This document shows, one piece after another, positions 1-64,000 of a DNA stretch of 64,000 bases. The position numbers and the translations under genes are program-made. Source of the stretch: Nereocystis luetkeana (Eukaryota; Sar; Phaeophyceae; Laminariales; Laminariaceae); assembly GCA_031213475.1 (NCBI GenBank), contig JARUPZ010000025.1, positions 6,149,676 through 6,213,675 on the forward strand, given 5' to 3'. The notes under the pieces were generated by a model, which did no database searches, was not told where the DNA came from, and saw nothing but the letters and a program-made list of their open reading frames with translations. The first letter of the stretch is position 1. Each line of letters begins with the position of its first letter.

Positions 1-161
1 CAGGTATGCAACGTTCGATATTATGCTACGTCGATATTTCGACAACTCGAAGTTTTGAAGTATCGGTACGAGCATGCCATGCACAACACAGAACAGAACG
101 CGCATTTGGCACTGACCACTCTGCACTATACCAGGTACACCATTTAATAGTACCAGTATAG

Positions 162-273
162 TACTGCGGGGGACCATAGTAAATAGGACCAAATATTGTT
201 AGTAAAAAAAGGTAGTTATATGGTATGTTTTTGTATGTACCGTAGGTCCTATTAACTATGGTCCCCGGTAATA
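162..273. mobile_element. MITE-B copy 1
   Basis: Short inverted-repeat element of about 110 bp. The left arm begins with GGGGGACCATAGTAAATAGG and the right arm is its near complement. The interior carries the family words AATATTGTTAGTAAAAA and TTTTTGTATGTACCG. No coding capacity, so it would be mobilised in trans. Confidence 0.85.
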
Positions 274-442
274 GCTCAACAGGAAGGTCCTTCTGCGAAC
301 GAAAAGGTGTAAATTCGCAGCCACGGAACTTGCATAATATCATACTATTAATAGGCATATACCTGATACGTGTATGATACGTGTAAGAGTATACGAGGAC
401 CCACAGCAGCAGTGGTATTAAAAGTAGATACCTGGTACAGCA

Positions 443-533
443 CTTTAGAACCGCAATCCCTTTTTGGGGACAAACTACTCGGAATTTGAATGAATGGTAT
501 GTCCCCAAAAACGGGACTGCGGTTCTAAAAGGG
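443..533. mobile_element. MITE-A copy (a)
   Basis: About 90 bp near-palindrome. It has CTTTAGAACCGCAATCCC at the left, GGGACTGCGGTTCTAAAAGG at the right, and paired TTTGGGGACAAAC / GTCCCCAAA inner arms. The flanking TTAA is not preserved in this copy. Confidence 0.85.
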
Positions 534-701
534 CGCCCTATGTGTTAAGAAACATCAATTTGGCGTCCAGGCTCCGTGTCTTTTTTTTCGACCTCGACCA
601 AACTCTGTTGTATACCAAAATTTAGAGTTGGCCCCACTGTTGAGCTGTGGTTCTTGACCCAATTTTCTCATTGTTCCTGCCGATCTGCCTATTTTTCTTA
701 G

Positions 702-788
702 CCCCTTTCGTACTGCAGTCCCAATTTGGGGAGGAACGAATCTAATTCCAACTTGTTTCTACCCAAAACGGGACTGCAGTACTAAAAA
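702..788. mobile_element. MITE-A copy (b), diverged
   Basis: Diverged member of the same palindromic family: CCCCTTTCGTACTGCAGTCC at the left pairs with GGGACTGCAGTACTAAAAA at the right. No intact TTAA flanks. Confidence 0.7.
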
Positions 789-1046
789 TGCCGGCGGCTA
801 CTGCTGTACAATCAGTAGCGGTCCCTCCATAGTGCTGGAAGAGTAGTGTGCATCAGCCGACAAAAATACCAACACTATACTCGTAGAGGCAACCGGCGCT
901 CCTCCGCGCAATACCATACCACACCCTGCCGAATCCCATCTGTGACAAGCGATTGCACAGGCACTTGTAGCGGGCGACTGGCACTACTCAACCACCACTA
1001 CACAGGGACCACTACTCTGTACTCACTGCTCTGTACCAGGTATCGC

Positions 1047-1312
1047 TCTCTTTTTTTTTTCCTTTTTTTTTCATCCCATTAATTATCTTCGCACATCTTC
1101 TTCTCTCTCTCCTTCCAACTCGTAACTCAGATCCGGGGTCACATAGCAGGCTGTTCTCCCCCCTTCCCGCTGCGGTACGTGCCTTCATTTAATTGAATAC
1201 CTTTTTTTTATTTTTTTGCAAATAAAAAGTCCGACCCTCCTGGGGCTCGAATCCAGGACTCAAACAAGTAGAATTCGAGTTTAACCACTTGAACCACCGG
1301 GGCGACCGGCTC
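1047..1312 (-). mobile_element. tRNA-derived SINE, copy 1
   Basis: On the minus strand a tRNA-like head starts near 1311 with AGCCGGTCGCCCCGG. A box-A-like TGGTTCAAGTGG and a box-B-like GGATTCGAGCCC follow at tRNA spacing. Behind it come an A-rich linker, a body and an A-rich tail (1047-1075 read in reverse). The same head, linker and body recur on the plus strand at 38936-39265, so this is a dispersed retroposon and not a tRNA gene: the acceptor strands do not pair. This copy lacks about 90 bp of the body present in copy 2. Confidence 0.8.
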
Positions 1313-1536
1313 TAGAGAGAGACGATTTATGCCTGGTACGAAGTAAGAGGATATGTATACGTACGAAAGAAGAATCAGTGCCATAGATGTTAGATGTACG
1401 GTACGGAGCCAGGCTGTGCACTGGGTGCTGAGAAGGGATGAGTTGCCAATGATGCAGGAGGCCGTTGGGTAGAAACACCGGTTTACTGCTGCGAAAAAAA
1501 TGTGAAGACCACACCACCAACGAGAACAACAACAAT

Positions 1537-1565
1537 AGCAGCAGCAGCAGCAGCAGCAGCAGCCA
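1537..1565. repeat. (CAG)n microsatellite
   Basis: About nine uninterrupted CAG units. The short open frames across it (poly-Ser, poly-Ala, poly-Leu) are by-products of the repeat. Confidence 0.9.
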
Positions 1566-1703
1566 GCAGACTCTCAATGCCTCTGGCAGAGTGTGCTGGT
1601 ATTGTGGTGTGTGTTCTTCAGAATATACTTTTCTTTCTACCCGTCGACATCTTGATGCATTGCTATGCTGCTGTACAGCAGTAGTAATGTACCAGGTAGT
1701 TCT

Positions 1704-1800
1704 TTAACCCCTTTAGAACCGCAGTCCCGTTTGGGGACAAAACTACTTTAAATTTGACTGGTTTGTCCCCAGAACGGGACTGCGGTTCTAAAAGGGTTAA
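1704..1800. mobile_element. MITE-A copy (c), intact with TTAA target duplication
   Basis: Complete element flanked by TTAA at 1704-1707 and 1797-1800. Termini are CCCCTTTAGAACCGCAGTCC and the complementary GGGACTGCGGTTCTAAAAGG. Cut-and-paste elements of the piggyBac type target TTAA and have ends beginning CCC. No transposase is present here. Confidence 0.9.
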
Positions 1801-1878
1801 GCAGGATGACTACCACCCTGTTGCCATACCTGGCAGGTAGACAGCAAGAACAAGGCGCATCTCGGTGTATCCGCTGAT

Positions 1879-2018
1879 TTTAGGGCTGCTTTGTAATAGT
1901 CTGCAGTCTCGTTTTGGGGACAAACCAGCAATATTCCTGAAAGCAAATACCTGGTACAGCAGTACCCGTAGTACTCTGTAGTTTTTTCCCTAAACAGGAC
2001 CGCGGTCCTAAAAGGGTT
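1879..2018. mobile_element. MITE-A copy (d), interrupted by TA-bounded inserts
   Basis: Left terminus, CTGCAGTCTCGTTTTGGGGA core and right terminus GGACCGCGGTCCTAAAAGGG are recognisable. Two extra segments break the copy: about 16 bp near 1886-1900, and 31 bp at 1950-1980. The second insert sits exactly at the TA that other copies carry in CAAGTAGTTTTGTCCCC, and is a string of short words separated by TA (CCTGG, CAGCAG, CCCG, G, CTCTG). Confidence 0.75.
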
Positions 2019-2133
2019 TGTTGCTGCCATCACACACATGCCCGTCAAAGGCAAATATGTCAGAGAAAACATGTCGAGCAAGCTAAAACGTGCGCTGTCA
2101 AGGGTATAGGGCCGAGTGCTCCACGCTAAAACC

Positions 2134-2149
2134 TACCTGGTACCAGGTA
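2134..2149. repeat. Palindromic TACCTGGTA / TACCAGGTA doublet
   Basis: Two overlapping copies of the enriched 9-mer form one 16 bp palindrome, TACCTGGTACCAGGTA. It is one of 20 exact occurrences in the window. Confidence 0.8.
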
Positions 2150-2317
2150 CGACCTGGTAGTAGTTTGGTGTCAGTCACGGCCACGTCAAGGCGAATTTGC
2201 TGCCTGTCTGAAAAGTCTGAAAAAGGGGTGGAAATGCTGTCTCCTGGCATCTTCGTTTTCCAAGGGAGAAAGAGGGTGCAAAAGAGTCTGCTGGAAAACG
2301 TATCGAGGCTCGGACAG

Positions 2318-2530
2318 GTCATGATCTAGATCATCTGTTCCTCACCAGCCTGAGCGAGAGATTAGGCAGGACCTGCGCAGTTCGGATCCAAGCCAGTAAA
2401 CGTGCGCTCGTACAGATCATGCAGATTTTGCGGGTCCCATCCGGCAACATGAGCTAGGCCATACAAGATCTAGACTATGTATAGATCCTCGTATCCGTCT
2501 TAAAAGATCTAGATCATCAAGCGAGAATCG
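2318..2530. repeat. GATC-rich dispersed repeat
   Basis: Contains ATGATCTAGATCATCTGTT, TCGTACAGATCATGCAGA and CCCATCCGGCAACATGAG. Variants of these words recur at 28.5-29.5, 33.5-33.9, 41.3-42.2, 48.1-48.3 and 57.9-58.0 kb. No coding content recognised. Confidence 0.55.
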
Positions 2531-4149
2531 ACTATCTGTCCGAGAGCCTCGCAGAATAAAACGCGTACATACAAGTTCTCTGTTTCTCGTCGCAGCATCA
2601 ATACGTCCCTGGTACTCTTCGTATACACCTGGCATGAAACGAGTACGTATATGTTCTGTTGGTATAATATCATACCACACGTTGTCCTCTTCGTGCATAT
2701 ATGGGCGTGTCCACTGCTGCCCCGTACGTAGCAATCCTTGCCTTGGTACTGCTGCTTCTGTTCTGTATACCAGATCGTATCAGATGTGCATGACCCATTC
2801 TTCGGTGCGCTTCGCAACCAGCGTCCCCAAGGCATGCACCGTTCCAGCATGGCAAGAAGGCAACTACAGACAAACAGCAGTACGTAGCCACGGGAGGCGA
2901 TAGTAGTGCTGCAGTAGACTGCTGTAGACTGCTGTAGATTTCGAGCCATGCTGGTTCGCAGCCAAAAAATACCAGCAGCACGTTGGCCTGTGATACGTAC
3001 GTAGCGTTGCATTTTAAAAACCCATGATGAACACAGCAGCACCTGCTGCTGCTATAATCGTACCATACGTGAAGCAAACAGGATCAGCATACTCGTACGA
3101 AATGCATACATATACATATGAGAGTTAGTATAGTGGAGGGTATGCCGCCATTTTTGCTCTCCCAGTGCACCTGTTCATCAAGGGTCATCAAAAATGAAGC
3201 GACATCATGACGAACGCGTGGCATGCATGGCATGTGGGGATTGTCGCATCCTATCCTACTCGTAGCTGACCACGGCACTACTGCCGCTGCTTTTTGTTCC
3301 GTGTTGGGCTCGCGGGGATACGCTACGCACAGCCTCCTCTTCCTCCGCCCCCGGCTGGTGTACGCAAAGCAATGCCTTGCTCGGGCCGGAGACAGTTCAC
3401 AGCAAGACCGGGTCGGCGGCGCTAAAAATCGCTCCCTGCTCGGTACAATAAATATCGGAGGCTCGGACGGATTGCCCGCCAAAAAGTCCCGGACCGAAAG
3501 GGATGGTGCAGGCAGGCGCTCTTCGGATTCGCGCGAAAGGGCTGAGCGGGCCTCTCGCGGAGGAGCGCTCTGCGAGTACGAGTGCCTACTGCACGAACGA
3601 ACAAGGCCCTCTTGATGAGACTTTCAGAGTAAAGCTCTCTATAGCTCGCGTTCGAAACTGGAACGGAGTCTATTTGGACGACAGAAATATTATGTAGCAG
3701 GTCGTAGGGCAAAACACAACCGTACATCCCAAAAAGACAAACAAAAGATGGCAGCACAAACACACCGCTCTTGGCAGCCGTAGAGAGCCTCGCGATCGGG
3801 CCCGTCGAACACCCCTCACCGTATAAGCAGCCTTGGCTGGCTTCCTGAGCTTGCAGCTCTACCCGTTGCGGTCGAGAAGAGAAAGAGCAGGATGATTCCG
3901 ATAATTGTTTTCCCTGTGGCTCCGCAGTAGAGCAGCAGACCTTCTCTGCTGTAGAAGCAAGTGCAGACCGTAGCAGAAGCACTCGTCTCACATCATGCTG
4001 GGCGTGGACAATTACGTGCCTACCACCACATTCTTTGGTACCGACCAAGGATGTTTCGTTGGTGTAATAATTATACCGCGTTCGAAGCATGCTATGTGAT
4101 TGGTGCAAAATCATACACGAAACGAAAATGTCGTGTGATTGGTTGATTG
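2531..4149. other. Unassigned stretch
   Basis: Open frames on both strands at 3084-4201 overlap each other and match nothing I recognise. I saw no paired splice sites, repeat termini or domain motifs. The 259-residue minus frame (3422-4201) is Ser/Arg-rich without recognisable motifs. Confidence 0.5.
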
Positions 4150-4400
4150 GCGAAATATGGGAGACCGCGGTTTCTGATCGCTTGACTGACTGCTGTATCA
4201 CATTCTAACTTCAGTATAATAAAAAAAGGCGACAAAGTTCTTGACGCGTCTAAAAATACCAGTCCTTTGTTCCTTATTTTACTGCAGACTGGTGAAAGAA
4301 ACCTAAGATTTGGCCGTCTGACTTTTCCCCACCAAAACACTAAAATCAGTATATAATACCGGTATTGAAGACACAAGACGCCTTGACGCGCCAAAACGAT
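4150..4400. repeat. Degenerate tandem repeat with CTTGACTGAC and CTTGACGCG words
   Basis: Words GACCGCGGTTT, CGCTTGACTGACTG and CTTGACGCGTC occur in order and recur in the same order at 37300-37545. This indicates a dispersed, degenerate ~100 bp repeat unit. Confidence 0.55.
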
Positions 4401-4840
4401 CGGTTCCCCACATTATCATGTCCCTCTGCACATAAATGTAAGCACCATTTAGTCTTCATATTTATATCGACCTAGTTCTTATTTTTCCGTCAGCTAAATG
4501 ATATGTACGAGTATTATATCATCGCTTCGATGTGCTGTTTGGTTGTGGTTTGGGTTGTGAGTTGTTGTCCGTTCAAACTCTCGATTTTCGACCCCCATCT
4601 TGGACAGGAGGGGAGATGCAGCCGTGAATGTGGCAGTGCCCAAAATATTATCAATCGCGGAGAACTACGGTATATATCCTCCTGTGATGATCCCTGAGAG
4701 TTCACCCCCCCCGTGACGCTTCGTGCTATGATGTGATGATTCCAACCGGCATACGAGGCACCGTATTATATCTGGGACTTTTGCCCCTCATTTCGCGGGG
4801 AAAATATATTATAAAGTGCGCGCAGCGGGGTGGTTCGTAG

Positions 4841-4930
4841 GTTTAGGCGCAGTCCCGTTTTGGGGGCAAACCACTCAAATTTCAGATAGTTTGTACCCTA
4901 AACGGGACTGCGGCTCTAAAAAAGGGGTTA
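4841..4930. mobile_element. MITE-A copy (e)
   Basis: CGCAGTCCCGTTTTGGGGGC at the left and ACGGGACTGCGGCTCTAAAA at the right. The left terminus is degraded and only GGTTA remains of the right TTAA. Confidence 0.8.
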
Positions 4931-6051
4931 GGTAGCCAGAAGAAGTTGCGGACAGAAGTTATACGGACCGTCGACCGCAATATTAACAAGCAGTAGTATT
5001 AATAGTGCTGTTTGTTGTTGTTGCTGTGCCTTCGACGGAGCTTACGATGTGCCCGGTTACTCAAAGTGCCTCCAGTGCACCACATGCCACATGCCCCCCC
5101 GCTGGGAGTTCTCGCTGCGCTGTTACCCCTGACCGTCACCGCCGTGCGCGAGTAACTTTCATGTCTTCTTGTACTTTAAATGGGCACCATTTATAGGGGA
5201 TACTAACCGCTACACTACTACTACAGTAGTAGTAGAAACAATTGTATCCCTCGCATCTATGCACCCCTACGCGGGTTTTACCACGCACGGAGATGTACAT
5301 CTGGTACTTCGAAGTGTAGTACCAGTGTTATGTAGCGAGTGGTGTGAAGAAATAAACGGTTGTATCACAAAACGTCAGTCTCACCTCTGATATATATATT
5401 GGCTGGATCTCGCGATAGTTTCTAATTTTCCACCTGGTAAAAGCCCGCGTGTTTTACGAGTGAGTCTGCCCGTGTGTGTGTCCGGCGGGCAGCAGCGTGT
5501 TCTGCGCAGTCTGCGCGCCGTGTGCGTATCCAGTGGGCAGTATACAGCTAGCAGCACAGCTAACGGCAGGAAGGGCGCAGGGAGAGCAGAATAACGCGAG
5601 GAGAGTAGAAGTAAGTGTGGTACTGTAAACGCCAAACAGGCGAGAGATTTACTGGAAAATGCGGTATTCGGGAGCTGAAGTTACTGTAACAGCTGCAGTA
5701 GAAACGCACACTCTTTCCGCTTTGAGCCTGGGCGAGCATTCTCTCGGGTTTCTCTCACTCACGCATTTGTCACAATAATCATTTATTTATAGAGCCAACC
5801 AAAATATCCACGGATGACTTACAATAAATTCCCTCCGAAAGAGGGGAGGCAAGAAGAAAGTTGCGTCGTAAGTTTGCCGAGTGACCTCATACTAACTGTT
5901 TTACTATTATTAATAATATCTCAAGACAAACTTGTTTTTTTGCAACACGTACTCGCACTGAAGTATTGGATTGAAACTGCTGTTCACTGCTGCGTATGTT
6001 GTGGTTTCTTCGTAAAAGGAGTAGGTTGAGCATGTTCACATGCGGAACATA
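4931..6051. other. Unassigned stretch
   Basis: No repeat termini, exon-like frame with splice sites, or RNA gene recognised. It includes the TATTAATAG word near 4998 and low-complexity GTGTGTGTCCGG-type sequence near 5473. Confidence 0.4.
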
Positions 6052-6170
6052 TTATTACGGGGGGGCATAGTTAATAGGACCAAATATTGATGGTAGAAAT
6101 GGTTAAAATATATAGTTGTTTATGTATACCACAGGTTCCTGGTCCTATTAACTATGGTCCCCCGTGATAA
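6052..6170. mobile_element. MITE-B copy 2
   Basis: Left arm ATTACGGGGGGGCATAGTTA, right arm CCTATTAACTATGGTCCCCC, with family interior AATATTGATGGTAGAAATGG. Confidence 0.88.
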
Positions 6171-7740
6171 ACTGTGTTTTACTTCTACCCGAGGGTATGC
6201 CTCTTGTGTGTTTCAAGACTTAGGTTTTAGCTTATTTTATAGACTACACAATGGTACAACAAGAAAAATATCGTAATATTTTATTTGTTGGTAGTATGTA
6301 CGTCGTAATGTATTTACAGTATTTTTACGCCACAGGCCCTCTACTGCCCTGAGTGAGCACAAAACTTTGGGGTCAAACACGGTCTCTATACAGCTCCATG
6401 CACAGTTTTCTTGTGTCCGTCGTTGTCGTTATACAACTCGAGCACTGAAAAAATGCCCCCACAGTTCCCACAGTATCCCCCGCTCCCCCCCCCCAGCCCC
6501 TACCCCGACCGATGCCCTCACCCCCACTCCCAAAGTCACCTTGTAGAAGGGTGGTGCTTTAGTGGTTGAGCTATAGTATGGATAACATGAAAAGCTCAGT
6601 ATCTTACCCAAGGGCATGACTTTGAAGAACGTTTAATCGTTCGCGAAACCTGACCAGCATATCTACGCGCCAACTCTGAAACACCTACATGGTACTTCAA
6701 CTCTCGTAAGAGTATTGTCCTAACCGCTGCTATTGATACTTGGTCACTTGGGGAGCTCAACCGGCGGTCAGAAAACGTTACCTCGGAAGGCAAAAAGTGC
6801 AGTCTCTTTACGTACAGTGAGGATTAATGTGAATGCGCAAAGTCTAACATGTTACTAGCGGTGCATACAGAGCCTTTTTCCTCTCTTCTCGCAGGTGACC
6901 GGACCCCCCCCCCCCCCCCCTCGCGCGCGCACTTGCACAGCGTAGGCGTGGAAACCTTTGGAGGCATTCGTATAGCAAACCCCAAAGAGTGTGCACAATA
7001 ATCTCTCATCAGTGTTCACCGTATATCCACAAGAATTTGGTTACGCCCACTTTGTGCAGGCTGGGGGGGAGGGGGGTTGGGGGGGGGGGGGGGCACTTAT
7101 GTTCGGGTAGTTTGACCCACCGCGCCGAACGACGTTCGCGCGTTTAGAGTCTGCCACGAGACCCTTATGAGACCGCTGTAGTAGTAGAGAGGGTGCACGC
7201 TCTTCTTGGTGAACACCTGGTACTACTGTCATTCTTTTGGTGTGGTAAGGAATTGAGGCTCGTTCCCACACAAAAAATAAATGATATATTTTAGACGGAA
7301 GAAACGGTGCCCACACAGTCGTGAGCTGGTCTACATCCCACATTTTAGCCCAATCGTGATAGATAGGCGGTGGTCAATGTTTTTTTACAAGACAACAAGA
7401 AGTTAGTTGAGGTTCGACGGCAAATCGACACGTTTGCTTTAGTAGTAGCCTGTGTAACGGCGAGTGACTGCGATCGTATCAATCACCTAGAGTGTCAATA
7501 ATAGGAGAACCGAGCAGCCGCAATAAATGCAAGCATCACCATCATACGCGCACGGGTGTCGTCCAGCTCGATACACTGCAGTACGGATGCACCCCCTCCA
7601 GTCTCGGCAGCTCGCGGGTGTCTTCTGGTTTCTTCTTCGGGTAGGAAACGCTGCATCCGCTGCGAATTTGCCACAATATTTTCTCCTTTATATTATAATC
7701 AAGTGAAAACCTCAAAGGGGTTAAAATGTTATCGGTCGGG
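6171..7740. other. Unassigned stretch with G/C homopolymers
   Basis: Contains a C tract at about 6903-6920 and G tracts at about 7064-7093. Such tracts elsewhere in this window mark 3' ends of LINE/Q copies, but I could not recognise an element body here. No gene called. Confidence 0.4.
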
Positions 7741-7915
7741 GGGGAGGGAGGGCACTCATGGCATACCCCTACAGCGTGGTAGGGGATATATTGTTACCCC
7801 TGCAGTGCAATATAGGGGAGAAACTCATGCCTATATAGAGTATGGTAGGGGAGAAAACCATGCCTCTAGTGCACGATAGCGCAGAGAATCATGTCGCTAG
7901 AGTGCGGTACGGGGG
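7741..7915. repeat. Degenerate ~34 bp minisatellite
   Basis: About five units share the pattern ACTCATGCC...AGTGCGGTAGGGGAGA. Diverged units with the same words (CACTGCAGTGCGGTAGGGG, GTTATGCCTCTAGAGTGCG) lie in reverse orientation at 32874-32962. Confidence 0.65.
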
Positions 7916-8105
7916 GGGTGTACCAATGGCGTGGCCGTAGTCCTATGCCCATAGGAGCAAGACAATGCCGGGACAGAGCGTGTCGAGTTTTCACCAACGA
8001 GGCAGGCATTGCTTGCACCAAGCGCGAAGCGCCGTGAGGCGTTGGGTGAGTCTCATGAACGGCGTCAAGCTTTGTGAGCTGCATGTTGCTACTTAAGGAG
8101 GACTG
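7909..8105 (-). mobile_element. Q element copy 6, 5'-truncated
   Basis: Reverse orientation. Reading the minus strand it contains CTTGGTGCAAGCAATGCC and TCGGTGAAAACCCGACA-type words, the TGTCCCGGCATTGTC block, and then a C tract. These match the 3' half of the ~0.5 kb Q copies at 38.4, 46.8, 52.6 and 57.1 kb. Confidence 0.75.
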
Positions 8106-10149
8106 CTACTCGATTTTTTATGTGTGTGTGAGTTTCCTCGGCCCTAGTCTGCAAGGCAAAACGGTTTCTGGTGCCGTTGCTCCGCTAGAAACCATTTAAT
8201 GCTGCGCGTCGCAAATTGTTGACTGTCCGTTACTTGTGCGGGACAAGTTCGCTTCGTAGGACAGGTGGTGGCGGTGCACTGGCGGCGGTGGTAGTGGTGG
8301 CGGTGGTAGTGATGGCTGTTGTGGTGTGATGGTTGTGGGGGGGATGGTGGTGTCGAAAATGTTTCCCACTGATTAGATACGTGGCGAACACACCTACCTA
8401 GGTAACGCTTATTTTCAAGCAGTGCATGTTGTCTCTGGTATTGCGAGGTTCGGTTTAGTTGTCATGGAATGGTTCTTGCTTATGTCCGTGCTTGCTAGGG
8501 GTTGCTATTGTCATCGAAGGAGTGTTTGTCCGGCAGCACGAATAAATACCAGCCCCTTAGCCATCTGACAGTGTGCAGCGCGTGTTCCAATCATGGCATC
8601 CCATATGTAAAAGGGTAACTAGAATCCAATGAGTTGCTAATGGGAGCTGCTGTGAATCAGACTAACTACTTTGACAAATATTATGCCAATAATGTAATCC
8701 CCCCCTTATGAACTGGCAAACTCTACTGACTCCTAGCTAACTACTATGTACGACACATTTCCTCGTTTTGCTGGCTTTGTTTCCTGGTTTTTTCCCCCCC
8801 TGGCGTTGTATTGTTTTACTTTCCTATAAGAAGAATAATATTCAAACGAGAACGTCCCTCTTTTTTTAGCCCTTCGATCTCGGAAACTAACCGTTCTTTC
8901 TTCCGCCTTTCTTCGCTTGGTTTCTCGCAAAAAACAGGATATGCGTTCCAGAATATTATCGATAGCAAAATGGCCCTAACATTACTCTAGAACTTTATTC
9001 GAGGGACAACAATAACGCCTCCACGAGAGGAAGTCCTCACACCACTTCATCCTCACAACTTCAACGATGGTGGTCACGAATGGTGACAAACCCGATCCAA
9101 GACGACTCCAGAATATCGACAGCAAGCAGTAATTATCGTCACATCGGAAAAAAACAACGACCAAGCGAAAGGAGATACCTGGTAGGATGGATTCGCGCAC
9201 CTCAACCATTGCTTTTTCACCCTCTTTTAGGTCTTCAGCGGGGGGGAAATGACGATAGCAATAATAGATGATTACGGCATGGCTGCAACGGCCACTGCTT
9301 GATATGGGGGTTGATACAATGGTTGGTGTCCGAGGTACAATGGTTGAAGGGAAGCGCTCGGCATGGGCACGACATGCCCTATCGGCACTGCTACTGGCCG
9401 CTCACGCCGCTCCTAGATGATTAGTAGCACCGGACAAAGTTATCGGTTATACTGGTCACTTGTCCCGCGGTCCCGAAAGGGCTAAAAACCAACATTGTCC
9501 CGATAGGGCTGAAAACCAACGTTGTCCTACAGTACCATTACCCTCTACATCTACTGTACAACTCTTTGTAGATTGTACCGGCTTTGTATATAGATCTGCT
9601 TCAACCACAAAAACATTACCGTATGTATTTATACACTTCGAACGCAATTTTTCAGAGACAACGACAACAAACCCAGCGGCCGAAACCGTTGAAAAGCCAA
9701 TGTGGTTGCAGAGCCAGTGCACGTCAACTTTATCCCGTCGCCTTGACGAGCCACACCGCAACCGCCATACACAAGGAACACATCAAAGAGGTAGCTACTA
9801 CTGTGAAGTTTATTAAAGATTCCGGTGTAGGAGAAGCCAGATAGAGTATTGGCCCCTCTCTGGTGTCGGGATGTGACAGCCAACAACACCGGCACTACAG
9901 CGGCAACCGGCACTATTAATAGCACAATGCCACACTGGTTTATCTCATCTGTGCCGAGCGATTCCACAGGCACCATATAGTGGGCAATCGGCCCGACCCG
10001 ACCGTTCACTGTCGAGGGACCACTATTGCCGTATCACGCTGTGCCAGCGCTTAAACGCAACCGAATCAAAAGGACAAGAGACAAAACAAATAACACTATC
10101 GGGGCAAAAGGGCGCCGTTACATGCGCGTCCGCTGGGGTCCAAGGTTGG
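8106..10149. other. Unassigned stretch
   Basis: Contains a GGT/GGC triplet-rich patch at 8262-8350 and a TACCTGGTA word at 9176-9184. Overlapping open frames at 9456-9844 run on both strands, without splice signals or recognised motifs. Confidence 0.4.
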
Positions 10150-10415
10150 AGCGCTAACCGTACCAAGAAAATGTTATGTTGCTGCTTTGGATGAGGCTGA
10201 AAGGCAAGTAATTACCTGGATTCAAGTATTGAGATCGTATTTTTAGTTCTTTGGGCGCGTATATTAGATAGAAAGCTAGGGATTTCCCCAGCGAGGCACG
10301 AACCTTGCTGTCAGTCTCCATCGTGCAACAACAAGAAGAACGCTGTCCTTCTCCTATCTCCAAGCGAGCAACACACGTGAGTCCCAACGAGTACCGATTC
10401 ATTGGGCGAACCTAC
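10150..10415 (+). repeat. Direct repeat, left copy of TRIM-like structure
   Basis: About 240 bp similar to 11092-11330 in the same orientation. Shared words are CCAGCGAGGC, CTTGCT.TCAGTCTCCA.CGTGCA and GAGTCCCAACGAGTACC. The copies are clearly diverged, so any insertion is old. Alternatively this is a duplicated exon, since the minus frames of both copies also resemble each other. Confidence 0.5.
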
Positions 10416-11091
10416 CAATGGATACAAAGTGCCCCGACCTTTGCATTCGGCAGGTGGCGTCTTCTGCAGGCCATGTGTGCGGAGAGGTCGTCTTCCGGCG
10501 ACTCTTCTCGGAGACTGCTGGCGTTGGAGACAACCGCTGTCGCCGCCTCAGAAAAGAGGTTCGTGTTTTTTGGGCCCGGCCGCCATCCACGCGACAAGCT
10601 CCCCACCAGAAAGTCCGTGTCCCGGGGCCTCCAGGTCCGCCCCTCGACCGCGACCTCGCTAGGGGGGTGCTGGTGTGATGTACAAGGCAAAATGGTGGGC
10701 CGCTCGGGGCCATGTCACAGGGCTGGAAGGGGGACTGGAGAGGCTGGTAGGCCAACCGGTGGACGCTTGGACGCAGCGAGGGGGAGACCCCCAGCTGGAG
10801 CTTTAGTGTCGGGAAGCCGACGGTTCTTCGATACGAAGTCCGCTTCGGCAGGCCACAGAGCTTCCCTGGCGCGGAAAGTAGCTTCCCTGGCGCGGGAGGC
10901 GGATAGCGCGGTCTCCTTCAAGACGCTGGGCTTCGGCTTCGGTGAGCACGATCGCCCGTAGCCTTAGCGTTCAGAGGTGTAGGAGTGGGTTTGAGGAGCT
11001 GCATCTTCAACTCATGTTCTAGCTCGTGGGATCGGGATTTCCATACATTTCCCATAATTCTTCATATACAGTTCATCAGAGTGGGCTAGTG
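10416..11091. other. GC-rich segment between direct repeats
   Basis: Several overlapping open frames on both strands (longest 218 codons, plus strand, 10305-10961) in GC-rich sequence. There is a short internal duplication, TTCCCTGGCGCGG, at 10862 and 10883. No domain recognised. It is flanked by the two ~240 bp direct repeats. Confidence 0.4.
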
Positions 11092-11330
11092 TTATGGTAC
11101 TACTTTGACGGTGATGCTGAAAGTGCGGGAACTACTTGGGTTCAGGTGTTGGGATCGTACTTGCAGTACTTGGGAGGCGTATCTTAGATGGAAAACCAGG
11201 GGGTTTCCCAGCGAGGCGCGAGCCTTGCTCTCAGTCTCCAACGTGCACGAGAGGAATAAAGCTGCTCTTCTTCTGTCTCCAAGCAAACAACACAAGAGAG
11301 TCCCAACGAGTACCTGCTCAATAGACATAC
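11092..11330 (+). repeat. Direct repeat, right copy of TRIM-like structure
   Basis: Counterpart of 10150-10415 with the same word order. Neither copy has obvious target duplications at its outer edges. Confidence 0.5.
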
Positions 11331-11446
11331 CTAAAAAGAGAGACGACCTTCAAACTTTACAGAAACACCTCGGAAATTTGTCGGAGCCAATTGGAAACCA
11401 TACAAATATGGCAAGAGGGTATACGTTTCAGGGTGTGTACGTACAT

Positions 11447-11545
11447 ACACTCGTGTATCTACTCGGGGTGTACCCGGCTATCTACCCGGATATCTACCGG
11501 GGCATATACCCCGGTATCAACTCCGGTATCTATCCGGGTAAAAAC
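11447..11545. repeat. ~12 bp CTACCCGGNTAT minisatellite
   Basis: About seven degenerate units such as CTACCCGGATAT, CTACCGGGGCAT and CTATCCGGGTAA. The short ORF across it (GVYPAIYPDIYRGIYP) is repeat-derived. Confidence 0.7.
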
Positions 11546-11659
11546 AACAGAACCAGGTTGTTTAGTACCCAGATACTCTAGATTTGTTTGGGGGGGTAGC
11601 CATCGGGTTTACTTTTCAGCCCTCTCGCCAAGCCAACACCAGGGAGGTGTATTCCCACA

Positions 11660-12160
11660 ATGATGACGAAGGAAGACATAATGAGCGAAGGGCAAGCAGG
11701 GTTCAGACCAAACCGTAGCTGCGCAGACCATGTGTACACATTTGGGAAGATACTACAAGGTAGGAAAGACGCGCCGCTAACAACGGACTGTTTGTTTCTA
11801 GATGTACAGAAGGCCTACGATATTGTATGGAGAAAAGGTTTGTGGAAAAAGCTGCGGGAAAAATAGGGATCAGAGGGAGGATGTATGTGGAGAATGACAA
11901 AAAAAAATCACGGAATGTGCGAGGAGTGCTGTGTGTGATGCTGGACGGAAAAAACTATCGAAGTATGTTGCTATTTTGCAGAGAGTTGCACAGGGATATA
12001 TACTACATCGCCCCATATATTCACGAAACATATTCACGGCCTGATACTAGCAGTCGAGGCAGCAAAGGAGGCATTCATGGTGGGGGGGGATACGGTGTGG
12101 GGATTGATGTTTTCGGATGACTTCGTAGGGAACACCAGAAGGATTGCAGAAACAACTTGA
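11660..12160 (+). pseudogene. LINE-A reverse transcriptase fragment
   Basis: The first frame reads MSEGQAGFRPNRSCADHVYT and then LFLDVQKAYDIVW. The GQAGFRPxRSCxDH block and the F.D..KAYD block are hallmarks of RT motifs in non-LTR elements. Past a frame change the catalytic box reads GLMFSDDFVG at 12101-12130, where an active enzyme would have Y/F-A-D-D, so an Ala-to-Ser change and several frame breaks are visible. LINE-B retains the alanine at this box. The residue is a relic of cDNA synthesis by target-primed reverse transcription. Confidence 0.85.
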
Positions 12161-12854
12161 GAAGGTGGTATAGAAAGTACTAGGAAATTGAGGGTGACGG
12201 CGAACGTAAATAAGCGCGTACCGAACGTGAGGTAAACCCGATAAATTTCAGTTGAAAGCGGGGAGAAGATGAACTGATGATCGTAGACCAGTGTACGTAC
12301 CTTGGCGTAGATATATATGTCAAAAGACTCTGGTTTTGGGATACACACGTAGCAAAAGTAATAGGCAAGGAAGGGTACAGCACACGTGGGCAAGATGGAT
12401 GCGATCCTAGCAGACCCGTACCTTGAAACTAGGATTTAGATATGTATCCTGACGAATGTGATAGTACCACAGCTAGAAAGTAAGTGCAGGGGGGAATTGA
12501 GAAGGGAACGCCAGGTAGTTCGTAAAACAGTTCAAAGCAGTACAGATGGCAGCAGCTTAACACGTACTCAGATGTTCGAGCACACGACAAGTAACACAGA
12601 ATTTAGAGCAGAACTAGGATTGTACCCACTACATACAGACAAAGAGAGACATGAGCAGAGTTCAAATGGCAATAATATGATGTAGCACATACGGAAATTA
12701 CCTAGGAAAGAGGTTGACAGCCATCGTTGATTGAACTGTACTGGAGAAAGTAACGTACTGGTGAGCTGGAAAAAGAATGGGATAGCGTAGTTAGTTGAGG
12801 AAGACTTAAGTATAGAAGGACATAGGGTGAAACCAGGAAGAGATGATGTCCGCA

Positions 12855-13196
12855 GAGAAGTTTGGGAGGTACAAGGCAGAAGTAGAAGAAATGATAGAAA
12901 GAAAGGTGATTCTAGCGCGAAGATGCAAGTTGAAATCGGAGAAACACCCAAGAGATATTATTATACCTCGTACGGGGGATTAAGGGTCATTTATAACGAC
13001 ACTGTGAAAGCTGCCAAAATAACAAGAGAAGTTTGGGAGAGAAGTTTGGGAGGTACAAGGCAGAAGTAGAAGAAATGACAGAAAGAAAGGTGATTCTAGC
13101 GCGAAGAAGCAAGTTGAAATCGGAGAAACACCCAAGAGATATACGGGGGATTAAGGGTCATTTATAACGACACTGTGAAAGCTGCCAAAATCACAA
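12855..13196 (+). repeat. 184 bp tandem duplication inside LINE-A
   Basis: GAGAAGTTTGGGAGGTACAA recurs at 12855 and 13039, followed by nearly identical sequence to AAGCTGCCAAAAT. The two units differ mainly by a 13 bp TA-bounded insert at 12958-12970 in the first. Confidence 0.88.
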
Positions 13197-13560
13197 GTTT
13201 AAGCGAACGGATAGGAAATTAAACGTACGTTCACAGCCACATACATGGACTTCGCGATAACGCTGAAACTGCGATTTCGTGCAAGTGATCTGGACCTGCC
13301 AGAAAGAAAAATGAGGTTTCCCGAAGCCCGTAGGAGGAGAAAGTAAAAGCATACAGATGTGCCTGTGTGGCAAAGCAATAGAGAATACAACTCGAATGTG
13401 AAATAAATGCGCAAAGAGAACGGGATGCCTTAGAAGCGGAGATGAGGAAAATAGACGATTTTGACATGGAGGAGTTTGGCGTACTAGATGGCAGCGAGGA
13501 AATAGTCGCTATCCAAGAAGATAGATGGTGGCGACAGGCGGCCAAACAGGAAGGGGATAA
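13197..13560 (+). pseudogene. LINE-A C-terminal region fragment
   Basis: Reads LKLRFRASDLDLPERKMRF and then, after breaks, ALEAEMRKIDDFDMEEFGVL and EDRWWRQAAKQEGDK. The same blocks follow the RT in LINE-B (20060-20395), showing that this C-terminal domain belongs to the element. In many non-LTR elements this position holds a Cys-rich nucleic-acid-binding segment; a CACVAK relic fits weakly. Confidence 0.7.
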
Positions 13561-13745
13561 GACTATAATAGCAAAAAGTTTCTATTAATATGTATTATAT
13601 GAAAACAACGTAATAATGAGCGCCTATAATTGATGGAGGGATCTCTACTAGGAGTAGGAACGGTGCTGCTCCGTCTCGAATGGGAACCGTGGTCAACGGT
13701 TAAATGACGAACAGGCAAGCGACAAAAGAGTACGCCCCCCCCCCA

Positions 13746-15849
13746 ACCGGCTCCTCTACGCCTGGATGGGTTGTGGTCGAGTGGCGACGACGCTGGAGTA
13801 CGAAGCCTCCAGACTCCAGACCTGTAATAATGTATAAGCTGCCTGCCCCTTCCCCCGCAAATGAACGCCACATAGACCAGACATAGACACCCTGCAAACA
13901 GTATCAGCTCAAGAACCAGGCCCGTCGGAGCAGCACACACAACACAGTACAGAGATGACCCCAAAGCACAATTATTTTCCCGTATTGGAACAAACCATAT
14001 TATTTTGACATGATGTTACTAAAACGAAGTTTAGCTCCCCTTGTCATACCCCGAACTGGATTCATATCGTACTAGTACATCAAATTTATCCACTGAAGAA
14101 TCAAAGAAAAATCCAATACCAGAACTCGAATCAGAAATAGATGTGGAAATTTTCACCCTACTATCGTCTTTTTTTCTTATACCACTAACTACACAAACCA
14201 GATTTAGGCTCATTCTTATCGGAAAGCGTTTTTTCCATAATTATTTTCCAAAGATTGGAAATAGTTGGAGATATGCACCAATATACGGAGGCGTTCTGTC
14301 ACTATTCGTGAATTTCACACATACATACATTTGGAAAAGAACCCAGGAGAGCATGGAAGATTGAAAAATTGCGCGAAAAAAATGTCGAAAAATTGGGAAG
14401 AAAGCTCCCCGATAAGAATGACTCTAAGATCTTAGAACTGAAACAGTTCAACTATTAATAAACTTTTCCCCCCTTCCTTATCCAAGCACCAACCAGACAT
14501 AGACATAAAAAATACAAGTAAGTACTCGTATATACCTGCTGTAGTAGTACACAGCAGTTTCTCCCGTACCGTTACGTATACTGGTAGCGAAGGCATAAAA
14601 CATACCTGGTAGACCAGAAACTTAGCATGAATGCGGACCACCTCACATGCACACACACGTAGATACAGCAAGGCCACCCAGACGTGTTCAGTTAACCTAA
14701 AGGTTGGGTCTTCTCGTGGTAAGCTACCACTAAACAAATATGGTTTCCATCGGGCGGTGGGAATCAGGTCTGCCATTATCCCTAAAATCCCCAACACACA
14801 GTTAACACTAGGTGCACATACCATGCGCCAAATGAAGGGGAGGGGTGGATGATGCATGACATTGGACTAAGACGTGTTCCACTCCTGAAATAAATCATGA
14901 CGCTGCAGTTCACCGACCACATAGTAACCAAGGAGAGGAAGAAGCAAGAACGGTAAGTAGATATCTTGATGGCTTCATGTCTTGAAGGAAACAAGCCGGT
15001 TCAAAACGTGAAGGAAACGTTGACCAAGCTTGCGACAGCCGAGGTCTACTCGGGAGAGCGCTGGTGGGGTAGCTACCCATGGTGAACGTGAATACGACGG
15101 AGGAAGCGACGTGCGGGGCATCCCGGTGTGTGAGTAAGAGTTTGTCTTATGCAAGCCATCCTTGGACCTCGCACGGTGTGAAAATGACCTTCCTGGAGAA
15201 AAAGCAACCAGTACAGCTGCGAGGCGAGAAAACAGAAGATACGAATGTGAGAAGCCAGGATGCTTACCGTCCGTGCCGATGGCCTGACACGAAGTAAGAC
15301 TGACAGGGTAAAGTACTATTAATAGTAGATAGTGCTGTGATATTTGGAGTCCTTAGCGACATGACGAGGGTTAATGTTCAAGGGGAAGTGCGACGAAGTA
15401 GGGTTGTACTGCTTTGCAATACGAAAAGCATAGATCGGCGGGGGGAGAACCCTTTCGAGTCACGCACAGACAGGCCGAAGTGAAGCATGGAGTGGCTGAG
15501 GACAGAGACGGAAACAGTACCAGCTTGGGTTAGAAGACTAGGATGCAGAGTATGTATGTATAACTAGTGTAGTGGAACATCGAAATTCAAACTAAGACGT
15601 GGTCCTAGGATGCACAGAGGTAAGGGGAGGCAGGAAACAGTAAGTAAGTAAGTACTTAGTGCCTGAAAGGGAATGGGGGAGAAACACAGAGGCGCGTAGT
15701 TCGCAGAAAACACCAAAAAAAACGGAAACGGAAAGAATGCTCAGAGAAATAAATGAGAATAACAGAAATAATACTCGTAGAGATGCAAGGGAGAGGGAAC
15801 GAGAGACGAGTATAGAAGAGTGGATAGTAAAACGAAAAAGAATCTGACA
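13746..15849. other. Unassigned stretch; may include LINE-B 5' region
   Basis: Purine-rich plus strand from about 14,860 onward resembles the sequence leading into the LINE-B endonuclease. I could not place the LINE 5' end. A 107-codon frame at 14041-14364 has no recognised motif. TACCTGGTA at 14603-14611, TACTCGTA at 14523 and 15772, CTATTAATAG at 15316. Confidence 0.4.
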
Positions 15850-16030
15850 ATAGGATGATGGAATCTACGTGCATCCGCCGCGAAGGAGCGCAAAAAAAGG
15901 GTAGGAGTTAGTTGCCGAACAAGTGAGTAAGCGCGACCTAGAAATAATTAGAATTTATGGCCCATGCGAGAAAGAGAGCGTGAGGGAGGAACGGGGTGGG
16001 GCAGAATAGCAAGAAGAGTAGGCGGGCGGG

Positions 16031-16740
16031 GTGGTGAGGATATATGTAGTCAAAGAATACCTGGGTAATAAAATAGAGGAGGCCAAAGACACTAACTTCG
16101 ACGAAAACGTATGGATGCAGATATCAGGGAAGCGGGGAACGAAATATTACATATTTGGAACATATGTATGCCCCTGGAGTCGAAGAGTACGGCAACAATT
16201 ATTCGGAGGAAGTTCGGAGAAGAAGTAGCAGCAGACAGACGTACGGAAGTATAAAAGACAAGGAAAAGTAGTACTTGTGGGAGATTTTAATTCAAGAATA
16301 ATTAGAAGGAGATTTTAATTCAAGAATTAGAAGGGCAAGCGACCCGAATGAGAACATTGGATAATGTAGGGGAGTAACAAAGGAGAAAATAATACGGCAG
16401 AGATGTTGAAGTTCCTTAACCCTTTAGAACCACAGTCCCGTTTTGGGGACAAACCACGATAATTTCGAGTAGTTTGTCCCCAAGACGGGACTGCGGTTCT
16501 AAAGGGGTTAAGCACAACGAGATGAAGACGTTGAACGGCAGAGTTAAAGGGGCAGAGCCGGAATGGATGAGACAGCAGTGCTTACAAAACGGACAGAGTG
16601 CTAATATTCGTGACTTCATAGTGGTAGAAAATGGAAGCGGTAAAGAAACGGAAAATATATAAGTATGCTCAGCGGACGTAGGAACAACGGATCACTGTCT
16701 AGTATGGGCAGTTAGCAGACGAGAGTTATCAAATACAGGC
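16031..16740 (+). pseudogene. LINE-B AP-type endonuclease fragment
   Basis: Visible blocks are IYVVKEYLGNKIEEAKDT, then VVLVGDFNSR (GDFN at 16280-16291), RASDPNENIG, and MKTLNGRVKGAEPEW. Further on come DFIVVENGSGKETE and finally TTDHCLVW (TDH at 16687-16695). GDFN and S/T-D-H are the catalytic signatures of the apurinic endonuclease-like domain that nicks target DNA in LINEs. A ~29 bp local duplication follows GDFN (GGAGATTTTAATTCAAGAAT recurs near 16309). MITE-A splits the frame at a TTAA between FL and KHNEM. Confidence 0.88.
16416..16512. mobile_element. MITE-A copy (f), inserted in the LINE endonuclease
   Basis: Perfect TTAA at both ends (16416-16419, 16509-16512). Removing the element and one TTAA restores the endonuclease reading frame across ...EMLKFL / KHNEMK..., which is a clean filled-versus-inferred-empty site. 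Confidence 0.92.
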
Positions 16741-16799
16741 GAGGTAGGAATTTGTCCTGATGGACAATATATAACCTAGAAGTGACGCAGAAGAAGTGG

Positions 16800-17100
16800 G
16801 AATAGGTCCAAGAAAAAATAGCCTAAAATGCAGAGCAATATTCCGAGCTGCTGGAAATCTTTAGGTAGAAGAACAAAGAACGATATCGAGAGGGATGATG
16901 CAGGAGCTTGGATAATACAAAGATTGGAAGAACTGGTCGAAATCACAGCAAGTAATGGAATAGCAAAGAAGTTGATGCGCAACAGAGCAGTACAATGGTG
17001 GGATCAGCAAGTAAAAGAGGCTATTAAGGTTAATAAGGAGAAAGCCACACGCAAGACATGCATCGAGTTTAACCACGACAGGATGGGAGGAATATTATAA
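16800..17100 (+). pseudogene. LINE-B linker region between endonuclease and RT
   Basis: The frame reads DAGAWIIQRLEELVEITAS and AVQWWDQQVKEAIKVNKEK. The WW.QVKEAI pattern is typical of the segment between endonuclease and RT in non-LTR elements. It ends at a stop before MITE-B. Confidence 0.65.
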
Positions 17101-17281
17101 TATCTAGCTAGAAACAAAGTAAAGAGATGGTAGAGAAGAAGAAGAAAGGAATAGAGAGAGACGTACAGTAGTAAATAAAACGAATGCATTCGAGGGCGGG
17201 AAGAAGCGGAGGTGGGTATGGGGTAAAAGGGATGCTGGGCAAATAAGCAGGAGAGGCAGACTCGGGAATAATAATAATAGC

Positions 17282-17390
17282 TATTACGGGGGACCCTAGT
17301 TAACAGGACCTTTGGTGTACATAAAAACCTATATATGTAACCGTTTTTACTAACAATATTTGGTCCTGTTAACTATGCCCCCCCGTAATA
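17282..17390. mobile_element. MITE-B copy 3
   Basis: TA, then TTACGGGGGACCCTAGTTAA ... TTAACTATGCCCCCCCGTAA, then TA. It is inserted in LINE-B between the linker and RT regions. Confidence 0.88.
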
Positions 17391-17474
17391 CCTCAAGAGC
17401 GTAGTACAGTTAATAAATAAAATGGTTAGTAGCTCGAAAGGTAAAGGGAAAAAAGGGGAGCACCGCTGGAGTAG

Positions 17475-17520
17475 AGAGGCGTTCTACGATAACAGAGGTT
17501 CACCCCAAAAATCTGAAGCT
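17475..17520. mobile_element. Element R terminal fragment
   Basis: GAGGCGTTCTACGATAACAG followed by AGGTTCACCCCAAAAATCTG matches one terminus of R copies at 27322 and 39531. The rest of R is absent. Confidence 0.7.
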
Positions 17521-17542
17521 AATATGTCCCCCGAAGGAATAA

Positions 17543-17627
17543 TGCTCTACATCGTTGGGTATAATGCGACTGATGATGCACGCATCTCGTACGTCTACGT
17601 GCGGAATATACCCAACAATGTAAAGCA
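17543..17627. repeat. Small inverted repeat
   Basis: TGCTCTACATCGTTGGGTAT at the left and ATACCCAACAATGTAAAGCA at the right form about 20 bp imperfect arms around a 43 bp loop. Probably a further non-autonomous element; no second copy seen. Confidence 0.5.
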
Positions 17628-17825
17628 CGACTTTCATACTCATCCATCTTTTAACTGCCACCGGGTGAGGACGATGTGGTTGCTCAAAAAGTTTTTTTTT
17701 TCTCACATACATGTAATACCTTTATCGACTAACGCATCTACAGCAGTAGTAGTAGTAGAGGGCATTTAATTACCGTAAGCTAGAAACGCCGACAGCCAAT
17801 ATATACCGACGCAGAATTCAAGAAA

Positions 17826-18735
17826 AGAAAACGGCACGTGGGCAGAGGCGAAGTTCGAACGTAGATGCATCAGGAAGGGAAGATAGGGGTTACAGAGAGA
17901 GTTCACGAGGGAAAAAGTAAAGGAGTGTGTAGCTAACTCAAGAATACCGAAAGGCAGCAGGCGCAGACCAAATCGTGAGTCGTGGATTTGTAAAGTACGG
18001 AGGAGAAGGAATGCTTTCCATGATGGTCATGTTACATGACACGACCAGATACCTGGTAGATAATAAGGAAAAACGAGTACACACCTAGGAGGTGGAGAGA
18101 AGGAGTGGTAGTGAACATATTTTCAGAAAGGAGACAAGGCTGACCCGGGGAGCTATAATAGAGGAATGACGCCATACAGCACACAGTAGTAGGCAAAACA
18201 TTTGTAGTACGTTGAACGAAAGAATGGTAACTGTGATGGAGAAGGAAGACAACATGAGCAAAGGGCAAGCAGGGTCCGGACGAAAACGGCACGTGGGCAG
18301 AGGCGAAGTTCGAACGTAGATGCATCAGGAAGGGAAGATAGGGGTTACAGAGAGAGTTCACGAGGGAAAAAGTAAAGGAGTGTGTAGCTAACTCAAGAAT
18401 ACCGAAAGGCAGCAGGCGCAGACCAAATCGTGAGTCGTGGATTTGTAAAGTACGGAGGAGAAGGAATGCTTTCCATGATGGTCATGTTACATGACATGAC
18501 CAGATACCTGGTAGATAATAAGGAAAAACGAGTACACACCTAGGAGGTGGAGAGAAGGAGTGGTAGTGAACATATTTTCAGAAAGGAGACAAGGCTGACC
18601 CGGGGAGCTATAATAGAGGAATGACGCCATACAGCACACAGTAGTAGGCAAAACATTTGTAGTACGTTGAACGAAAGAATGGTAACTGTGATGGAGAAGG
18701 AAGGCAACATGAGCAAAGGGCAAGCAGGGTCCGGA
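17826..18735 (+). repeat. Recent 455 bp tandem duplication in the LINE-B RT
   Basis: ACGGCACGTGGGCAGAGGCG begins at 17831 and again at 18286. The units differ at only a few bases over 455 bp. The junction lies in the RT block GQAGSGxKR: the first unit breaks off there and the second continues into an otherwise colinear RT. Confidence 0.93.
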
Positions 18736-19250
18736 CCAAAACGTACCTGCGTAGACCATGTGTACACAGTAGGGAAGATAGTACAAGGTAGGAAAGACAG
18801 GGGGCTGACAGCATACCGTTTGTTTCTGGATGTACTGTTTCTGGATGTACAGAAGGTCTACGATATTATAGCACGGGGAAATGGTTTGTGGAAAAAACTA
18901 TGGGAAATAAATAGGGATCAGAGGGATGATGTGGAAAATGATTAAGACATACATATATATCACGGAATGAGCGAGGAGTGCTGTGATGCTGGACGGAAAA
19001 ACTATCGAATTATGTCGATTTTTTACATGGGGTTGCACAGGGATGTACGTTATCCCCCCATATACCCAAGGTATAGGTTCACGACCTGATAGTAGTACTA
19101 CTGTAGTCGAAGCAGCTAAACACGGAGTCACAGCGGGGGGAGATACGGTGTCGGGCTTGCTGTATGCAGATGACCTCGCAGGGGTATCAGAAACACCCGG
19201 AGGATTGCAGAAACAAATAAATGGAGAAAGCGCTCGAATACACAAGTAAA
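17930..19250 (+). pseudogene. LINE-B reverse transcriptase fragment
   Basis: Colinear blocks are IVSRGFVKYGGEGMLSMMVM, PRRWREGVVVNIF, LNERMVTVMEKEGNMSKGQ, KRTCVDHVYTVGKIVQGRK and LFLDVQKVYDI. They are followed by the catalytic box GLLYADDLAG (YADD at 19163-19174) and GGLQKQ. These are RT motifs of non-LTR elements and the active-site box is intact, but the frame is broken by the 455 bp duplication, by a 7 bp CCTGGTA insert in each unit (18050-18058, 18505-18513) and by smaller indels. Confidence 0.88.
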
Positions 19251-20400
19251 AATGGAGGGTGACGGCGAACGTAAACAAGTGCGCAGTAGTAGTAGTAGTT
19301 GTATGTAGTGAAGATCAGGTGGGCCCGGTAAAACAATCAGTCGGGAGCGAGGAGAATATTAGTTCCCGATCGTAGACCAGTGTGCGTACCTTGGCGTAGA
19401 GATATCAAAAGAGTGCTCTTGGGATACACACATAGCCAACGTAATTGGAAACGGTAAATCACACGTAGGCAAGATGGATGCGATTCTAACAGACTCGCAC
19501 CTTGACAGTAGGATTCAGATATATATCCTGATGAATGTGATAGTAACAAATTTAGAATGTGTGCAGGAGAAGTATGGGAAAGGAACGCGAAGTTCGTAAA
19601 ACAGTTCAAAACGGTACTGATGGCAGCAGCTAAAAACGTATTAAAATGGTCTAGCACAACAAGTATAAGGCAGTATTAAGAGCAAAACTGGGAATGTACT
19701 AACTCAAGACAAACAGAGACATACATGAGAAAGTGCAAATGTCAATATAAAGTAAGGGGCATGCCACAGAACAGGTTGCCAGCCATAGTTGATAGAGTTG
19801 TAAGGAAGAAAGTAAAATAAAAGCCAGCTGGAAAAACATGGGATAGCGTAGAGAACGTGTGGAAGGATGAAGGAGGAAACCAAGAAGAGATGATGTCCGC
19901 AAGAAAGTTTAGGAGGTACAAGACAGAAGAAGCAGAAGAAATGATATACAGAAGGGAGACACTAGCGCTAAGAAACAATGTGAAATCGGAGAAAAGCTTA
20001 GAGGTATACGGGAGATTAAGCCAAGGAATAGAAATGAAATGGTATTTGCACCGCCCAATGGACCCCGCGAACACGCTGAAACTACGGTTTCGTGTAGGGG
20101 ACCTCGACCTGCCAGAAAGAAGAAAGAAGTAGCCGGGAGGAGGAGGAAATAAATGCACAGATGCTCCCCCGTGCAGTAAATCCATGTATCAGATAGTATA
20201 ATTCGCATAGTCGGAGAATGTGATACTCGTATGTACAAGGAGGAACGGGATGTCTTAAATAAAGAGATAAGAAAAATAGACGAATGTGACATGGACGAGT
20301 CTGGTACACTGGATAGAACCGAGAAAACGATCGCTATCCTAAGAGATAGATGGCGGCCACAGGTGGTGCAACAAGAATGGGACAATATGAGCTAAACGAT
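19251..20400 (+). pseudogene. LINE-B thumb and C-terminal region
   Basis: Broken frames read RVTANVNKC, DQCAYLGVEISK-like and SHVGKMDAILTDSHLDSR. Further down come LKLRFRVGDLDLPERRKK and then EERDVLNKEIRKIDECDMDE and LRDRWRPQVVQQEWD. The order matches LINE-A. No intact frame. Confidence 0.7.
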
Positions 20401-20552
20401 CCGATGCGATGCATGAGAACAACGGAATGGACGCCCAAGTGACGGGGGTGTCTCTGTTGGGAATAGCAACGGTGCTCCGTCTCGAAAGGGGATGCATGGT
20501 CAAAGGTCAAATGACTAAGGCAAGCAAGAAATGAGTAGGCCTTCCCCCCCCC

Positions 20553-21341
20553 CGATACTGGCCTTCATTTTATAGCGTACAGGATTAATCCAGCATTCCC
20601 ACTCGCTCGTCGGTTATAATCGAGCTTACATGCGTATCTGCCCTACTATTAATAGAACTACATTTATACCACAAGGTTAAAGTAAGCGACAGCAGTTAAG
20701 CCTGTCTTGCTATAGGCAAGGCTCGCGGTTCATTGTGATATCAACGTTGGGCATAGGCTCTTGGATACTATTTGTATAGGATTTGGAGCGACGTTCGGCG
20801 CTTCTGGGACAAACACTCAGCTGTAAACTATGCATTCTCCAACGTTCTCTGAATTATTGACCAGCAAATTCGTGGGTCGCGTCGCGTATATATTGTGTAT
20901 TGGGTAGGGATTTCGTAGCCCCTGGAAGTATGTAACCGGGTACACGCGTTCCCGTGTATTTTAATAAATCACTCAGGTTGGCTACCCGGGTATCCGAGAG
21001 TAGGCTGTTGAACAGCGTGTATACCCTACAGCCGGTACACACTACTAGCTTAAAATACACTGTCAAGGAATATATGGGGGTCGGGGGATAGAGGGTGGTG
21101 AAGGGGGGGCTGATGTACCGTGACTTTCGACTATCCGGGATACCCCACAAGAAATCTAGCGATGCTATAAATCATGTCGGAGGGGGGCTGTTGCATCTCC
21201 CGATTCTTCGGGGTCATCTACGCAACACAATATATATGTACGACTGCGGTACTACCGCCGGAAATTCGCAGGCACCAAAGCCCCACGGAACCCGCAAGTA
21301 CAACGATTCTTCTCACAGGAAACGTCGCGGTGAGCTGCCTT
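20553..21341. other. Unassigned stretch
   Basis: Contains CTATTAATAG at 20646. The segment 20712-20790 (GCGGTTCATTGTGATATCAA) is echoed at 58990-59060. CCCGGGTA-type words near 20930-20995 resemble the 11.45 kb minisatellite. No gene recognised. Confidence 0.4.
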
Positions 21342-22650
21342 CGATGGGCTCCTCTCTAGGTAGTGCTACACGAAAATCTCTGGGGTCCAGGGGCGTGCCA
21401 GGAGTCATCACAGTATTGATGCCGCCGTTGCTGCCGTTGCTGCTGCTGCTGCTGCGAGTGTCGCCCCCCCTCTTCGCAACCCTCACCCTCTTTGTCTTCG
21501 CTGCCGCTGCCGCCGCCACGACCACCACCACCACCGCTACCACTAACACCGGGGATGTCGATGGGGTCTTGGGCGTCCTTCTCTGAGGGCCAGGGTCGTC
21601 CTGGGAGTCGTTTGCTGCTGCTACAGCAGATGCTGTCGCCTGCTGCCTCTACTTCTGCCGCTGCTACTGTCACCCTGGCGTTGCTTTCCCTCTCATCACC
21701 TCAGTGTCCGCCACCGCCGTCACCGCTGCTGACGCCGCCGTCGCCGCCGGCGATGTGATCTACGGGGTACTACTGCCTTGGGTATCAGCGTCGTCCTGGG
21801 AGTAAATCGCACTGCAGTGGTGCTGCTGCCGTTGCTGCCGCCGCTGCCGCTGCTGCCGCTGCTGCTACCGGTATCACCCCCCCCTCCATCCCCCTCGTGG
21901 CCTCCGGTTATGCCACCACCGCCGCCACTGCCGCCGCCGATGGGGGGTTAGGGATGCGCCTCTGGCGGTCAGGGTACATCCTGGGAGGCACTATGTATTG
22001 CATCTGCCACTGTTGCTGCTGCCGCTGCTGTTGCTGGTGCCACCCCTTCCTTCGCCCCCCGCGTTCCCTACACCTCTACTACCACCGCTACCTCTACCCC
22101 CCCTACTACCACCACTACCGCCGCCACTACCGCCGCCATTACCGCCACCACTACCGCCACCACTATCACCACCACTACCGCCTCAACTACCACCACCGCC
22201 ACCACCGCCTCCACCGCCGATGGTGGGTCTTGGACGTGCTGTTCTAGAGGTCACGGCCATCCTGAGAGTCAATCGTGATCGCTGCTGCTTCTGCGGCTGT
22301 TGGTATCACCCCCGTCTCCATCCACGTCGTCCCCTCCACCTCTGCCACCGACACAACGTCACCGCCACCGCCACCGCCGCTGCCGCTACCCTCGTCACCG
22401 TCGCCACCACCGCCGCCACGGCCACCGCTGATGGGGAGGTCTTGGGGGTGCTGCTCTGGGAAGGAGGGTACGACACCCCGAGTGACAGTTGTCAATTGTT
22501 GCTGCCATCGCTGCTGTCGTCGTTGCTGCTAGTGTCACCCGTGCCTCCTTCTCCGTCGTCGCCTCCACTGCCGTCCCGGTGTCGCTTGGGCTTCCTCGTC
22601 CTGCCACCTGGAAGACCAGACCGTCGGTGCACCGACGGAAAACGTGACAC
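21342..22650. repeat. GC-rich higher-order triplet minisatellite
   Basis: About six ~190-280 bp units. Each starts with a word like GATGGGGGGTCTTGGGCGTG and GGGTCGTCCTGGGAGTC, and continues into CTG/CCG/CCA triplet runs. Starts lie near 21342, 21556, 21752, 21938, 22217 and 22430. Long frames are open on both strands because of triplet periodicity. It could be a repeat-encoding exon, but I saw no convincing splice pair. Confidence 0.6.
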
Positions 22651-22673
22651 ACGTTTGATAACTATATTATAAA

Positions 22674-22800
22674 ACAGCAACAGCAACAGCAACATAACAA
22701 CAGCAACACAACAGCATCATCAACAGCATCATCAACAAAAAAAAACAACAACAATAACAACAACACAACAACATCACAAGAACAACAACATCAGCTGTGA
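22674..22800. repeat. CAA/AAC-rich microsatellite
   Basis: Degenerate (CAACAG)/(AAC) repeats with no coding meaning. Confidence 0.85.
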
Positions 22801-23799
22801 GATCGACATATTATATGTAATTGGCGAAACGTGCGTTGTGCTCGGATCCCGTGTAGAACATATTTATAGTTTATGGTGGTCTAAAAACTCTGACGGTTGC
22901 CGGACCGAACACGATAACTCTCTGTCTATGAAGGCGTCATTTTTGTTAGTAACCAAAGGCTACTTCTGCTGCTGCTGTTGTTCGTGTAGTAACAATATAC
23001 CAGGTGGATGCGAGGAAGCGTGCGGACGTCGACCGACACTACGGCCAGCTTCAAACACCCACACCCTAACCATTGCTGTCCAAAGCGCGGCGTGCACGGA
23101 GTCTGTTTCCCCTTGGGTTTTGTTCTGATGAACAACATACGGAAAAATAGCCCCTCCGCCGGAAAATTCTACGAAAGGTGGCTGTTAGGCAGACAACAAG
23201 CTGATGTATAGCCGACAGGCCCGTGCTACGTACGGTAGGCCGTTAGCACGTGGATGTTCTGAGAATTTTATGGGGCTCCTCACTCGAGCATCCAGTAGCC
23301 AACTTCGAGAAAAGTTGAAGCTTAAAAGCCTACCCGCTACACGAAACACGCGGGGCTACCCGAGACATCTATCGGAAAACTCTAAACCTACACCCCGGAG
23401 ACAACGACACTGGGTGGCTCCTCCGATCAGGAGCTCGGTCAAGGAGAAACGGTCGGTCGATACTATAATTAAGTAAAAAACCCTACCGTAGAAGCATCTG
23501 GCTCAACCAACCGAGCTCACATTGAAATATACAAACTCTCATGTCCAACCCACCCATCCTCCCCATCTATCCATCTATCTCGGGGTGTTCACCGTTTTAT
23601 CTACTAGCCATTTTTCTGTTGGAGTTTCGAAACAAGTACAAGAGAGAACAAGCACACCCCTCCTTGTACGGCCAGTTCGCGTGATAGTTACAACATAATC
23701 AACAGTAGAGGTTTTTAGACGGGGAAAAAAAAAGCCCGAGGGTAAAGACCCGGCCCGCAAGTCGGGTTAGGAAGATGTTTTCGAAATAATACGAGTCGT
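22801..23799. other. Unassigned stretch
   Basis: Short overlapping frames only. No element termini or splice-flanked exons recognised. Confidence 0.4.
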
Positions 23800-24965
23800 A
23801 TCATGAGTCGGGTCGGGTCGGTTCGAGTCGGGTCAGGAGGTTTTCAAACCTTTCACGGGTCGGGTCTGGCCACCCTTACCTGGCCCGACCCGACTTGACC
23901 CGACCCTACCCGATCCGACCCTACCCGACCCGACCCGACCCGACCCGACCCGACCCGACCCGACCCGACCCGACCCGACCCGACCCGACCCGACCCGACC
24001 CGACCCGACCCGACCCGACCCGACCCGACCCGACCCGACCCGACCCGACCCGACCCGACCCGACCCGACCCGACCCGACCCGACCCGACCCGACCCGACC
24101 CGACCCGACCCGACCCGACCCGACCCGACCCGACCCGACCCGACCCGACCCGACCCGACCCGACCCGACCCGACCCGACCCGACCCGACCCGACCCGACC
24201 CGACCCGACCCGACCCGACCCGACCCGACCCGACCCGACCCGACCCGACCCGACCCGACCCGACCCGACCCGACCCGACCCGACCCGACCCGACCCGACC
24301 CGACCCGACCCGACCCGACCCGACCCGACCCGACCCGACCCGACCCGACCCGACCCGACCCGACCCTACCCTACCCGATCCGACCCTACCCGACCCGACC
24401 CGACCCGACCCGACCCGACCCGACCCGACCCGACCCGACCCGACCCGACCCGACCCGACCCGACCCGACCCGACCCGACCCGACCCGACCCGACCCGACC
24501 CGACCCGACCCGACCCGACCCGACCCGACCCGACCCGACCCGACCCGACCCGACCCGACCCGACCCGACCCGACCCGACCCGACCCGACCCGACCCGACC
24601 CGACCCGACCCGACCCGACCCGACCCGACCCGACCCGACCCGACCCGACCCGACCCGACCCGACCCGACCCGACCCGACCCGACCCGACCCGACCCGACC
24701 CGACCCGACCCGACCCGACCCGACCCGACCCGACCCGACCCGATCCGACCCGACCCGACCCGACCCGACCCGACCCGACCCGACCCGACCCGACCCGACC
24801 CGACCCGACCCGACCCGACCCGACCCGACCCGACCCGACCCGACCCGACCCGACCCGACCCGACCCGACCCGACCCGACCCGACCCGACCCGACCCGACC
24901 CGACCCGACCCGACCCGACCCGACCCGACCCGACCCGACCCGACCCGACCCGGACCTGACCCGAC
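23800..24965. repeat. (GGGTC)n / (GACCC)n pentanucleotide array
   Basis: About 1.1 kb of nearly perfect CGACC units. A variant block CTACCCGATCCGACCCTACC occurs at both 23906 and 24371, implying a 465 bp (93-unit) duplication within the array. On the minus strand the unit is GGGTC, giving more than 200 consecutive G-triplets with 2-nt loops, a strong G-quadruplex candidate. No stop codon fits in any frame, which explains the long frames across it. Confidence 0.97.
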
Positions 24966-25165
24966 CTGTGAGGTTTCGAAAAATTCCTGACGAGACCCGC
25001 GGGTCGGGGCCCTTCTTGACCCGTGAAGAGCCCTCTCTGGTGAAAATATGTCCGGATAATGACACCGACGCCACAGCAGTTCACTCCTCGGACAGATCAT
25101 CCGCGGATATACTTGTACATAGATTCCACGGCGAAATGGCTCGAAAAGCGATTGGTATCATCCAC

Positions 25166-25354
25166 CTACTGCACTCTCTGTAGGATACCTGTGGATGGTG
25201 TCCCGGACCCGCGCTCGGTCTCGGGTTTTCTCCTCCTGGCTTGGGCCTTCTTGCGCGTCGCCGCGGCGGTCTTCTGCCGCTTCTCGGCCGCCCGCTTGGC
25301 CTTATCTCGGGCGGCTTGCTGCATCCTTTTCGCGTCCTCTCGTCTTCTCTCCAC
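25166..25354 (-). CDS. Exon 14 (terminal): basic helical C-terminus
   Basis: Encodes 62 residues and a TAG stop. It opens VERRREDAKRMQQAARDKAK and continues with alternating Ala and Lys/Arg, then a PETERGSGTPST tail. The composition suggests a charged alpha-helix or coiled coil. The acceptor GGGAAG before GTGGAG has a weak pyrimidine tract. Phase 0 matches exon 13. A donor-like GTATCC lies inside (after ACACCATCCACAG), so the true stop could be elsewhere. Confidence 0.6.
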   Translation of the reverse strand: MERRREDAKRMQQAARDKAKRAAEKRQKTAAATRKKAQARRRKPETERGSGTPSTGILQRVQ

Positions 25355-28300
25355 CTTCCCATTCGCATAAAAAACAATCGATCGTGTGGTGGAAAGTCCG
25401 AAGTGAAATAATTTCATAAGGTGTCGCGAGAGGGGTGCTACAGTAGTACTTTTACGGGGGGGGAGATGGTCGATAGGACCTACGTTATACGTAAAAACCC
25501 ATATATTACACGAACGATTGTCAACGACAATATTTGTTCCTATTCAATATGGTCCCCTATTACTATTACGGGGGACCATAGTAAATAGGATCAAATAGTG
25601 TCAGTAAAAATAGGTATATTTAAGATTTTTGTGTTGCGGTAGGTTCCATTTGCAATGTTCCCCCGTAATAGTGGCATTTTTTTACGTACTATTAATACTG
25701 ATACGTACTCAGCCGAAGAATGTGAACCGTAACGCCTAACTCTCTCTATAACAACAAAGTGTAGATGGTTATATTATCGGTTCTCGATCTTGTTTGCAGA
25801 GGGCTCGCACTCGCACAGCAGTATGCACCGGCAGGAGCAGTTTACTGGCACGGATAATCTACTGATTGTGGCCCAGCCAGTATGAGTGCAATCACCCGGA
25901 GAGGCTTACGTTACATCTCACGGATGTCCAAGACACACGTCACATTACAGTACGCAAGGTCAATTAAAGCGTTTCGGGAGGGGAGTGGAGAGACAGTACA
26001 CCGCTGCACTTCAGTACACCGATTGATGTTTGACGACAGCATAGTCGTTACTAACTGAATCAGCCAGCGCCCAGCCTTACTGATGGGGCTTCTCAGCTGA
26101 AGAACCACCGAACACCGTGCGTTTTTTCAGAGCTGCGAGTTGGATGGATTTCAAAAAGTCGGCAGAGCTAGGTATTAGTTGTCTAGGTCATATTGTAGCT
26201 GAAGCTCAAGCGGTGCCAACTATACCACGACTGTCGGTTTCTCTTCGTTCGCTTGGGACTTGGCGCTGCTTACTACTTGGCTGGTGTTCGCCGACTAACC
26301 ACTGACCAGCTTATCGCCCAGGGCGAATATATCATGCACGGTTGGTATTCACATTGATTTATAAATGGCCCTTATATTTCATTCCAGGGTGGGAGTTGAC
26401 TAGTAATGGAACAGTTTTGAAGTGCTCCTACTCCAGATTCGAATGCATCGGTATGGACATTAGGGGTCCAGCTCGCATCGTCCGCGCAAGCGGGTGACGT
26501 TTGCCGATAATCCCCAAGTCTCCAATAGTCGATATCATACATACCTGGTGTATACAAAAAGTATTTTATTTTAAAAGAATCATATGTCACTGGCCTTCGG
26601 CACTACCACGTTTGGCCTCGGCGCCATCGATGCTTATGGGTTTCGTCCACGCCATGACCTGCGAGTAGATATCTCAGGTATCTCTCTCTCCCTTTCAGCG
26701 AGTTGTTCGACGGGGGGGAAACAATGCGCACCCCCGCAGCTAAGAAAGCATCCCCAAACAAGAAATCCCCTAGGAGTCGGATGAGCTTTAAAGAACACCG
26801 CTAGAAAACATAATGCCTAGCCAAACAATACATATATTGATTGCCTCGGTGACTTTTCGTGATCCAACTGGCAGCTCAACCCAGCACTGTTTTGACTTCG
26901 AATGTTAGGCAAGCACAACAATCACTAAGCAAAACGTCAGCGCTGACATTGAGATGATTGCTCGGTGATTATGGTGTATATCAAACAATAGCTCAGTCCG
27001 GGCTCCCGAACATTGAAACGGAATGCTCGGGATCAATCAGAGAGAGGGACGTTTCCTGCGGCGGCGGAGGAAAACAACGGGCCGACAGGAGTGCGTGCTC
27101 GTCACCTGAGCGGCCGCGGCTGCTAACTGGGCGTCGACTTGCTCCTCGTAAAGCTCGCCCCCGCCGTCATCGAGCGCTATCGGTTCCACCGCTTCCTCGT
27201 CGAACTTGACCCCCCACGTCAGCGATATCGCCGGTCGGTCATGAACGGTGGCGCCTTTTTCTGCGTGGAGGTCGTTACGGGTAGACACGGAGTGACAGGG
27301 AGTGGCATACCGACGCTTTCTGAGGCGTTCTACGACAGAGGTTCACCCTAAATTTTCTGAGGCTCCTCACTTGAGGAGGTCCATGCCTCACCCGAAAACT
27401 GACTTCAGCAAAAATTAAATTGCATCCCGATACGTTCTCCCATGACCCAAGTGTACAGAAACGTCCTTGCTCGAAAGAAGATTGGCATTCCGACGATTTT
27501 GGGTCAAGGAACCCCCGTTATCAAGAAAACATGTTAGCGGAAATGTGCTACCTCTACCGTAGAACGCATCTTCTACCATCGGAAAGTGCCAGAGGCAGCA
27601 CTGTTTTTTTCGGGAAAATTATTTCTGCCTGATGGGGCGAGCTGCTCATGGGCACTGAACAACTAACTACCCAATATCGTGTCCCGTGTATCCTCTCCCC
27701 CCCCCGCCCCCTTTCCCCGCTCTATGCTTTCATTGTATTCCCACACGGGTAGGTGACGACAGGGGCCTCACGCCTAAGAACCCCTTTATGTAGGACCGCA
27801 GACCCGTCTTGTGGACAAATTGGTTAGAATTTGAGTGAATCGTCCTCAGGACTGGACTGCGGTCTTAACCTCAGAAGGGTTTACTGAGGGATACCGCCGG
27901 GGATGTCTGTCATTCGCGGCTTAAGCTACCTACAAGGTACCTGGCATGCTGGGTTTGTTTGCGTATGCCTAGGACACGAGGTCGTTCATCGGTGTTGTGT
28001 CGACACGACAGGAGCCCGATCCTCAGATGAGGAATCACCGGATGGGAATATATGGACCGGTTGGTCTTCCTATTCTTGTCTGAATGGTGCCCATGTTTCC
28101 CACCAGAGTGGTGTTGTTCGTCGGGTTACACGTTCACGCGCCTGCAGTGGGTGGTGGGAGGAATCTCGGAAACCATTGGAGGGAGTCCTATCGTAGCGGG
28201 CGTGTTTTATGTTCTATATCGGGGTCGGGTCCTTCAGTAAGTATTCCCTCCCTCCCCCTCCTCCTCCACCTCCTCCTCCTCCTCCTCCTCCTCCTCCTCC

Positions 28301-31300
28301 TCCTCCTCCTCCTCCTCCTCCTCCTCCTTCTCCCCCCCCTCCTCCTCCTCCTCCTCCTCCTCCTCCTCCTCCTCCTCCTCCTCCTCCTCCTCCTCCTCCC
28401 CCTCCTCCTCCTCCTTCTCCTCCTCCTCCTCCTCCTCCTCTGCCCGTCGGTTCAGGCAGAACGATAAACTCTCCGCTTGGTGAACAGGTCACGATCTATA
28501 GAGATCATCCATGCTCTATATAAGCATCTAGATGCTGACCGATATTTCCACAGCTCCCGTCATATCACGATTTTAGATACGGTAGATCCTATTCTGCCGT
28601 TGTGAATTTTGCTGTGACTTCTTCCACGCATCGGCGGACGGGTCGCGATCTGGGTCACGATTTGTAGATATTTTGCGATCTAGATCCTCTAGATGCTGAC
28701 CGCTATTCCACACATCCGATGTATCGATTTCGGGTATATTATATCCTCTCCTGCGTTTGCTGAGACTTCTACCACGCAATTTGGCGGACACCGACCACGA
28801 TCTAAAGCGGCTAGATCCTTCGATCCTCCCGTTTCCGTGAGATGGTGACCGTGATTCCACACGTCGGCGGGCAGATCACGATCTACGAGTAGATCATCTC
28901 TAGATCGTATCCTTCAACAAAGCGGACGGGTTCACGCTCTCTGCATCATTTAGATTGTATCCTTCCGCCGGGAGATACTGACCGGCCCACGCATTGATTG
29001 GCAGACAGGCAGATCGCGATCTGCAGCAGTAAATCCCTTTGATCATCTAGATCATCTAGATCCTATCATGCCCTGCCGTTGCGAGATGGCGCGTCTCCCG
29101 CACACATCGGCGGACAGGTCACGATCTATAAACCCATCTACATCATCTACACCCTACTCTTCCGATAAGTATGAGACGCGCGGCAGGAGAAGCTGCGTGA
29201 TAGTATAACACCCCCGACATCCAACCCCAGGAAGCGCGTTCTACTCTCGCAATAGGTCATGCAGCAGAGTCTACGGTTTGTTCTCGTCCTGGCAGCGCAT
29301 GAGCCGGACTGTGCGGACCACAAATATATATCTGCCCTCTGAAGGATGTGAGCTCGATCACACAGATTAAAAATATATATATCCGCCCTTCTCGGAACGA
29401 CCTAGATCATCGTGAAGCAGAGTGGTGAGCGGTGACGATCTGCCCAATTTGTGTAGATCGTTCCACCCCGTCGATGATCTATCCGGGCCATTTTTGCCTT
29501 GTCGGGCTAATTTCTTTTAGAACTGCAGTCCTGTTTCGGGGGACAAAATCACTCAAATCCAAACTTTGTTCGTCCCCCAAATTTAGGCTGCGGTATTAAA
29601 ATGATTGAGGAAGAACGAAAGCCTTCTAGGGGGGTAACCGACGGCATCTAACGAAAAGACTGCTGTAGGCCGTCGTGAAAAACGCCTGCCACGATAGGGG
29701 GGGTAGCACTGTCCGGCCCGATCATTTTTCTGGCTGCCGTGTCTCCTTAAGGGTGCCGAAGAACGTTTGTACCATTTTTGTGGCGTGTTTTTTGTTCATA
29801 ACCTGGATAGACCATCCATAGCCGATTGCACCTTCTTTTGTTCCTAAAACAAAGGCCTAAAAAATGTCAGCTTTGGGGTCTTGGGCATTGTAGAGCTCTA
29901 ATTATAATGAGCAGCCCTAGGAGGGAAAACGTAGATGTACCCCCCAGTGGAAATCGAAATATAAAACAAGTGGACACCCCACGCTTTATTTTCTCCTAGC
30001 TCAAGACAGGGGACGGGGAGTGCTCGATATCATGCATCCCCGCAGTCGTAAAAAAACAAGTGAACACAACGGGAAAATATATATATTTTTGTTTTATTCT
30101 TCTGACCAAAAAATCCTAACCCGCTCATTGCCTGTTTCCGTGTTTTTTTATTGTATTATGCGGTGTGATATTCATATCTGAGTCCAAACTGATTTATATT
30201 CCCGCTCGACTTAGGTTTATTGAAGTAATAGCGGGGGGGGGGAGGGGGTAGTGCTGAAAACTTTGGCTGCCATTTGCAAGGCTGTGAGTATAAGGCAGGC
30301 CTTGGTTGGATAAGGCGTGCCTTGTCTAGTCGCTAGTTAGGTGGCGAAGCGGTCAGGCCAGCTCCTATAGCTGGATTAGTTTTAGTCGATAAGAATATCA
30401 CAAGTCGAGCCAATTGAGCCACGAGCTCACCGGCAAAATATGACAACAGAAGCAAAATAAATCCCTCAACCTATACAGCATGCAACAATTACGGGGGACC
30501 ATAGTTAATAGTACCAAATATTGTCTGTAAAAACGGTTAAATGTATAGGTTTTCTGTATGCTATAGTTCCTATTAACTATGGTCCCCCGTAATAGTACGA
30601 ATCCAGTCAACAGATTACACGCTGTAAATAGACGCGTTCTACGATAGAGGAAGCACATTTCCGCTAAACAAAAATCTGGGCGGCGGGGGTTCCTTAGGGT
30701 CGATGAACACGAGGAGTGTTTTTCAGTGTTTTTTCAGTACTTTCCCGAAATATCGGTATTTTCCTTCCTATATGAAAAAAACCAAAAAAATCCCGAGATT
30801 TCGGGAAAATACCGAAAAAAAACAAAAATCACAGCCCTCGTAAAAGATCGACCCTTAACCCAAAATCGTCGAAATAATGCCAATCTTGTTTCGAAAAATG
30901 ACGCTTTGTATTCGCTGGCCATGGGACTACTCATCGGGACGCAATTTGAGTATCGCTGAAAGTCAGTTTTCGGGTGAAGCAGAACCGCAGTCCCGTTCTG
31001 GGGACAATCCAGTCAAATTTCAAGTAGTTTTGTCCCCAAACGGGACTGCGGTTCTAAAGGGGTTAAGCGAGGAGACTCGGAAAATTAAGGGTGAACCTCT
31101 ATCCATCTTAGAACGCTCGACTAGTCCTCTCACTTTTTTCGACAACGTGCACGCCTTCAAGCACTGAGGCATGCCTTCAAGCCACCAAAGGGTTAGGTTT
31201 AGCTTGAAGACACAAATAAATATATATATACATACATATATACCTTCTTCGTCCTCGGCGTCCTTCGGTGCCGAGTTAGCCTCGTCGAATCCGGCCGAAG

Positions 31301-34300
31301 CGGCATCATCGACGACGTCGAACACTACCAGCGCGGCCAGGGCGACCTGCAGCTGCACGTCCCTCACTTCGCCGGTCATTTTCTGCCGCGTCCGTCAGGC
31401 CAAACCGCGAAAAGGCTCAGTAGGTACAGTTACCCAGTCATACTATACGCGGACAAGGACTCGTATGTAGAGAAGTAGTCGCTTATTTTCGTTTCCTACC
31501 TCGTTCGGATAACCGTGACACACACATAAGTGGTGTAGGGAGGAAGGAGCATATCAAGCGATTTTGGGTGGGGAATCGTAGCGAACAATAGCTCGTCGGT
31601 TTCCACTCCTTCGGCTCACAGCGGCGACGGTAGGGCCAGGAGGAACAATCCAGCGATGGCGGACAGCGGGTCAGGGCTCGGAGCGAAATATCGCATAATT
31701 GTCACGTTCTACGATCGTAGAGGTAGCACATTTCCGCAAAAAAAAAAAAAATGAATGACGAAATTTCCTCAACTCAAAAGTTTCGAAAAATTACATATTT
31801 GTATATTTGGGACATGGGATTATTCATCGGGATGCGATTCGATTTTTTCTGAAGTCAGTTTTCGGGTGAGGTATGAAGCTCCTTAAGGCCAAGTGAGGAG
31901 CCTCAGAAAAATAGGGGTGAACCTCTATTTCTACTTGTTCGGCCCACAGCCGTGACAAGTTATTTGGGAGGTGCTGTATATCATGCGAAAAAAAAAATAC
32001 ACGACTTCAAGGCTCGAAGTGAAAGATCGCTTCTTATCGTTTTTAGGCTTGTTCGGCCCACAGCGACGACAGGTGTTCGGGAAGGAAAATACAAGCGATA
32101 ACACACACTAAAGAGGGCTCGTATCGAAGAACCAAGAGCCCCTTGTCATTTCCTGCTTGTTTCATCCCACCTCGAACATATTTTAGAGATAATCACTCGG
32201 CGACAACACATAGACGGGGGCTCGTCGAGGAAAATCGTCTGTCACTTCTCTGCTGGTTCGGCCCACGAGCAGCGACACTTGTTTCGGGAGGAACATATCT
32301 CAGCGGTACCACGCAGATTAGCGCTCGAAGTGAAAATCGCTTCTTCTTGTCCTTCTCTGCTTGTTCGGCCCGCAGCGGCGACGGTGAGATGGAAACAAAG
32401 CTCCGAGCGATAAACGCAACGCATGAGAGGGCTCGCAGCGAACAACCGCCTGCCATTGTCGGCATATTTATCCCACTTCAGCAAAAGGGGTCACGGAGGT
32501 TTTCACGCATCTGGCGTGTACGTATGTTCGTGCGCTGGTTAAACGTGCACTACTTTGGATGAGTCTGGGAGGTGCGCACGTACCCAGTACGATCTACCTA
32601 CGCCACGAGGTTGAATAATCGTCCAGATAGATTACAAAAAAAAAAAAAAAAAACGGTGTCAGGTTTTAGGCGAGGTGGTTCGACAAACCCCGCCCCCCCC
32701 CCTCCCCACATTCCAAGCTTGATGCGAGCAATACCTAACCTGCCGGTGCAAACCCGATGTGCTCCGTCTCGGCATTGTAGAAGTGCGGGGGTCTATGGAC
32801 ACGCGACTACGGGCATGCATGGCATGAGTACCCCCCTCCCCCCCCGCCCGCCCCCCCTTCCGCCGAGCGCACTCTAGAGGCATAACTCTCTTTCATACCG
32901 TGACATGATGCTCGCCCCTACCGCACTGCAGTGGCATAGTTGTATGAGGGTATCCCGCATGCCCCCCCCCCCCCCCCCCCTCCCCAGAGCCTTACCTGGA
33001 ACTCCCGAATGAGCTCCGCGTCTTCCTTGGGTGCTGGACGGGGGGCCTCTCTCGTCTCCCCGCTCAAGAAGTCGTAGCAGCGCACGCGGAGGGTTTGGTG
33101 CCACTGGGATACGGTGACCAAGAGGTGCATCGGGTTGCAGTAGACGGCTCCTACCCCAGGCACCTGTTGGGTTTAGCCGCAGGCGCGCACGCGCACGAAT
33201 GAACGAACGAACGAACGAGCGAACGAACGGGGAGGGGGTTAGAGGGTTGGGATGTTTTGTGACGAAACTTTCGCGTTGTGGTTTTTCAATCCTGACCGTC
33301 GCTAATTTTTTTGAACTAAAAAGAAAAGCGCATGAGTTTGTCTCATCCGAAAGAGCTAACCTGACCCTTTTCGGTTAGCCCTTATTCTGCGAGCTACCCC
33401 TATACATACCTGGTAGCGTGCCACAAAAAAAAAGACTCATAGTTCAGATTAAAAATATATATTGAAAAAAAAACGCGACAGCTTTGCTCGCACCACCAGT
33501 CACAGCCATAGTTAAGCACATGAGACAGATCGGACAGATCATGATCTACGCAGATCAGCTAGATCATCTGTTACGGGGGACCATAGTAAGAAAGACCAAA
33601 CACTGTAGGTAAAAATAGAAAAATATATAGGTTTTTGTCTGTACCGTACATCCTATTTAATATGGCCCCCCGTAATAGACATACCAGGTAGTTATTATCA
33701 TCCGACCCTGTGACAGGCTGTGCAGGGTCTGCACAGTACGCATCCAACCCAGGAAACAGGGGATATAGATGATACAGACTTAACCGGGCCCACCCGGGAG
33801 TATGAGCTACATTATACATACATAGTCCGGCATACATGATAGATCTGGCTTGAAAGGCTTAGATCATTATGCGGGAATGATCTGCAGAGGATCTCTGTCC
33901 GATGTGCGCACCTTTATCACCCTCGCGAAAATGCAGGTCCCGAGCACCATACGTAGGTCGGTCGAGCAGCTGGGCTGCCCGCCATGTCTTCCCCCCTCTA
34001 GCGCTACTACTGTCGCCGCGGGCCTCCCGTGCGACACCTGGCAGCGCCATCAGAGCAAAATGGTTGGTGATGATCGGGAGAGGGCCCTTCCTCTTCGCTT
34101 GTGGTACGGTACAACTATAAACAAAATAGGTCATTTCGATATGCGAGTATGTATAGCTTTAAGAAAAAACTACTACTCCAGAACAAAAAAAATATTCTGG
34201 TGTTGATCCTTTTACGTGCAAAAAGTGAATACATTTTTGGGGTCAACGAAACTATCCGTGGGGAAAAAGAGCGCGATGGTTGACCCTGATCGCCCGCTTG

Positions 34301-34456
34301 AAGCGGGGACCAGCGTTCTCAATACTTCCGACACCTGCAGCATCAGCGGCGACGCGTTTTGATTTTCGGGGGTATGTTGGTAATCCGAGTGGTGTGGGTG
34401 AGTCTGTTTGCTTGAGCTAGAGCGGGTCTCGACACCACGCTCTCTCGTCCCCCCCC

Positions 34457-34505
<49 letters not shown>

Positions 34506-37500
34506 CCCCCCCCCCCCCCCCCTACCCTCCCCTACTCTCCCAACCCCTCACGGCGCTTCGGTGCTTGGTGCAAGGAACCGATGTCGGCCTGGTCGGTGAA
34601 AGCCCGACGTGCTCCGTCCCGACATTGTAGGGATGCGAGGGTCTCCGATCATACGACTACGGCCCTGCACAATATCGAAAACACTCCCTCCCCCTCCCCC
34701 TCTCTCCCTTCATCTATGGAAAACCGGAAATATTTATTGTAACGCAACAAAACAAGCTCATGGTCGAGCGACGCGCACCTCCGAAACAATAAGCTCTTCC
34801 GAGCAGCGCTGAAAAAGCTCCGACGTGTCTGGCGATCGAGCCCCGCCACACGGGGGTGGGAGTCGCGGCGAGGTACCACCGGCTGACGCACAGCTGGCCA
34901 AACCAGAGGCGTAGGTGCGCTTCCAGTAGCATTTGCGCAAGACCTAGGGTGGCAGACCAAACACGGGGGGGTGCCCGTCGACCGAACGGCGGCAGGTTTC
35001 AGCAGAGTTCTGGAAATACGAGAGTGGCCGTGAGATCATCCCTTGGGCTGTGAAACACGGTTGGCATTAAGTCGGCGACTACGTCATCGCAGGCTACTGT
35101 ACTGTAGGTGGTACTGCTAGTCCCGCAAGCGGCAATTCGGTAATTCGCGGGGTTACGCGAAATTTTTCAGCTGACTGGCACGTTCGTCAGGTCGGTCGAT
35201 CTCTGTTTTTTAGAGATAACTACTGCGTCGCCACTCAACTATTAATAATAACCGATACCGTATAGAGCATTGAGTTCGCCGGAAATGTTTTCGGGATCAC
35301 GCGTAATTTTCAGCTGACTGGCACGTTCCTCAGGCTGAGGGCTGTCTTTTGTTGAGAAATGCTACGTCGCCACCCAACGAAAACAACCAATGCAAAGAGC
35401 ATTGAGTCAGTTCGCCGGTAATTGCGCGGAATTACGCGTAGTTTGTGTCTGACTGGCACGGTTTTTCAGGTCGACTTCTGTCTGCTATTGAGAAGTACTA
35501 TTACGGGGCACCACAGTTAATAGAGCCTATGGTATACATAAAAACCTATATATTTCACCATTTTTACTAACAATATTTGGTCCTATTAACTATGGTCCCC
35601 CGTAATACGGTACGTCCCCTCCCGACGGTACAGGGGGGACGATCGTTGATTCAGCGGTCGTTTCCTCGCCAACAGCAAGGACGCTCTAGAGAGTCGAACG
35701 TCGTACTTCCGGAAAGCCCGGAAAGCCCGGAAAGCTCTCTCTCTCTGTCGAGGACAGATCTGATCGAAAACGCCTCCCTTGTTCGGTGTTGTTGGAACTG
35801 GAGCGTTGAAAAAAAAAGCGACCGCACCCCTTGTGCGACCTCAGCGGATATGTTAATGTCTACCACTCTGTACTAAAATACAAGCGTTTTTCACATAAAT
35901 TTAGTTTACAAAAGTTGCTCATGTTTAGGGGCAGAGTGGTATTATCAACGGATGCCTGCGGTGCCACCTACCGCTCTGTCCGCAAATATAAATAGATTTC
36001 AGATTGAATTTTCATATACAAACGTTCCTTATGTATAGGGACAGAGCGGTATTATGGACGGATATTTACGGTATGAACTACCACTCCTGCCCCCAAACAG
36101 GGAGATATTTGTATATTGCACTTTACCACACAAAAAGTTTCCTCATATTTAGGGCCAGCGCGGTACTATCAACGGATACGTTTTGCGGTAACTATTGACT
36201 GTTGTAGCGCCATCACGCAACCAGGTACGTACGTACCACTCCCGGTGCTAACGTAAGGTTTCGCTTACTGGTACTAATCAGAAACATGTTGAAACGGCCC
36301 CTTAGACTCCCACAACAGAGAGGAGCACGCAGTCTCCTGTCCGAGGGAAACTGCCACGTTTTGGAGCGCCTGCGTAGCACCGAACAGCGTCATGACGATG
36401 CTTGTCTTAACGCGCAACCGCTCTCTGAAAAGGCGAGATTCGGCGAGGAGAGCCTCAAGGAGGCGCGGAGGGGGGGGGGGGGGGGGGGGGGGCGAGCCGC
36501 GGGCAGAGGGCTATCACGAATCACGGGAGGGAAGAAACATTTGCCCCCCCCCCCCTACACCGGAAATTTAATCAACTCATTGAAGCTGTCGTCCATATGC
36601 AAGTCCGCCTCAGAAGCGGTTTCTTAGTAGGATGCAGCTCACCCTTCATGCGACTCGCCAGACACCTCACGGCGCTTCGCGCTTGGTGCAAGCAGTGTCT
36701 GCCTGGTCGGTGAAAACCCGACATGCTCCGTCCCGGCATTGTAGGGATGCGAGGGTCTATGGTCAGACGCCTTATAAGGCCATGCATGAGATCGAGTACA
36801 TCTCTCCTATCGAGTACACCCCCCCCCCCCCCCCCGATTATCCGACAAACTATCTGCTGACCATCGTGAGCGTGAGCACTTCAGGTTTAGAACGATCGCC
36901 GGCGGTCGTGGTGACACACTATTACCGGGGGACCATAGTTAATAGGACCAAATATCGTTAGTAAAAATGGTTAAATATATAGGCTTTTATGTATACCAAA
37001 TGTCCTATTAACTATGGTCCCCCGGTCATAGAGAGAGGGGTGTCGCAGTGATGCCTAGGGGGGGTAGGTATACAGCAGTGGGAGGCAGGAGGTGAGGAGA
37101 GCCTGCTACGTGGCACAATGGTTGGTCTGAGACACCAACACAAAGAGCGAAAATAAGATGTGGTATGGGCAGGAAAAAAAAAAAAAAAAACTAAAAAGTG
37201 GTTGGTGAGATAATTTTGTCAAGGTCGTGAGTTGCTGTCAAAGGGAGTCATCAAATCGACTCTGCTTCAGGAGACGATACTCGTATGTTGTATTGATGGG
37301 GGCAACCGCGGTTTGACCGCTTGACTGACCGCCCTTGCGCTAAACCTAAGACAACAAAGCCCAGATAGACCTCGACGCGTCGAGAAAAGGCCGGTTTGAC
37401 CGCTTGACTGACAGACCCTAGACTGAAACCACCGCGTTAAAGCCGCGAGGGGCCTTGCCGCGTAGAACCAACTGACCGCCCCTTCACTAAAAGTGGTATA

Positions 37501-40500
37501 CCCAAGCCGAAGGAGACCTTGCTTGACGCGTCAAGCAAGACCGATCTTACGGCATCGTTTCTCGGAGGTACCTTCCGTGCCACCAGCTCCCAGGCTTCAT
37601 CCTCTGTCGTCGGGCTCGGCGAGGCGACATTGGCTTCGTTTGCTCTTCCTCCTTTCTGCCCCTCCTGGGGGGACACCGTTGATGTTGATGGCGGTCGCAG
37701 CGCGTCCTGTTCGGTGTCTGTCCTCCTAGCAGCAGCAGCAGCAGCAGCGGCAGCAGCAGCGGCAGCAGCAGCAGCAGCAGCAGTAGCAGCAGTGGCGGCA
37801 GCAGTAGCAGCAGCGGCGGCAGCAGCAGCAGCAGCATCGGCAACAGCAGCAGCAGCAGCAGTGGCATCAGCAGCAGCAGTGGCATCAGCAGCAGCAGTGG
37901 CATCAGCAGTGGCATCAGCAGCGCTCACGCCGACGGGCCAGTTCTCCGCATGGGCCAAAACGTCGGAGCCTTCTGTGAGTCGAGCTAGGTCGCCCTTCCC
38001 AAGCACCAGCGAAAAGGTCGTGTGAGCTTCAACCTGGCCGAGCCAAGGGGCTCTAAATCCCCCCGGGGTGTGCCTAGGCGGAACCGCGCACACGGCGACA
38101 CAATGACGTCGCGAGGAGCGGAAGTGTAAGCGGAGGGGGGGGCGGGGGGGGTTGTTCGGCAAGCATGCCTGAGATACGAGGTGTCCCAAGTTTCGACGCA
38201 GGTGGGGCTGGTGGGCTGCGCGCCGTCGACCAATACCCAATCCGTTTTTGTTTCCGAGTCTTGCTGCGTTGGCGAAATCATATTCGACTACCGAGGAGAG
38301 TTTGGTAGTTTGAGTGCTGAACCCTATGTGCGGTAAAAAAAGAGGCATGTTCCGGGGGGGGAGGGGGGCGGGGGGGGGGGGGGGGGGGGGGTCCTCGATA
38401 GGAGAGATGTACTCGATCTGATGCATGGCCGTAGTCGTATGATCATAGACCCTCGCATCCCTACAATGCCGGGACGGAGCATGTCGGGTTTTCCCCGACC
38501 AGACAGACATTGCTTGCACCGAGAGCGAAGCGAAGCGTGAGGTGTCCGGCGAGTCGCATGAAGGGTGAGCTGCATCCTGCTAAGAACCGCTTGTAAGGTG
38601 GACTGGCATATGGATGACGGCTTCAATGAGTTCATTTGATTCCGGTGTAGCCACTTTCGGAGGCAGCAATGGCGATACTATGTACCTGGTAACTATTTAA
38701 TACATCTCGGGTGCCTTACGATAACAGCTACCTGGTACGTGATACTATCACTCCCTCCTGAGCGGAGTCAAGGCCGTTTACCTCGCACAAATGATCTAAC
38801 TCGACGACTAGCTGTGGGCGATCGCCATAAATATATAACAAAAAACAAAAAACGGTACCTGGTTGTCTAGCTCACGTAATGAGCGGCATATTTTACAGTG
38901 TCGTTGCCAACCGACGCCAACCCAACCTATATATAAGCCGGTCGCCCCGGTGGTTCAAGTGGTTAACCTCGAATTCTACTTGTTTGAGTCCTGGGTTCGA
39001 GCCCCAGGTGGGTCGGACTTTGACTTTATTTGCAAAAATAAAAAAAGGATTCAATTGTTGAGAGCGCCTTGCAGCGTGGGTAGGCACAATTCGATGCGAG
39101 TCGACGAGGGAAGAAAATGCTGAAATCTTCTCGCGATAAAAATGAAGGCACGTACCGTAGCGGGAAGGGGGGAGAAGAGCCTACTATGTGACCCCGGATC
39201 TGAGTTACGAGTTGGAAGGAGAGAGAGAAGAAGATGTGCGAAGATAATAAATGGGATGAGAAAAAAAATAAATATATATATATATATATATATATTAGGG
39301 GGGGCCAGAGGTGCGCGGGGGGGGGGGGGCGTACTTTGCTTGTTTCTTGCCTTAGGCATCCCCGCCGGGTAAAGGGACTATACATGCGAGTACAGTAGTA
39401 AGTGAAAAAAATCAAAAAAACAAATCTCGTTCGCTTCCTTCGTCTTTTTGTTTTTTTTACCCGGTGCGTACGAAAACGATGGACTGCACAGGGAACGGAG
39501 GGCATGCGGCCCAACTTGCACCTCAATCTGGAGGCGTTCTACGATAGACGTTCACCCTAAATTTTATGAGGCTCCTCGCCTAAGGAGCTCCATACCTCAC
39601 CCGAAACCTCACGGCAGCAAATATCAAACAGCATCCCGATGAATATTCCCATGGCCCAAGCATACAAACACGACATTTTTTTCAAACAAGATTTGACATT
39701 CCGACGATTTCGGGTAACAAGAAACCCGGTCATTAAGAAGAAAAAAATAATAATCGGAAATTTAAATGCGCTACCTCTAACGTAGAACGCGTCTCTGTGG
39801 AAACTTGTGAACTTGTAAAAAAAAAAAGGGGGGCTTCCATATTTTTCCATCGGCCTTGTTGACAAAGTGAGACCGCACATACGGCCAGACGACGGGCACG
39901 CGATACCCCTCGAAACGGGCGCCGATAAAAAACAGTCGCTTAGGGAGAGAGGTAGACCGTGGACGCGTCGAACCAGCAGACGAAAACGCACGCGCTGCAT
40001 GCGTACCGTGTGTGCATGGCCGATAAATGACCCGCCATGGAGGGGGGGGGTGGGGGGGGGGGGGGCGGCTTCTTTTATCTCGCCCGTAAACGTTGCTTCG
40101 GAGAACGTTTTACCCGCGCAGCTGCCCGACCAAGGCTTCCAAGCAGACAATAATACCAGGGAGATACGACAGCAGCAATAAAAGTATATCAATAGATATC
40201 AATAGATACTCGTTTGAGGAGGCTCAACCGGTCTGAAAGCATTGCCTCCGAAGGCAAAAAAAAAAAAAATAGTAAAAAAAATCGCGCGACCCATACCGTG
40301 ATGAATTGGTCAGGCACGCCAAACAAATATCCCACCCTCGGAGGGCGGTGGTAGAACGAAAATGGTTGGTTGAGAACGATCTCCGGAACGAGATTGAATG
40401 GGATTTTTTTTTTGTGCGTACGAAGTACGAAGACATCCCCCCCCCTTCCCCCTATCTCTTTTGGCTTTGCGCTCGGCCCCATTCCCGAGAAAACCAGAAA

Positions 40501-40679
40501 TTGACACGTTCGACCGCGGGGGTGTTTGCCACCTGTTTTTGTTATTTGCACGGTGTGTTACACGTCGGCATCAGCGGGCTGCTCCGGGCTGAATTTGTTG
40601 CTGCGGGCGGTGTGGGTGATCTGTTTTTTTGTTGCCACGGCTCGGAGGGGGCAGGAGATGTATAACCCGCGAAGATGTT

Positions 40680-40736
<57 letters not shown>

Positions 40737-43700
40737 ACTCAAGCAAAATGCGCGTGCTGGAGGCCGTACCAGCCGAATAGTACTACAGTGATACAAGCGA
40801 CATACATGTCTTTGGGTGGCATAGTGAACTCCTCGTGTGAGTAGGACCGCCCCTGCACGGTATTGCTCCGCCCCCCGTTCGGTTTCGGAGATGAATTCAC
40901 CTCGGCAATCCATCATCCCAGGCGAAGGGGGGGGGGGGGAGGGTATCGTATTACCCGTGTGCTATAAAGAAACCGAAGAGCAGCAAGGGGTCCTCCGTCA
41001 CCCTGCCTACCGCACAGGGGTAGTATCTGATCGGAAATATAGGGGCTGTTGGAGGCACTAACGTAAATACCAAACGGTCCTTGTATCAGCGTCCAGAGTT
41101 GCTAAGCATAACGCAGGGAGAGGGTTGTTCACCTGTTCACCTCGGAAGAGATGACGATCGACGGTACATAGGTGATGCAAGAGTCTAGCCCGTGTAGTGT
41201 GGTATCCGTACAGTACAGTCAGCAGTACAGTCAGCAGTACACAGATCCAACCCAAAGAATAGGCTGCCATATGTAAACACAAATACATACATCGTGCAGA
41301 TTGCACAGTTCCCACCCGGCAACGCGACGACCTAGATCGTACAGACGTTACAGATCTTACAGATCGTACAGAACATATATATCATACAGATCACACTGAT
41401 AATACAGATCATATTGATCACACCTACCATACAGACCATACAGATCATACGGATCATCATACAGATCATACAGATCATACTGACCACACAGACCATACAC
41501 ACCCTACAGATCATACATATCATAGAGATCACACTGATCAATAAAGATCATACTGATCGCACAGACCATACAGATCATACTGATCACACAGATCGTACAG
41601 ACCATACAGATCGTACTGCACACAGATCACACTGATCACACAGACCATACAGATGATACAGATCATACATACTTTACGAATCATGTAGATCATACTGATA
41701 ATACAGACCATATATATCATACAGATCATACAGCTCATACAGATCATACAGATCATACAGATCATATAGGTCAGGAATATATCTGCCCTCAAAGATCTAG
41801 ACGATCAACAAGTAGGAATCGGCGACGTGTCCGAGGCGTGAAGGGTCGGTAACTCACTCACCAGTCAAGCACGAAGTCGTCCTCAACTCCGGCCCAATTC
41901 CCTCGCAGCAGAGTAAAATACCCCGTCCCTCCGGCCACCCCCGCGTGCGCCACCCCACCGCACAACCTGCGAGGTGCGTGTCCGTATGGGGGAAGGGCGC
42001 GACGCAGTGACTTGACGAACTCGGCCCTTCAGCAGCAGCCCACATCACGCAGATCATCTTCAACAGATAGATCATGATCTATCTGTCTACAGATAGATCA
42101 TCTAGTTCGTCACTTGCCGTCGTGAAAGGTTGTGCAACATCCGCCTTACAGGGCGAATCTAACCCCAGGAAGGGGTCATGCAGACTATGCAGCTCCCACC
42201 CAGCCACATGCACCAGGTCATGTATGGATGCGTGGTTAACGATCATATGACTAAGGCAAGCAACAAATGAGTACGCTCGTCGCCCCCCCCCCTCATGCCC
42301 CCGCCCCGAGCCTCGGCACCCCCTCCCTCGAAAACGATTTTTTTTAATACTTCGACGTAAGTGAATACCGATCTACCCCCCCCCCCCCCCCGCCCCTCCC
42401 CTCCCCGGGCGCAAGCCACCATATGGTATCGGGAGGTGTGATTTGAACGTCGACCCTTAGGGCGTAGACTCAACCCATGGTCGACTGTATCACGATGCGT
42501 GGTTGGTTCGACGGTGTGGTCCACCCGCACAAAGTTGAATCAGCGTAACCCACACGCATACATCTGTGTGCGGCGACCCGAAGCAGGAGCTTATGCTGGT
42601 GTATGCGGGCGAGCCTTGGGGGGTTCCTCACCTACGTCCTCGCCCGCACTCTCTCTTCGGTCTGGCGCGCGGCACTGTTTGTTCAGGTCTTGTCACCGTT
42701 GCGGCTGGATCGGCTCCGATCGCCCCTCCCCCTTTCAAGGTTAGCCATGGCAACGTTTCCGCGGTCGTCGTTGGCGCTGTAGTGCGTGACACGCCCGCCG
42801 CTCCAGCAGCAGCAGCAGCAGCAGCAGCAGCGTCAGTTCCGCCCCCGGGATCACCGTATTTTTGTCGGTCTCCTGAAGAGCTGACCTGTCACGCGGACAC
42901 GCACGTATCGTTTCGCGGGCATGTGGCGCCCAAACACTCACACTTATCCTAACGCCCCTTTGCCACATCTATGTACTGGCAACGTAACATCACACCGATA
43001 AACAATATCCCACATCTATGTATATATACATACACACATGAGGAACACCATGTCAGTTTTCAAGCCCTGTGCACAATCAACATCCTTGGGCTCAAGTACC
43101 CGGAAAAGAATATACTAAGTATATATGTATATATAATGAATGGTTAGCTCCTCGCGTAAGGCGCCTCCGTCCGCTCAGGAACGCGGTGGGCGAGCTGAAC
43201 GAAACATCGCGGCTCTCTAATTAACTTAGGGCAGCTGCCTTCGCGTCGCTCGTCGGCCCCCGAACCCGGCGCGCGTGATCGATTGCGACATCGCGTACCC
43301 CTCGCCCCCGCAAGCGTATCGACGTACCCTTTCCCCGGAACGGTCCGAAGCGCGTTCTTCTTCACTTTCCCGAAGGGCGCCGCGCGCCGCGGCCGGCATC
43401 GGCGGCGTCGTCGATGCCGTGTGGTGGAGGTCGTCGAGGGAGGCGTACCTACGGTGGTCCTTCACGCTCGGCTGCTGCAGCTGGCGGGCGTTGACGCGGT
43501 CGCCGCCGAACCCTAACGCTGCCGGCTGCGTATCGGGGGCGTAGGCCACGGTGCTGTCTCGACCTAGGCATCTGTTTTTGAGTTGTCGGGGGGGTTGATT
43601 CGAAGGACGGAAAGGGTTGCAGATGTAGGAAGGGAGGAGAAGGGGGGAGGGACGGGGGGGGGAGTTGATTGAGAAAGAGCGGGGGAGGGAAGGGGAGGGG

Positions 43701-46700
43701 AGGGGAGGGGGGGGGAGGGGAGGGGAGGGGAGGGGAGGGGAAGGGAGGGGAGGGGAGGGGAGGGGAGGGGAGGGGAGGGGAGGGGAGGGGAGGGGAGGGG
43801 AGGGGAGGGGAGGGTTATGATACCGACAATGTTGGCGAGGCGTAAGGTTGTTTTGTTTTGTATTTTCGGTATCGTTTTGATGCTATCTGCCGCCCCTTCC
43901 CCGCACCCCCTGCCCTCCCCTCCCCGCACGCCCGTATGCCCGGACACGCCCAGTCCAGCTCAGCCCATCCTGCGCGTGCCTGCTTGCAAGTGGGGGGGGG
44001 AAAGCCAAAAACTTATTTATCGTACCTACCAACCTGTGTCGAGTTACCCACAACGAAACTCAGACGCGTTCTCCGATGGATGTAGCACATTTCCGCTCAA
44101 AACAAATCTGAAAGACGGGGGGGGGGGGGCTCCTTAACCCAAAATCGTCGGAACAATGCCAATCTTGTTTCCAAAAAAAAACATTTTTTTGTGTGCTTGG
44201 GCCCTGTGGGATTATTCATCCGGGTGCAACTTGAGTTTTTGCTTAAGGTCAGTTTTTGGGTTGACTTGCTATTAGTGTGGAGCCCTTCAAGGCAGAAAAA
44301 ATCGCGTGAACCTCTATCGTAAAACGCCTCCTCATAAATCGTGTTCTGCGGCGAGCACCTGACAGCACAACGAGGGCGCCGTCGCCTCGATATTTTCGCC
44401 CCCCCCGGCGCCGCCGCCGCTACCTCTCTTCCTTCTCCTAGCGGAGGGACCGCATCCTCCGCCCGGCGGTTTTGGGAGCGATCCAGGTTATGAGCGCCGC
44501 CTGCGCCACCGGAGACAGCGACGGCGCTTGTCGTTCCCTTCTGGTCCCTGTAAAGGACGGGGGGGGGGGGGGGGGGGGGGGGAGACCGATTTCGGACACG
44601 AGGGTAGGGGCTCAGTTAACTCAGTTAACTCAGGTTGCTGCCGCGAGCATTGTCCCCGTACGAGTTTACTCAATAGCCGCGTTTGTTTCTGAACATAGGC
44701 CTGCTAGGTATTAATAGAATAGTTCACGCAAGACATACTGACAACTTACTAGAAGGGCTGCAGTCTGAGTTAATACCGGGTATTCGGTTTGGGATAGACA
44801 ATATCGAGGGGGAGGCAGGGCACGCGTGAAAACGTTTCCAGAGCCCAAACGTGTTTTGGTAAACCACGAGGAACGAGAATCCCAGGGGCCGACCAGATAG
44901 TTGCCTTTTGGCCAGCCCAGGTACGTACTACTATGCTGCCTTCTACGGCAGATACCTCACCCTGATTTTTCCGAGGCCTCGCAATGTGGGGAAACCTTGA
45001 TATTGGCAAAACCCGAGAGTCATATCCAAAATCGGCTACTACTGCAGGTGCCATAAAGACAAAGCTGCATGCGAGTATTCCAGCGATAAGGCATGCTTAA
45101 TGGGTAGTCCCTCGGCTGAGGCAGTCTCATTAGTCGGAAGTCTTTGCCTTGCAAGGCAAAAAAAAAAACGCCCTACCGCTATAGTACCACGCGCCCTGTA
45201 GAACCAACTATTACGGGGTACCCTAGTAAATACGACCTACGGTACACACAAAAACCTTTATATATTTCCTCATGTTTACTGACCATATTTTATCCTATTT
45301 ACTGTGGTCCCCCGTGATAGTTTGTAGTGATCAAGGGTGGGAGAACGCCACGGTTCGATCCAAACCTCAGCGGTGCTTTTCGTCTACTGTACGAGACCCG
45401 TCCGCGGACCTCGGGGCAACTTGTTTGCCGTTCAAACAAAATGCCGACGGGTACACCCTACACACACAAAAAAAAAAAGAAACGGGTTCATGTCAAGAAC
45501 ACCCACACTCCACTCGATCCGGCTCCGCTCTTAACTCTAAGCAGATTTGTCCCCCAGGCGGGACCGCAGCCTTAACCCTTTTAGAACCGCAGTCCCGTTT
45601 TGGGGACAAACTACTTTAGAATTTGAGTGGATTGCCCCCACCACGGGACACTGCGGTTCTAAAAGGGAAAGAACGCGCTCGAGAGTGACGCCGCTGGAAG
45701 TTAACCCCCTTTTAGGACTGCAGTCCCGTTGGCGGGGAACAAACCAGTCAGATTTCAAGTAGCTTTGCCCCCCAAAACGGGACTGCGGTCCTAAAAGGGT
45801 GCACTCACGGCGGTGCCGTGCAACTGGCACATGCGGTTCCCCGTTTCGACGCATCCTCCGTTAAACGGCATTACCCGCCCACCCGGTCCCCGGCTATTAA
45901 TAGTTCCCCTCCGCTCCGCCCCGCCCCAAGACTCTCGTCACGCAGGAGTGCATTTTCGGTGGTTCGATTCGTAACTACGCACAACTCCTCAATTGCAAAA
46001 GGTGTCCGGGACCCCCCCCCCCCTCCCTCCTCTCTCCCCTCCTCGCACGCTTGCAGGATGTCGCATCCTTATGGAGACGTTGAAAAATACGTATATGAAC
46101 ACCCCGTGACGTGTCGGTAGGGTTCTCAATTCGGTGCGTGCGCCTAAACGTTGCGATACGCTGTTCAACGCTCCCCATACAGTCATATTTTTTAGGCCGC
46201 AATATTGCAGCGTGGGTGGGGGGGGGGGGGGGTGGGGGGGGGTACTCTACTCGACAGGAGAGTTGTATTCGATCTCATGCAAGGTCATAGTCGTATGGGA
46301 GGGGGGGGGGGGGGGGTACGCGATAGGAGATATGTACTCGATCTCATGCATGGCCATAGTCGTATGGGAGGGAGGGGCGGGGGGGGAGGGGGGAGGGTAC
46401 GCGATAGAAGATTTGTACTCGATCTCATGCATGGCCATAGTCGTATGGGAGGGAGGGGGGGGGGGGGAGGGGGCGTCCTGGCCAACCTGCGTAGCGGTCT
46501 CTCGTCGGCATCGGAGTCCTCCCCTTCTTCTGTCGGAAGGAAGAACGATCTGCCGGCGATTGCCCGCTTGATGATTCTTCTCCGCTGGCCGATGGTCCAG
46601 CTGCGGGGGGAAGCGTTGGTGGTGGCCAGGGCGCAGTCGGTTGCCGCGAGCGCGCCGACCCCCACGGTGAGGCTAAAGGTGTCGCCGGTGGGAGCGTTCG

Positions 46701-49700
46701 TGAAAATTATCCTGGAGAAGGCATGTGACGAATTGAATAAGAGGTCGGTGATTTGGGGGGGGGGCGGGGGCGGGTACTCGATAGGAGAGGCGTACTCGAT
46801 CTCATGCATTGCCGTAGTCGTATGACCATAGACCCTCGCATCCCTGCAATGCCTGGACGAAGCGTCGTGAGGTGTCTGGCGAGTCGCATGAAGGGTGAGC
46901 TGCATCCTACTAAGAACCGCTTGTGAGGCAGACTTGCATATGGATGACAGCTTTAATGAGTATATTTTAATTTCAGGTGCAGCCACTTCCAGATACAGCA
47001 ATGGGAGTACTATTTACCTGCTTCTTCGGTGCCTTATTACCATAAACACTACCAGCGACACGATCAACTCCCTGGTGCAGAGTAAAGGTTGTTCACCTCG
47101 CACAAACGATCTAACGCGACCACCAGCTGTGACCGACCGCCAATTTGTTTTTTTTAACAGTACCCTGGTTGTGTAGCTCGACATGTTGTACAGTGTCATT
47201 GCCAACCGACGCCAACCCAACCTATATATAACGGGGGGGAGAGGGGCGGGGGGGGTAGAAGCGGATCGCTTCGAGCCGGAGGTGAGGTGAAGAAAAGAGG
47301 CCGGGGACGGGAGGGGGGAGGGGGGGAGAGAGATAAACGCCGGGCGCTTTAAACACTTACTTTGATGTTTTTTGTGATCACCCGCGCCTCTGTATGGAAC
47401 AGGCGATGCCGGTGAAAACGAAAACATTCTGCAATAAACACACGCCTCGTATATATAGCATCAGGTGGTTTCTGCTACAAAGTTTAATTTTCTCTTCAAT
47501 CGTGAAATTCGCAGAACAGGCGACCCAGCTTATCGTGTGCATTCTTCATATTTTCACCGATCGTGGTACGAAGCTTTTTTCAATAGCAGATATCTCGCCC
47601 TAGAGAATGCCTCATGCTATTTTTCGAAACCCCCAAAAGTGGTGATGAACTTCTTCCAAACTCTAGTGATTGGGCTGCGCTTTCATGACAGACGGCGACG
47701 GTGACGGTCTAGCGAGACAAACAAAAACAAAGGTGCCGAGTGCGCACCGCCCACCCTCACCTCAAGTTGCCCGGTTGCTGGGGGAGTTCGTACACCATGA
47801 GGGACAGGAGTCGCCCGGAGACGCGAGTGACTGTGCCGAGCGTGAGCCCTCGAAACCGCGGCTTGATGGCCAGCCAGGCCTGCAGCTTGGCGGCCTTGGT
47901 GGCTTCCACCTGTCGCGTCGGTTTGACACGGAAAGAACACATTAAAAAAGCGCGGTGTGGTCCGAAGAGGAGCGCGGGAAGACCAGCATCGGCGCCAGGG
48001 TTGGTGGAGAAAAGCATCCTCACTCACCTCAGAAAGATTGCCACTTGGTGATCTGCACTTTCGCGGCAGAGAGATTTCTGAGCTGTGTGATCTGTATGAT
48101 CTGTATGAGCTGTATATTTGTATGATCTGTATGCTCTGTGTTATCTGTATGATGTGTATGATCTGTATGATCTGTATGATCTGTATGATCTGCATGATAT
48201 AGCTGGTGTTTCCGGGTTGGAGCCGTTTGGTCTGTGCATGATCTGATAAATATTTTCCTGGGTTGGATCTGTACCATACAGATCTTGCACAACCCCCAAC
48301 GGCGTCGGGTGATGAACTAGATCATCCACCGCAGATAGATAGATAGATAGATAGATCATGATAGGTTCGTCCGAGCCGTGTGAACATCGCAGACGCAAAA
48401 CCTGAACACTCCGACAGCAGTAGTACAGCTGTAGCGTACTCTCTTTTCCTCTCTGAGAGTTAAACTCACCACCCTGATTGGGAATATAAGCCATGTTCGA
48501 CATTGATAGCAGAGTTCCAATGGTGTTTATATTAACGTCCACTCTGACCGGGAATATAGGTTCCGTTTTATATTTATATCAGAGCTCCAATGTTTCTTAT
48601 ATTATCGTCCACTGTAACCGGTAATATATGCTCCATTCGATATTCAGACCAGACTCCAACTGTTGCTCATATGGCCGGGAATATAAGATCCATTTCATAT
48701 TTATATCAGAGCCCGAAGGGTGATTATGTTCTGGGTCAGAGATGATATACCACTGTAGGCGCAAATGTAAGAACCGTTCGCGTAAAAATAACAGTACCTG
48801 AGAGGTCTTCATATTTCCGTCCAGCGTGTGTATGTTCTTCGACGCGTTCTACGATAGAAGTAGCACATTTCCGCTAAAATGTTCTCCGAATGACGAGGCT
48901 TCTTAACCCCTTTAGAACCGCAGTCCCGTTTGGGGACAAAACTACTTGAAATTTGACTGGTCTGTCCCCAGAACGGGACTGCGGTTCTAAAAGGGTTAAC
49001 CCAAAATCGTCGTGATGCCAATCTTGTTTCGAAAAGAAGACTTTTTTTGTATTCCTGGGCCGTAAGCTTCTTCGCCGGGATCTTCACCGGGACGCAATTT
49101 TGTTTTTGCTCAGGTCAGTTTTCCGGTGAGGTATGAAGCCCGTTAAGTGAAGAGCCGCCTCAAAAAAATAGGGTGACCCTCTATCTATCGGGAAAAAAAA
49201 TCCTCCTTCACATTATATGTATATTGGTGTTCATCGCAAACAGTTCCAGTCTTTTGGCTAGATTCAAAAAAGAGAAAAAAAAAAAACAAGAAAAAACGCC
49301 ACCATCCTTCCAAAACTCCGACATCCGTACGACGTGACACCCTCGTCAAGGATACACGGGGTGGGGGGAAAAAAAGAAGACGGGGGCGGCACTCGCTAAC
49401 ATGTCGGAATCGAAAACAGACCATGTACGTACGTAGCGGTTTCGGAGTTCAGCCCCTATGTGTATATTTTTGTTCATCACGTTTTTTCTTGCTGTAGTTT
49501 TGTTTCTCTGGTTCTAGTATACCCCCCCCCCCCGCCCCCCCCCCCTAACCCCCGCCTCCCGCCCTCTGCCTAAGGATCACAACGAACGAAAGATGGGGTG
49601 TCGTCGTTTTTGTTAACCCTTTTAGAACCGCAGTCCCGTTCTGGGGACAAACCAGTCAAATTTCAAGTAGTTTTGTCCCCAAACGGGACTGCGGTTCTAA

Positions 49701-51451
49701 AGGGGTTAATAACGTAGCCCGTGTGCCCTCTGTCTGAGGAGTCGGTAGGTTATATTCCGGGGTTCTTCGTTTTACGTATGGCGTAAAAATGTTGGCGGCA
49801 AGGAAGCACGTGAGAGAGGGAGGGAGAGGCCGCCCCCAAAGAAAAAACGGAATATATATATATAGATAGATCGATCGATCTCTCCCTGTGCACCGAAACA
49901 GCGGTTACCCCTCAGCCCGTCCTTCCATGTAGCGGATCAAGCGGGATGATTTACCACCAGCTACATCTTTCTACCGACGCGTTCTACGATAGAGGTAGCA
50001 CATTCCCGTCAAATTTGTTTCTGAAAGACGGGGTTCCTTAACCCTTTTAGAACCGCAGTCCCGTTTTTGGGGACAAACTACTTGAAATTCGACCTGTTTG
50101 TCCCCAGACCGGGACTGCGGTTCTAAAAGGGTTAACACAAAATCGTCGGAATGTCAATCTTGTTTGAAAAAATGACGTTTTCACATACTCGGGCCGTGGG
50201 ATTATTGATCGAGATGTAATTTGATTTTTGCTGATGTCAATTTCCGGTTGAGGTATGGAGCTCCTCAAGTGAGGAGCCTCACAAAAAATATGGTGAACCT
50301 CTATTGTAGAACGCCTCCACCGAATTGAGCGCGACAGCTCGCATCCATCGCTGCTATATATATATTCTTAAACGCGTTCTAGGCCGCAGCAGCAGCAGCA
50401 AGGCGCGAGTTGGCCGAGTCTGTTGTTTTATGCCGTCGCGCTCTACGATAGAGGTACTGTAGCCCATTTCCGCTAAAAATATTTTCTGAATGACGTGGCT
50501 TCTTAACCTAAAATCGTCGGAATGCCAATCTTGTTTCGAAAAATGGCCTTTTGGGATGCATGGGCCATGGGAGTATTCATCGGAGTGCACTTTGATTTTT
50601 GCTGGAGTCAGTTTTGCGGTGACTTACTATTAGTACGGAGCTCCTCGAGTGAGGAAGGAGCCTCAGACAATTAGGGTGAACCACTATGTCATAGAATGCC
50701 TCTGAAGTGCCGAGCGTCTGCAAGTTGGGGTCCAGAGCGGGCTCCAAGCGTAGGTAGCACCCCCCTGGGCGCTGAGGTTTTCCTTCACATACCATATAAC
50801 ACTATCACACCGGGAGATACGATAACACACCCCCTCGGCTGATTTTCACGGCTGGGTTTCCTCCCAAACATGGGGGGAGGGGGGGGGGCACAAACAACGT
50901 GAGCGGCGGCTCTGGGAGGGATTTCGTCGAGAAGGTGGCGAAGATTCATTGCTCGTCGTACTCAGTACGCCCTCCCATTTGTTGAGAAACCCAGCCTTGG
51001 AAATCGTCCGAGGGGGGGGGGGGGGAGAGATATCTTATCACCCAGTGTGATACGGTACAATGATATATCCGTTTTAAGGCCGTGTTGTGGTCGAGCCTGT
51101 TCAAGTCGGGGTATACAGGTCGGGGTATACGGAGGGCTTCAAGCGTACGTAGCTCCCAGGGCCGCTGGCGCGCATGCGCGAACATTTAAAAGACCGTCCG
51201 GTTTAATAAGGCCTTGGCGGAGATAAAGCCGCGGGTAAAAATCGGCGTGTCACCTGAAAAAACCTATATATATATCATATATATATCATATATAATATGA
51301 TATATATACAGTCGGAGTTGGGAGGGGATGATCACTTCAGTCAGTCAAACATAAAGGCTACACTAGGGGCAATACCACGCATTTCGTGGGGCTTGCCGCG
51401 GGCGGTGTTCTTCACACGGGGTGCATCGCTGTATGCACCGGTGGAGCACAC

Positions 51452-51485
<34 letters not shown>

Positions 51486-54400
51486 CATCGCTATGTACGC
51501 GCATCTCCAAAGCCGCGAAGCGAACCCATTCGCAAAAATAGTTCGATCCGCCCACCTCTGCTGTGGGGGTGGCGTGTGCACGTACAGAAGGTTTTTTCCC
51601 CGATATGAAAGGTAATACAAAAAAGGTCGATCTGACGTCGGGGGGGGCAAATTCTTATCCTGATGCCGCCTGTTGAGGACGGGCGACGTTTTTTCTTGGC
51701 TTACCCCTTTTAGGACTGCAGTCTCATTTTGGGGACAATTGGGGACAAATTACTTGGAATTTGAGTGCCTTATCCCCACACCGGGACCGGAGTTCTAAAG
51801 GGCTTAAGCGATGAGATTCGGTACCTTGATTCATCTATTTTTTTCACTACCGAAGTTGTTGTTTTTTTTATGAGAGCGGACACGCCCTGCCACTCTCTCC
51901 TGTCTGCTCTGCTCTGTCACGGGGGACCACATAGTAAATAGGACCTACGGTACACACAAAAACTATATATTTACGTATTTTTACTAACAATACTTGGTCC
52001 TGTTTTACCATGGTCCCCCGTAGTAGGCTGGTCCGCAGAAAGCCAACGGAGCTCTCATTTGCATTCGCCCCCACCCTGACGTTCATGATCTAAGGCCTTT
52101 CGACAGGACCGATAAGGGAGTGTATTTCCTGACCTACCTGATCTAAATGTACTATTAACAATAGCCCATATTGCCGGGTGCGCACGATACAGCCTGCATA
52201 ACCTACGACATGTCTCCTCTGGGGTTAGATCGGCACAAGACAGACCCTACCGATAACGGCTAACCCCCCCCCCCCCCCCCCCCCCCCGCCGCCCCGCACC
52301 TGCCGAAGCTCTTCTTTGTACTCGCCCATCCTGACGCTGAAGGCGTTGACCCTGACCTTGCCCCCCGGCCTCGTCCCCGCCCCCTCGCCAGCGACGCCGC
52401 TGCCTTCCGCAAGTATTTTCGTCCGCCTACTCCGCTTTCCCTCGCCCCCCAGTTCACGCCCTGCCAAAAAACAAAAATATCAGGTGAAGGGATATGAGAG
52501 CGTGGCAAGTGTTCAAGACAGAATTGGTTCAAGCGACGCAGGGATGATATTGAGAACGCTCGGGGGGGACGGGGGGGGAAGGGGGGGAAGGGGGAGGGAG
52601 GGTGTACTCGATATCGTGAACGGTCTGTAGTCGGATGGCCATAGACTCTCGCACCCTTGCATTGCCGGCCGGGACGGAGTTCTTTGGGCTTTCACCGACC
52701 AGGCGAGAGGCATTACTTTCACCCAGCGCGAAGGGAAACGCGAGGTGTTGGGCGAGTCATCCTACTAAGAACCGCTTGTGAGGCGGACTTGCATATGGAT
52801 GACAGCTTCAATGAGTTAATTTAATTTCCGGTGTAGGCATTTTCAGAGACAGCAATGGGAGTACTATGTAACTGCCTCTTGGGTGTCTTACCTTGAACAC
52901 TACGTGATACGATCAATTCCCTTGTGCGGAGTAAAGGTTATTTTCCTCGCACGAATGATCTAACTCGACAACCAGCTGTGGGCGACCGTCTAAACAACAA
53001 ACAAACAGACAAACAAACGGTACCCCGGTTGTCTAGCTCACGCAGTGAGCGGCGTGTTTTACAGTGTCGTTGCCAACCGACGCCAACCCAACCTATATAA
53101 CATAGGGGGGGGGGGGGGGATAGGGGGGGCGGGGGGGGGGTCATAGGGATTCACGGCCGACCGTGGTGGTGACAGACAACGCTCGAAAAGCTATTAAATC
53201 GCTCATCAGACGCCCGTCCGCCGTCCGGTGCCCCGCAAACGGCGCATAGCGATAGTATTACGGAGGACCATAGTAAATAGAACCAAATATTGTAAGTAAA
53301 AATCGGTAAATTTATAGCTTTTTGTGTGCACCGTAGGTCCTATTTACTATGGTCCCCGGTAGTAGTGCAGCGATACGGGTAAGCTCAGTTTGGCCGAACT
53401 ACTTTCGATGTTATGGGGTCTGTGAAGAGGGGTAGGATTACCGTAGGAATGGGAGTAAACGCCCTCCCCACCCCTCGCCCCCCCTCCCCTCTCCTCTCTC
53501 CCCCCGGACCGACTCTTAGAGCTCGACATCTCCACAGCGCCGAAAAGCCTCTGAGGGTGGCGTCGGAGCAATCTCCTTGAGGGCAGTCCGAAAACGTGTC
53601 GTTTGGTACTATTACGGGGAACCATAGTAAATAGGACCCAAGAATGTTAGTAAAAACAGTGAAATATACAGGCTTTTGTCTCTACCGCAGGTCCTATTTA
53701 ACGTGGTCCCCCGCAATATCACCTTCTTTATTACGGAATATCGAGATAGGGGATTAGACTCACCTAATCACGGTGCATAGCTGCTGCATTTTTCTGCCTG
53801 AGGGGGCAAGAGGAAAAACGAAAAGTAACGCCTCCCACTACGAACAATATAGCAGAAACGGGGATGCCATGACAGCCCCATCCCTCGCAGAGGAGGTACC
53901 GCTGGAATCCTCCCTCTGCGTTTCAGAACATGTTTTGTTGTATCAGTCGGGGAATGTGTTCGTTTGTTTGTTTGTTTGTTCGTTTGTTTTGTTCGTTCGG
54001 CTGTTTGTTTGTTTGTTTGTTTGTTTGTTTGTTTGTTTGTTTGCGTGTTTGTTTGTTTGTGTGTTTGTTTGTTTGTTTGTTTGTGTGTTCGTTTGTGTGT
54101 TTGTTTGTTTGTTTGTTTGTTTGTTATTTCGTTTGATTGTTTGTTTGGTAGTTTGTTTGCTCCTTCGCGTGTGTTTGTGAGTTTGTTTGTTTCTTCGACT
54201 ATTTGTAATTTTTTCATTTTTGTTTCTTCGCTTTGTTTATTTTGTTGCTAGCGTTGTTTGTTCGTTCATCTGCTTGTCTGCGTGTTTCGTTTTGTCTGTT
54301 TGTTCGTTCGTTTCCTCGTTTCTTCGCTCTCGTTCCTTCGTTTGTATGTTCGTTCGTATGCTTCCGTTTTCCCATCCCATTCATCATCTCCGCCCCCCTT

Positions 54401-55874
54401 ATTTTCCCCCCTCATCCCTACAAGAAAGACCTAGCCTGGGCAAGCCTGAGATTCTTACGGGGGCACCATCTTGAAACGACCTTGAGCATAGGCTACTATT
54501 ATATAGGATTTAGTGTAGAGTTCACCACTGAGCCGTTTTTCTTAACCCAATTCTCTTAACGTTCTCCAAAAAGTGGGCATTCTGGCCTTAACGGGCACTT
54601 TCTTAATCAAGAGATCCGGGATCGCACAGTAGGCTCTCATTCTTACCGGCCAATTTAACATACCACTCTGTCCCAAAATATATCGACCGCTTACATCGAT
54701 TGTATATACGAAAACGAACCTAAAAAATCGGGGCAGTGTGGCACAACTCTCGGCCGAAATATAAGGTCCGTTCAGCGTTTAAAACCGCGGTCCCGTCATG
54801 GGGATAGAGCACACAAATTTCAAGTAGGTTGTCCCCAAAACGGGACTGCGGTCCTAAAAGGGTAATCATGAACACCGAGCGGTCCTTATGTCTATCAAAA
54901 CCAAGCCTCGGATAGAGACGTGCCAACCCCCCCCCCCCCCCCTACCTACTAGATAGATGGTGGCCACAGGCGGCCAAACAGGAAGGGGATAAGATTAGAC
55001 AAAAAAAATGTAATATATGGAAACAACGTATTGAGCGCCCAATTGTTGGAGGTTGTCTCTATTAGGAGTAGGAACGGTGCTCTGTCTCGAAAGGGATGCG
55101 TGGTCAATGGTCAGATGACTAAGGCAATCAACAAATGAGTACGCTCCCTCCCCCCCCCCCCCCCCTGGCATGCAGCACGCCTAAAAAGCGAAAACAGGTG
55201 TCACTCACAACGGATTCATAAGGAAATGTCGTCAGTATTTTCATTCTCCACACTTATTATAAAACGACAGCTGCTGCTGCTGTGATGGGATAGAGGGATT
55301 TCGTCCCATCTCGTCATCTCTCCAAGCTCTCGTATGTGGAATACTTCGATCGCGCGTGCTACGGATTTTGTCTGGCCTCCTCTTGCGGGGCCATACACTC
55401 CGTACGTGAGGAAGATCAAAATCTGAAGCTGCAGAATTCAAGGGGTGGGTGTGTCCACGTTCTTTGAAAATCAAACAAAAAAGAAGCACATGTACCCGCA
55501 GGTAGCACGTGGCCTGTTGCGAGTGAGAAAAACACCTTCTTTACATATCCGTCCCACACCTTTGGTCCCTCGAATATCCCGCGACTCCTTCGGAGAGGTG
55601 AAGGGTGGAAAGTTTGGCCGAGGAGAAGAAGAAGAAGACGCCAAAGGGCCGCCCTCCGAGAAGTCCCCAGTGGTGGTGCCCGGCCGCCCCCCTTCGGCAG
55701 GCGCAGGCGGCCTCGCCCCATCATCCGCAGCCGCGTCGTCCGTTGCGAGGTCGACGAGGTTGTGTGCGCCGCTGACGCGCAGCAGCTGGAGGACCCAGAC
55801 GGCGCGCTCGTCCGGCACTGCCCGTGCCGGGCCGCTGCTGCAGGCGCTGTTCCCGTGGCTTCTCTTTGAGCCCA

Positions 55875-55956
<82 letters not shown>

Positions 55957-58900
55957 TGCTCTTGCCGCTGCTGCTCCTGCTCCTGCTGCTGCTGCTCCTG
56001 CTGCTGCGGCTGCTGCTGATCCTGCCGATGCTGCTGCAGTTGCTGCTGCTGCAGCTGGGTTGTCCTCAAAACCTCGCGACCGTGAACGAACCCCCCTCCT
56101 CCGTTCCTCGAACTCCATCCCTTCCAGCTCCCCGCCTGCGGCGACCGCCAGAGCCAAGCCATTGGAGGCGCCACTGCTGCTGCTGCCGCCACCGTGACTG
56201 GTTTTAGATCCCGCTCCTTCTTGTGCTGCTGCTGGTGCTGGTACTGAAGCGACGAAGGCTGCTGCAGGGCTCTCAGAAGCTCGCGAACCTGAACCCCCGC
56301 TCACCCCGCCGCCCCCTCCCAGCTCCACCCCATCCAGTCCCACTTTCCCCGCGTGCGTCGGATCATTCTTGGAAGATTCTTCTTCTCCTTCTTCCGCCGT
56401 TTCAAGCTGAGCAATGGTTGAATCGTCGGGAGGAGCGATCACGTCCTCCGGAAAAATCTCGTGATTTTCTTCTTCTTCTTCCGCCGTTGTTCCAAGCAGA
56501 GCAACGGTGGAAACATCGGGAGCGATCCCTTCTTTGGGAACGTTCTCGGAATATTCTTCTTCTTCCGCCGTCGTTTCACGCGGAGCAATGGTCGAACCAT
56601 CGCAAGGGATAGGGAACGGGGAGGAGGAGGAGGAGGAGGAGGAGGAGGAAAAGGAGGAGGGGAAGCTTGACCGGCGTATCGGAGAGGAGACCGGACTTTT
56701 TTTCCCGTCCGATGTTTCCCTGAGTTCCCAGTGGACGTCGTAGTCCTCCTCGCGGCGCTTGTGTAGACACCACCACGGCTCTCGGTCTGAGTAGTGATGC
56801 TGCCTCAGGCGCACTCCGTCTGGAGATACGGAGCATGCCTCCTGGAGAAAACACGTTGAGCACACGTCGGCCGACCGATACAGATCGGATCAAGATTCGA
56901 CAAAAATAAATCGACGAGCACAGAGTGGTGGGAAATCTGTGAAACTCTTTTATGCGCGGCAAAAATGAAGCCAAATGCCGGGGGGGCGGGGGGGGGGGGG
57001 GGGTACTCGATAGGAGATATGTACTCGATCTCATGCATGGCCGTACGGGGGGGGGGGGGGGGGGTGCTCGATAGGAGATATGTACTCGATCTCATGCATG
57101 GCCGTAGGGCGGGGGGGGGGGGGGGGGGGTGCTCGATAGGAGATAGATACTCGATCTCATGCGTGGCCGTAGTCGTATGACCCTAGACCATAGACCATAG
57201 ACCCCCGCATCCCTACAATGCCGGGACGGGGCGTGTCGGGTTTTCACCGACCAGGCAGACATTGCTTGCACCAAGCGCGAAGCGCCGTGAGGTGTTGGGC
57301 GAGTCGCATGAAGGGTGAGCTGCATCTTACTATGAACCACTTCAGAGGCAGACTTTCTTGCATATGGATGACAGCTGCAATGAATTACTTTAATTTCCGG
57401 CGTGGACACTTCCAGAGACAGCAGCGGGGATACTATGTAACCGCATCGTGGGTGCCTCATCACATACACAATACGTGATACGATCATCCCCCTTGTGTGG
57501 GGTAAATGCTCCCCCCGCAGAAAAATGATCTAACTCGACAGTCAGCCGTGGTAACCGCCAAAAACAAAACAAAAAAACGGTACCCTGGCTGTCTATGTAG
57601 CTCACGCAGTGAGACGCGTGTTTTTCAGCGTTGTTGACACCCGACGCCAACCCAACCTATATACCAGGTATATATATATATATAATATAGGGAGACAATG
57701 GGGGAGGGGGGAGACACCCGCGACCACCCGCAAGTCGTCCGGAGAGCTGGAAAGTTAAAGGGATTGTAAAAAACGAAAAATGAATATAGAAACATAATAC
57801 TATCTTACAGTAGATAGGCTACCGTAAAGTAGATTCTATCCTGACAATACGACATTTGGTGCGTGATCTATATACACACAGATCTAACCTCAGGGAAACA
57901 TCTCCTAATGCGTGTAGACGACGCAGATCGGTATGGCTCCGACCTGGAGGACATGAACTAGATCATACAGATGATGAATCTCTCCCCTTTCTTCCCTGAC
58001 AGATCGAGATCATGAGGTGGAAATCTCATGGTCTGTCTCCGATACGTGTGTGTGTCAATGCTCCTGTATATACAGGCGGCAACTTCTTGCGTGCATGCTT
58101 TGAGTTAACAGACGAGCGGGTGCTCCGCTCTCCAACGGCAGACCCTTAACGAATCTCAAACTCACGAATTGTCAACCCCTCTAGAGAAACGGCAAAACGC
58201 CGATTTTCGTGAGGGACAAGGGTAACCGCTTCTGGAATTCGTGTGGGTTGATTTTTCCACGGGTGTAAAGCCATACCAGGTAGGGTACAAGGAGCATTCT
58301 TGCTCACCTCAGTCTCCAGGGTATACTGGAAGAAGAGCATCTTCACGAACTCCTCCACCATCTCCCCCTTCCTCCCCACCACCATTTTTTCTGGGTCATC
58401 GGAGAACAGCCGTTTCAGGTCCTCAACGGACACATGCAGGCGACACCTGGAAACAGGTACACGCGAAAAACGGGAGGTCAGACGGGAGACGGGCACACGC
58501 ATTGGGCTAGGGTTGGATATCGTATCAAACGTTTTCAATATATCTCTGCTGCCAGTTTTGTTTTTCTCCCCATTTCATATATCCGCCCCTCTTCGTTTCT
58601 CATAGTACGGGGGACCATAGTAAATAGGACCAAATGTCGTTCGTAAAAATAGGTGGATATATTGGTTTTTGCGCGTACCGTACGTCCTACCAGGTATTCA
58701 ATATGGTCCCCCGTAATATGTATTACTCTGTGTTACCATGTAATACACTGTATTACCATGTATTACTCTGTGTTACTCTGTATTACCATATATTACTATG
58801 TATTACTCCGTATTACTGCCAGGTACGTATTGCTCTGTATTACTATATAATATAATGTATAACCACCAGCTATGTTTTAGTGTGTGTTTCTACGTGTTAG

Positions 58901-61401
58901 TATGTACTAATACCAGGTACCGGTATGTTTCACTGTGTTGCTATGACCCCCGTATTGGCTACGCGACATCAGCTAACAATCTCCGATTTTCCGGGCTAAG
59001 GCCCGCGGCTTATTGTGATGCCAACATTGAGCACAGATACGCTCTTGAGAGCTACAGGCAAAAACATTAGTCAATACCACGTACCTGGTAGCATTTCGAG
59101 AGGCGTTCCTTGCTGAGATGGGCACGAATGCTTAACTGAAAATTCTTCAAAAAATCTGTGAATTCCTATTTTTTATGCAAAACAAACCGGGGCATTCCTC
59201 GGGATTTTTCATTTGTTTCCCGCGGGATTTACCCCGCGATTGTTTTGCAGGATTCGGGATAACCCCCTGGTCCCTTGAAAAATGTGAAATCCTAGGTCGA
59301 CACGAACGCGTCCCGCACAATTTCTATTCCCCCATTCCCGCGCCGAGGAAAAGTGTGAGTCCCGTTCCCGCACGAACACGTCCCGGGGTGGCCACATCCC
59401 ATACAAGGGATGTCATCTGGTACCGAGGTGCCTGGGTCCCGCAGGATATTGTCCCGAAGTCGAAAAGATGTCCCAAGGAATGCCCTGAAAAACTCGGCCC
59501 GAAATGATTAAAGTCCCAAATTCTTTACACATTTTCAAAACCGTACTGTGGCCGTGAATTCCGCCGACAACCCACAGCCTCCCTGATTGTGGCAGTGCCC
59601 ACGACTCACGTCAGAGAAGATGCCGGCACGTACGCCTCGACGAGGAGGCCTCTGGAGTATGGTGCCCCTTCCACCACCACGCGACCCGCCATGCCGAGCC
59701 CAAACACTGCTTGTGCGGGGGGGGGTAATATTGCATCGTAGTTGGGGTAGGGATGACACACGTAGCGTTATGTATGGTTCACACCCCCCTGGACTTTCAC
59801 GGTGGGGGGGGGTTGGGGAGCTTATTCCGAACAACGACAACCTTGGCAGCAGCAGTAACGGCAGCAGCAATTTCTACTTCCTGGAAACGTTTAATAACTG
59901 ATCAACGCTGACGCGAGTTCATGATGCACACACCGGCAGTCGGATGGCAAACGCGAACATAAACGACCAGGCGATAAACATTTAATGTCCATCTCGAACC
60001 AAAACCAACATCAACATCAACATCAATATCAACACGTGTAAAAAAGGGTTGATGAAATGGTTTCCATACAGAGTATTTGTTTTTTGTCTTGGAGGCGGTA
60101 TCTCGCCTGCAACGATGGCGTGGGTCCGGCTCACTAGCAGGGCTCCCTTCCACAGAGCGAGTCTGCCCAGCATCATCTGCGCCTCAGGCGACCACTCCCA
60201 CCTTTGTTTCGTCCAAAATAGCGAGGGAACAAATGTACAGGAGGTTTGCCAGGAAGAGGAATTGTCGAGAGCGGCAAAGGCTAAGGTTAATTTAACCTCT
60301 TTTATGCTGCCGAACTGGGTAGAACCCTCAACAGCGGTACTCGAATTCCACGTAATGTGGCGCGTGCCCGTGACGGGAGAGCAGTCCCTCAAGGTGTTAA
60401 GAGAAACACTTGCCGTCGTAAAACAGTCCACAACCGAGTAGCGTCGGGCCCAAGTTCGTTTCGACGACGGGGACGCCCAAAGCTTGCTCCGCGACAGCCT
60501 GTTTTCCCACCCGTAGCGAGCGTTTCGAGCGCATCGTTCAAATCGCCCAAACGCACCCTCGAGAATTACCGATGGGAGCTGAGAAAGTGCTGGCAATGTT
60601 TCCAACGAACGCTCCAGGTGATACCAAAAGCAAGCATAAAAGAGAAACGCTCTGTCTCGCCAACCGTCTTGAGGTGAGCGAGAGGTCTGGCGTGCGAGTG
60701 ACGTAGTCATTGTACGAGCGTAATTGCCCAACTATGACTACCTACGTATACCGCAGTGACACCATCCCCGAGTTTCTTCGGGTGCCCGAGGATGCAATCG
60801 GCCTTTTTCCACCGTCTCTCGTTCTCCTCTCCGGTAGGATAGTCCCGAGGAGATTGACTTGCAACCCCTGCCGAAGCTAACCTCCACGCGTTTCACGCCG
60901 GCCACCCGAAGCTTTGGCCGAGATCACTTGATCCCCTCTCCCACAGCGACGGTTTGGATCTCATCACTGCAGGGGCGACTAATTCTCCAGTTCTTGTTTG
61001 TTTCATACTGGCTAACTATATGTTACAGCGTTTCCTGAAAACTTTCTATTAGTACTGCATCCACCTTTTTGGGGGGAGAGGGGGAACGAACTACCTGGAA
61101 TTAGGAACTGTAGTATGGAAGTAATTTAGGCAGTAAGTGAGAACTAACCGAAAAAAACGAAAGCAGCCTATCAACGGCCGCATCGCCGCCTCGCCACCGC
61201 CGCGTCGGGACTCACCTCCACGTGTCCACGCCGGTAGCCCAAAGCTCGCACCTCGGCCACCTCCTTCCCGAGTCCCCAACTCCGTCGGAGCCACCGCCGC
61301 AGCCGCCGGTCGTGTCTCCCTTTTTTCCGCCCATTCCCCCCCCACCTCGGGGTCCACCCCGCAGCGCTTTCCCGTAGCGGCTCTCGTCTTCGAAGCAGAA
61401 C
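25166..61401 (-). CDS. Spliced gene model, 14 exons, unidentified protein (at least 1,260 codons)
   Basis: Minus-strand exons, 5' to 3': 61401-61216, 59706-59610, 58446-58308, 56841-55560, 52460-52300, 47909-47761, 46711-46487, 44547-44359, 43553-43328, 38033-37551, 33163-32996, 31382-31244, 27260-27106, 25354-25166 (stop TAG 25168-25166). Each exon has AG before it and GT after it, and reading phase is continuous at all 13 junctions. I do not recognise the family. Visible features are alanine-rich triplet-encoded runs (exons 4 and 10), an acidic ~30-residue repeat (exon 4), beta-rich short exons and a Lys/Arg/Ala-rich helical C-terminus. The N-terminal start is not identified and may lie beyond 61.4 kb. 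Introns are 0.8-5.3 kb and hold most repeats in the window. Two adjoining genes remain possible, since no transcript evidence is available. Confidence 0.6.
25452..25561. mobile_element. MITE-B copy 4
   Basis: TTACGGGGGGGGAGATGGTC at the left, TTCAATATGGTCCCCTATTA at the right. It lies back to back with copy 5, just upstream of terminal exon 14 in gene orientation. Confidence 0.8.
25564..25670. mobile_element. MITE-B copy 5
   Basis: TATTACGGGGGACCATAGTA ... GCAATGTTCCCCCGTAATA. Adjacent to copy 4 with only a few bases between. Confidence 0.85.
25671..27105. other. Intronic unassigned sequence
   Basis: Lies between exon 13 and exon 14 of the minus-strand model. No repeat termini or additional exon recognised. 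Confidence 0.4.
27106..27260 (-). CDS. Exon 13
   Basis: Acceptor CCTCCACGCAG, donor GCTCAG/GTGACG. It encodes KGATVHDRPAISLTWGVKFD and then an acidic helix-like EEAVEPIALDDGGGELYEEQ and an Ala-rich end. It begins with two bases that complete the split codon left by exon 12, and ends in phase 0. Codon third positions are mostly G/C, unlike the flanking intron sequence. Confidence 0.7.
27322..27571 (-). mobile_element. Element R copy 1
   Basis: About 250 bp with termini GAGGCGTTCTACGACAGAGG and CCTCTACCGTAGAACGCATC. The interior words CTCACCCGAAAACTGACTTC and GGCATTCCGACGATTTTGGG match other copies. No coding capacity. Confidence 0.85.
27781..27880. mobile_element. MITE-A copy (g), diverged
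   Basis: AGGACCGCAGACCCGTCTTG and GGACTGGACTGCGGTCTTAA arms are recognisable. Both ends contain small indels. Confidence 0.65.
28240..28441. repeat. (CCT)n microsatellite
   Basis: About 200 bp of CCT/CTC units with a few interruptions. Pro, Leu and Gly open frames across it are artefacts. Confidence 0.95.
28480..29480. repeat. GATC-rich degenerate tandem repeat (~130 bp units)
   Basis: Recurring words CGGCGGACGGGTCGCGATCT, TAGATCCTATC, CTGCCGTTGCGAGATG and ATCTAGATCATCTAGATCCT. Units are strongly diverged. Related sequence is found at 2.3, 33.5, 41.3, 42.1, 48.2 and 57.9 kb. Confidence 0.6.
29511..29604. mobile_element. MITE-A copy (h), diverged
   Basis: TTTTAGAACTGCAGTCCTGT at the left with GGCTGCGGTATTAAAA at the right. 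Flanking TTAA lost. Confidence 0.7.
29605..30488. other. Intronic unassigned sequence
   Basis: No exon, element terminus or RNA gene recognised. A G tract at about 30231-30247. Confidence 0.4.
30489..30594. mobile_element. MITE-B copy 6
   Basis: TTACGGGGGACCATAGTTAA ... TTAACTATGGTCCCCCGTAA. Good arm symmetry. Confidence 0.9.
30698..30853. mobile_element. Hairpin element with GGGTCGAT termini and TTA target duplication
   Basis: TTA, then GGGTCGATGAACACGAGG ... CCTCGTAAAAGATCGACCC, then TTA. Inner arms TTTCCCGAAATATCGGTATT and ATTTCGGGAAAATACCGA pair. Other R copies have a single uninterrupted CCTTAACCCAAAATCG here. A 3-bp TTA duplication is typical of PIF/Harbinger-type elements; only one copy is seen. 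Confidence 0.65.
30980..31066. mobile_element. MITE-A copy (i), left end truncated
   Basis: AGAACCGCAGTCCCGTTCTG at the left without the leading CCCTTT; right end intact with TTAA at 31063-31066. Nested in R copy 2. Confidence 0.88.
31244..31382 (-). CDS. Exon 12
   Basis: Acceptor GACGCGGCAG, donor GAAGAAG/GTATAT. It encodes KMTGEVRDVQLQVALAALVV and then FDVVDDAASAGFDEANSAPK and an acidic end. It starts in phase 0, as exon 11 requires, and ends in phase 1, as exon 13 requires. The ATG inside could also be read as a start, but phase continuity with exon 11 favours an internal exon. Confidence 0.68.
31480..32470. repeat. Degenerate ~110 bp tandem repeat, interrupted by R copy 3
   Basis: About seven units with CTTGTTCGGCCCACAGCGGC, GGGAGGAA.ATA...AGCGATA and GCTCG.AG.GAA.AATCGC. 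R copy 3 (31702-31928) splits one unit. The frames across it (80-139 codons) do not share a conserved reading frame. Confidence 0.65.
31702..31928 (+). mobile_element. Element R copy 3
   Basis: CACGTTCTACGATCGTAGAG at the left, then AGCACATTTCCGC, CATGGGATTATTCATCGGGA, GTCAGTTTTCGGGTGAGGTA and GGGGTGAACCTCTAT at the right. The very end is missing. Confidence 0.8.
32711..32866 (+). mobile_element. Q element copy 7, diverged 3' part
   Basis: ATGTGCTCCGTCTCGGCATT followed by GTCTATGGACACGCGACTAC and CATGCATGGCATGAGTACCC, ending in a C tract. A second C tract precedes it. Confidence 0.7.
32874..32962. repeat. Fragment of the ~34 bp minisatellite seen at 7.8 kb
   Basis: Reverse complement contains GTTATGCCTCTAGAGTGCG-like and CACTGCAGTGCGGTAGGGG words shared with 7741-7915. 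Confidence 0.55.
32996..33163 (-). CDS. Exon 11
   Basis: Acceptor AACCCAACAG, donor TTCCAG/GTAAGG. Exactly 56 codons, phase 0 at both ends: VPGVGAVYCNPMHLLVTVSQ, WHQTLRVRCYDFLSGETREA, then PRPAPKEDAELIREFQ. The alternating hydrophobic pattern in the first half suggests beta strands, perhaps a propeller-like or C2-like fold; I cannot name the family. A G-rich run follows the donor closely in the transcript. Confidence 0.78.
33515..33900. repeat. GATC-rich dispersed repeat, interrupted by MITE-B
   Basis: GACAGATCGGACAGATCATG, CAGATCAGCTAGATCATCTG, and after the MITE CATCCAACCCAGGAAACAGG and GATGATAC words. Related to 28.5-29.5 kb. Confidence 0.5.
33571..33676. mobile_element. MITE-B copy 7
   Basis: TTACGGGGGACCATAGTAAG ... 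TTAATATGGCCCCCCGTAA, followed by TA. Confidence 0.87.
33901..34455. other. Intronic unassigned sequence
   Basis: Overlapping frames on both strands. No splice-flanked exon with matching phase found. Confidence 0.4.
34456..34522. repeat. (CT)n followed by C tract
   Basis: About 22 CT units, then about 20 C. Confidence 0.95.
34552..34706 (+). mobile_element. Q element copy 8, diverged 3' part
   Basis: GGCGCTTCGGTGCTTGGTGC, CTGGTCGGTGAAAGCCCGAC, GTGCTCCGTCCCGACATTGT, GATCATACGACTACGGCCCT, ending in a CTCCC-rich tail. Confidence 0.75.
35120..35490. repeat. ~140 bp tandem repeat, three units
   Basis: CTGACTGGCACG occurs at about 35175, 35318 and 35450 with conserved surroundings (GAGCATTGAGT..GTTCGCCGG, TACGTCGCCAC). 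Confidence 0.75.
35499..35607. mobile_element. MITE-B copy 8
   Basis: TA, TTACGGGGCACCACAGTTAA ... TTAACTATGGTCCCCCGTAA, TA. Confidence 0.9.
35880..36200. repeat. ~110 bp tandem repeat, three units
   Basis: GGGNCAGAGCGGTATTATCAACGGAT-type cores at about 35930, 36040 and 36153. A related fragment (ACCACTCTGTCCCAAAATAT) lies near 54,662. Confidence 0.7.
36556..36835 (+). mobile_element. Q element copy 5, 5'-truncated
   Basis: Plus orientation. ACACCGGAAATTTAATCAAC, CATATGCAAGTCCGCCTC, GATGCAGCTCACCCTTCATG, GTGCTCCG-type block, GAGATCGAGTACATCTCTCC, then a C tract at 36820-36835. It shows the element's 3' end directly. Confidence 0.85.
36920..37030. mobile_element. MITE-B copy 9
   Basis: TATTACCGGGGGACCATAGT ... 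TTAACTATGGTCCCCCGGTC. Confidence 0.9.
37300..37545. repeat. Degenerate tandem repeat with GACCGCTTGACTGAC words
   Basis: GACCGCTTGACTGACCG, GACCGCTTGACTGACAG, CGACGCGTCGAG and CTTGACGCGTCAAG occur here, as at 4150-4400. It abuts the donor side of exon 10. Confidence 0.6.
37551..38033 (-). CDS. Exon 10, alanine-rich
   Basis: Acceptor CGGCCAG, donor GATGCC/GTAAGA; an alternative donor CGGAAG/GTACCT 21 bases earlier keeps the same phase. It encodes VEAHTTFSLVLGKGDLARLT, EGSDVLAHAENWPVGVSAAD, then a ~65-residue Ala/Asp/Thr run, then EDEAWELVARKVPPRND. The Ala run comes from a CAG/CTG-type array (37729-37925 on the plus strand) with GCC/GAT interruptions. Phase 0 at both ends matches its neighbours. 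Confidence 0.62.
37729..37925. repeat. (GCA)n/(CAG)n compound microsatellite within exon 10
   Basis: About 200 bp of imperfect GCA units with GGC, GTA and ATC variants. In the exon frame it encodes an alanine-rich tract. Confidence 0.95.
38354..38936 (-). mobile_element. Q element copy 1, near full length with two CCTGGTA inserts
   Basis: Minus orientation: 5' end GGTTGGGTTGGCGTCGGTTG at 38929, 3' end in a C tract (G tract 38354-38391 on plus). Compared with copies 2-4 it has an extra CCTGGTA after a TA at 38685-38691 and again at 38731-38737. Confidence 0.85.
38936..39265 (+). mobile_element. tRNA-derived SINE, copy 2
   Basis: Box A TGGTTCAAGTGG at 38951-38962 and box B GGTTCGAGCCC at 38994-39004 lie in a tRNA-like head (CTGGG/CCCAG T-stem pairs). 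Next come a linker TTTATTTGCAAAAATAAAAA, a body shared with copy 1 (GTACCGTAGCGGGAAGGGGG, CTATGTGACCCCGGATCTGA), and the A-rich end GGGATGAGAAAAAAAATAAA. The acceptor stem does not form, so this is a retroposon. It begins exactly where Q copy 1 ends. Confidence 0.85.
39266..39296. repeat. (AT)n microsatellite
   Basis: About 13 AT units directly after the SINE A-rich tail. Confidence 0.9.
39531..39793 (-). mobile_element. Element R copy 4
   Basis: GAGGCGTTCTACGATAGACG at the left and CCTCTAACGTAGAACGCGTC at the right. Interior words AGGAGCTCCATACCTCACCC and ACATTCCGACGATTTCGGGT. Intact, uninterrupted copy. Confidence 0.9.
39794..40683. other. Intronic unassigned sequence
   Basis: G tract near 40042-40066 and an A tract near 40257-40270. 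The 211-codon minus frame (39557-40192) overlaps R copy 4 and has no conserved motif. Confidence 0.4.
40684..40734. repeat. (CA)n microsatellite
   Basis: About 25 uninterrupted CA units. Confidence 0.97.
41270..41345. repeat. GATC-family fragment leading into the ACAGATCAT array
   Basis: TCGTGCAGATTGCACAGTTC, CCACCCGGCAACGCGACGAC. It matches 42185-42230 and 2415-2455. Confidence 0.5.
41346..41775. repeat. ACAGATCAT-type short-unit satellite
   Basis: About 45 degenerate 9-10 bp units (ACAGATCAT, ACTGATCAC, ACAGACCAT). The reverse-oriented counterpart lies at 48075-48205. His/Thr/Asp or Met/Ile/Cys repeat frames across it are artefacts. Confidence 0.9.
42040..42240. repeat. GATC-rich dispersed repeat
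   Basis: AGATAGATCATGATCTATCT palindrome, then GCGAATCTAACCCCAGGAAG, GTCATGCAGACTATGCAG and CTCCCACCCAGCCACATG. Same family as 2.3, 29.2, 41.3 and 57.9 kb. Confidence 0.6.
42219..42291 (+). mobile_element. LINE 3'-end fragment
   Basis: GGATGCGTGGTTAACGATCA, TGACTAAGGCAAGCAACAAA, TGAGTACGCTCG, then a C tract. It matches the 3' end of LINE-B at 20490-20552. Extreme 5' truncation is typical of LINE insertion. Confidence 0.8.
42292..43140. other. Intronic sequence with C tracts, a CAG run and an unassigned frame
   Basis: C tract 42377-42392; CAG run 42803-42832. A plus frame at 42566-42952 (CGDPKQELMLVYAGEPWGVP onward) is open for 128 codons, but without paired splice sites I leave it uncalled. 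Confidence 0.35.
43328..43553 (-). CDS. Exon 9
   Basis: Acceptor GTCGAGACAG, donor GGAAAGG/GTACGT (other GT sites nearby). It encodes TVAYAPDTQPAALGFGGDRV, NARQLQQPSVKDHRRYASLD, then DLHHTASTTPPMPAAARGAL and a charged end. The first base completes the codon split by exon 8, and it ends in phase 0 for exon 10. High G/C third positions on the minus strand support coding. Confidence 0.6.
43680..43816. repeat. (GGGGA)n microsatellite
   Basis: About 25 units with little variation; G-quadruplex prone on the plus strand. Confidence 0.96.
44062..44330 (+). mobile_element. Element R copy 5 (empty TTAA site)
   Basis: GACGCGTTCTCCGATGGATG at the left, CCTCTATCGTAAAACGCCTC at the right. It has a single CTCCTTAACCCAAAATCGTC where copies 6 and 7 carry MITE-A, so it serves as the pre-insertion reference. 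Confidence 0.88.
44359..44547 (-). CDS. Exon 8
   Basis: Acceptor TCCCTTTACAG, donor GCTGTCAG/GTGCTC. After one base completing the previous codon the frame reads DQKGTTSAVAVSGGAGGAHN, LDRSQNRRAEDAVPPLGEGR, EVAAAAPGGAKISRRRRPRC. Open throughout and phase 2 at the end, as exon 9 needs. It looks like a low-complexity linker; function unknown. Confidence 0.58.
44562..44583. repeat. G homopolymer
   Basis: About 22 G just upstream (in gene orientation) of exon 8; in the transcript this is a C tract that could act as part of a pyrimidine-rich acceptor region. Confidence 0.9.
44584..45208. other. Intronic unassigned sequence
   Basis: CTCAGTTAACTCAGTTAACT short direct repeat near 44613. No exon or element recognised. 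Confidence 0.4.
45209..45319. mobile_element. MITE-B copy 10
   Basis: TA, TTACGGGGTACCCTAGTAAA ... TTTACTGTGGTCCCCCGTGA, TA. Confidence 0.88.
45544..45575. mobile_element. MITE-A right-end relic
   Basis: GATTTGTCCCCCAGGCGGGA followed by CCGCAGCCTTAA resembles the right arm only. It directly precedes copy (j). Confidence 0.55.
45572..45667. mobile_element. MITE-A copy (j)
   Basis: Left TTAA at 45572-45575 and CCCTTTTAGAACCGCAGTCC; right GACACTGCGGTTCTAAAAGG without TTAA. Confidence 0.9.
45701..45800. mobile_element. MITE-A copy (k)
   Basis: Left TTAA at 45701-45704, then CCCCCTTTTAGGACTGCAGT; right GGACTGCGGTCCTAAAAGGG without TTAA. Its arms use GGACTGCAG instead of GAACCGCAG, a subfamily shared with copies (d) and (o). 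Confidence 0.9.
46200..46475 (-). repeat. Tandem Q-terminal units separated by G tracts
   Basis: Three to four ~60 bp units of the form TACTCGATAGGAGATATGTA / CTCGATCTCATGCATGGCCA / TAGTCGTATGGGAGG, each preceded by a 10-20 base G tract. In minus orientation each is a Q 3' end followed by poly-C. Confidence 0.85.
46487..46711 (-). CDS. Exon 7
   Basis: Acceptor TGCCTTCTCCAG with a good pyrimidine tract; donor CTACGCAG/GTTGGC is weak. It encodes IIFTNAPTGDTFSLTVGVGA, LAATDCALATTNASPRSWTI, GQRRRIIKRAIAGRSFFLPT and an acidic EEGEDSDADERPLRRLA end. Phases on both sides fit exons 6 and 8. A plus-strand frame is also open here, but only the minus frame has the splice context. Confidence 0.65.
46755..47230 (-). 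mobile_element. Q element copy 2, near full length
   Basis: G tract at 46755-46771 (3' tail), body words AGTCTGCCTCACAAGCGGTT and GTTGGGTTGGCGTCGGTTGG near 47222. It has no CCTGGTA inserts, so it is a reference for copy 1. Confidence 0.88.
47761..47909 (-). CDS. Exon 6
   Basis: Acceptor GACGCGACAG, donor AACTTGAG/GTGAGG. It encodes VEATKAAKLQAWLAIKPRFR, GLTLGTVTRVSGRLLSLMVY, ELPQQPGNL. Phase 0 at the start; two bases over at the end, completed to Arg by exon 7. The compact hydrophobic pattern suggests a folded domain. One of the clearest exons in the window. Confidence 0.8.
48075..48205. repeat. CTGTATGAT-type short-unit satellite
   Basis: About 13 units of GATCTGTAT. It is the reverse complement of the 41.3-41.8 kb array, followed by GATC-family words (TTCCTGGGTTGGATCTG). 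Confidence 0.88.
48330..48358. repeat. (GATA)n microsatellite
   Basis: Seven units of AGAT inside GATC-family sequence. Confidence 0.85.
48469..48730. repeat. ~70 bp tandem repeat, four units
   Basis: Core CCGGGAATATA.G.TCC.TTTTATATTTATATCAGAG..CCAA repeats near 48477, 48546, 48616 and 48676, decaying downstream. Confidence 0.8.
48841..49185 (+). mobile_element. Element R copy 6, filled with MITE-A
   Basis: GACGCGTTCTACGATAGAAG at the left, CCCTCTATCTATCGG at the right. Interrupted at its internal TTAA by MITE-A (48903-48999). Confidence 0.88.
48903..48999. mobile_element. MITE-A copy (l), inserted in R copy 6
   Basis: Perfect TTAA at 48903-48906 and 48996-48999. R copies 5 and 8 carry a single TTAA here. 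Confidence 0.96.
49186..49612. other. Intronic unassigned sequence
   Basis: A and C homopolymers (about 49273-49286 and 49531-49552). No exon recognised. Confidence 0.4.
49613..49709. mobile_element. MITE-A copy (m), intact
   Basis: TTAA at 49613-49616 and 49706-49709; arms CCCTTTTAGAACCGCAGTCC and GGGACTGCGGTTCTAAAGGG. Confidence 0.95.
49976..50317 (+). mobile_element. Element R copy 7, filled with MITE-A
   Basis: GACGCGTTCTACGATAGAGG at the left, CCTCTATTGTAGAACGCCTC at the right. MITE-A sits in the same internal TTAA as in copy 6, but is a different sequence variant. Confidence 0.92.
50038..50135. mobile_element. MITE-A copy (n), inserted in R copy 7
   Basis: Perfect TTAA at 50038-50041 and 50132-50135; arms differ slightly from copy (l). 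Confidence 0.96.
50435..50703 (+). mobile_element. Element R copy 8 (empty TTAA site)
   Basis: GCGCTCTACGATAGAGGTAC at the left, CCACTATGTCATAGAATGCC at the right. Internal CTTCTTAACCTAAAATCGTC is unoccupied. Confidence 0.88.
50704..51700. other. Intronic sequence; AT palindromes and a CAG run
   Basis: ATATATATCATATATATCAT near 51270 and a CAG run at 51450-51485. No exon recognised. Confidence 0.45.
51701..51807. mobile_element. MITE-A copy (o)
   Basis: CCCCTTTTAGGACTGCAGTC at the left, with a duplicated TTGGGGACAA inside; right end AGTTCTAAAGGGC followed by TTAA at 51804-51807. Confidence 0.82.
51917..52024. mobile_element. MITE-B copy 11
   Basis: CACGGGGGACCACATAGTAA ... GTTTTACCATGGTCCCCCGT. 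Small indels in both arms. Confidence 0.85.
52264..52287. repeat. C homopolymer
   Basis: About 23 C, lying 12 bases past the donor of exon 5; a long G run in the transcript. Confidence 0.9.
52300..52460 (-). CDS. Exon 5
   Basis: Acceptor TTTGTTTTTTGGCAG, the best pyrimidine tract in the model; donor CGGCAG/GTGCGG. Two bases complete the Gly codon from exon 4, then RELGGEGKRSRRTKILAEGS, GVAGEGAGTRPGGKVRVNAF, SVRMGEYKEELRQ. It ends in phase 0 for exon 6. Basic and Gly-rich first half, more structured second half. Confidence 0.75.
52561..53099 (-). mobile_element. Q element copy 3, near full length
   Basis: 3' tail is the G-rich stretch 52561-52603 on plus. Body words CTAAGAACCGCTTGTGAGGC and CAATGGGAGTACTATGTAAC; 5' end GGTTGGGTTGGCGTCGGTTG at about 53092. 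Reference copy without CCTGGTA inserts. Confidence 0.88.
53256..53364. mobile_element. MITE-B copy 12
   Basis: TATTACGGAGGACCATAGTA ... TTTACTATGGTCCCCGGTAG. Confidence 0.9.
53610..53718. mobile_element. MITE-B copy 13
   Basis: TATTACGGGGAACCATAGTA ... TTTAACGTGGTCCCCCGCAA, then TA. Confidence 0.9.
53955..54200. repeat. (TTTG)n microsatellite
   Basis: About 240 bp of GTTT units with CGTTT and GTGTTT variants. Phe/Val/Cys/Leu frames across it are artefacts. Confidence 0.95.
54776..54863. mobile_element. MITE-A copy (p)
   Basis: GTTTAAAACCGCGGTCCCGT at the left; GGGACTGCGGTCCTAAAAGG at the right, followed by GTAA. Confidence 0.82.
54949..55166 (+). mobile_element. LINE 3' fragment (~220 bp)
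   Basis: Starts in the final coding words (AGATAGATGGTGGCCACAGG) and runs through TAGGAGTAGGAACGGTGCTC, GGTCAGATGACTAAGGCAAT and GAGTACGCTCCC into a C tract of about 20. Colinear with LINE-B 20345-20552. Confidence 0.9.
55560..56841 (-). CDS. Exon 4, large low-complexity exon
   Basis: Acceptor GTGTTTTCTCCAG, donor ACCAAAG/GTGTGG; 1,282 bases. The N-terminal part EACSVSPDGVRLRQHHYSDR EPWWCLHKRREEDYDVHWEL looks globular. Then come a Ser run, three diverged ~30-residue acidic repeats (STIAPRETTAEEEEYSENVP; STVALLGTTAEEEEENHEIF; STIAQLETAEEGEEESSKND), a Gly/Ser region, an Ala run encoded by a CTG-type array, then ERAVWVLQLLRVSGAHNLVD. Phase 0 in, phase 1 out, fitting exons 3 and 5. The acidic repeats are conserved at the residue level, which supports translation of this frame. 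Confidence 0.68.
55881..56060. repeat. (CTG)n-type array within exon 4
   Basis: About 180 bp of CTG with CTC, CCG and CGG variants. It encodes alanine in the exon frame, while another minus frame gives Gln and the plus frames Leu/Ala. Confidence 0.95.
56984..57110 (-). repeat. Two tandem Q-terminal units with G tracts
   Basis: GGGTACTCGATAGGAGATAT / GTACTCGATCTCATGCATGG occurs twice here, each preceded by a G tract, and a third time as the end of Q copy 4. Confidence 0.9.
57111..57671 (-). mobile_element. Q element copy 4, near full length, with TA-bounded inserts
   Basis: 3' G-tract tail at about 57113-57129, body as in copies 1-3, 5' end near 57650. Relative to the others it has an extra TGTA at 57596-57599 (TA already present before it) and CCAGGTA at 57664-57670 in the TATATA that borders the 5' end. 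Confidence 0.88.
57860..58030. repeat. GATC-rich dispersed repeat
   Basis: CACAGATCTAACCTCAGGGA, GTGTAGACGACGCAGATCGG, GACATGAACTAGATCATACA. Same word order as at 42.1 and 48.2 kb. Confidence 0.55.
58308..58446 (-). CDS. Exon 3
   Basis: Acceptor CTGTTTCCAG, donor ACTGAG/GTGAGC, both close to consensus. It encodes CRLHVSVEDLKRLFSDDPEK, MVVGRKGEMVEEFVKMLFFQ, YTLETE: an amphipathic, well-ordered sequence with no low complexity. It takes one base from exon 2's split codon and ends in phase 0. Best single coding exon by appearance; family not recognised. Confidence 0.82.
58605..58718. mobile_element. MITE-B copy 14, with a CCAGGTA insert
   Basis: TACGGGGGACCATAGTAAAT ... TTCAATATGGTCCCCCGTAA. 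The right arm reads GTCCTACCAGGTATTCAATA where other copies read CCTATTCAATA or CCTATTTAATA, so 7 bp are added exactly at the TA. Confidence 0.9.
58719..58920. repeat. TATTACTCTGTGTTACCATG-type minisatellite
   Basis: Degenerate ~11 bp units (TGTATTACTCTG, TGTATTACCATG) about 12 times, starting directly at the end of MITE-B copy 14. Confidence 0.85.
59091..59609. other. Intronic sequence with repeated CCCG-rich words
   Basis: GGGATTT and CGTCCCGCAC-type words repeat. No element termini identified. Confidence 0.35.
59610..59706 (-). CDS. Exon 2
   Basis: Acceptor CCCCGCACAAGCAG after a C tract; donor TCTGAC/GTGAGT, full consensus. Two bases complete the split codon, then FGLGMAGRVVVEGAPYSRGL LVEAYVPASSL, and two bases remain for exon 3. 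The hydrophobic alternation suggests beta structure. Confidence 0.68.
60115..60441 (+). CDS. Unassigned plus-strand ORF (108 aa)
   Basis: ATG in ACGATGGCG context, then AWVRLTSRAPFHRASLPSII, CASGDHSHLCFVQNSEGTNV, a charged EEELSRAAKAKVNLTSF segment and VLEFHVMWRVPVTGEQSLKV; stop TAG. Third positions are G/C-rich at the start. A longer frame on the minus strand (59982-60731) overlaps it, so coding strand is uncertain. It lies in intron 1 of the minus-strand gene. It could be an exon of an unseen gene or chance. Confidence 0.3.
   Translation: MAWVRLTSRAPFHRASLPSIICASGDHSHLCFVQNSEGTNVQEVCQEEELSRAAKAKVNLTSFMLPNWVEPSTAVLEFHVMWRVPVTGEQSLKVLRETLAVVKQSTTE
61216..61401 (-). CDS. Exon 1 of the recognised chain (not the start)
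   Basis: Acceptor TTCTCCTGCAACAG, donor CGTGGAG/GTGAGT. In the phase required by exon 2 it reads SASKTRAATGKRCGVDPEVG, GEWAEKRETRPAAAAVAPTE, LGTREGGGRGASFGLPAWTR. All three frames are open, so the phase is inferred from exon 2 alone. MITE-B copy 15 begins 18 bases beyond its acceptor. Confidence 0.5.
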
Positions 61402-61418
61402 CTGTTGCAGGAGAATGT

Positions 61419-61527
61419 ATTGCGGGGGATTATAATAAACAGGATCTAAGATGCACACAAGAACCTATACCTTTACCTACTTTTACTAACAATATTTGGT
61501 CCTATTTACTATGGTCCCCCGTAATAG
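61419..61527. mobile_element. MITE-B copy 15
   Basis: TA, TTGCGGGGGATTATAATAAA ... TTTACTATGGTCCCCCGTAA, TA. Confidence 0.88.
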
Positions 61528-62224
61528 TAATCGGAAACGAACATAGTTGCGCAAATATAGGGGGACATGTGGTTCCGATTACTATGCTCTCCTCCCCCCC
61601 CGAAGTAGCGGTAGTGTGTGTTCGGAAGAAGGGATGGGAGAGGAGGGCGTTTAGGCGGAGTGGGGGTGGGTGCTGGAGGGTGGGGATGGTCCAACAGTCT
61701 GTTCTGAGAGCTCTGAATCACACCCATTATTTTTTTTTTTTGTATTCTTGAGCATGATTGTTATCAGTCTGACCTTAAATATAAATGAGCGGATTTTTTC
61801 ATATTTTCTTACCATCTGTGACCCAACCCAAAGGAGCAGTACTATTGATTGAGAAAAAATGTTTTTCAGTCTGCTCAGAAATACAAAAGTTACGTATCCG
61901 ACAAATTGTGGCCATAGAAAGGCCCGCTACGTTTGTGGACAATCAGGTTGGTGTGGCAGAGTCTACGTGAAAAAAAATTACCCATTTCCCCCCATGAAAA
62001 AAAAATCCCGGAAATGTTGTAAAAACGCCGATTGGGACTCCAACGATACAATGGTTGGGTAGTTTTCTCATCGGAGGAGCGGCTTCGGTCCTGGTGGCAG
62101 CTTGGTCATAACGTGCTGCGCCTATTCTAGGACGCCTCTGCTACGGGGCGTGGAATGGAGCGGGGAAGGTAGGAGTGGGTGGGTGGGGTGGAGTGGAGCG
62201 TGGTTTGGAGGGGATTGGAGTGGC
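61528..62224. other. Unassigned stretch
   Basis: T tract near 61729-61740. No exon or element termini recognised. Confidence 0.4.
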
Positions 62225-62356
62225 GCTGGGAGGAGGGTGTGTACGTTTGTCGCCTCCCTTGAGTCGTTCGACCATTGACCACGTGTCCCCTTTCGAGACG
62301 GAGCACCGTTCCTACTCCTAGTAGGGACGCCTCCAACATTTGGGCGCTCATTACGG
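62225..62356 (-). mobile_element. LINE 3' fragment, reverse orientation
   Basis: The minus strand reads ATGAGCGCCCAAATGTTGGA, TAGGAGTAGGAACGGTGCTC, CGTCTCGAAAGGGGACACGT, GGTCAATGGTCGAACGACTC and then a C-rich end, colinear with the 3' ends of LINE-A and LINE-B. Confidence 0.85.
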
Positions 62357-62934
62357 TACCGGTAATTGTTTGTTACCATATGTATGACATGAAAAAAACA
62401 AAAACTTTGGGGAGCGAGAGGCGACACAATCAGGTGGGGGAGCAGGGGGGGCTGAAGGGGCTTGGTGTCACATGCAGTCCTAAGTGTCAAGATGCATCAC
62501 ACGCCGTGCCGCTTGAGAGGGAACACACGCAACCCTAGCCAACAGAGTCGTGACATGCACTCCTGGTCAAGAGGTGACTCATGGAATCCTGGTAGAGACA
62601 GACGGAGAGCCTGTTGCGGTGATGAACGGGCGGGGGGGGGGGGGGAATAAAGGAAGTGCCAAACCGTGGTAAATACAGCGTACCTTCCCCAATGCTACAA
62701 TCAAAAGAAAGAGGGGGCACACATACGGTGAGGCGCGTGAAAGCGGTTTCCACACAGCGTCAACCACGAAACGTAGGCCCGGCCCGCTCCAGCCGGAGGT
62801 GACTCCCGGCGCGAAAGAAACGATACCCACTAAACAATTCCACCTGGAGGGTCAACCATTGGACCCGTGCAGGTCTGCGAGCCGCGCGATGGTTAGACGG
62901 CTTTGAGCTGCTTGCCTTGCCGCAGGCGCGTCTT

Positions 62935-63312
62935 GCGCCGTTAGCATTATTTCTTTCGCTACACACGTTTTGCCCGCGAGGGTTGAAATGCGGTATTTGC
63001 ACGTGTTCCAAACTTGTTTTATTTTGTGTAAAACCACACTTGAACGTTGCGTGCGAACACAGCGTCTTGTGCTCAGAATTTATTTCAAGAACGCCAAAAA
63101 ATAAACTACGCGACGTATGAGACGCGCCGTTAGCATTATTTCTTTCGCTACACACGTTATGCCCGCGAGGGTTGAAATGCGGTATTTCCACGTGTTCCAA
63201 ACTTATTTTTTTGTGTAAAACCACATATGGACGTTGCGTGCGAACACAGCGTCTTGTGCTCAGAAGCTCTTTCAAAAACGCCAAAAAATAAACTACGCGA
63301 CGTATGAGACGC
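62935..63312. repeat. 189 bp tandem duplication
   Basis: GCGCCGTTAGCATTATTTCT starts at 62935 and again at 63124. The units are nearly identical except for small indels. A third partial start (GACGCAGCGTTTCGCG) follows. Confidence 0.92.
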
Positions 63313-63642
63313 AGCGTTTCGCGTAACACGGTATGATACCCATCGTGCGATGGCCCATTGGAGCCGAAAAAAAGACGCGCCTACTCCCCGCACGTAAGGC
63401 CAAAAATAAAAACCAGCACACATACGAAATTTTATCAGCACCTGGATATTGCAGTGGCCACTGTGTAGGAATCCTCGAGAGAGGCACCGCAGTCTGCCGA
63501 ATCGGCGAGCGCGCGCATCGCTTTTAAGAAAGTCTGGGCGGTAGCATGCTCTAAGGGAATCTGTGCAACGCGTGCGATCTGAGCCTTATAAATTGGTGCC
63601 TCGCCCGCCCGCCTCTATATTGTACTGAGGTATTGTCACAGT

Positions 63643-64000
<358 letters not shown>

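Follow-up and report, generated by a model that had tools for sequence, protein, structure and literature searches.

The window, i.e. the whole stretch of 64,000 nucleotides analysed here, contains 20 exact matches to the palindrome TACCWGGTA (W being A or T), and all 20 starts named in the initial annotation were verified. The sites are given below as candidate scars, in anticipation of their interpretation; none is assigned to a strand, and all were located by exact match, supplemented by alignment with paralogues or relatives where these are mentioned.

129..137: candidate scar TACCAGGTA
429..437: candidate scar TACCTGGTA
1034..1042: candidate scar TACCAGGTA
1690..1698: candidate scar TACCAGGTA
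1948..1956: candidate scar TACCTGGTA
2134..2149: tandem pair TACCTGGTACCAGGTA with the middle TA in common, read as two successive 7-bp insertions
9176..9184: candidate scar TACCTGGTA
14603..14611: candidate scar TACCTGGTA; plain TA in the 78% identical paralogue L032:7203
18050..18058: candidate scar TACCTGGTA, copy 1 of a 455-bp tandem duplication
18505..18513: candidate scar TACCTGGTA, copy 2 of the 455-bp tandem duplication (a single event, copied)
33407..33415: candidate scar TACCTGGTA
33682..33690: candidate scar TACCAGGTA
38683..38691: candidate scar TACCTGGTA inside a repeat, compared with relatives
38729..38737: candidate scar TACCTGGTA in a repeat; relatives with plain TA (CTACGTGA), 1 of 6 by the gapless test
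57662..57670: candidate scar TACCAGGTA, bordering a TA run
58274..58282: candidate scar TACCAGGTA
58688..58696: candidate scar TACCAGGTA in a MITE-like repeat; 27 relatives aligned, of which 19 are gapless, and 15 of these 19 have plain TA
58911..58919: candidate scar TACCAGGTA
59082..59090: candidate scar TACCTGGTA

Because the matches starting at 2134 and 2141 form one tandem pair, and those at 18050 and 18505 represent one duplicated site, the sites in the window are not all independent events. The earlier remark that some copies reside within repeats is borne out at 58688, 38683 and 38729. At 38683 the 7 bp are absent from all 8 relatives shown (74-82% identity), 7 of which exhibit a plain TA followed by AC; a separate 7-base gap is located 3-4 bp downstream, and owing to this second gap none of the 6 alignments passes the gapless test, which weakens the empty-site alignment at this position. 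Other features of the window include a tandem array of 216 copies of a CCCGA unit (23884-24966) and two kinds of MITE-like inverted repeat flanked by TA, one measuring about 100 bp with CGGGGGACCATAG at its ends (30490-30591, 33572-33674, 58606-58715 and others), the other about 75 bp with GAACCGCAGTCCCG at its ends; neither type of end matches the TACCWGG scar.

Frequency and target preference of TACCWGGTA

The expectation of about 0.5 sites per window, proposed in the initial annotation, was reproduced by dinucleotide-preserving shuffles (n=100, mean 0.51, maximum 3, none of the 100 reaching 20), and Markov models of order 1-3 fitted on the window predicted about 0.3-0.5 sites. The search of the whole genome (465,085,209 bases, 1,987 contigs) identified 182,395 copies, i.e. 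1 per ~2.55 kb, versus 1,744 for the reversed pattern of equal base composition; TACCWGGTA is thus ~105-fold above this control genome-wide. A sample of 314 kb combined the window with 20 stretches of 10 kb, all taken at the same fixed coordinate of contigs C1-C20, and with 5 more 10-kb stretches; motif-chosen loci (L001-L008 and L034 onward) were omitted from its variant, 9-mer and flank counts, and the overlapping or duplicate loci L001-L003, L005 and L006 were omitted in various combinations across the analyses. The sample contains 126 TACCWGGTA sites versus 3.1 (order-2) or 5.7 (order-3) expected, and the word ranks first among over-represented 9-mers with at least 12 copies in diverse contexts. 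The 126 sites exhibit at least 118 distinct 8-bp flanks, which rules out that TACCWGGTA is a piece of one longer repeat and agrees with the original view that no single repeat family lies behind the copies. Among the papers listed in literature searches, none contained TACCAGGTA or TACCTGGTA and no title dealt with the motif, a scope too narrow to establish absence from print.

The flanks of the 126 sites show a profile that is mirrored on both sides: counted outward, position -1 is a purine (A 0.40, G 0.39), -3 is A (0.42), -6 is A (0.56) and -7 is A/T (0.83), i.e. a palindromic target preference around TA that extends to 7 bp. An inserting enzyme leaves a symmetrical preference of this kind (palindromic consensus targets are described in PMC5481204), and the palindromic flanks are counted in favour of the scar interpretation.

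A 7-bp unit present in some paralogues and missing from others

Presence and absence were judged among paralogues within the genome. Their comparison shows that what recurs is an insertion of 7 bp, TACCWGG, at TA, which duplicates the TA and is found in some paralogues and missing from others. At site A, the copy L029:6518 reads AAATCATACCTGGTAACGG, the copies L029:9683 and L030:1582 read AAATCATAACGG (plain TA, 93-95% identity) and L018:3833 exhibits a third state, AAATCATACCGGTAACGG; one and the same TA is therefore represented by plain TA, TACCTGG or TACCGG, depending on the copy. The 7 bp are present in L029:9233 and absent from L030:1134 (97% identity) at site B, and present in L030:454 and absent from L029:7305 and L018:2728 (94-95%) at site C. 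Site D comprises, at one TA, a monomer with A (L029:6811), a T monomer whose TA is mutated (L018:3554) and dimers (L029:9955 and L030:1820). Neighbouring TACCWGGTA copies often step by exactly 7 bp with a common TA, also on contig C1.

In a strict test, which left out sites in simple repeats or less than 100 bp from an end, an empty paralogue was identified at 5 of 21 TACCWGGTA sites and at 4 of 223 control TA-X-TA sites (pooled Fisher p = 0.0003), leaving 16 of the 21 with no empty paralogue. For each control, 400 sites were drawn at random, of which 391-393 entered the test, and an empty paralogue was found at 1/87, 2/73 and 1/63 sites for X of 5, 4 and 3 nt, respectively. Several of the empty sites are found in relatives of 70-83% identity. 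Empty copies at 94% identity were found for one TACCGGTA site and one TACCAGTA site, in each case one of the two with a spanning paralogue.

Besides TACCWGGTA, the unbiased order-3 scan of the 314 kb identified CTATTAATA (72 versus 7.3 expected), CTACAGTAG (29 versus 4.1) and TACGAGTA (46 versus 13.1) as enriched. The dispersed and enriched word TATTAATA, often in the form ACTATTAATAGT, occurs 70 times in the 314-kb sample and is seen, for instance, at L013:4568, L016:7096 and position 13583 of the window; an empty TA was found in 3 of its 7 sites with a spanning paralogue, and its flank has a profile of its own, with C at position -1, A at -2 and T at -3. The empty paralogues together with the distinct flank make at least one more TA-linked scar likely, and TATTAATA is probably this second type, which suggests a wider phenomenon. 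CTACWGTAG and TACGAGTA are likewise dispersed and enriched, with an empty paralogue in 1/8 (TACWGTA) and 0/10 (TACGAGTA) cases; TACAGTA, the Sleeping Beauty-type string, is 2.4-fold above expectation, but of its 8 sites spanned by a paralogue just 1 has an empty one. Among paralogue alignments of at least 85% identity, 4-bp TACG indels at TA (TACGTA) form the commonest TA-duplicating class (8 rows, e.g. L021:272 versus L028:9812); by the count of empty paralogues, TACGTA shows one at 1 of 15 sites. Two further observations were made in the sampled loci: L030:4572-6895 and 7511-9846 constitute an inverted repeat with 2.3-kb arms of 94% identity, ~0.6 kb apart, and a retrotransposon-like open frame in L021 has 48 relatives, of which the 9 named ones all come from the kelp Laminaria digitata (62-70% identity), and a further one matches 56% of the query at 99% identity; the host is therefore probably a brown alga.

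Candidate scar variants, the putative element and rival readings

Variants of the word were sought in the 314-kb sample. Three of them share the target-like flanks of the main form, namely TACCAGTA (CCAG; 29 sites versus 10.8 expected, z 4.4), TACCGGTA (CCGG; 17 sites, z 4.1) and TACCAGGGTA (CCAGGG; 9 sites versus 0.9 expected, z 3.6), and so does CCATGG (2 sites, 6.6-fold). Their counterparts TACCTGTA (13 versus 14.2 expected) and TACCTGGGTA (1 versus 0.9) show no enrichment in this sample. TACCSGGTA was rejected as a variant, since its 14 sites, although 4.6-fold enriched, have flanks no different from the background; also rejected were TACCGTA (empty paralogue in 0 of 22) and TAGGWCCTA as an independent scar, the latter with target-like flanks but with 7 occurrences of the longer repeat word TACCGTAGGTCCTA versus 12 of TAGGACCTA; TACCCGGTA is 4.6-fold enriched in the sample without target preference. 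Scars adjoined by a CCWGG that lacks the closing TA were sorted according to the two letters that come next (VB 667+632, TB 1,040+1,040, VA 791+745). Of the first 100 of the 1,299 scar-adjacent TACCWGGTACCWGGVB places, sorted by eye, 55 continue with CCAGGGT, 3 with CCTGGGT and 42 otherwise; all five CCAGGGT places read proceed as TACCAGGGTA and then into unrelated sequence, and TACCAGGGT was accordingly rejected as an element end. Thus, the main scar is A/T-symmetrical and the slipped scars are A-oriented, and because of the latter CCAGG is favoured over CCTGG as the end of the putative element.

We consider it probable that the TACCWGGTA sites are footprints left by the excision of a very active cut-and-paste transposon that targets TA and has CCAGG ends. 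Such an element would insert at TA and duplicate it, and upon excision the cut would leave on each flank a 5-nt 3' tail, 5'-CCAGG, derived from the element ends, as we infer from the sequence of the scars. Two CCAGG tails could anneal with a single A:A mismatch (C:G, C:G, A:A, G:C, G:C), the repair of which would yield CCAGG or CCTGG; slippage of the annealing register by +1 would give CCAGGG and by -1 CCAG, while loss of the mismatch would give CCGG. Self-annealing of a 5-nt tail with one mismatch would explain both the CCWGG main product and the A-oriented minor products. A low-copy, very mobile element would leave one scar per hop, and the TAs of an existing scar could be struck again, resulting in tandem pairs at 7-bp steps. 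With these assumptions the element end would be resolved to CCAGG and the overhang to 5 nt. The prediction for slip +2, CCAGGGG, is represented by 2 sites versus 1 of CCTGGGG, numbers too small to discriminate. Against the overhang model stands an excess that it neither predicts nor explains: among the first 100 TB places, i.e. tandem scars decayed at the last A, 64 are T-centred and 36 A-centred (by eye). As to age, 264 kb contain 97 exact sites (2.5 expected) and 135 one-mismatch neighbours (56.8 expected, an excess of ~78); scars with one substitution would therefore be nearly as many as those with none, which suggests that the activity was long or is old.

The initial annotation had interpreted the sites as possible footprints of an active family with ends beginning CCTGG or CCAGG. 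The footprint part is well supported by the 7-bp insertion at a duplicated TA, the empty paralogues, the target preference, the serial insertion and the variant scars, and the choice of ends can be narrowed towards CCAGG; the donor half remains unproven. No element with the predicted TA-CCWGG ends was found in ~330 kb (<0.1% of the genome): none of 126 TA-flanked inverted-repeat pairs (~282 kb) begins with CCWGG, and a looser scan for TA-CC...GG-TA ends (~329 kb) yielded nothing convincing in the 60 shown of 68 candidates, most of which belong to larger palindromes or represent poly-C tracts, other repeats or scar dimers. The inverted repeat at L029:5156-5489 was discarded as an element, as it runs on outward. 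Of the 42 VB places without a GGT ending, the 21 that were read show no common continuation by eye, nor do the 20 TG-type places read, and the TB and VA listings resemble single transitions of a decayed scar (VA from the listing alone). One-sided sharing from the junction among 359 flanks was limited to 3 site D pairs, one scar-dimer pair and one 20-bp match. A profile search with DDE_3 (PF13358) gave no matches at E <= 0.001 among 30 candidates scored with introns ignored, and is hence a weak test; Pfam scans of 17 long open frames from the window and the sample identified one reverse transcriptase. As no donor was found, it may today be rare, gone, or of a kind outside the recognised families that were searched.

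It is unlikely that the scars were instead made by a mariner-like element with an ordinary 3-nt overhang (5'-CCA), one terminal A being lost before joining (CCA+GG or CC+TGG). Such a process would account for the W centre, for CCGG and for the rare CCATGG as the untrimmed product, and in the available part of PMC3419177 the 5' ITR of Mos1 starts with CCAGG and its pre-cleaved end is drawn with a 3-base overhang. However, CCA cannot pair with CCA, so that a single product would not be expected to dominate (126 sites versus 29, 17, 9 and 2), and CCAGGG requires at least 4 nt from one end. We regard as improbable a scenario with no resident donor, in which a domesticated or hit-and-run TA recombinase with an unusual 5-nt stagger put DNA in and took it out again, or directly added the 7 bp, on the order of 100,000 times, so that scars but no elements remained, with TATTAATA as another product of such activity. 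Direct insertion, the alternative raised in the initial annotation, in which no transposon takes part and an enzyme (e.g. a domesticated transposase or integrase) puts or leaves the 7 bp at TA, is very improbable and less likely than an excision footprint: it would fit the failure to find a donor in any test made, but less than 0.1% of the genome was read and the protein search was a weak one, and cut-and-paste excision predicts the target preference, the duplicated TA and the slipped-annealing products. Finally, it is hardly credible that the word is a motif under selection or with a function (a site of binding or modification), or that it belongs to a single repeat family, for although a very frequent palindrome with a W centre might suggest it, the presence or absence as a 7-bp unit in paralogues, on account of which a selected motif was rejected, the diversity of flanks and the tandems at 7-bp steps all argue against it.

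Implications and comparison with known systems

If excision footprints are the correct reading, a single genome would preserve, like a fossil record, the traces of transposon departures numbering on the order of 100,000 (one site per 2.5 kb, some of them copied), each scar being dateable by its own decay and by its host repeat. How often elements excise, which targets they choose and how the breaks are repaired (by annealing, slippage or mismatch repair) would become measurable in a natural genome at a scale usually confined to the laboratory, and the 7-bp insertions, which would shift reading frames, could be a steady source of mutations. A transposon may then scar a genome in vast numbers and yet remain too rare to be seen; a comparison of related algae could both date the activity and find the donor.

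A close parallel is provided by the Tc1/mariner elements Sleeping Beauty and Frog Prince. The A/T-centred scar of Sleeping Beauty is attributed to a central mismatch. According to the available parts of PMC3878927 and PMC7827188, Sleeping Beauty leaves a 3-nt 3' overhang and a scar identical to that overhang, with the footprint C(A/T)GTA. The likeness to these elements comprises the TA target with its duplication and the palindromic scar with an A/T centre; the alga differs in the scar of 5 nt (CCWGG) rather than 3, in the huge number of scars and in that the donor was not found. Relative to the Sleeping Beauty logic, the scar is thus two bases longer. For Tc1/mariner elements in general, overhangs of 2-3 nt are reported (PMC3878927, available part). 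TACCWGGTA resembles their footprints in both the TA insertion with TA duplication and the palindromic target preference, whereas the 5 nt between the TAs (4 and 6 nt in the variants) and the putative overhang exceed 2-3 nt. The scar therefore appears to work like a Tc1/mariner excision footprint with family membership unproven, and it was not filed under Tc1/mariner because its length differs and no element or transposase was found. In the case of Mos1, which shares the TA target and differs by its 3-nt overhang (PMC3419177, available part), the predicted TA-CCAGG end equals the first five bases of the 5' ITR, which may be a coincidence.

Two further systems resemble the alga in host or in scale. 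The brown alga Ectocarpus, whose lineage is probably related to that of the host, possesses the TA-targeting superfamily in the form of 17 Tc1/mariner families with ~12,000 copies, according to the available part of PMC12477816, the main text of which contains neither 'footprint' nor 'excision'. The internal eliminated sequences of Paramecium are likewise TA-bounded and involve tens of thousands of events per genome, but their excision is precise and leaves one TA without a scar (PMC3464196, available part).
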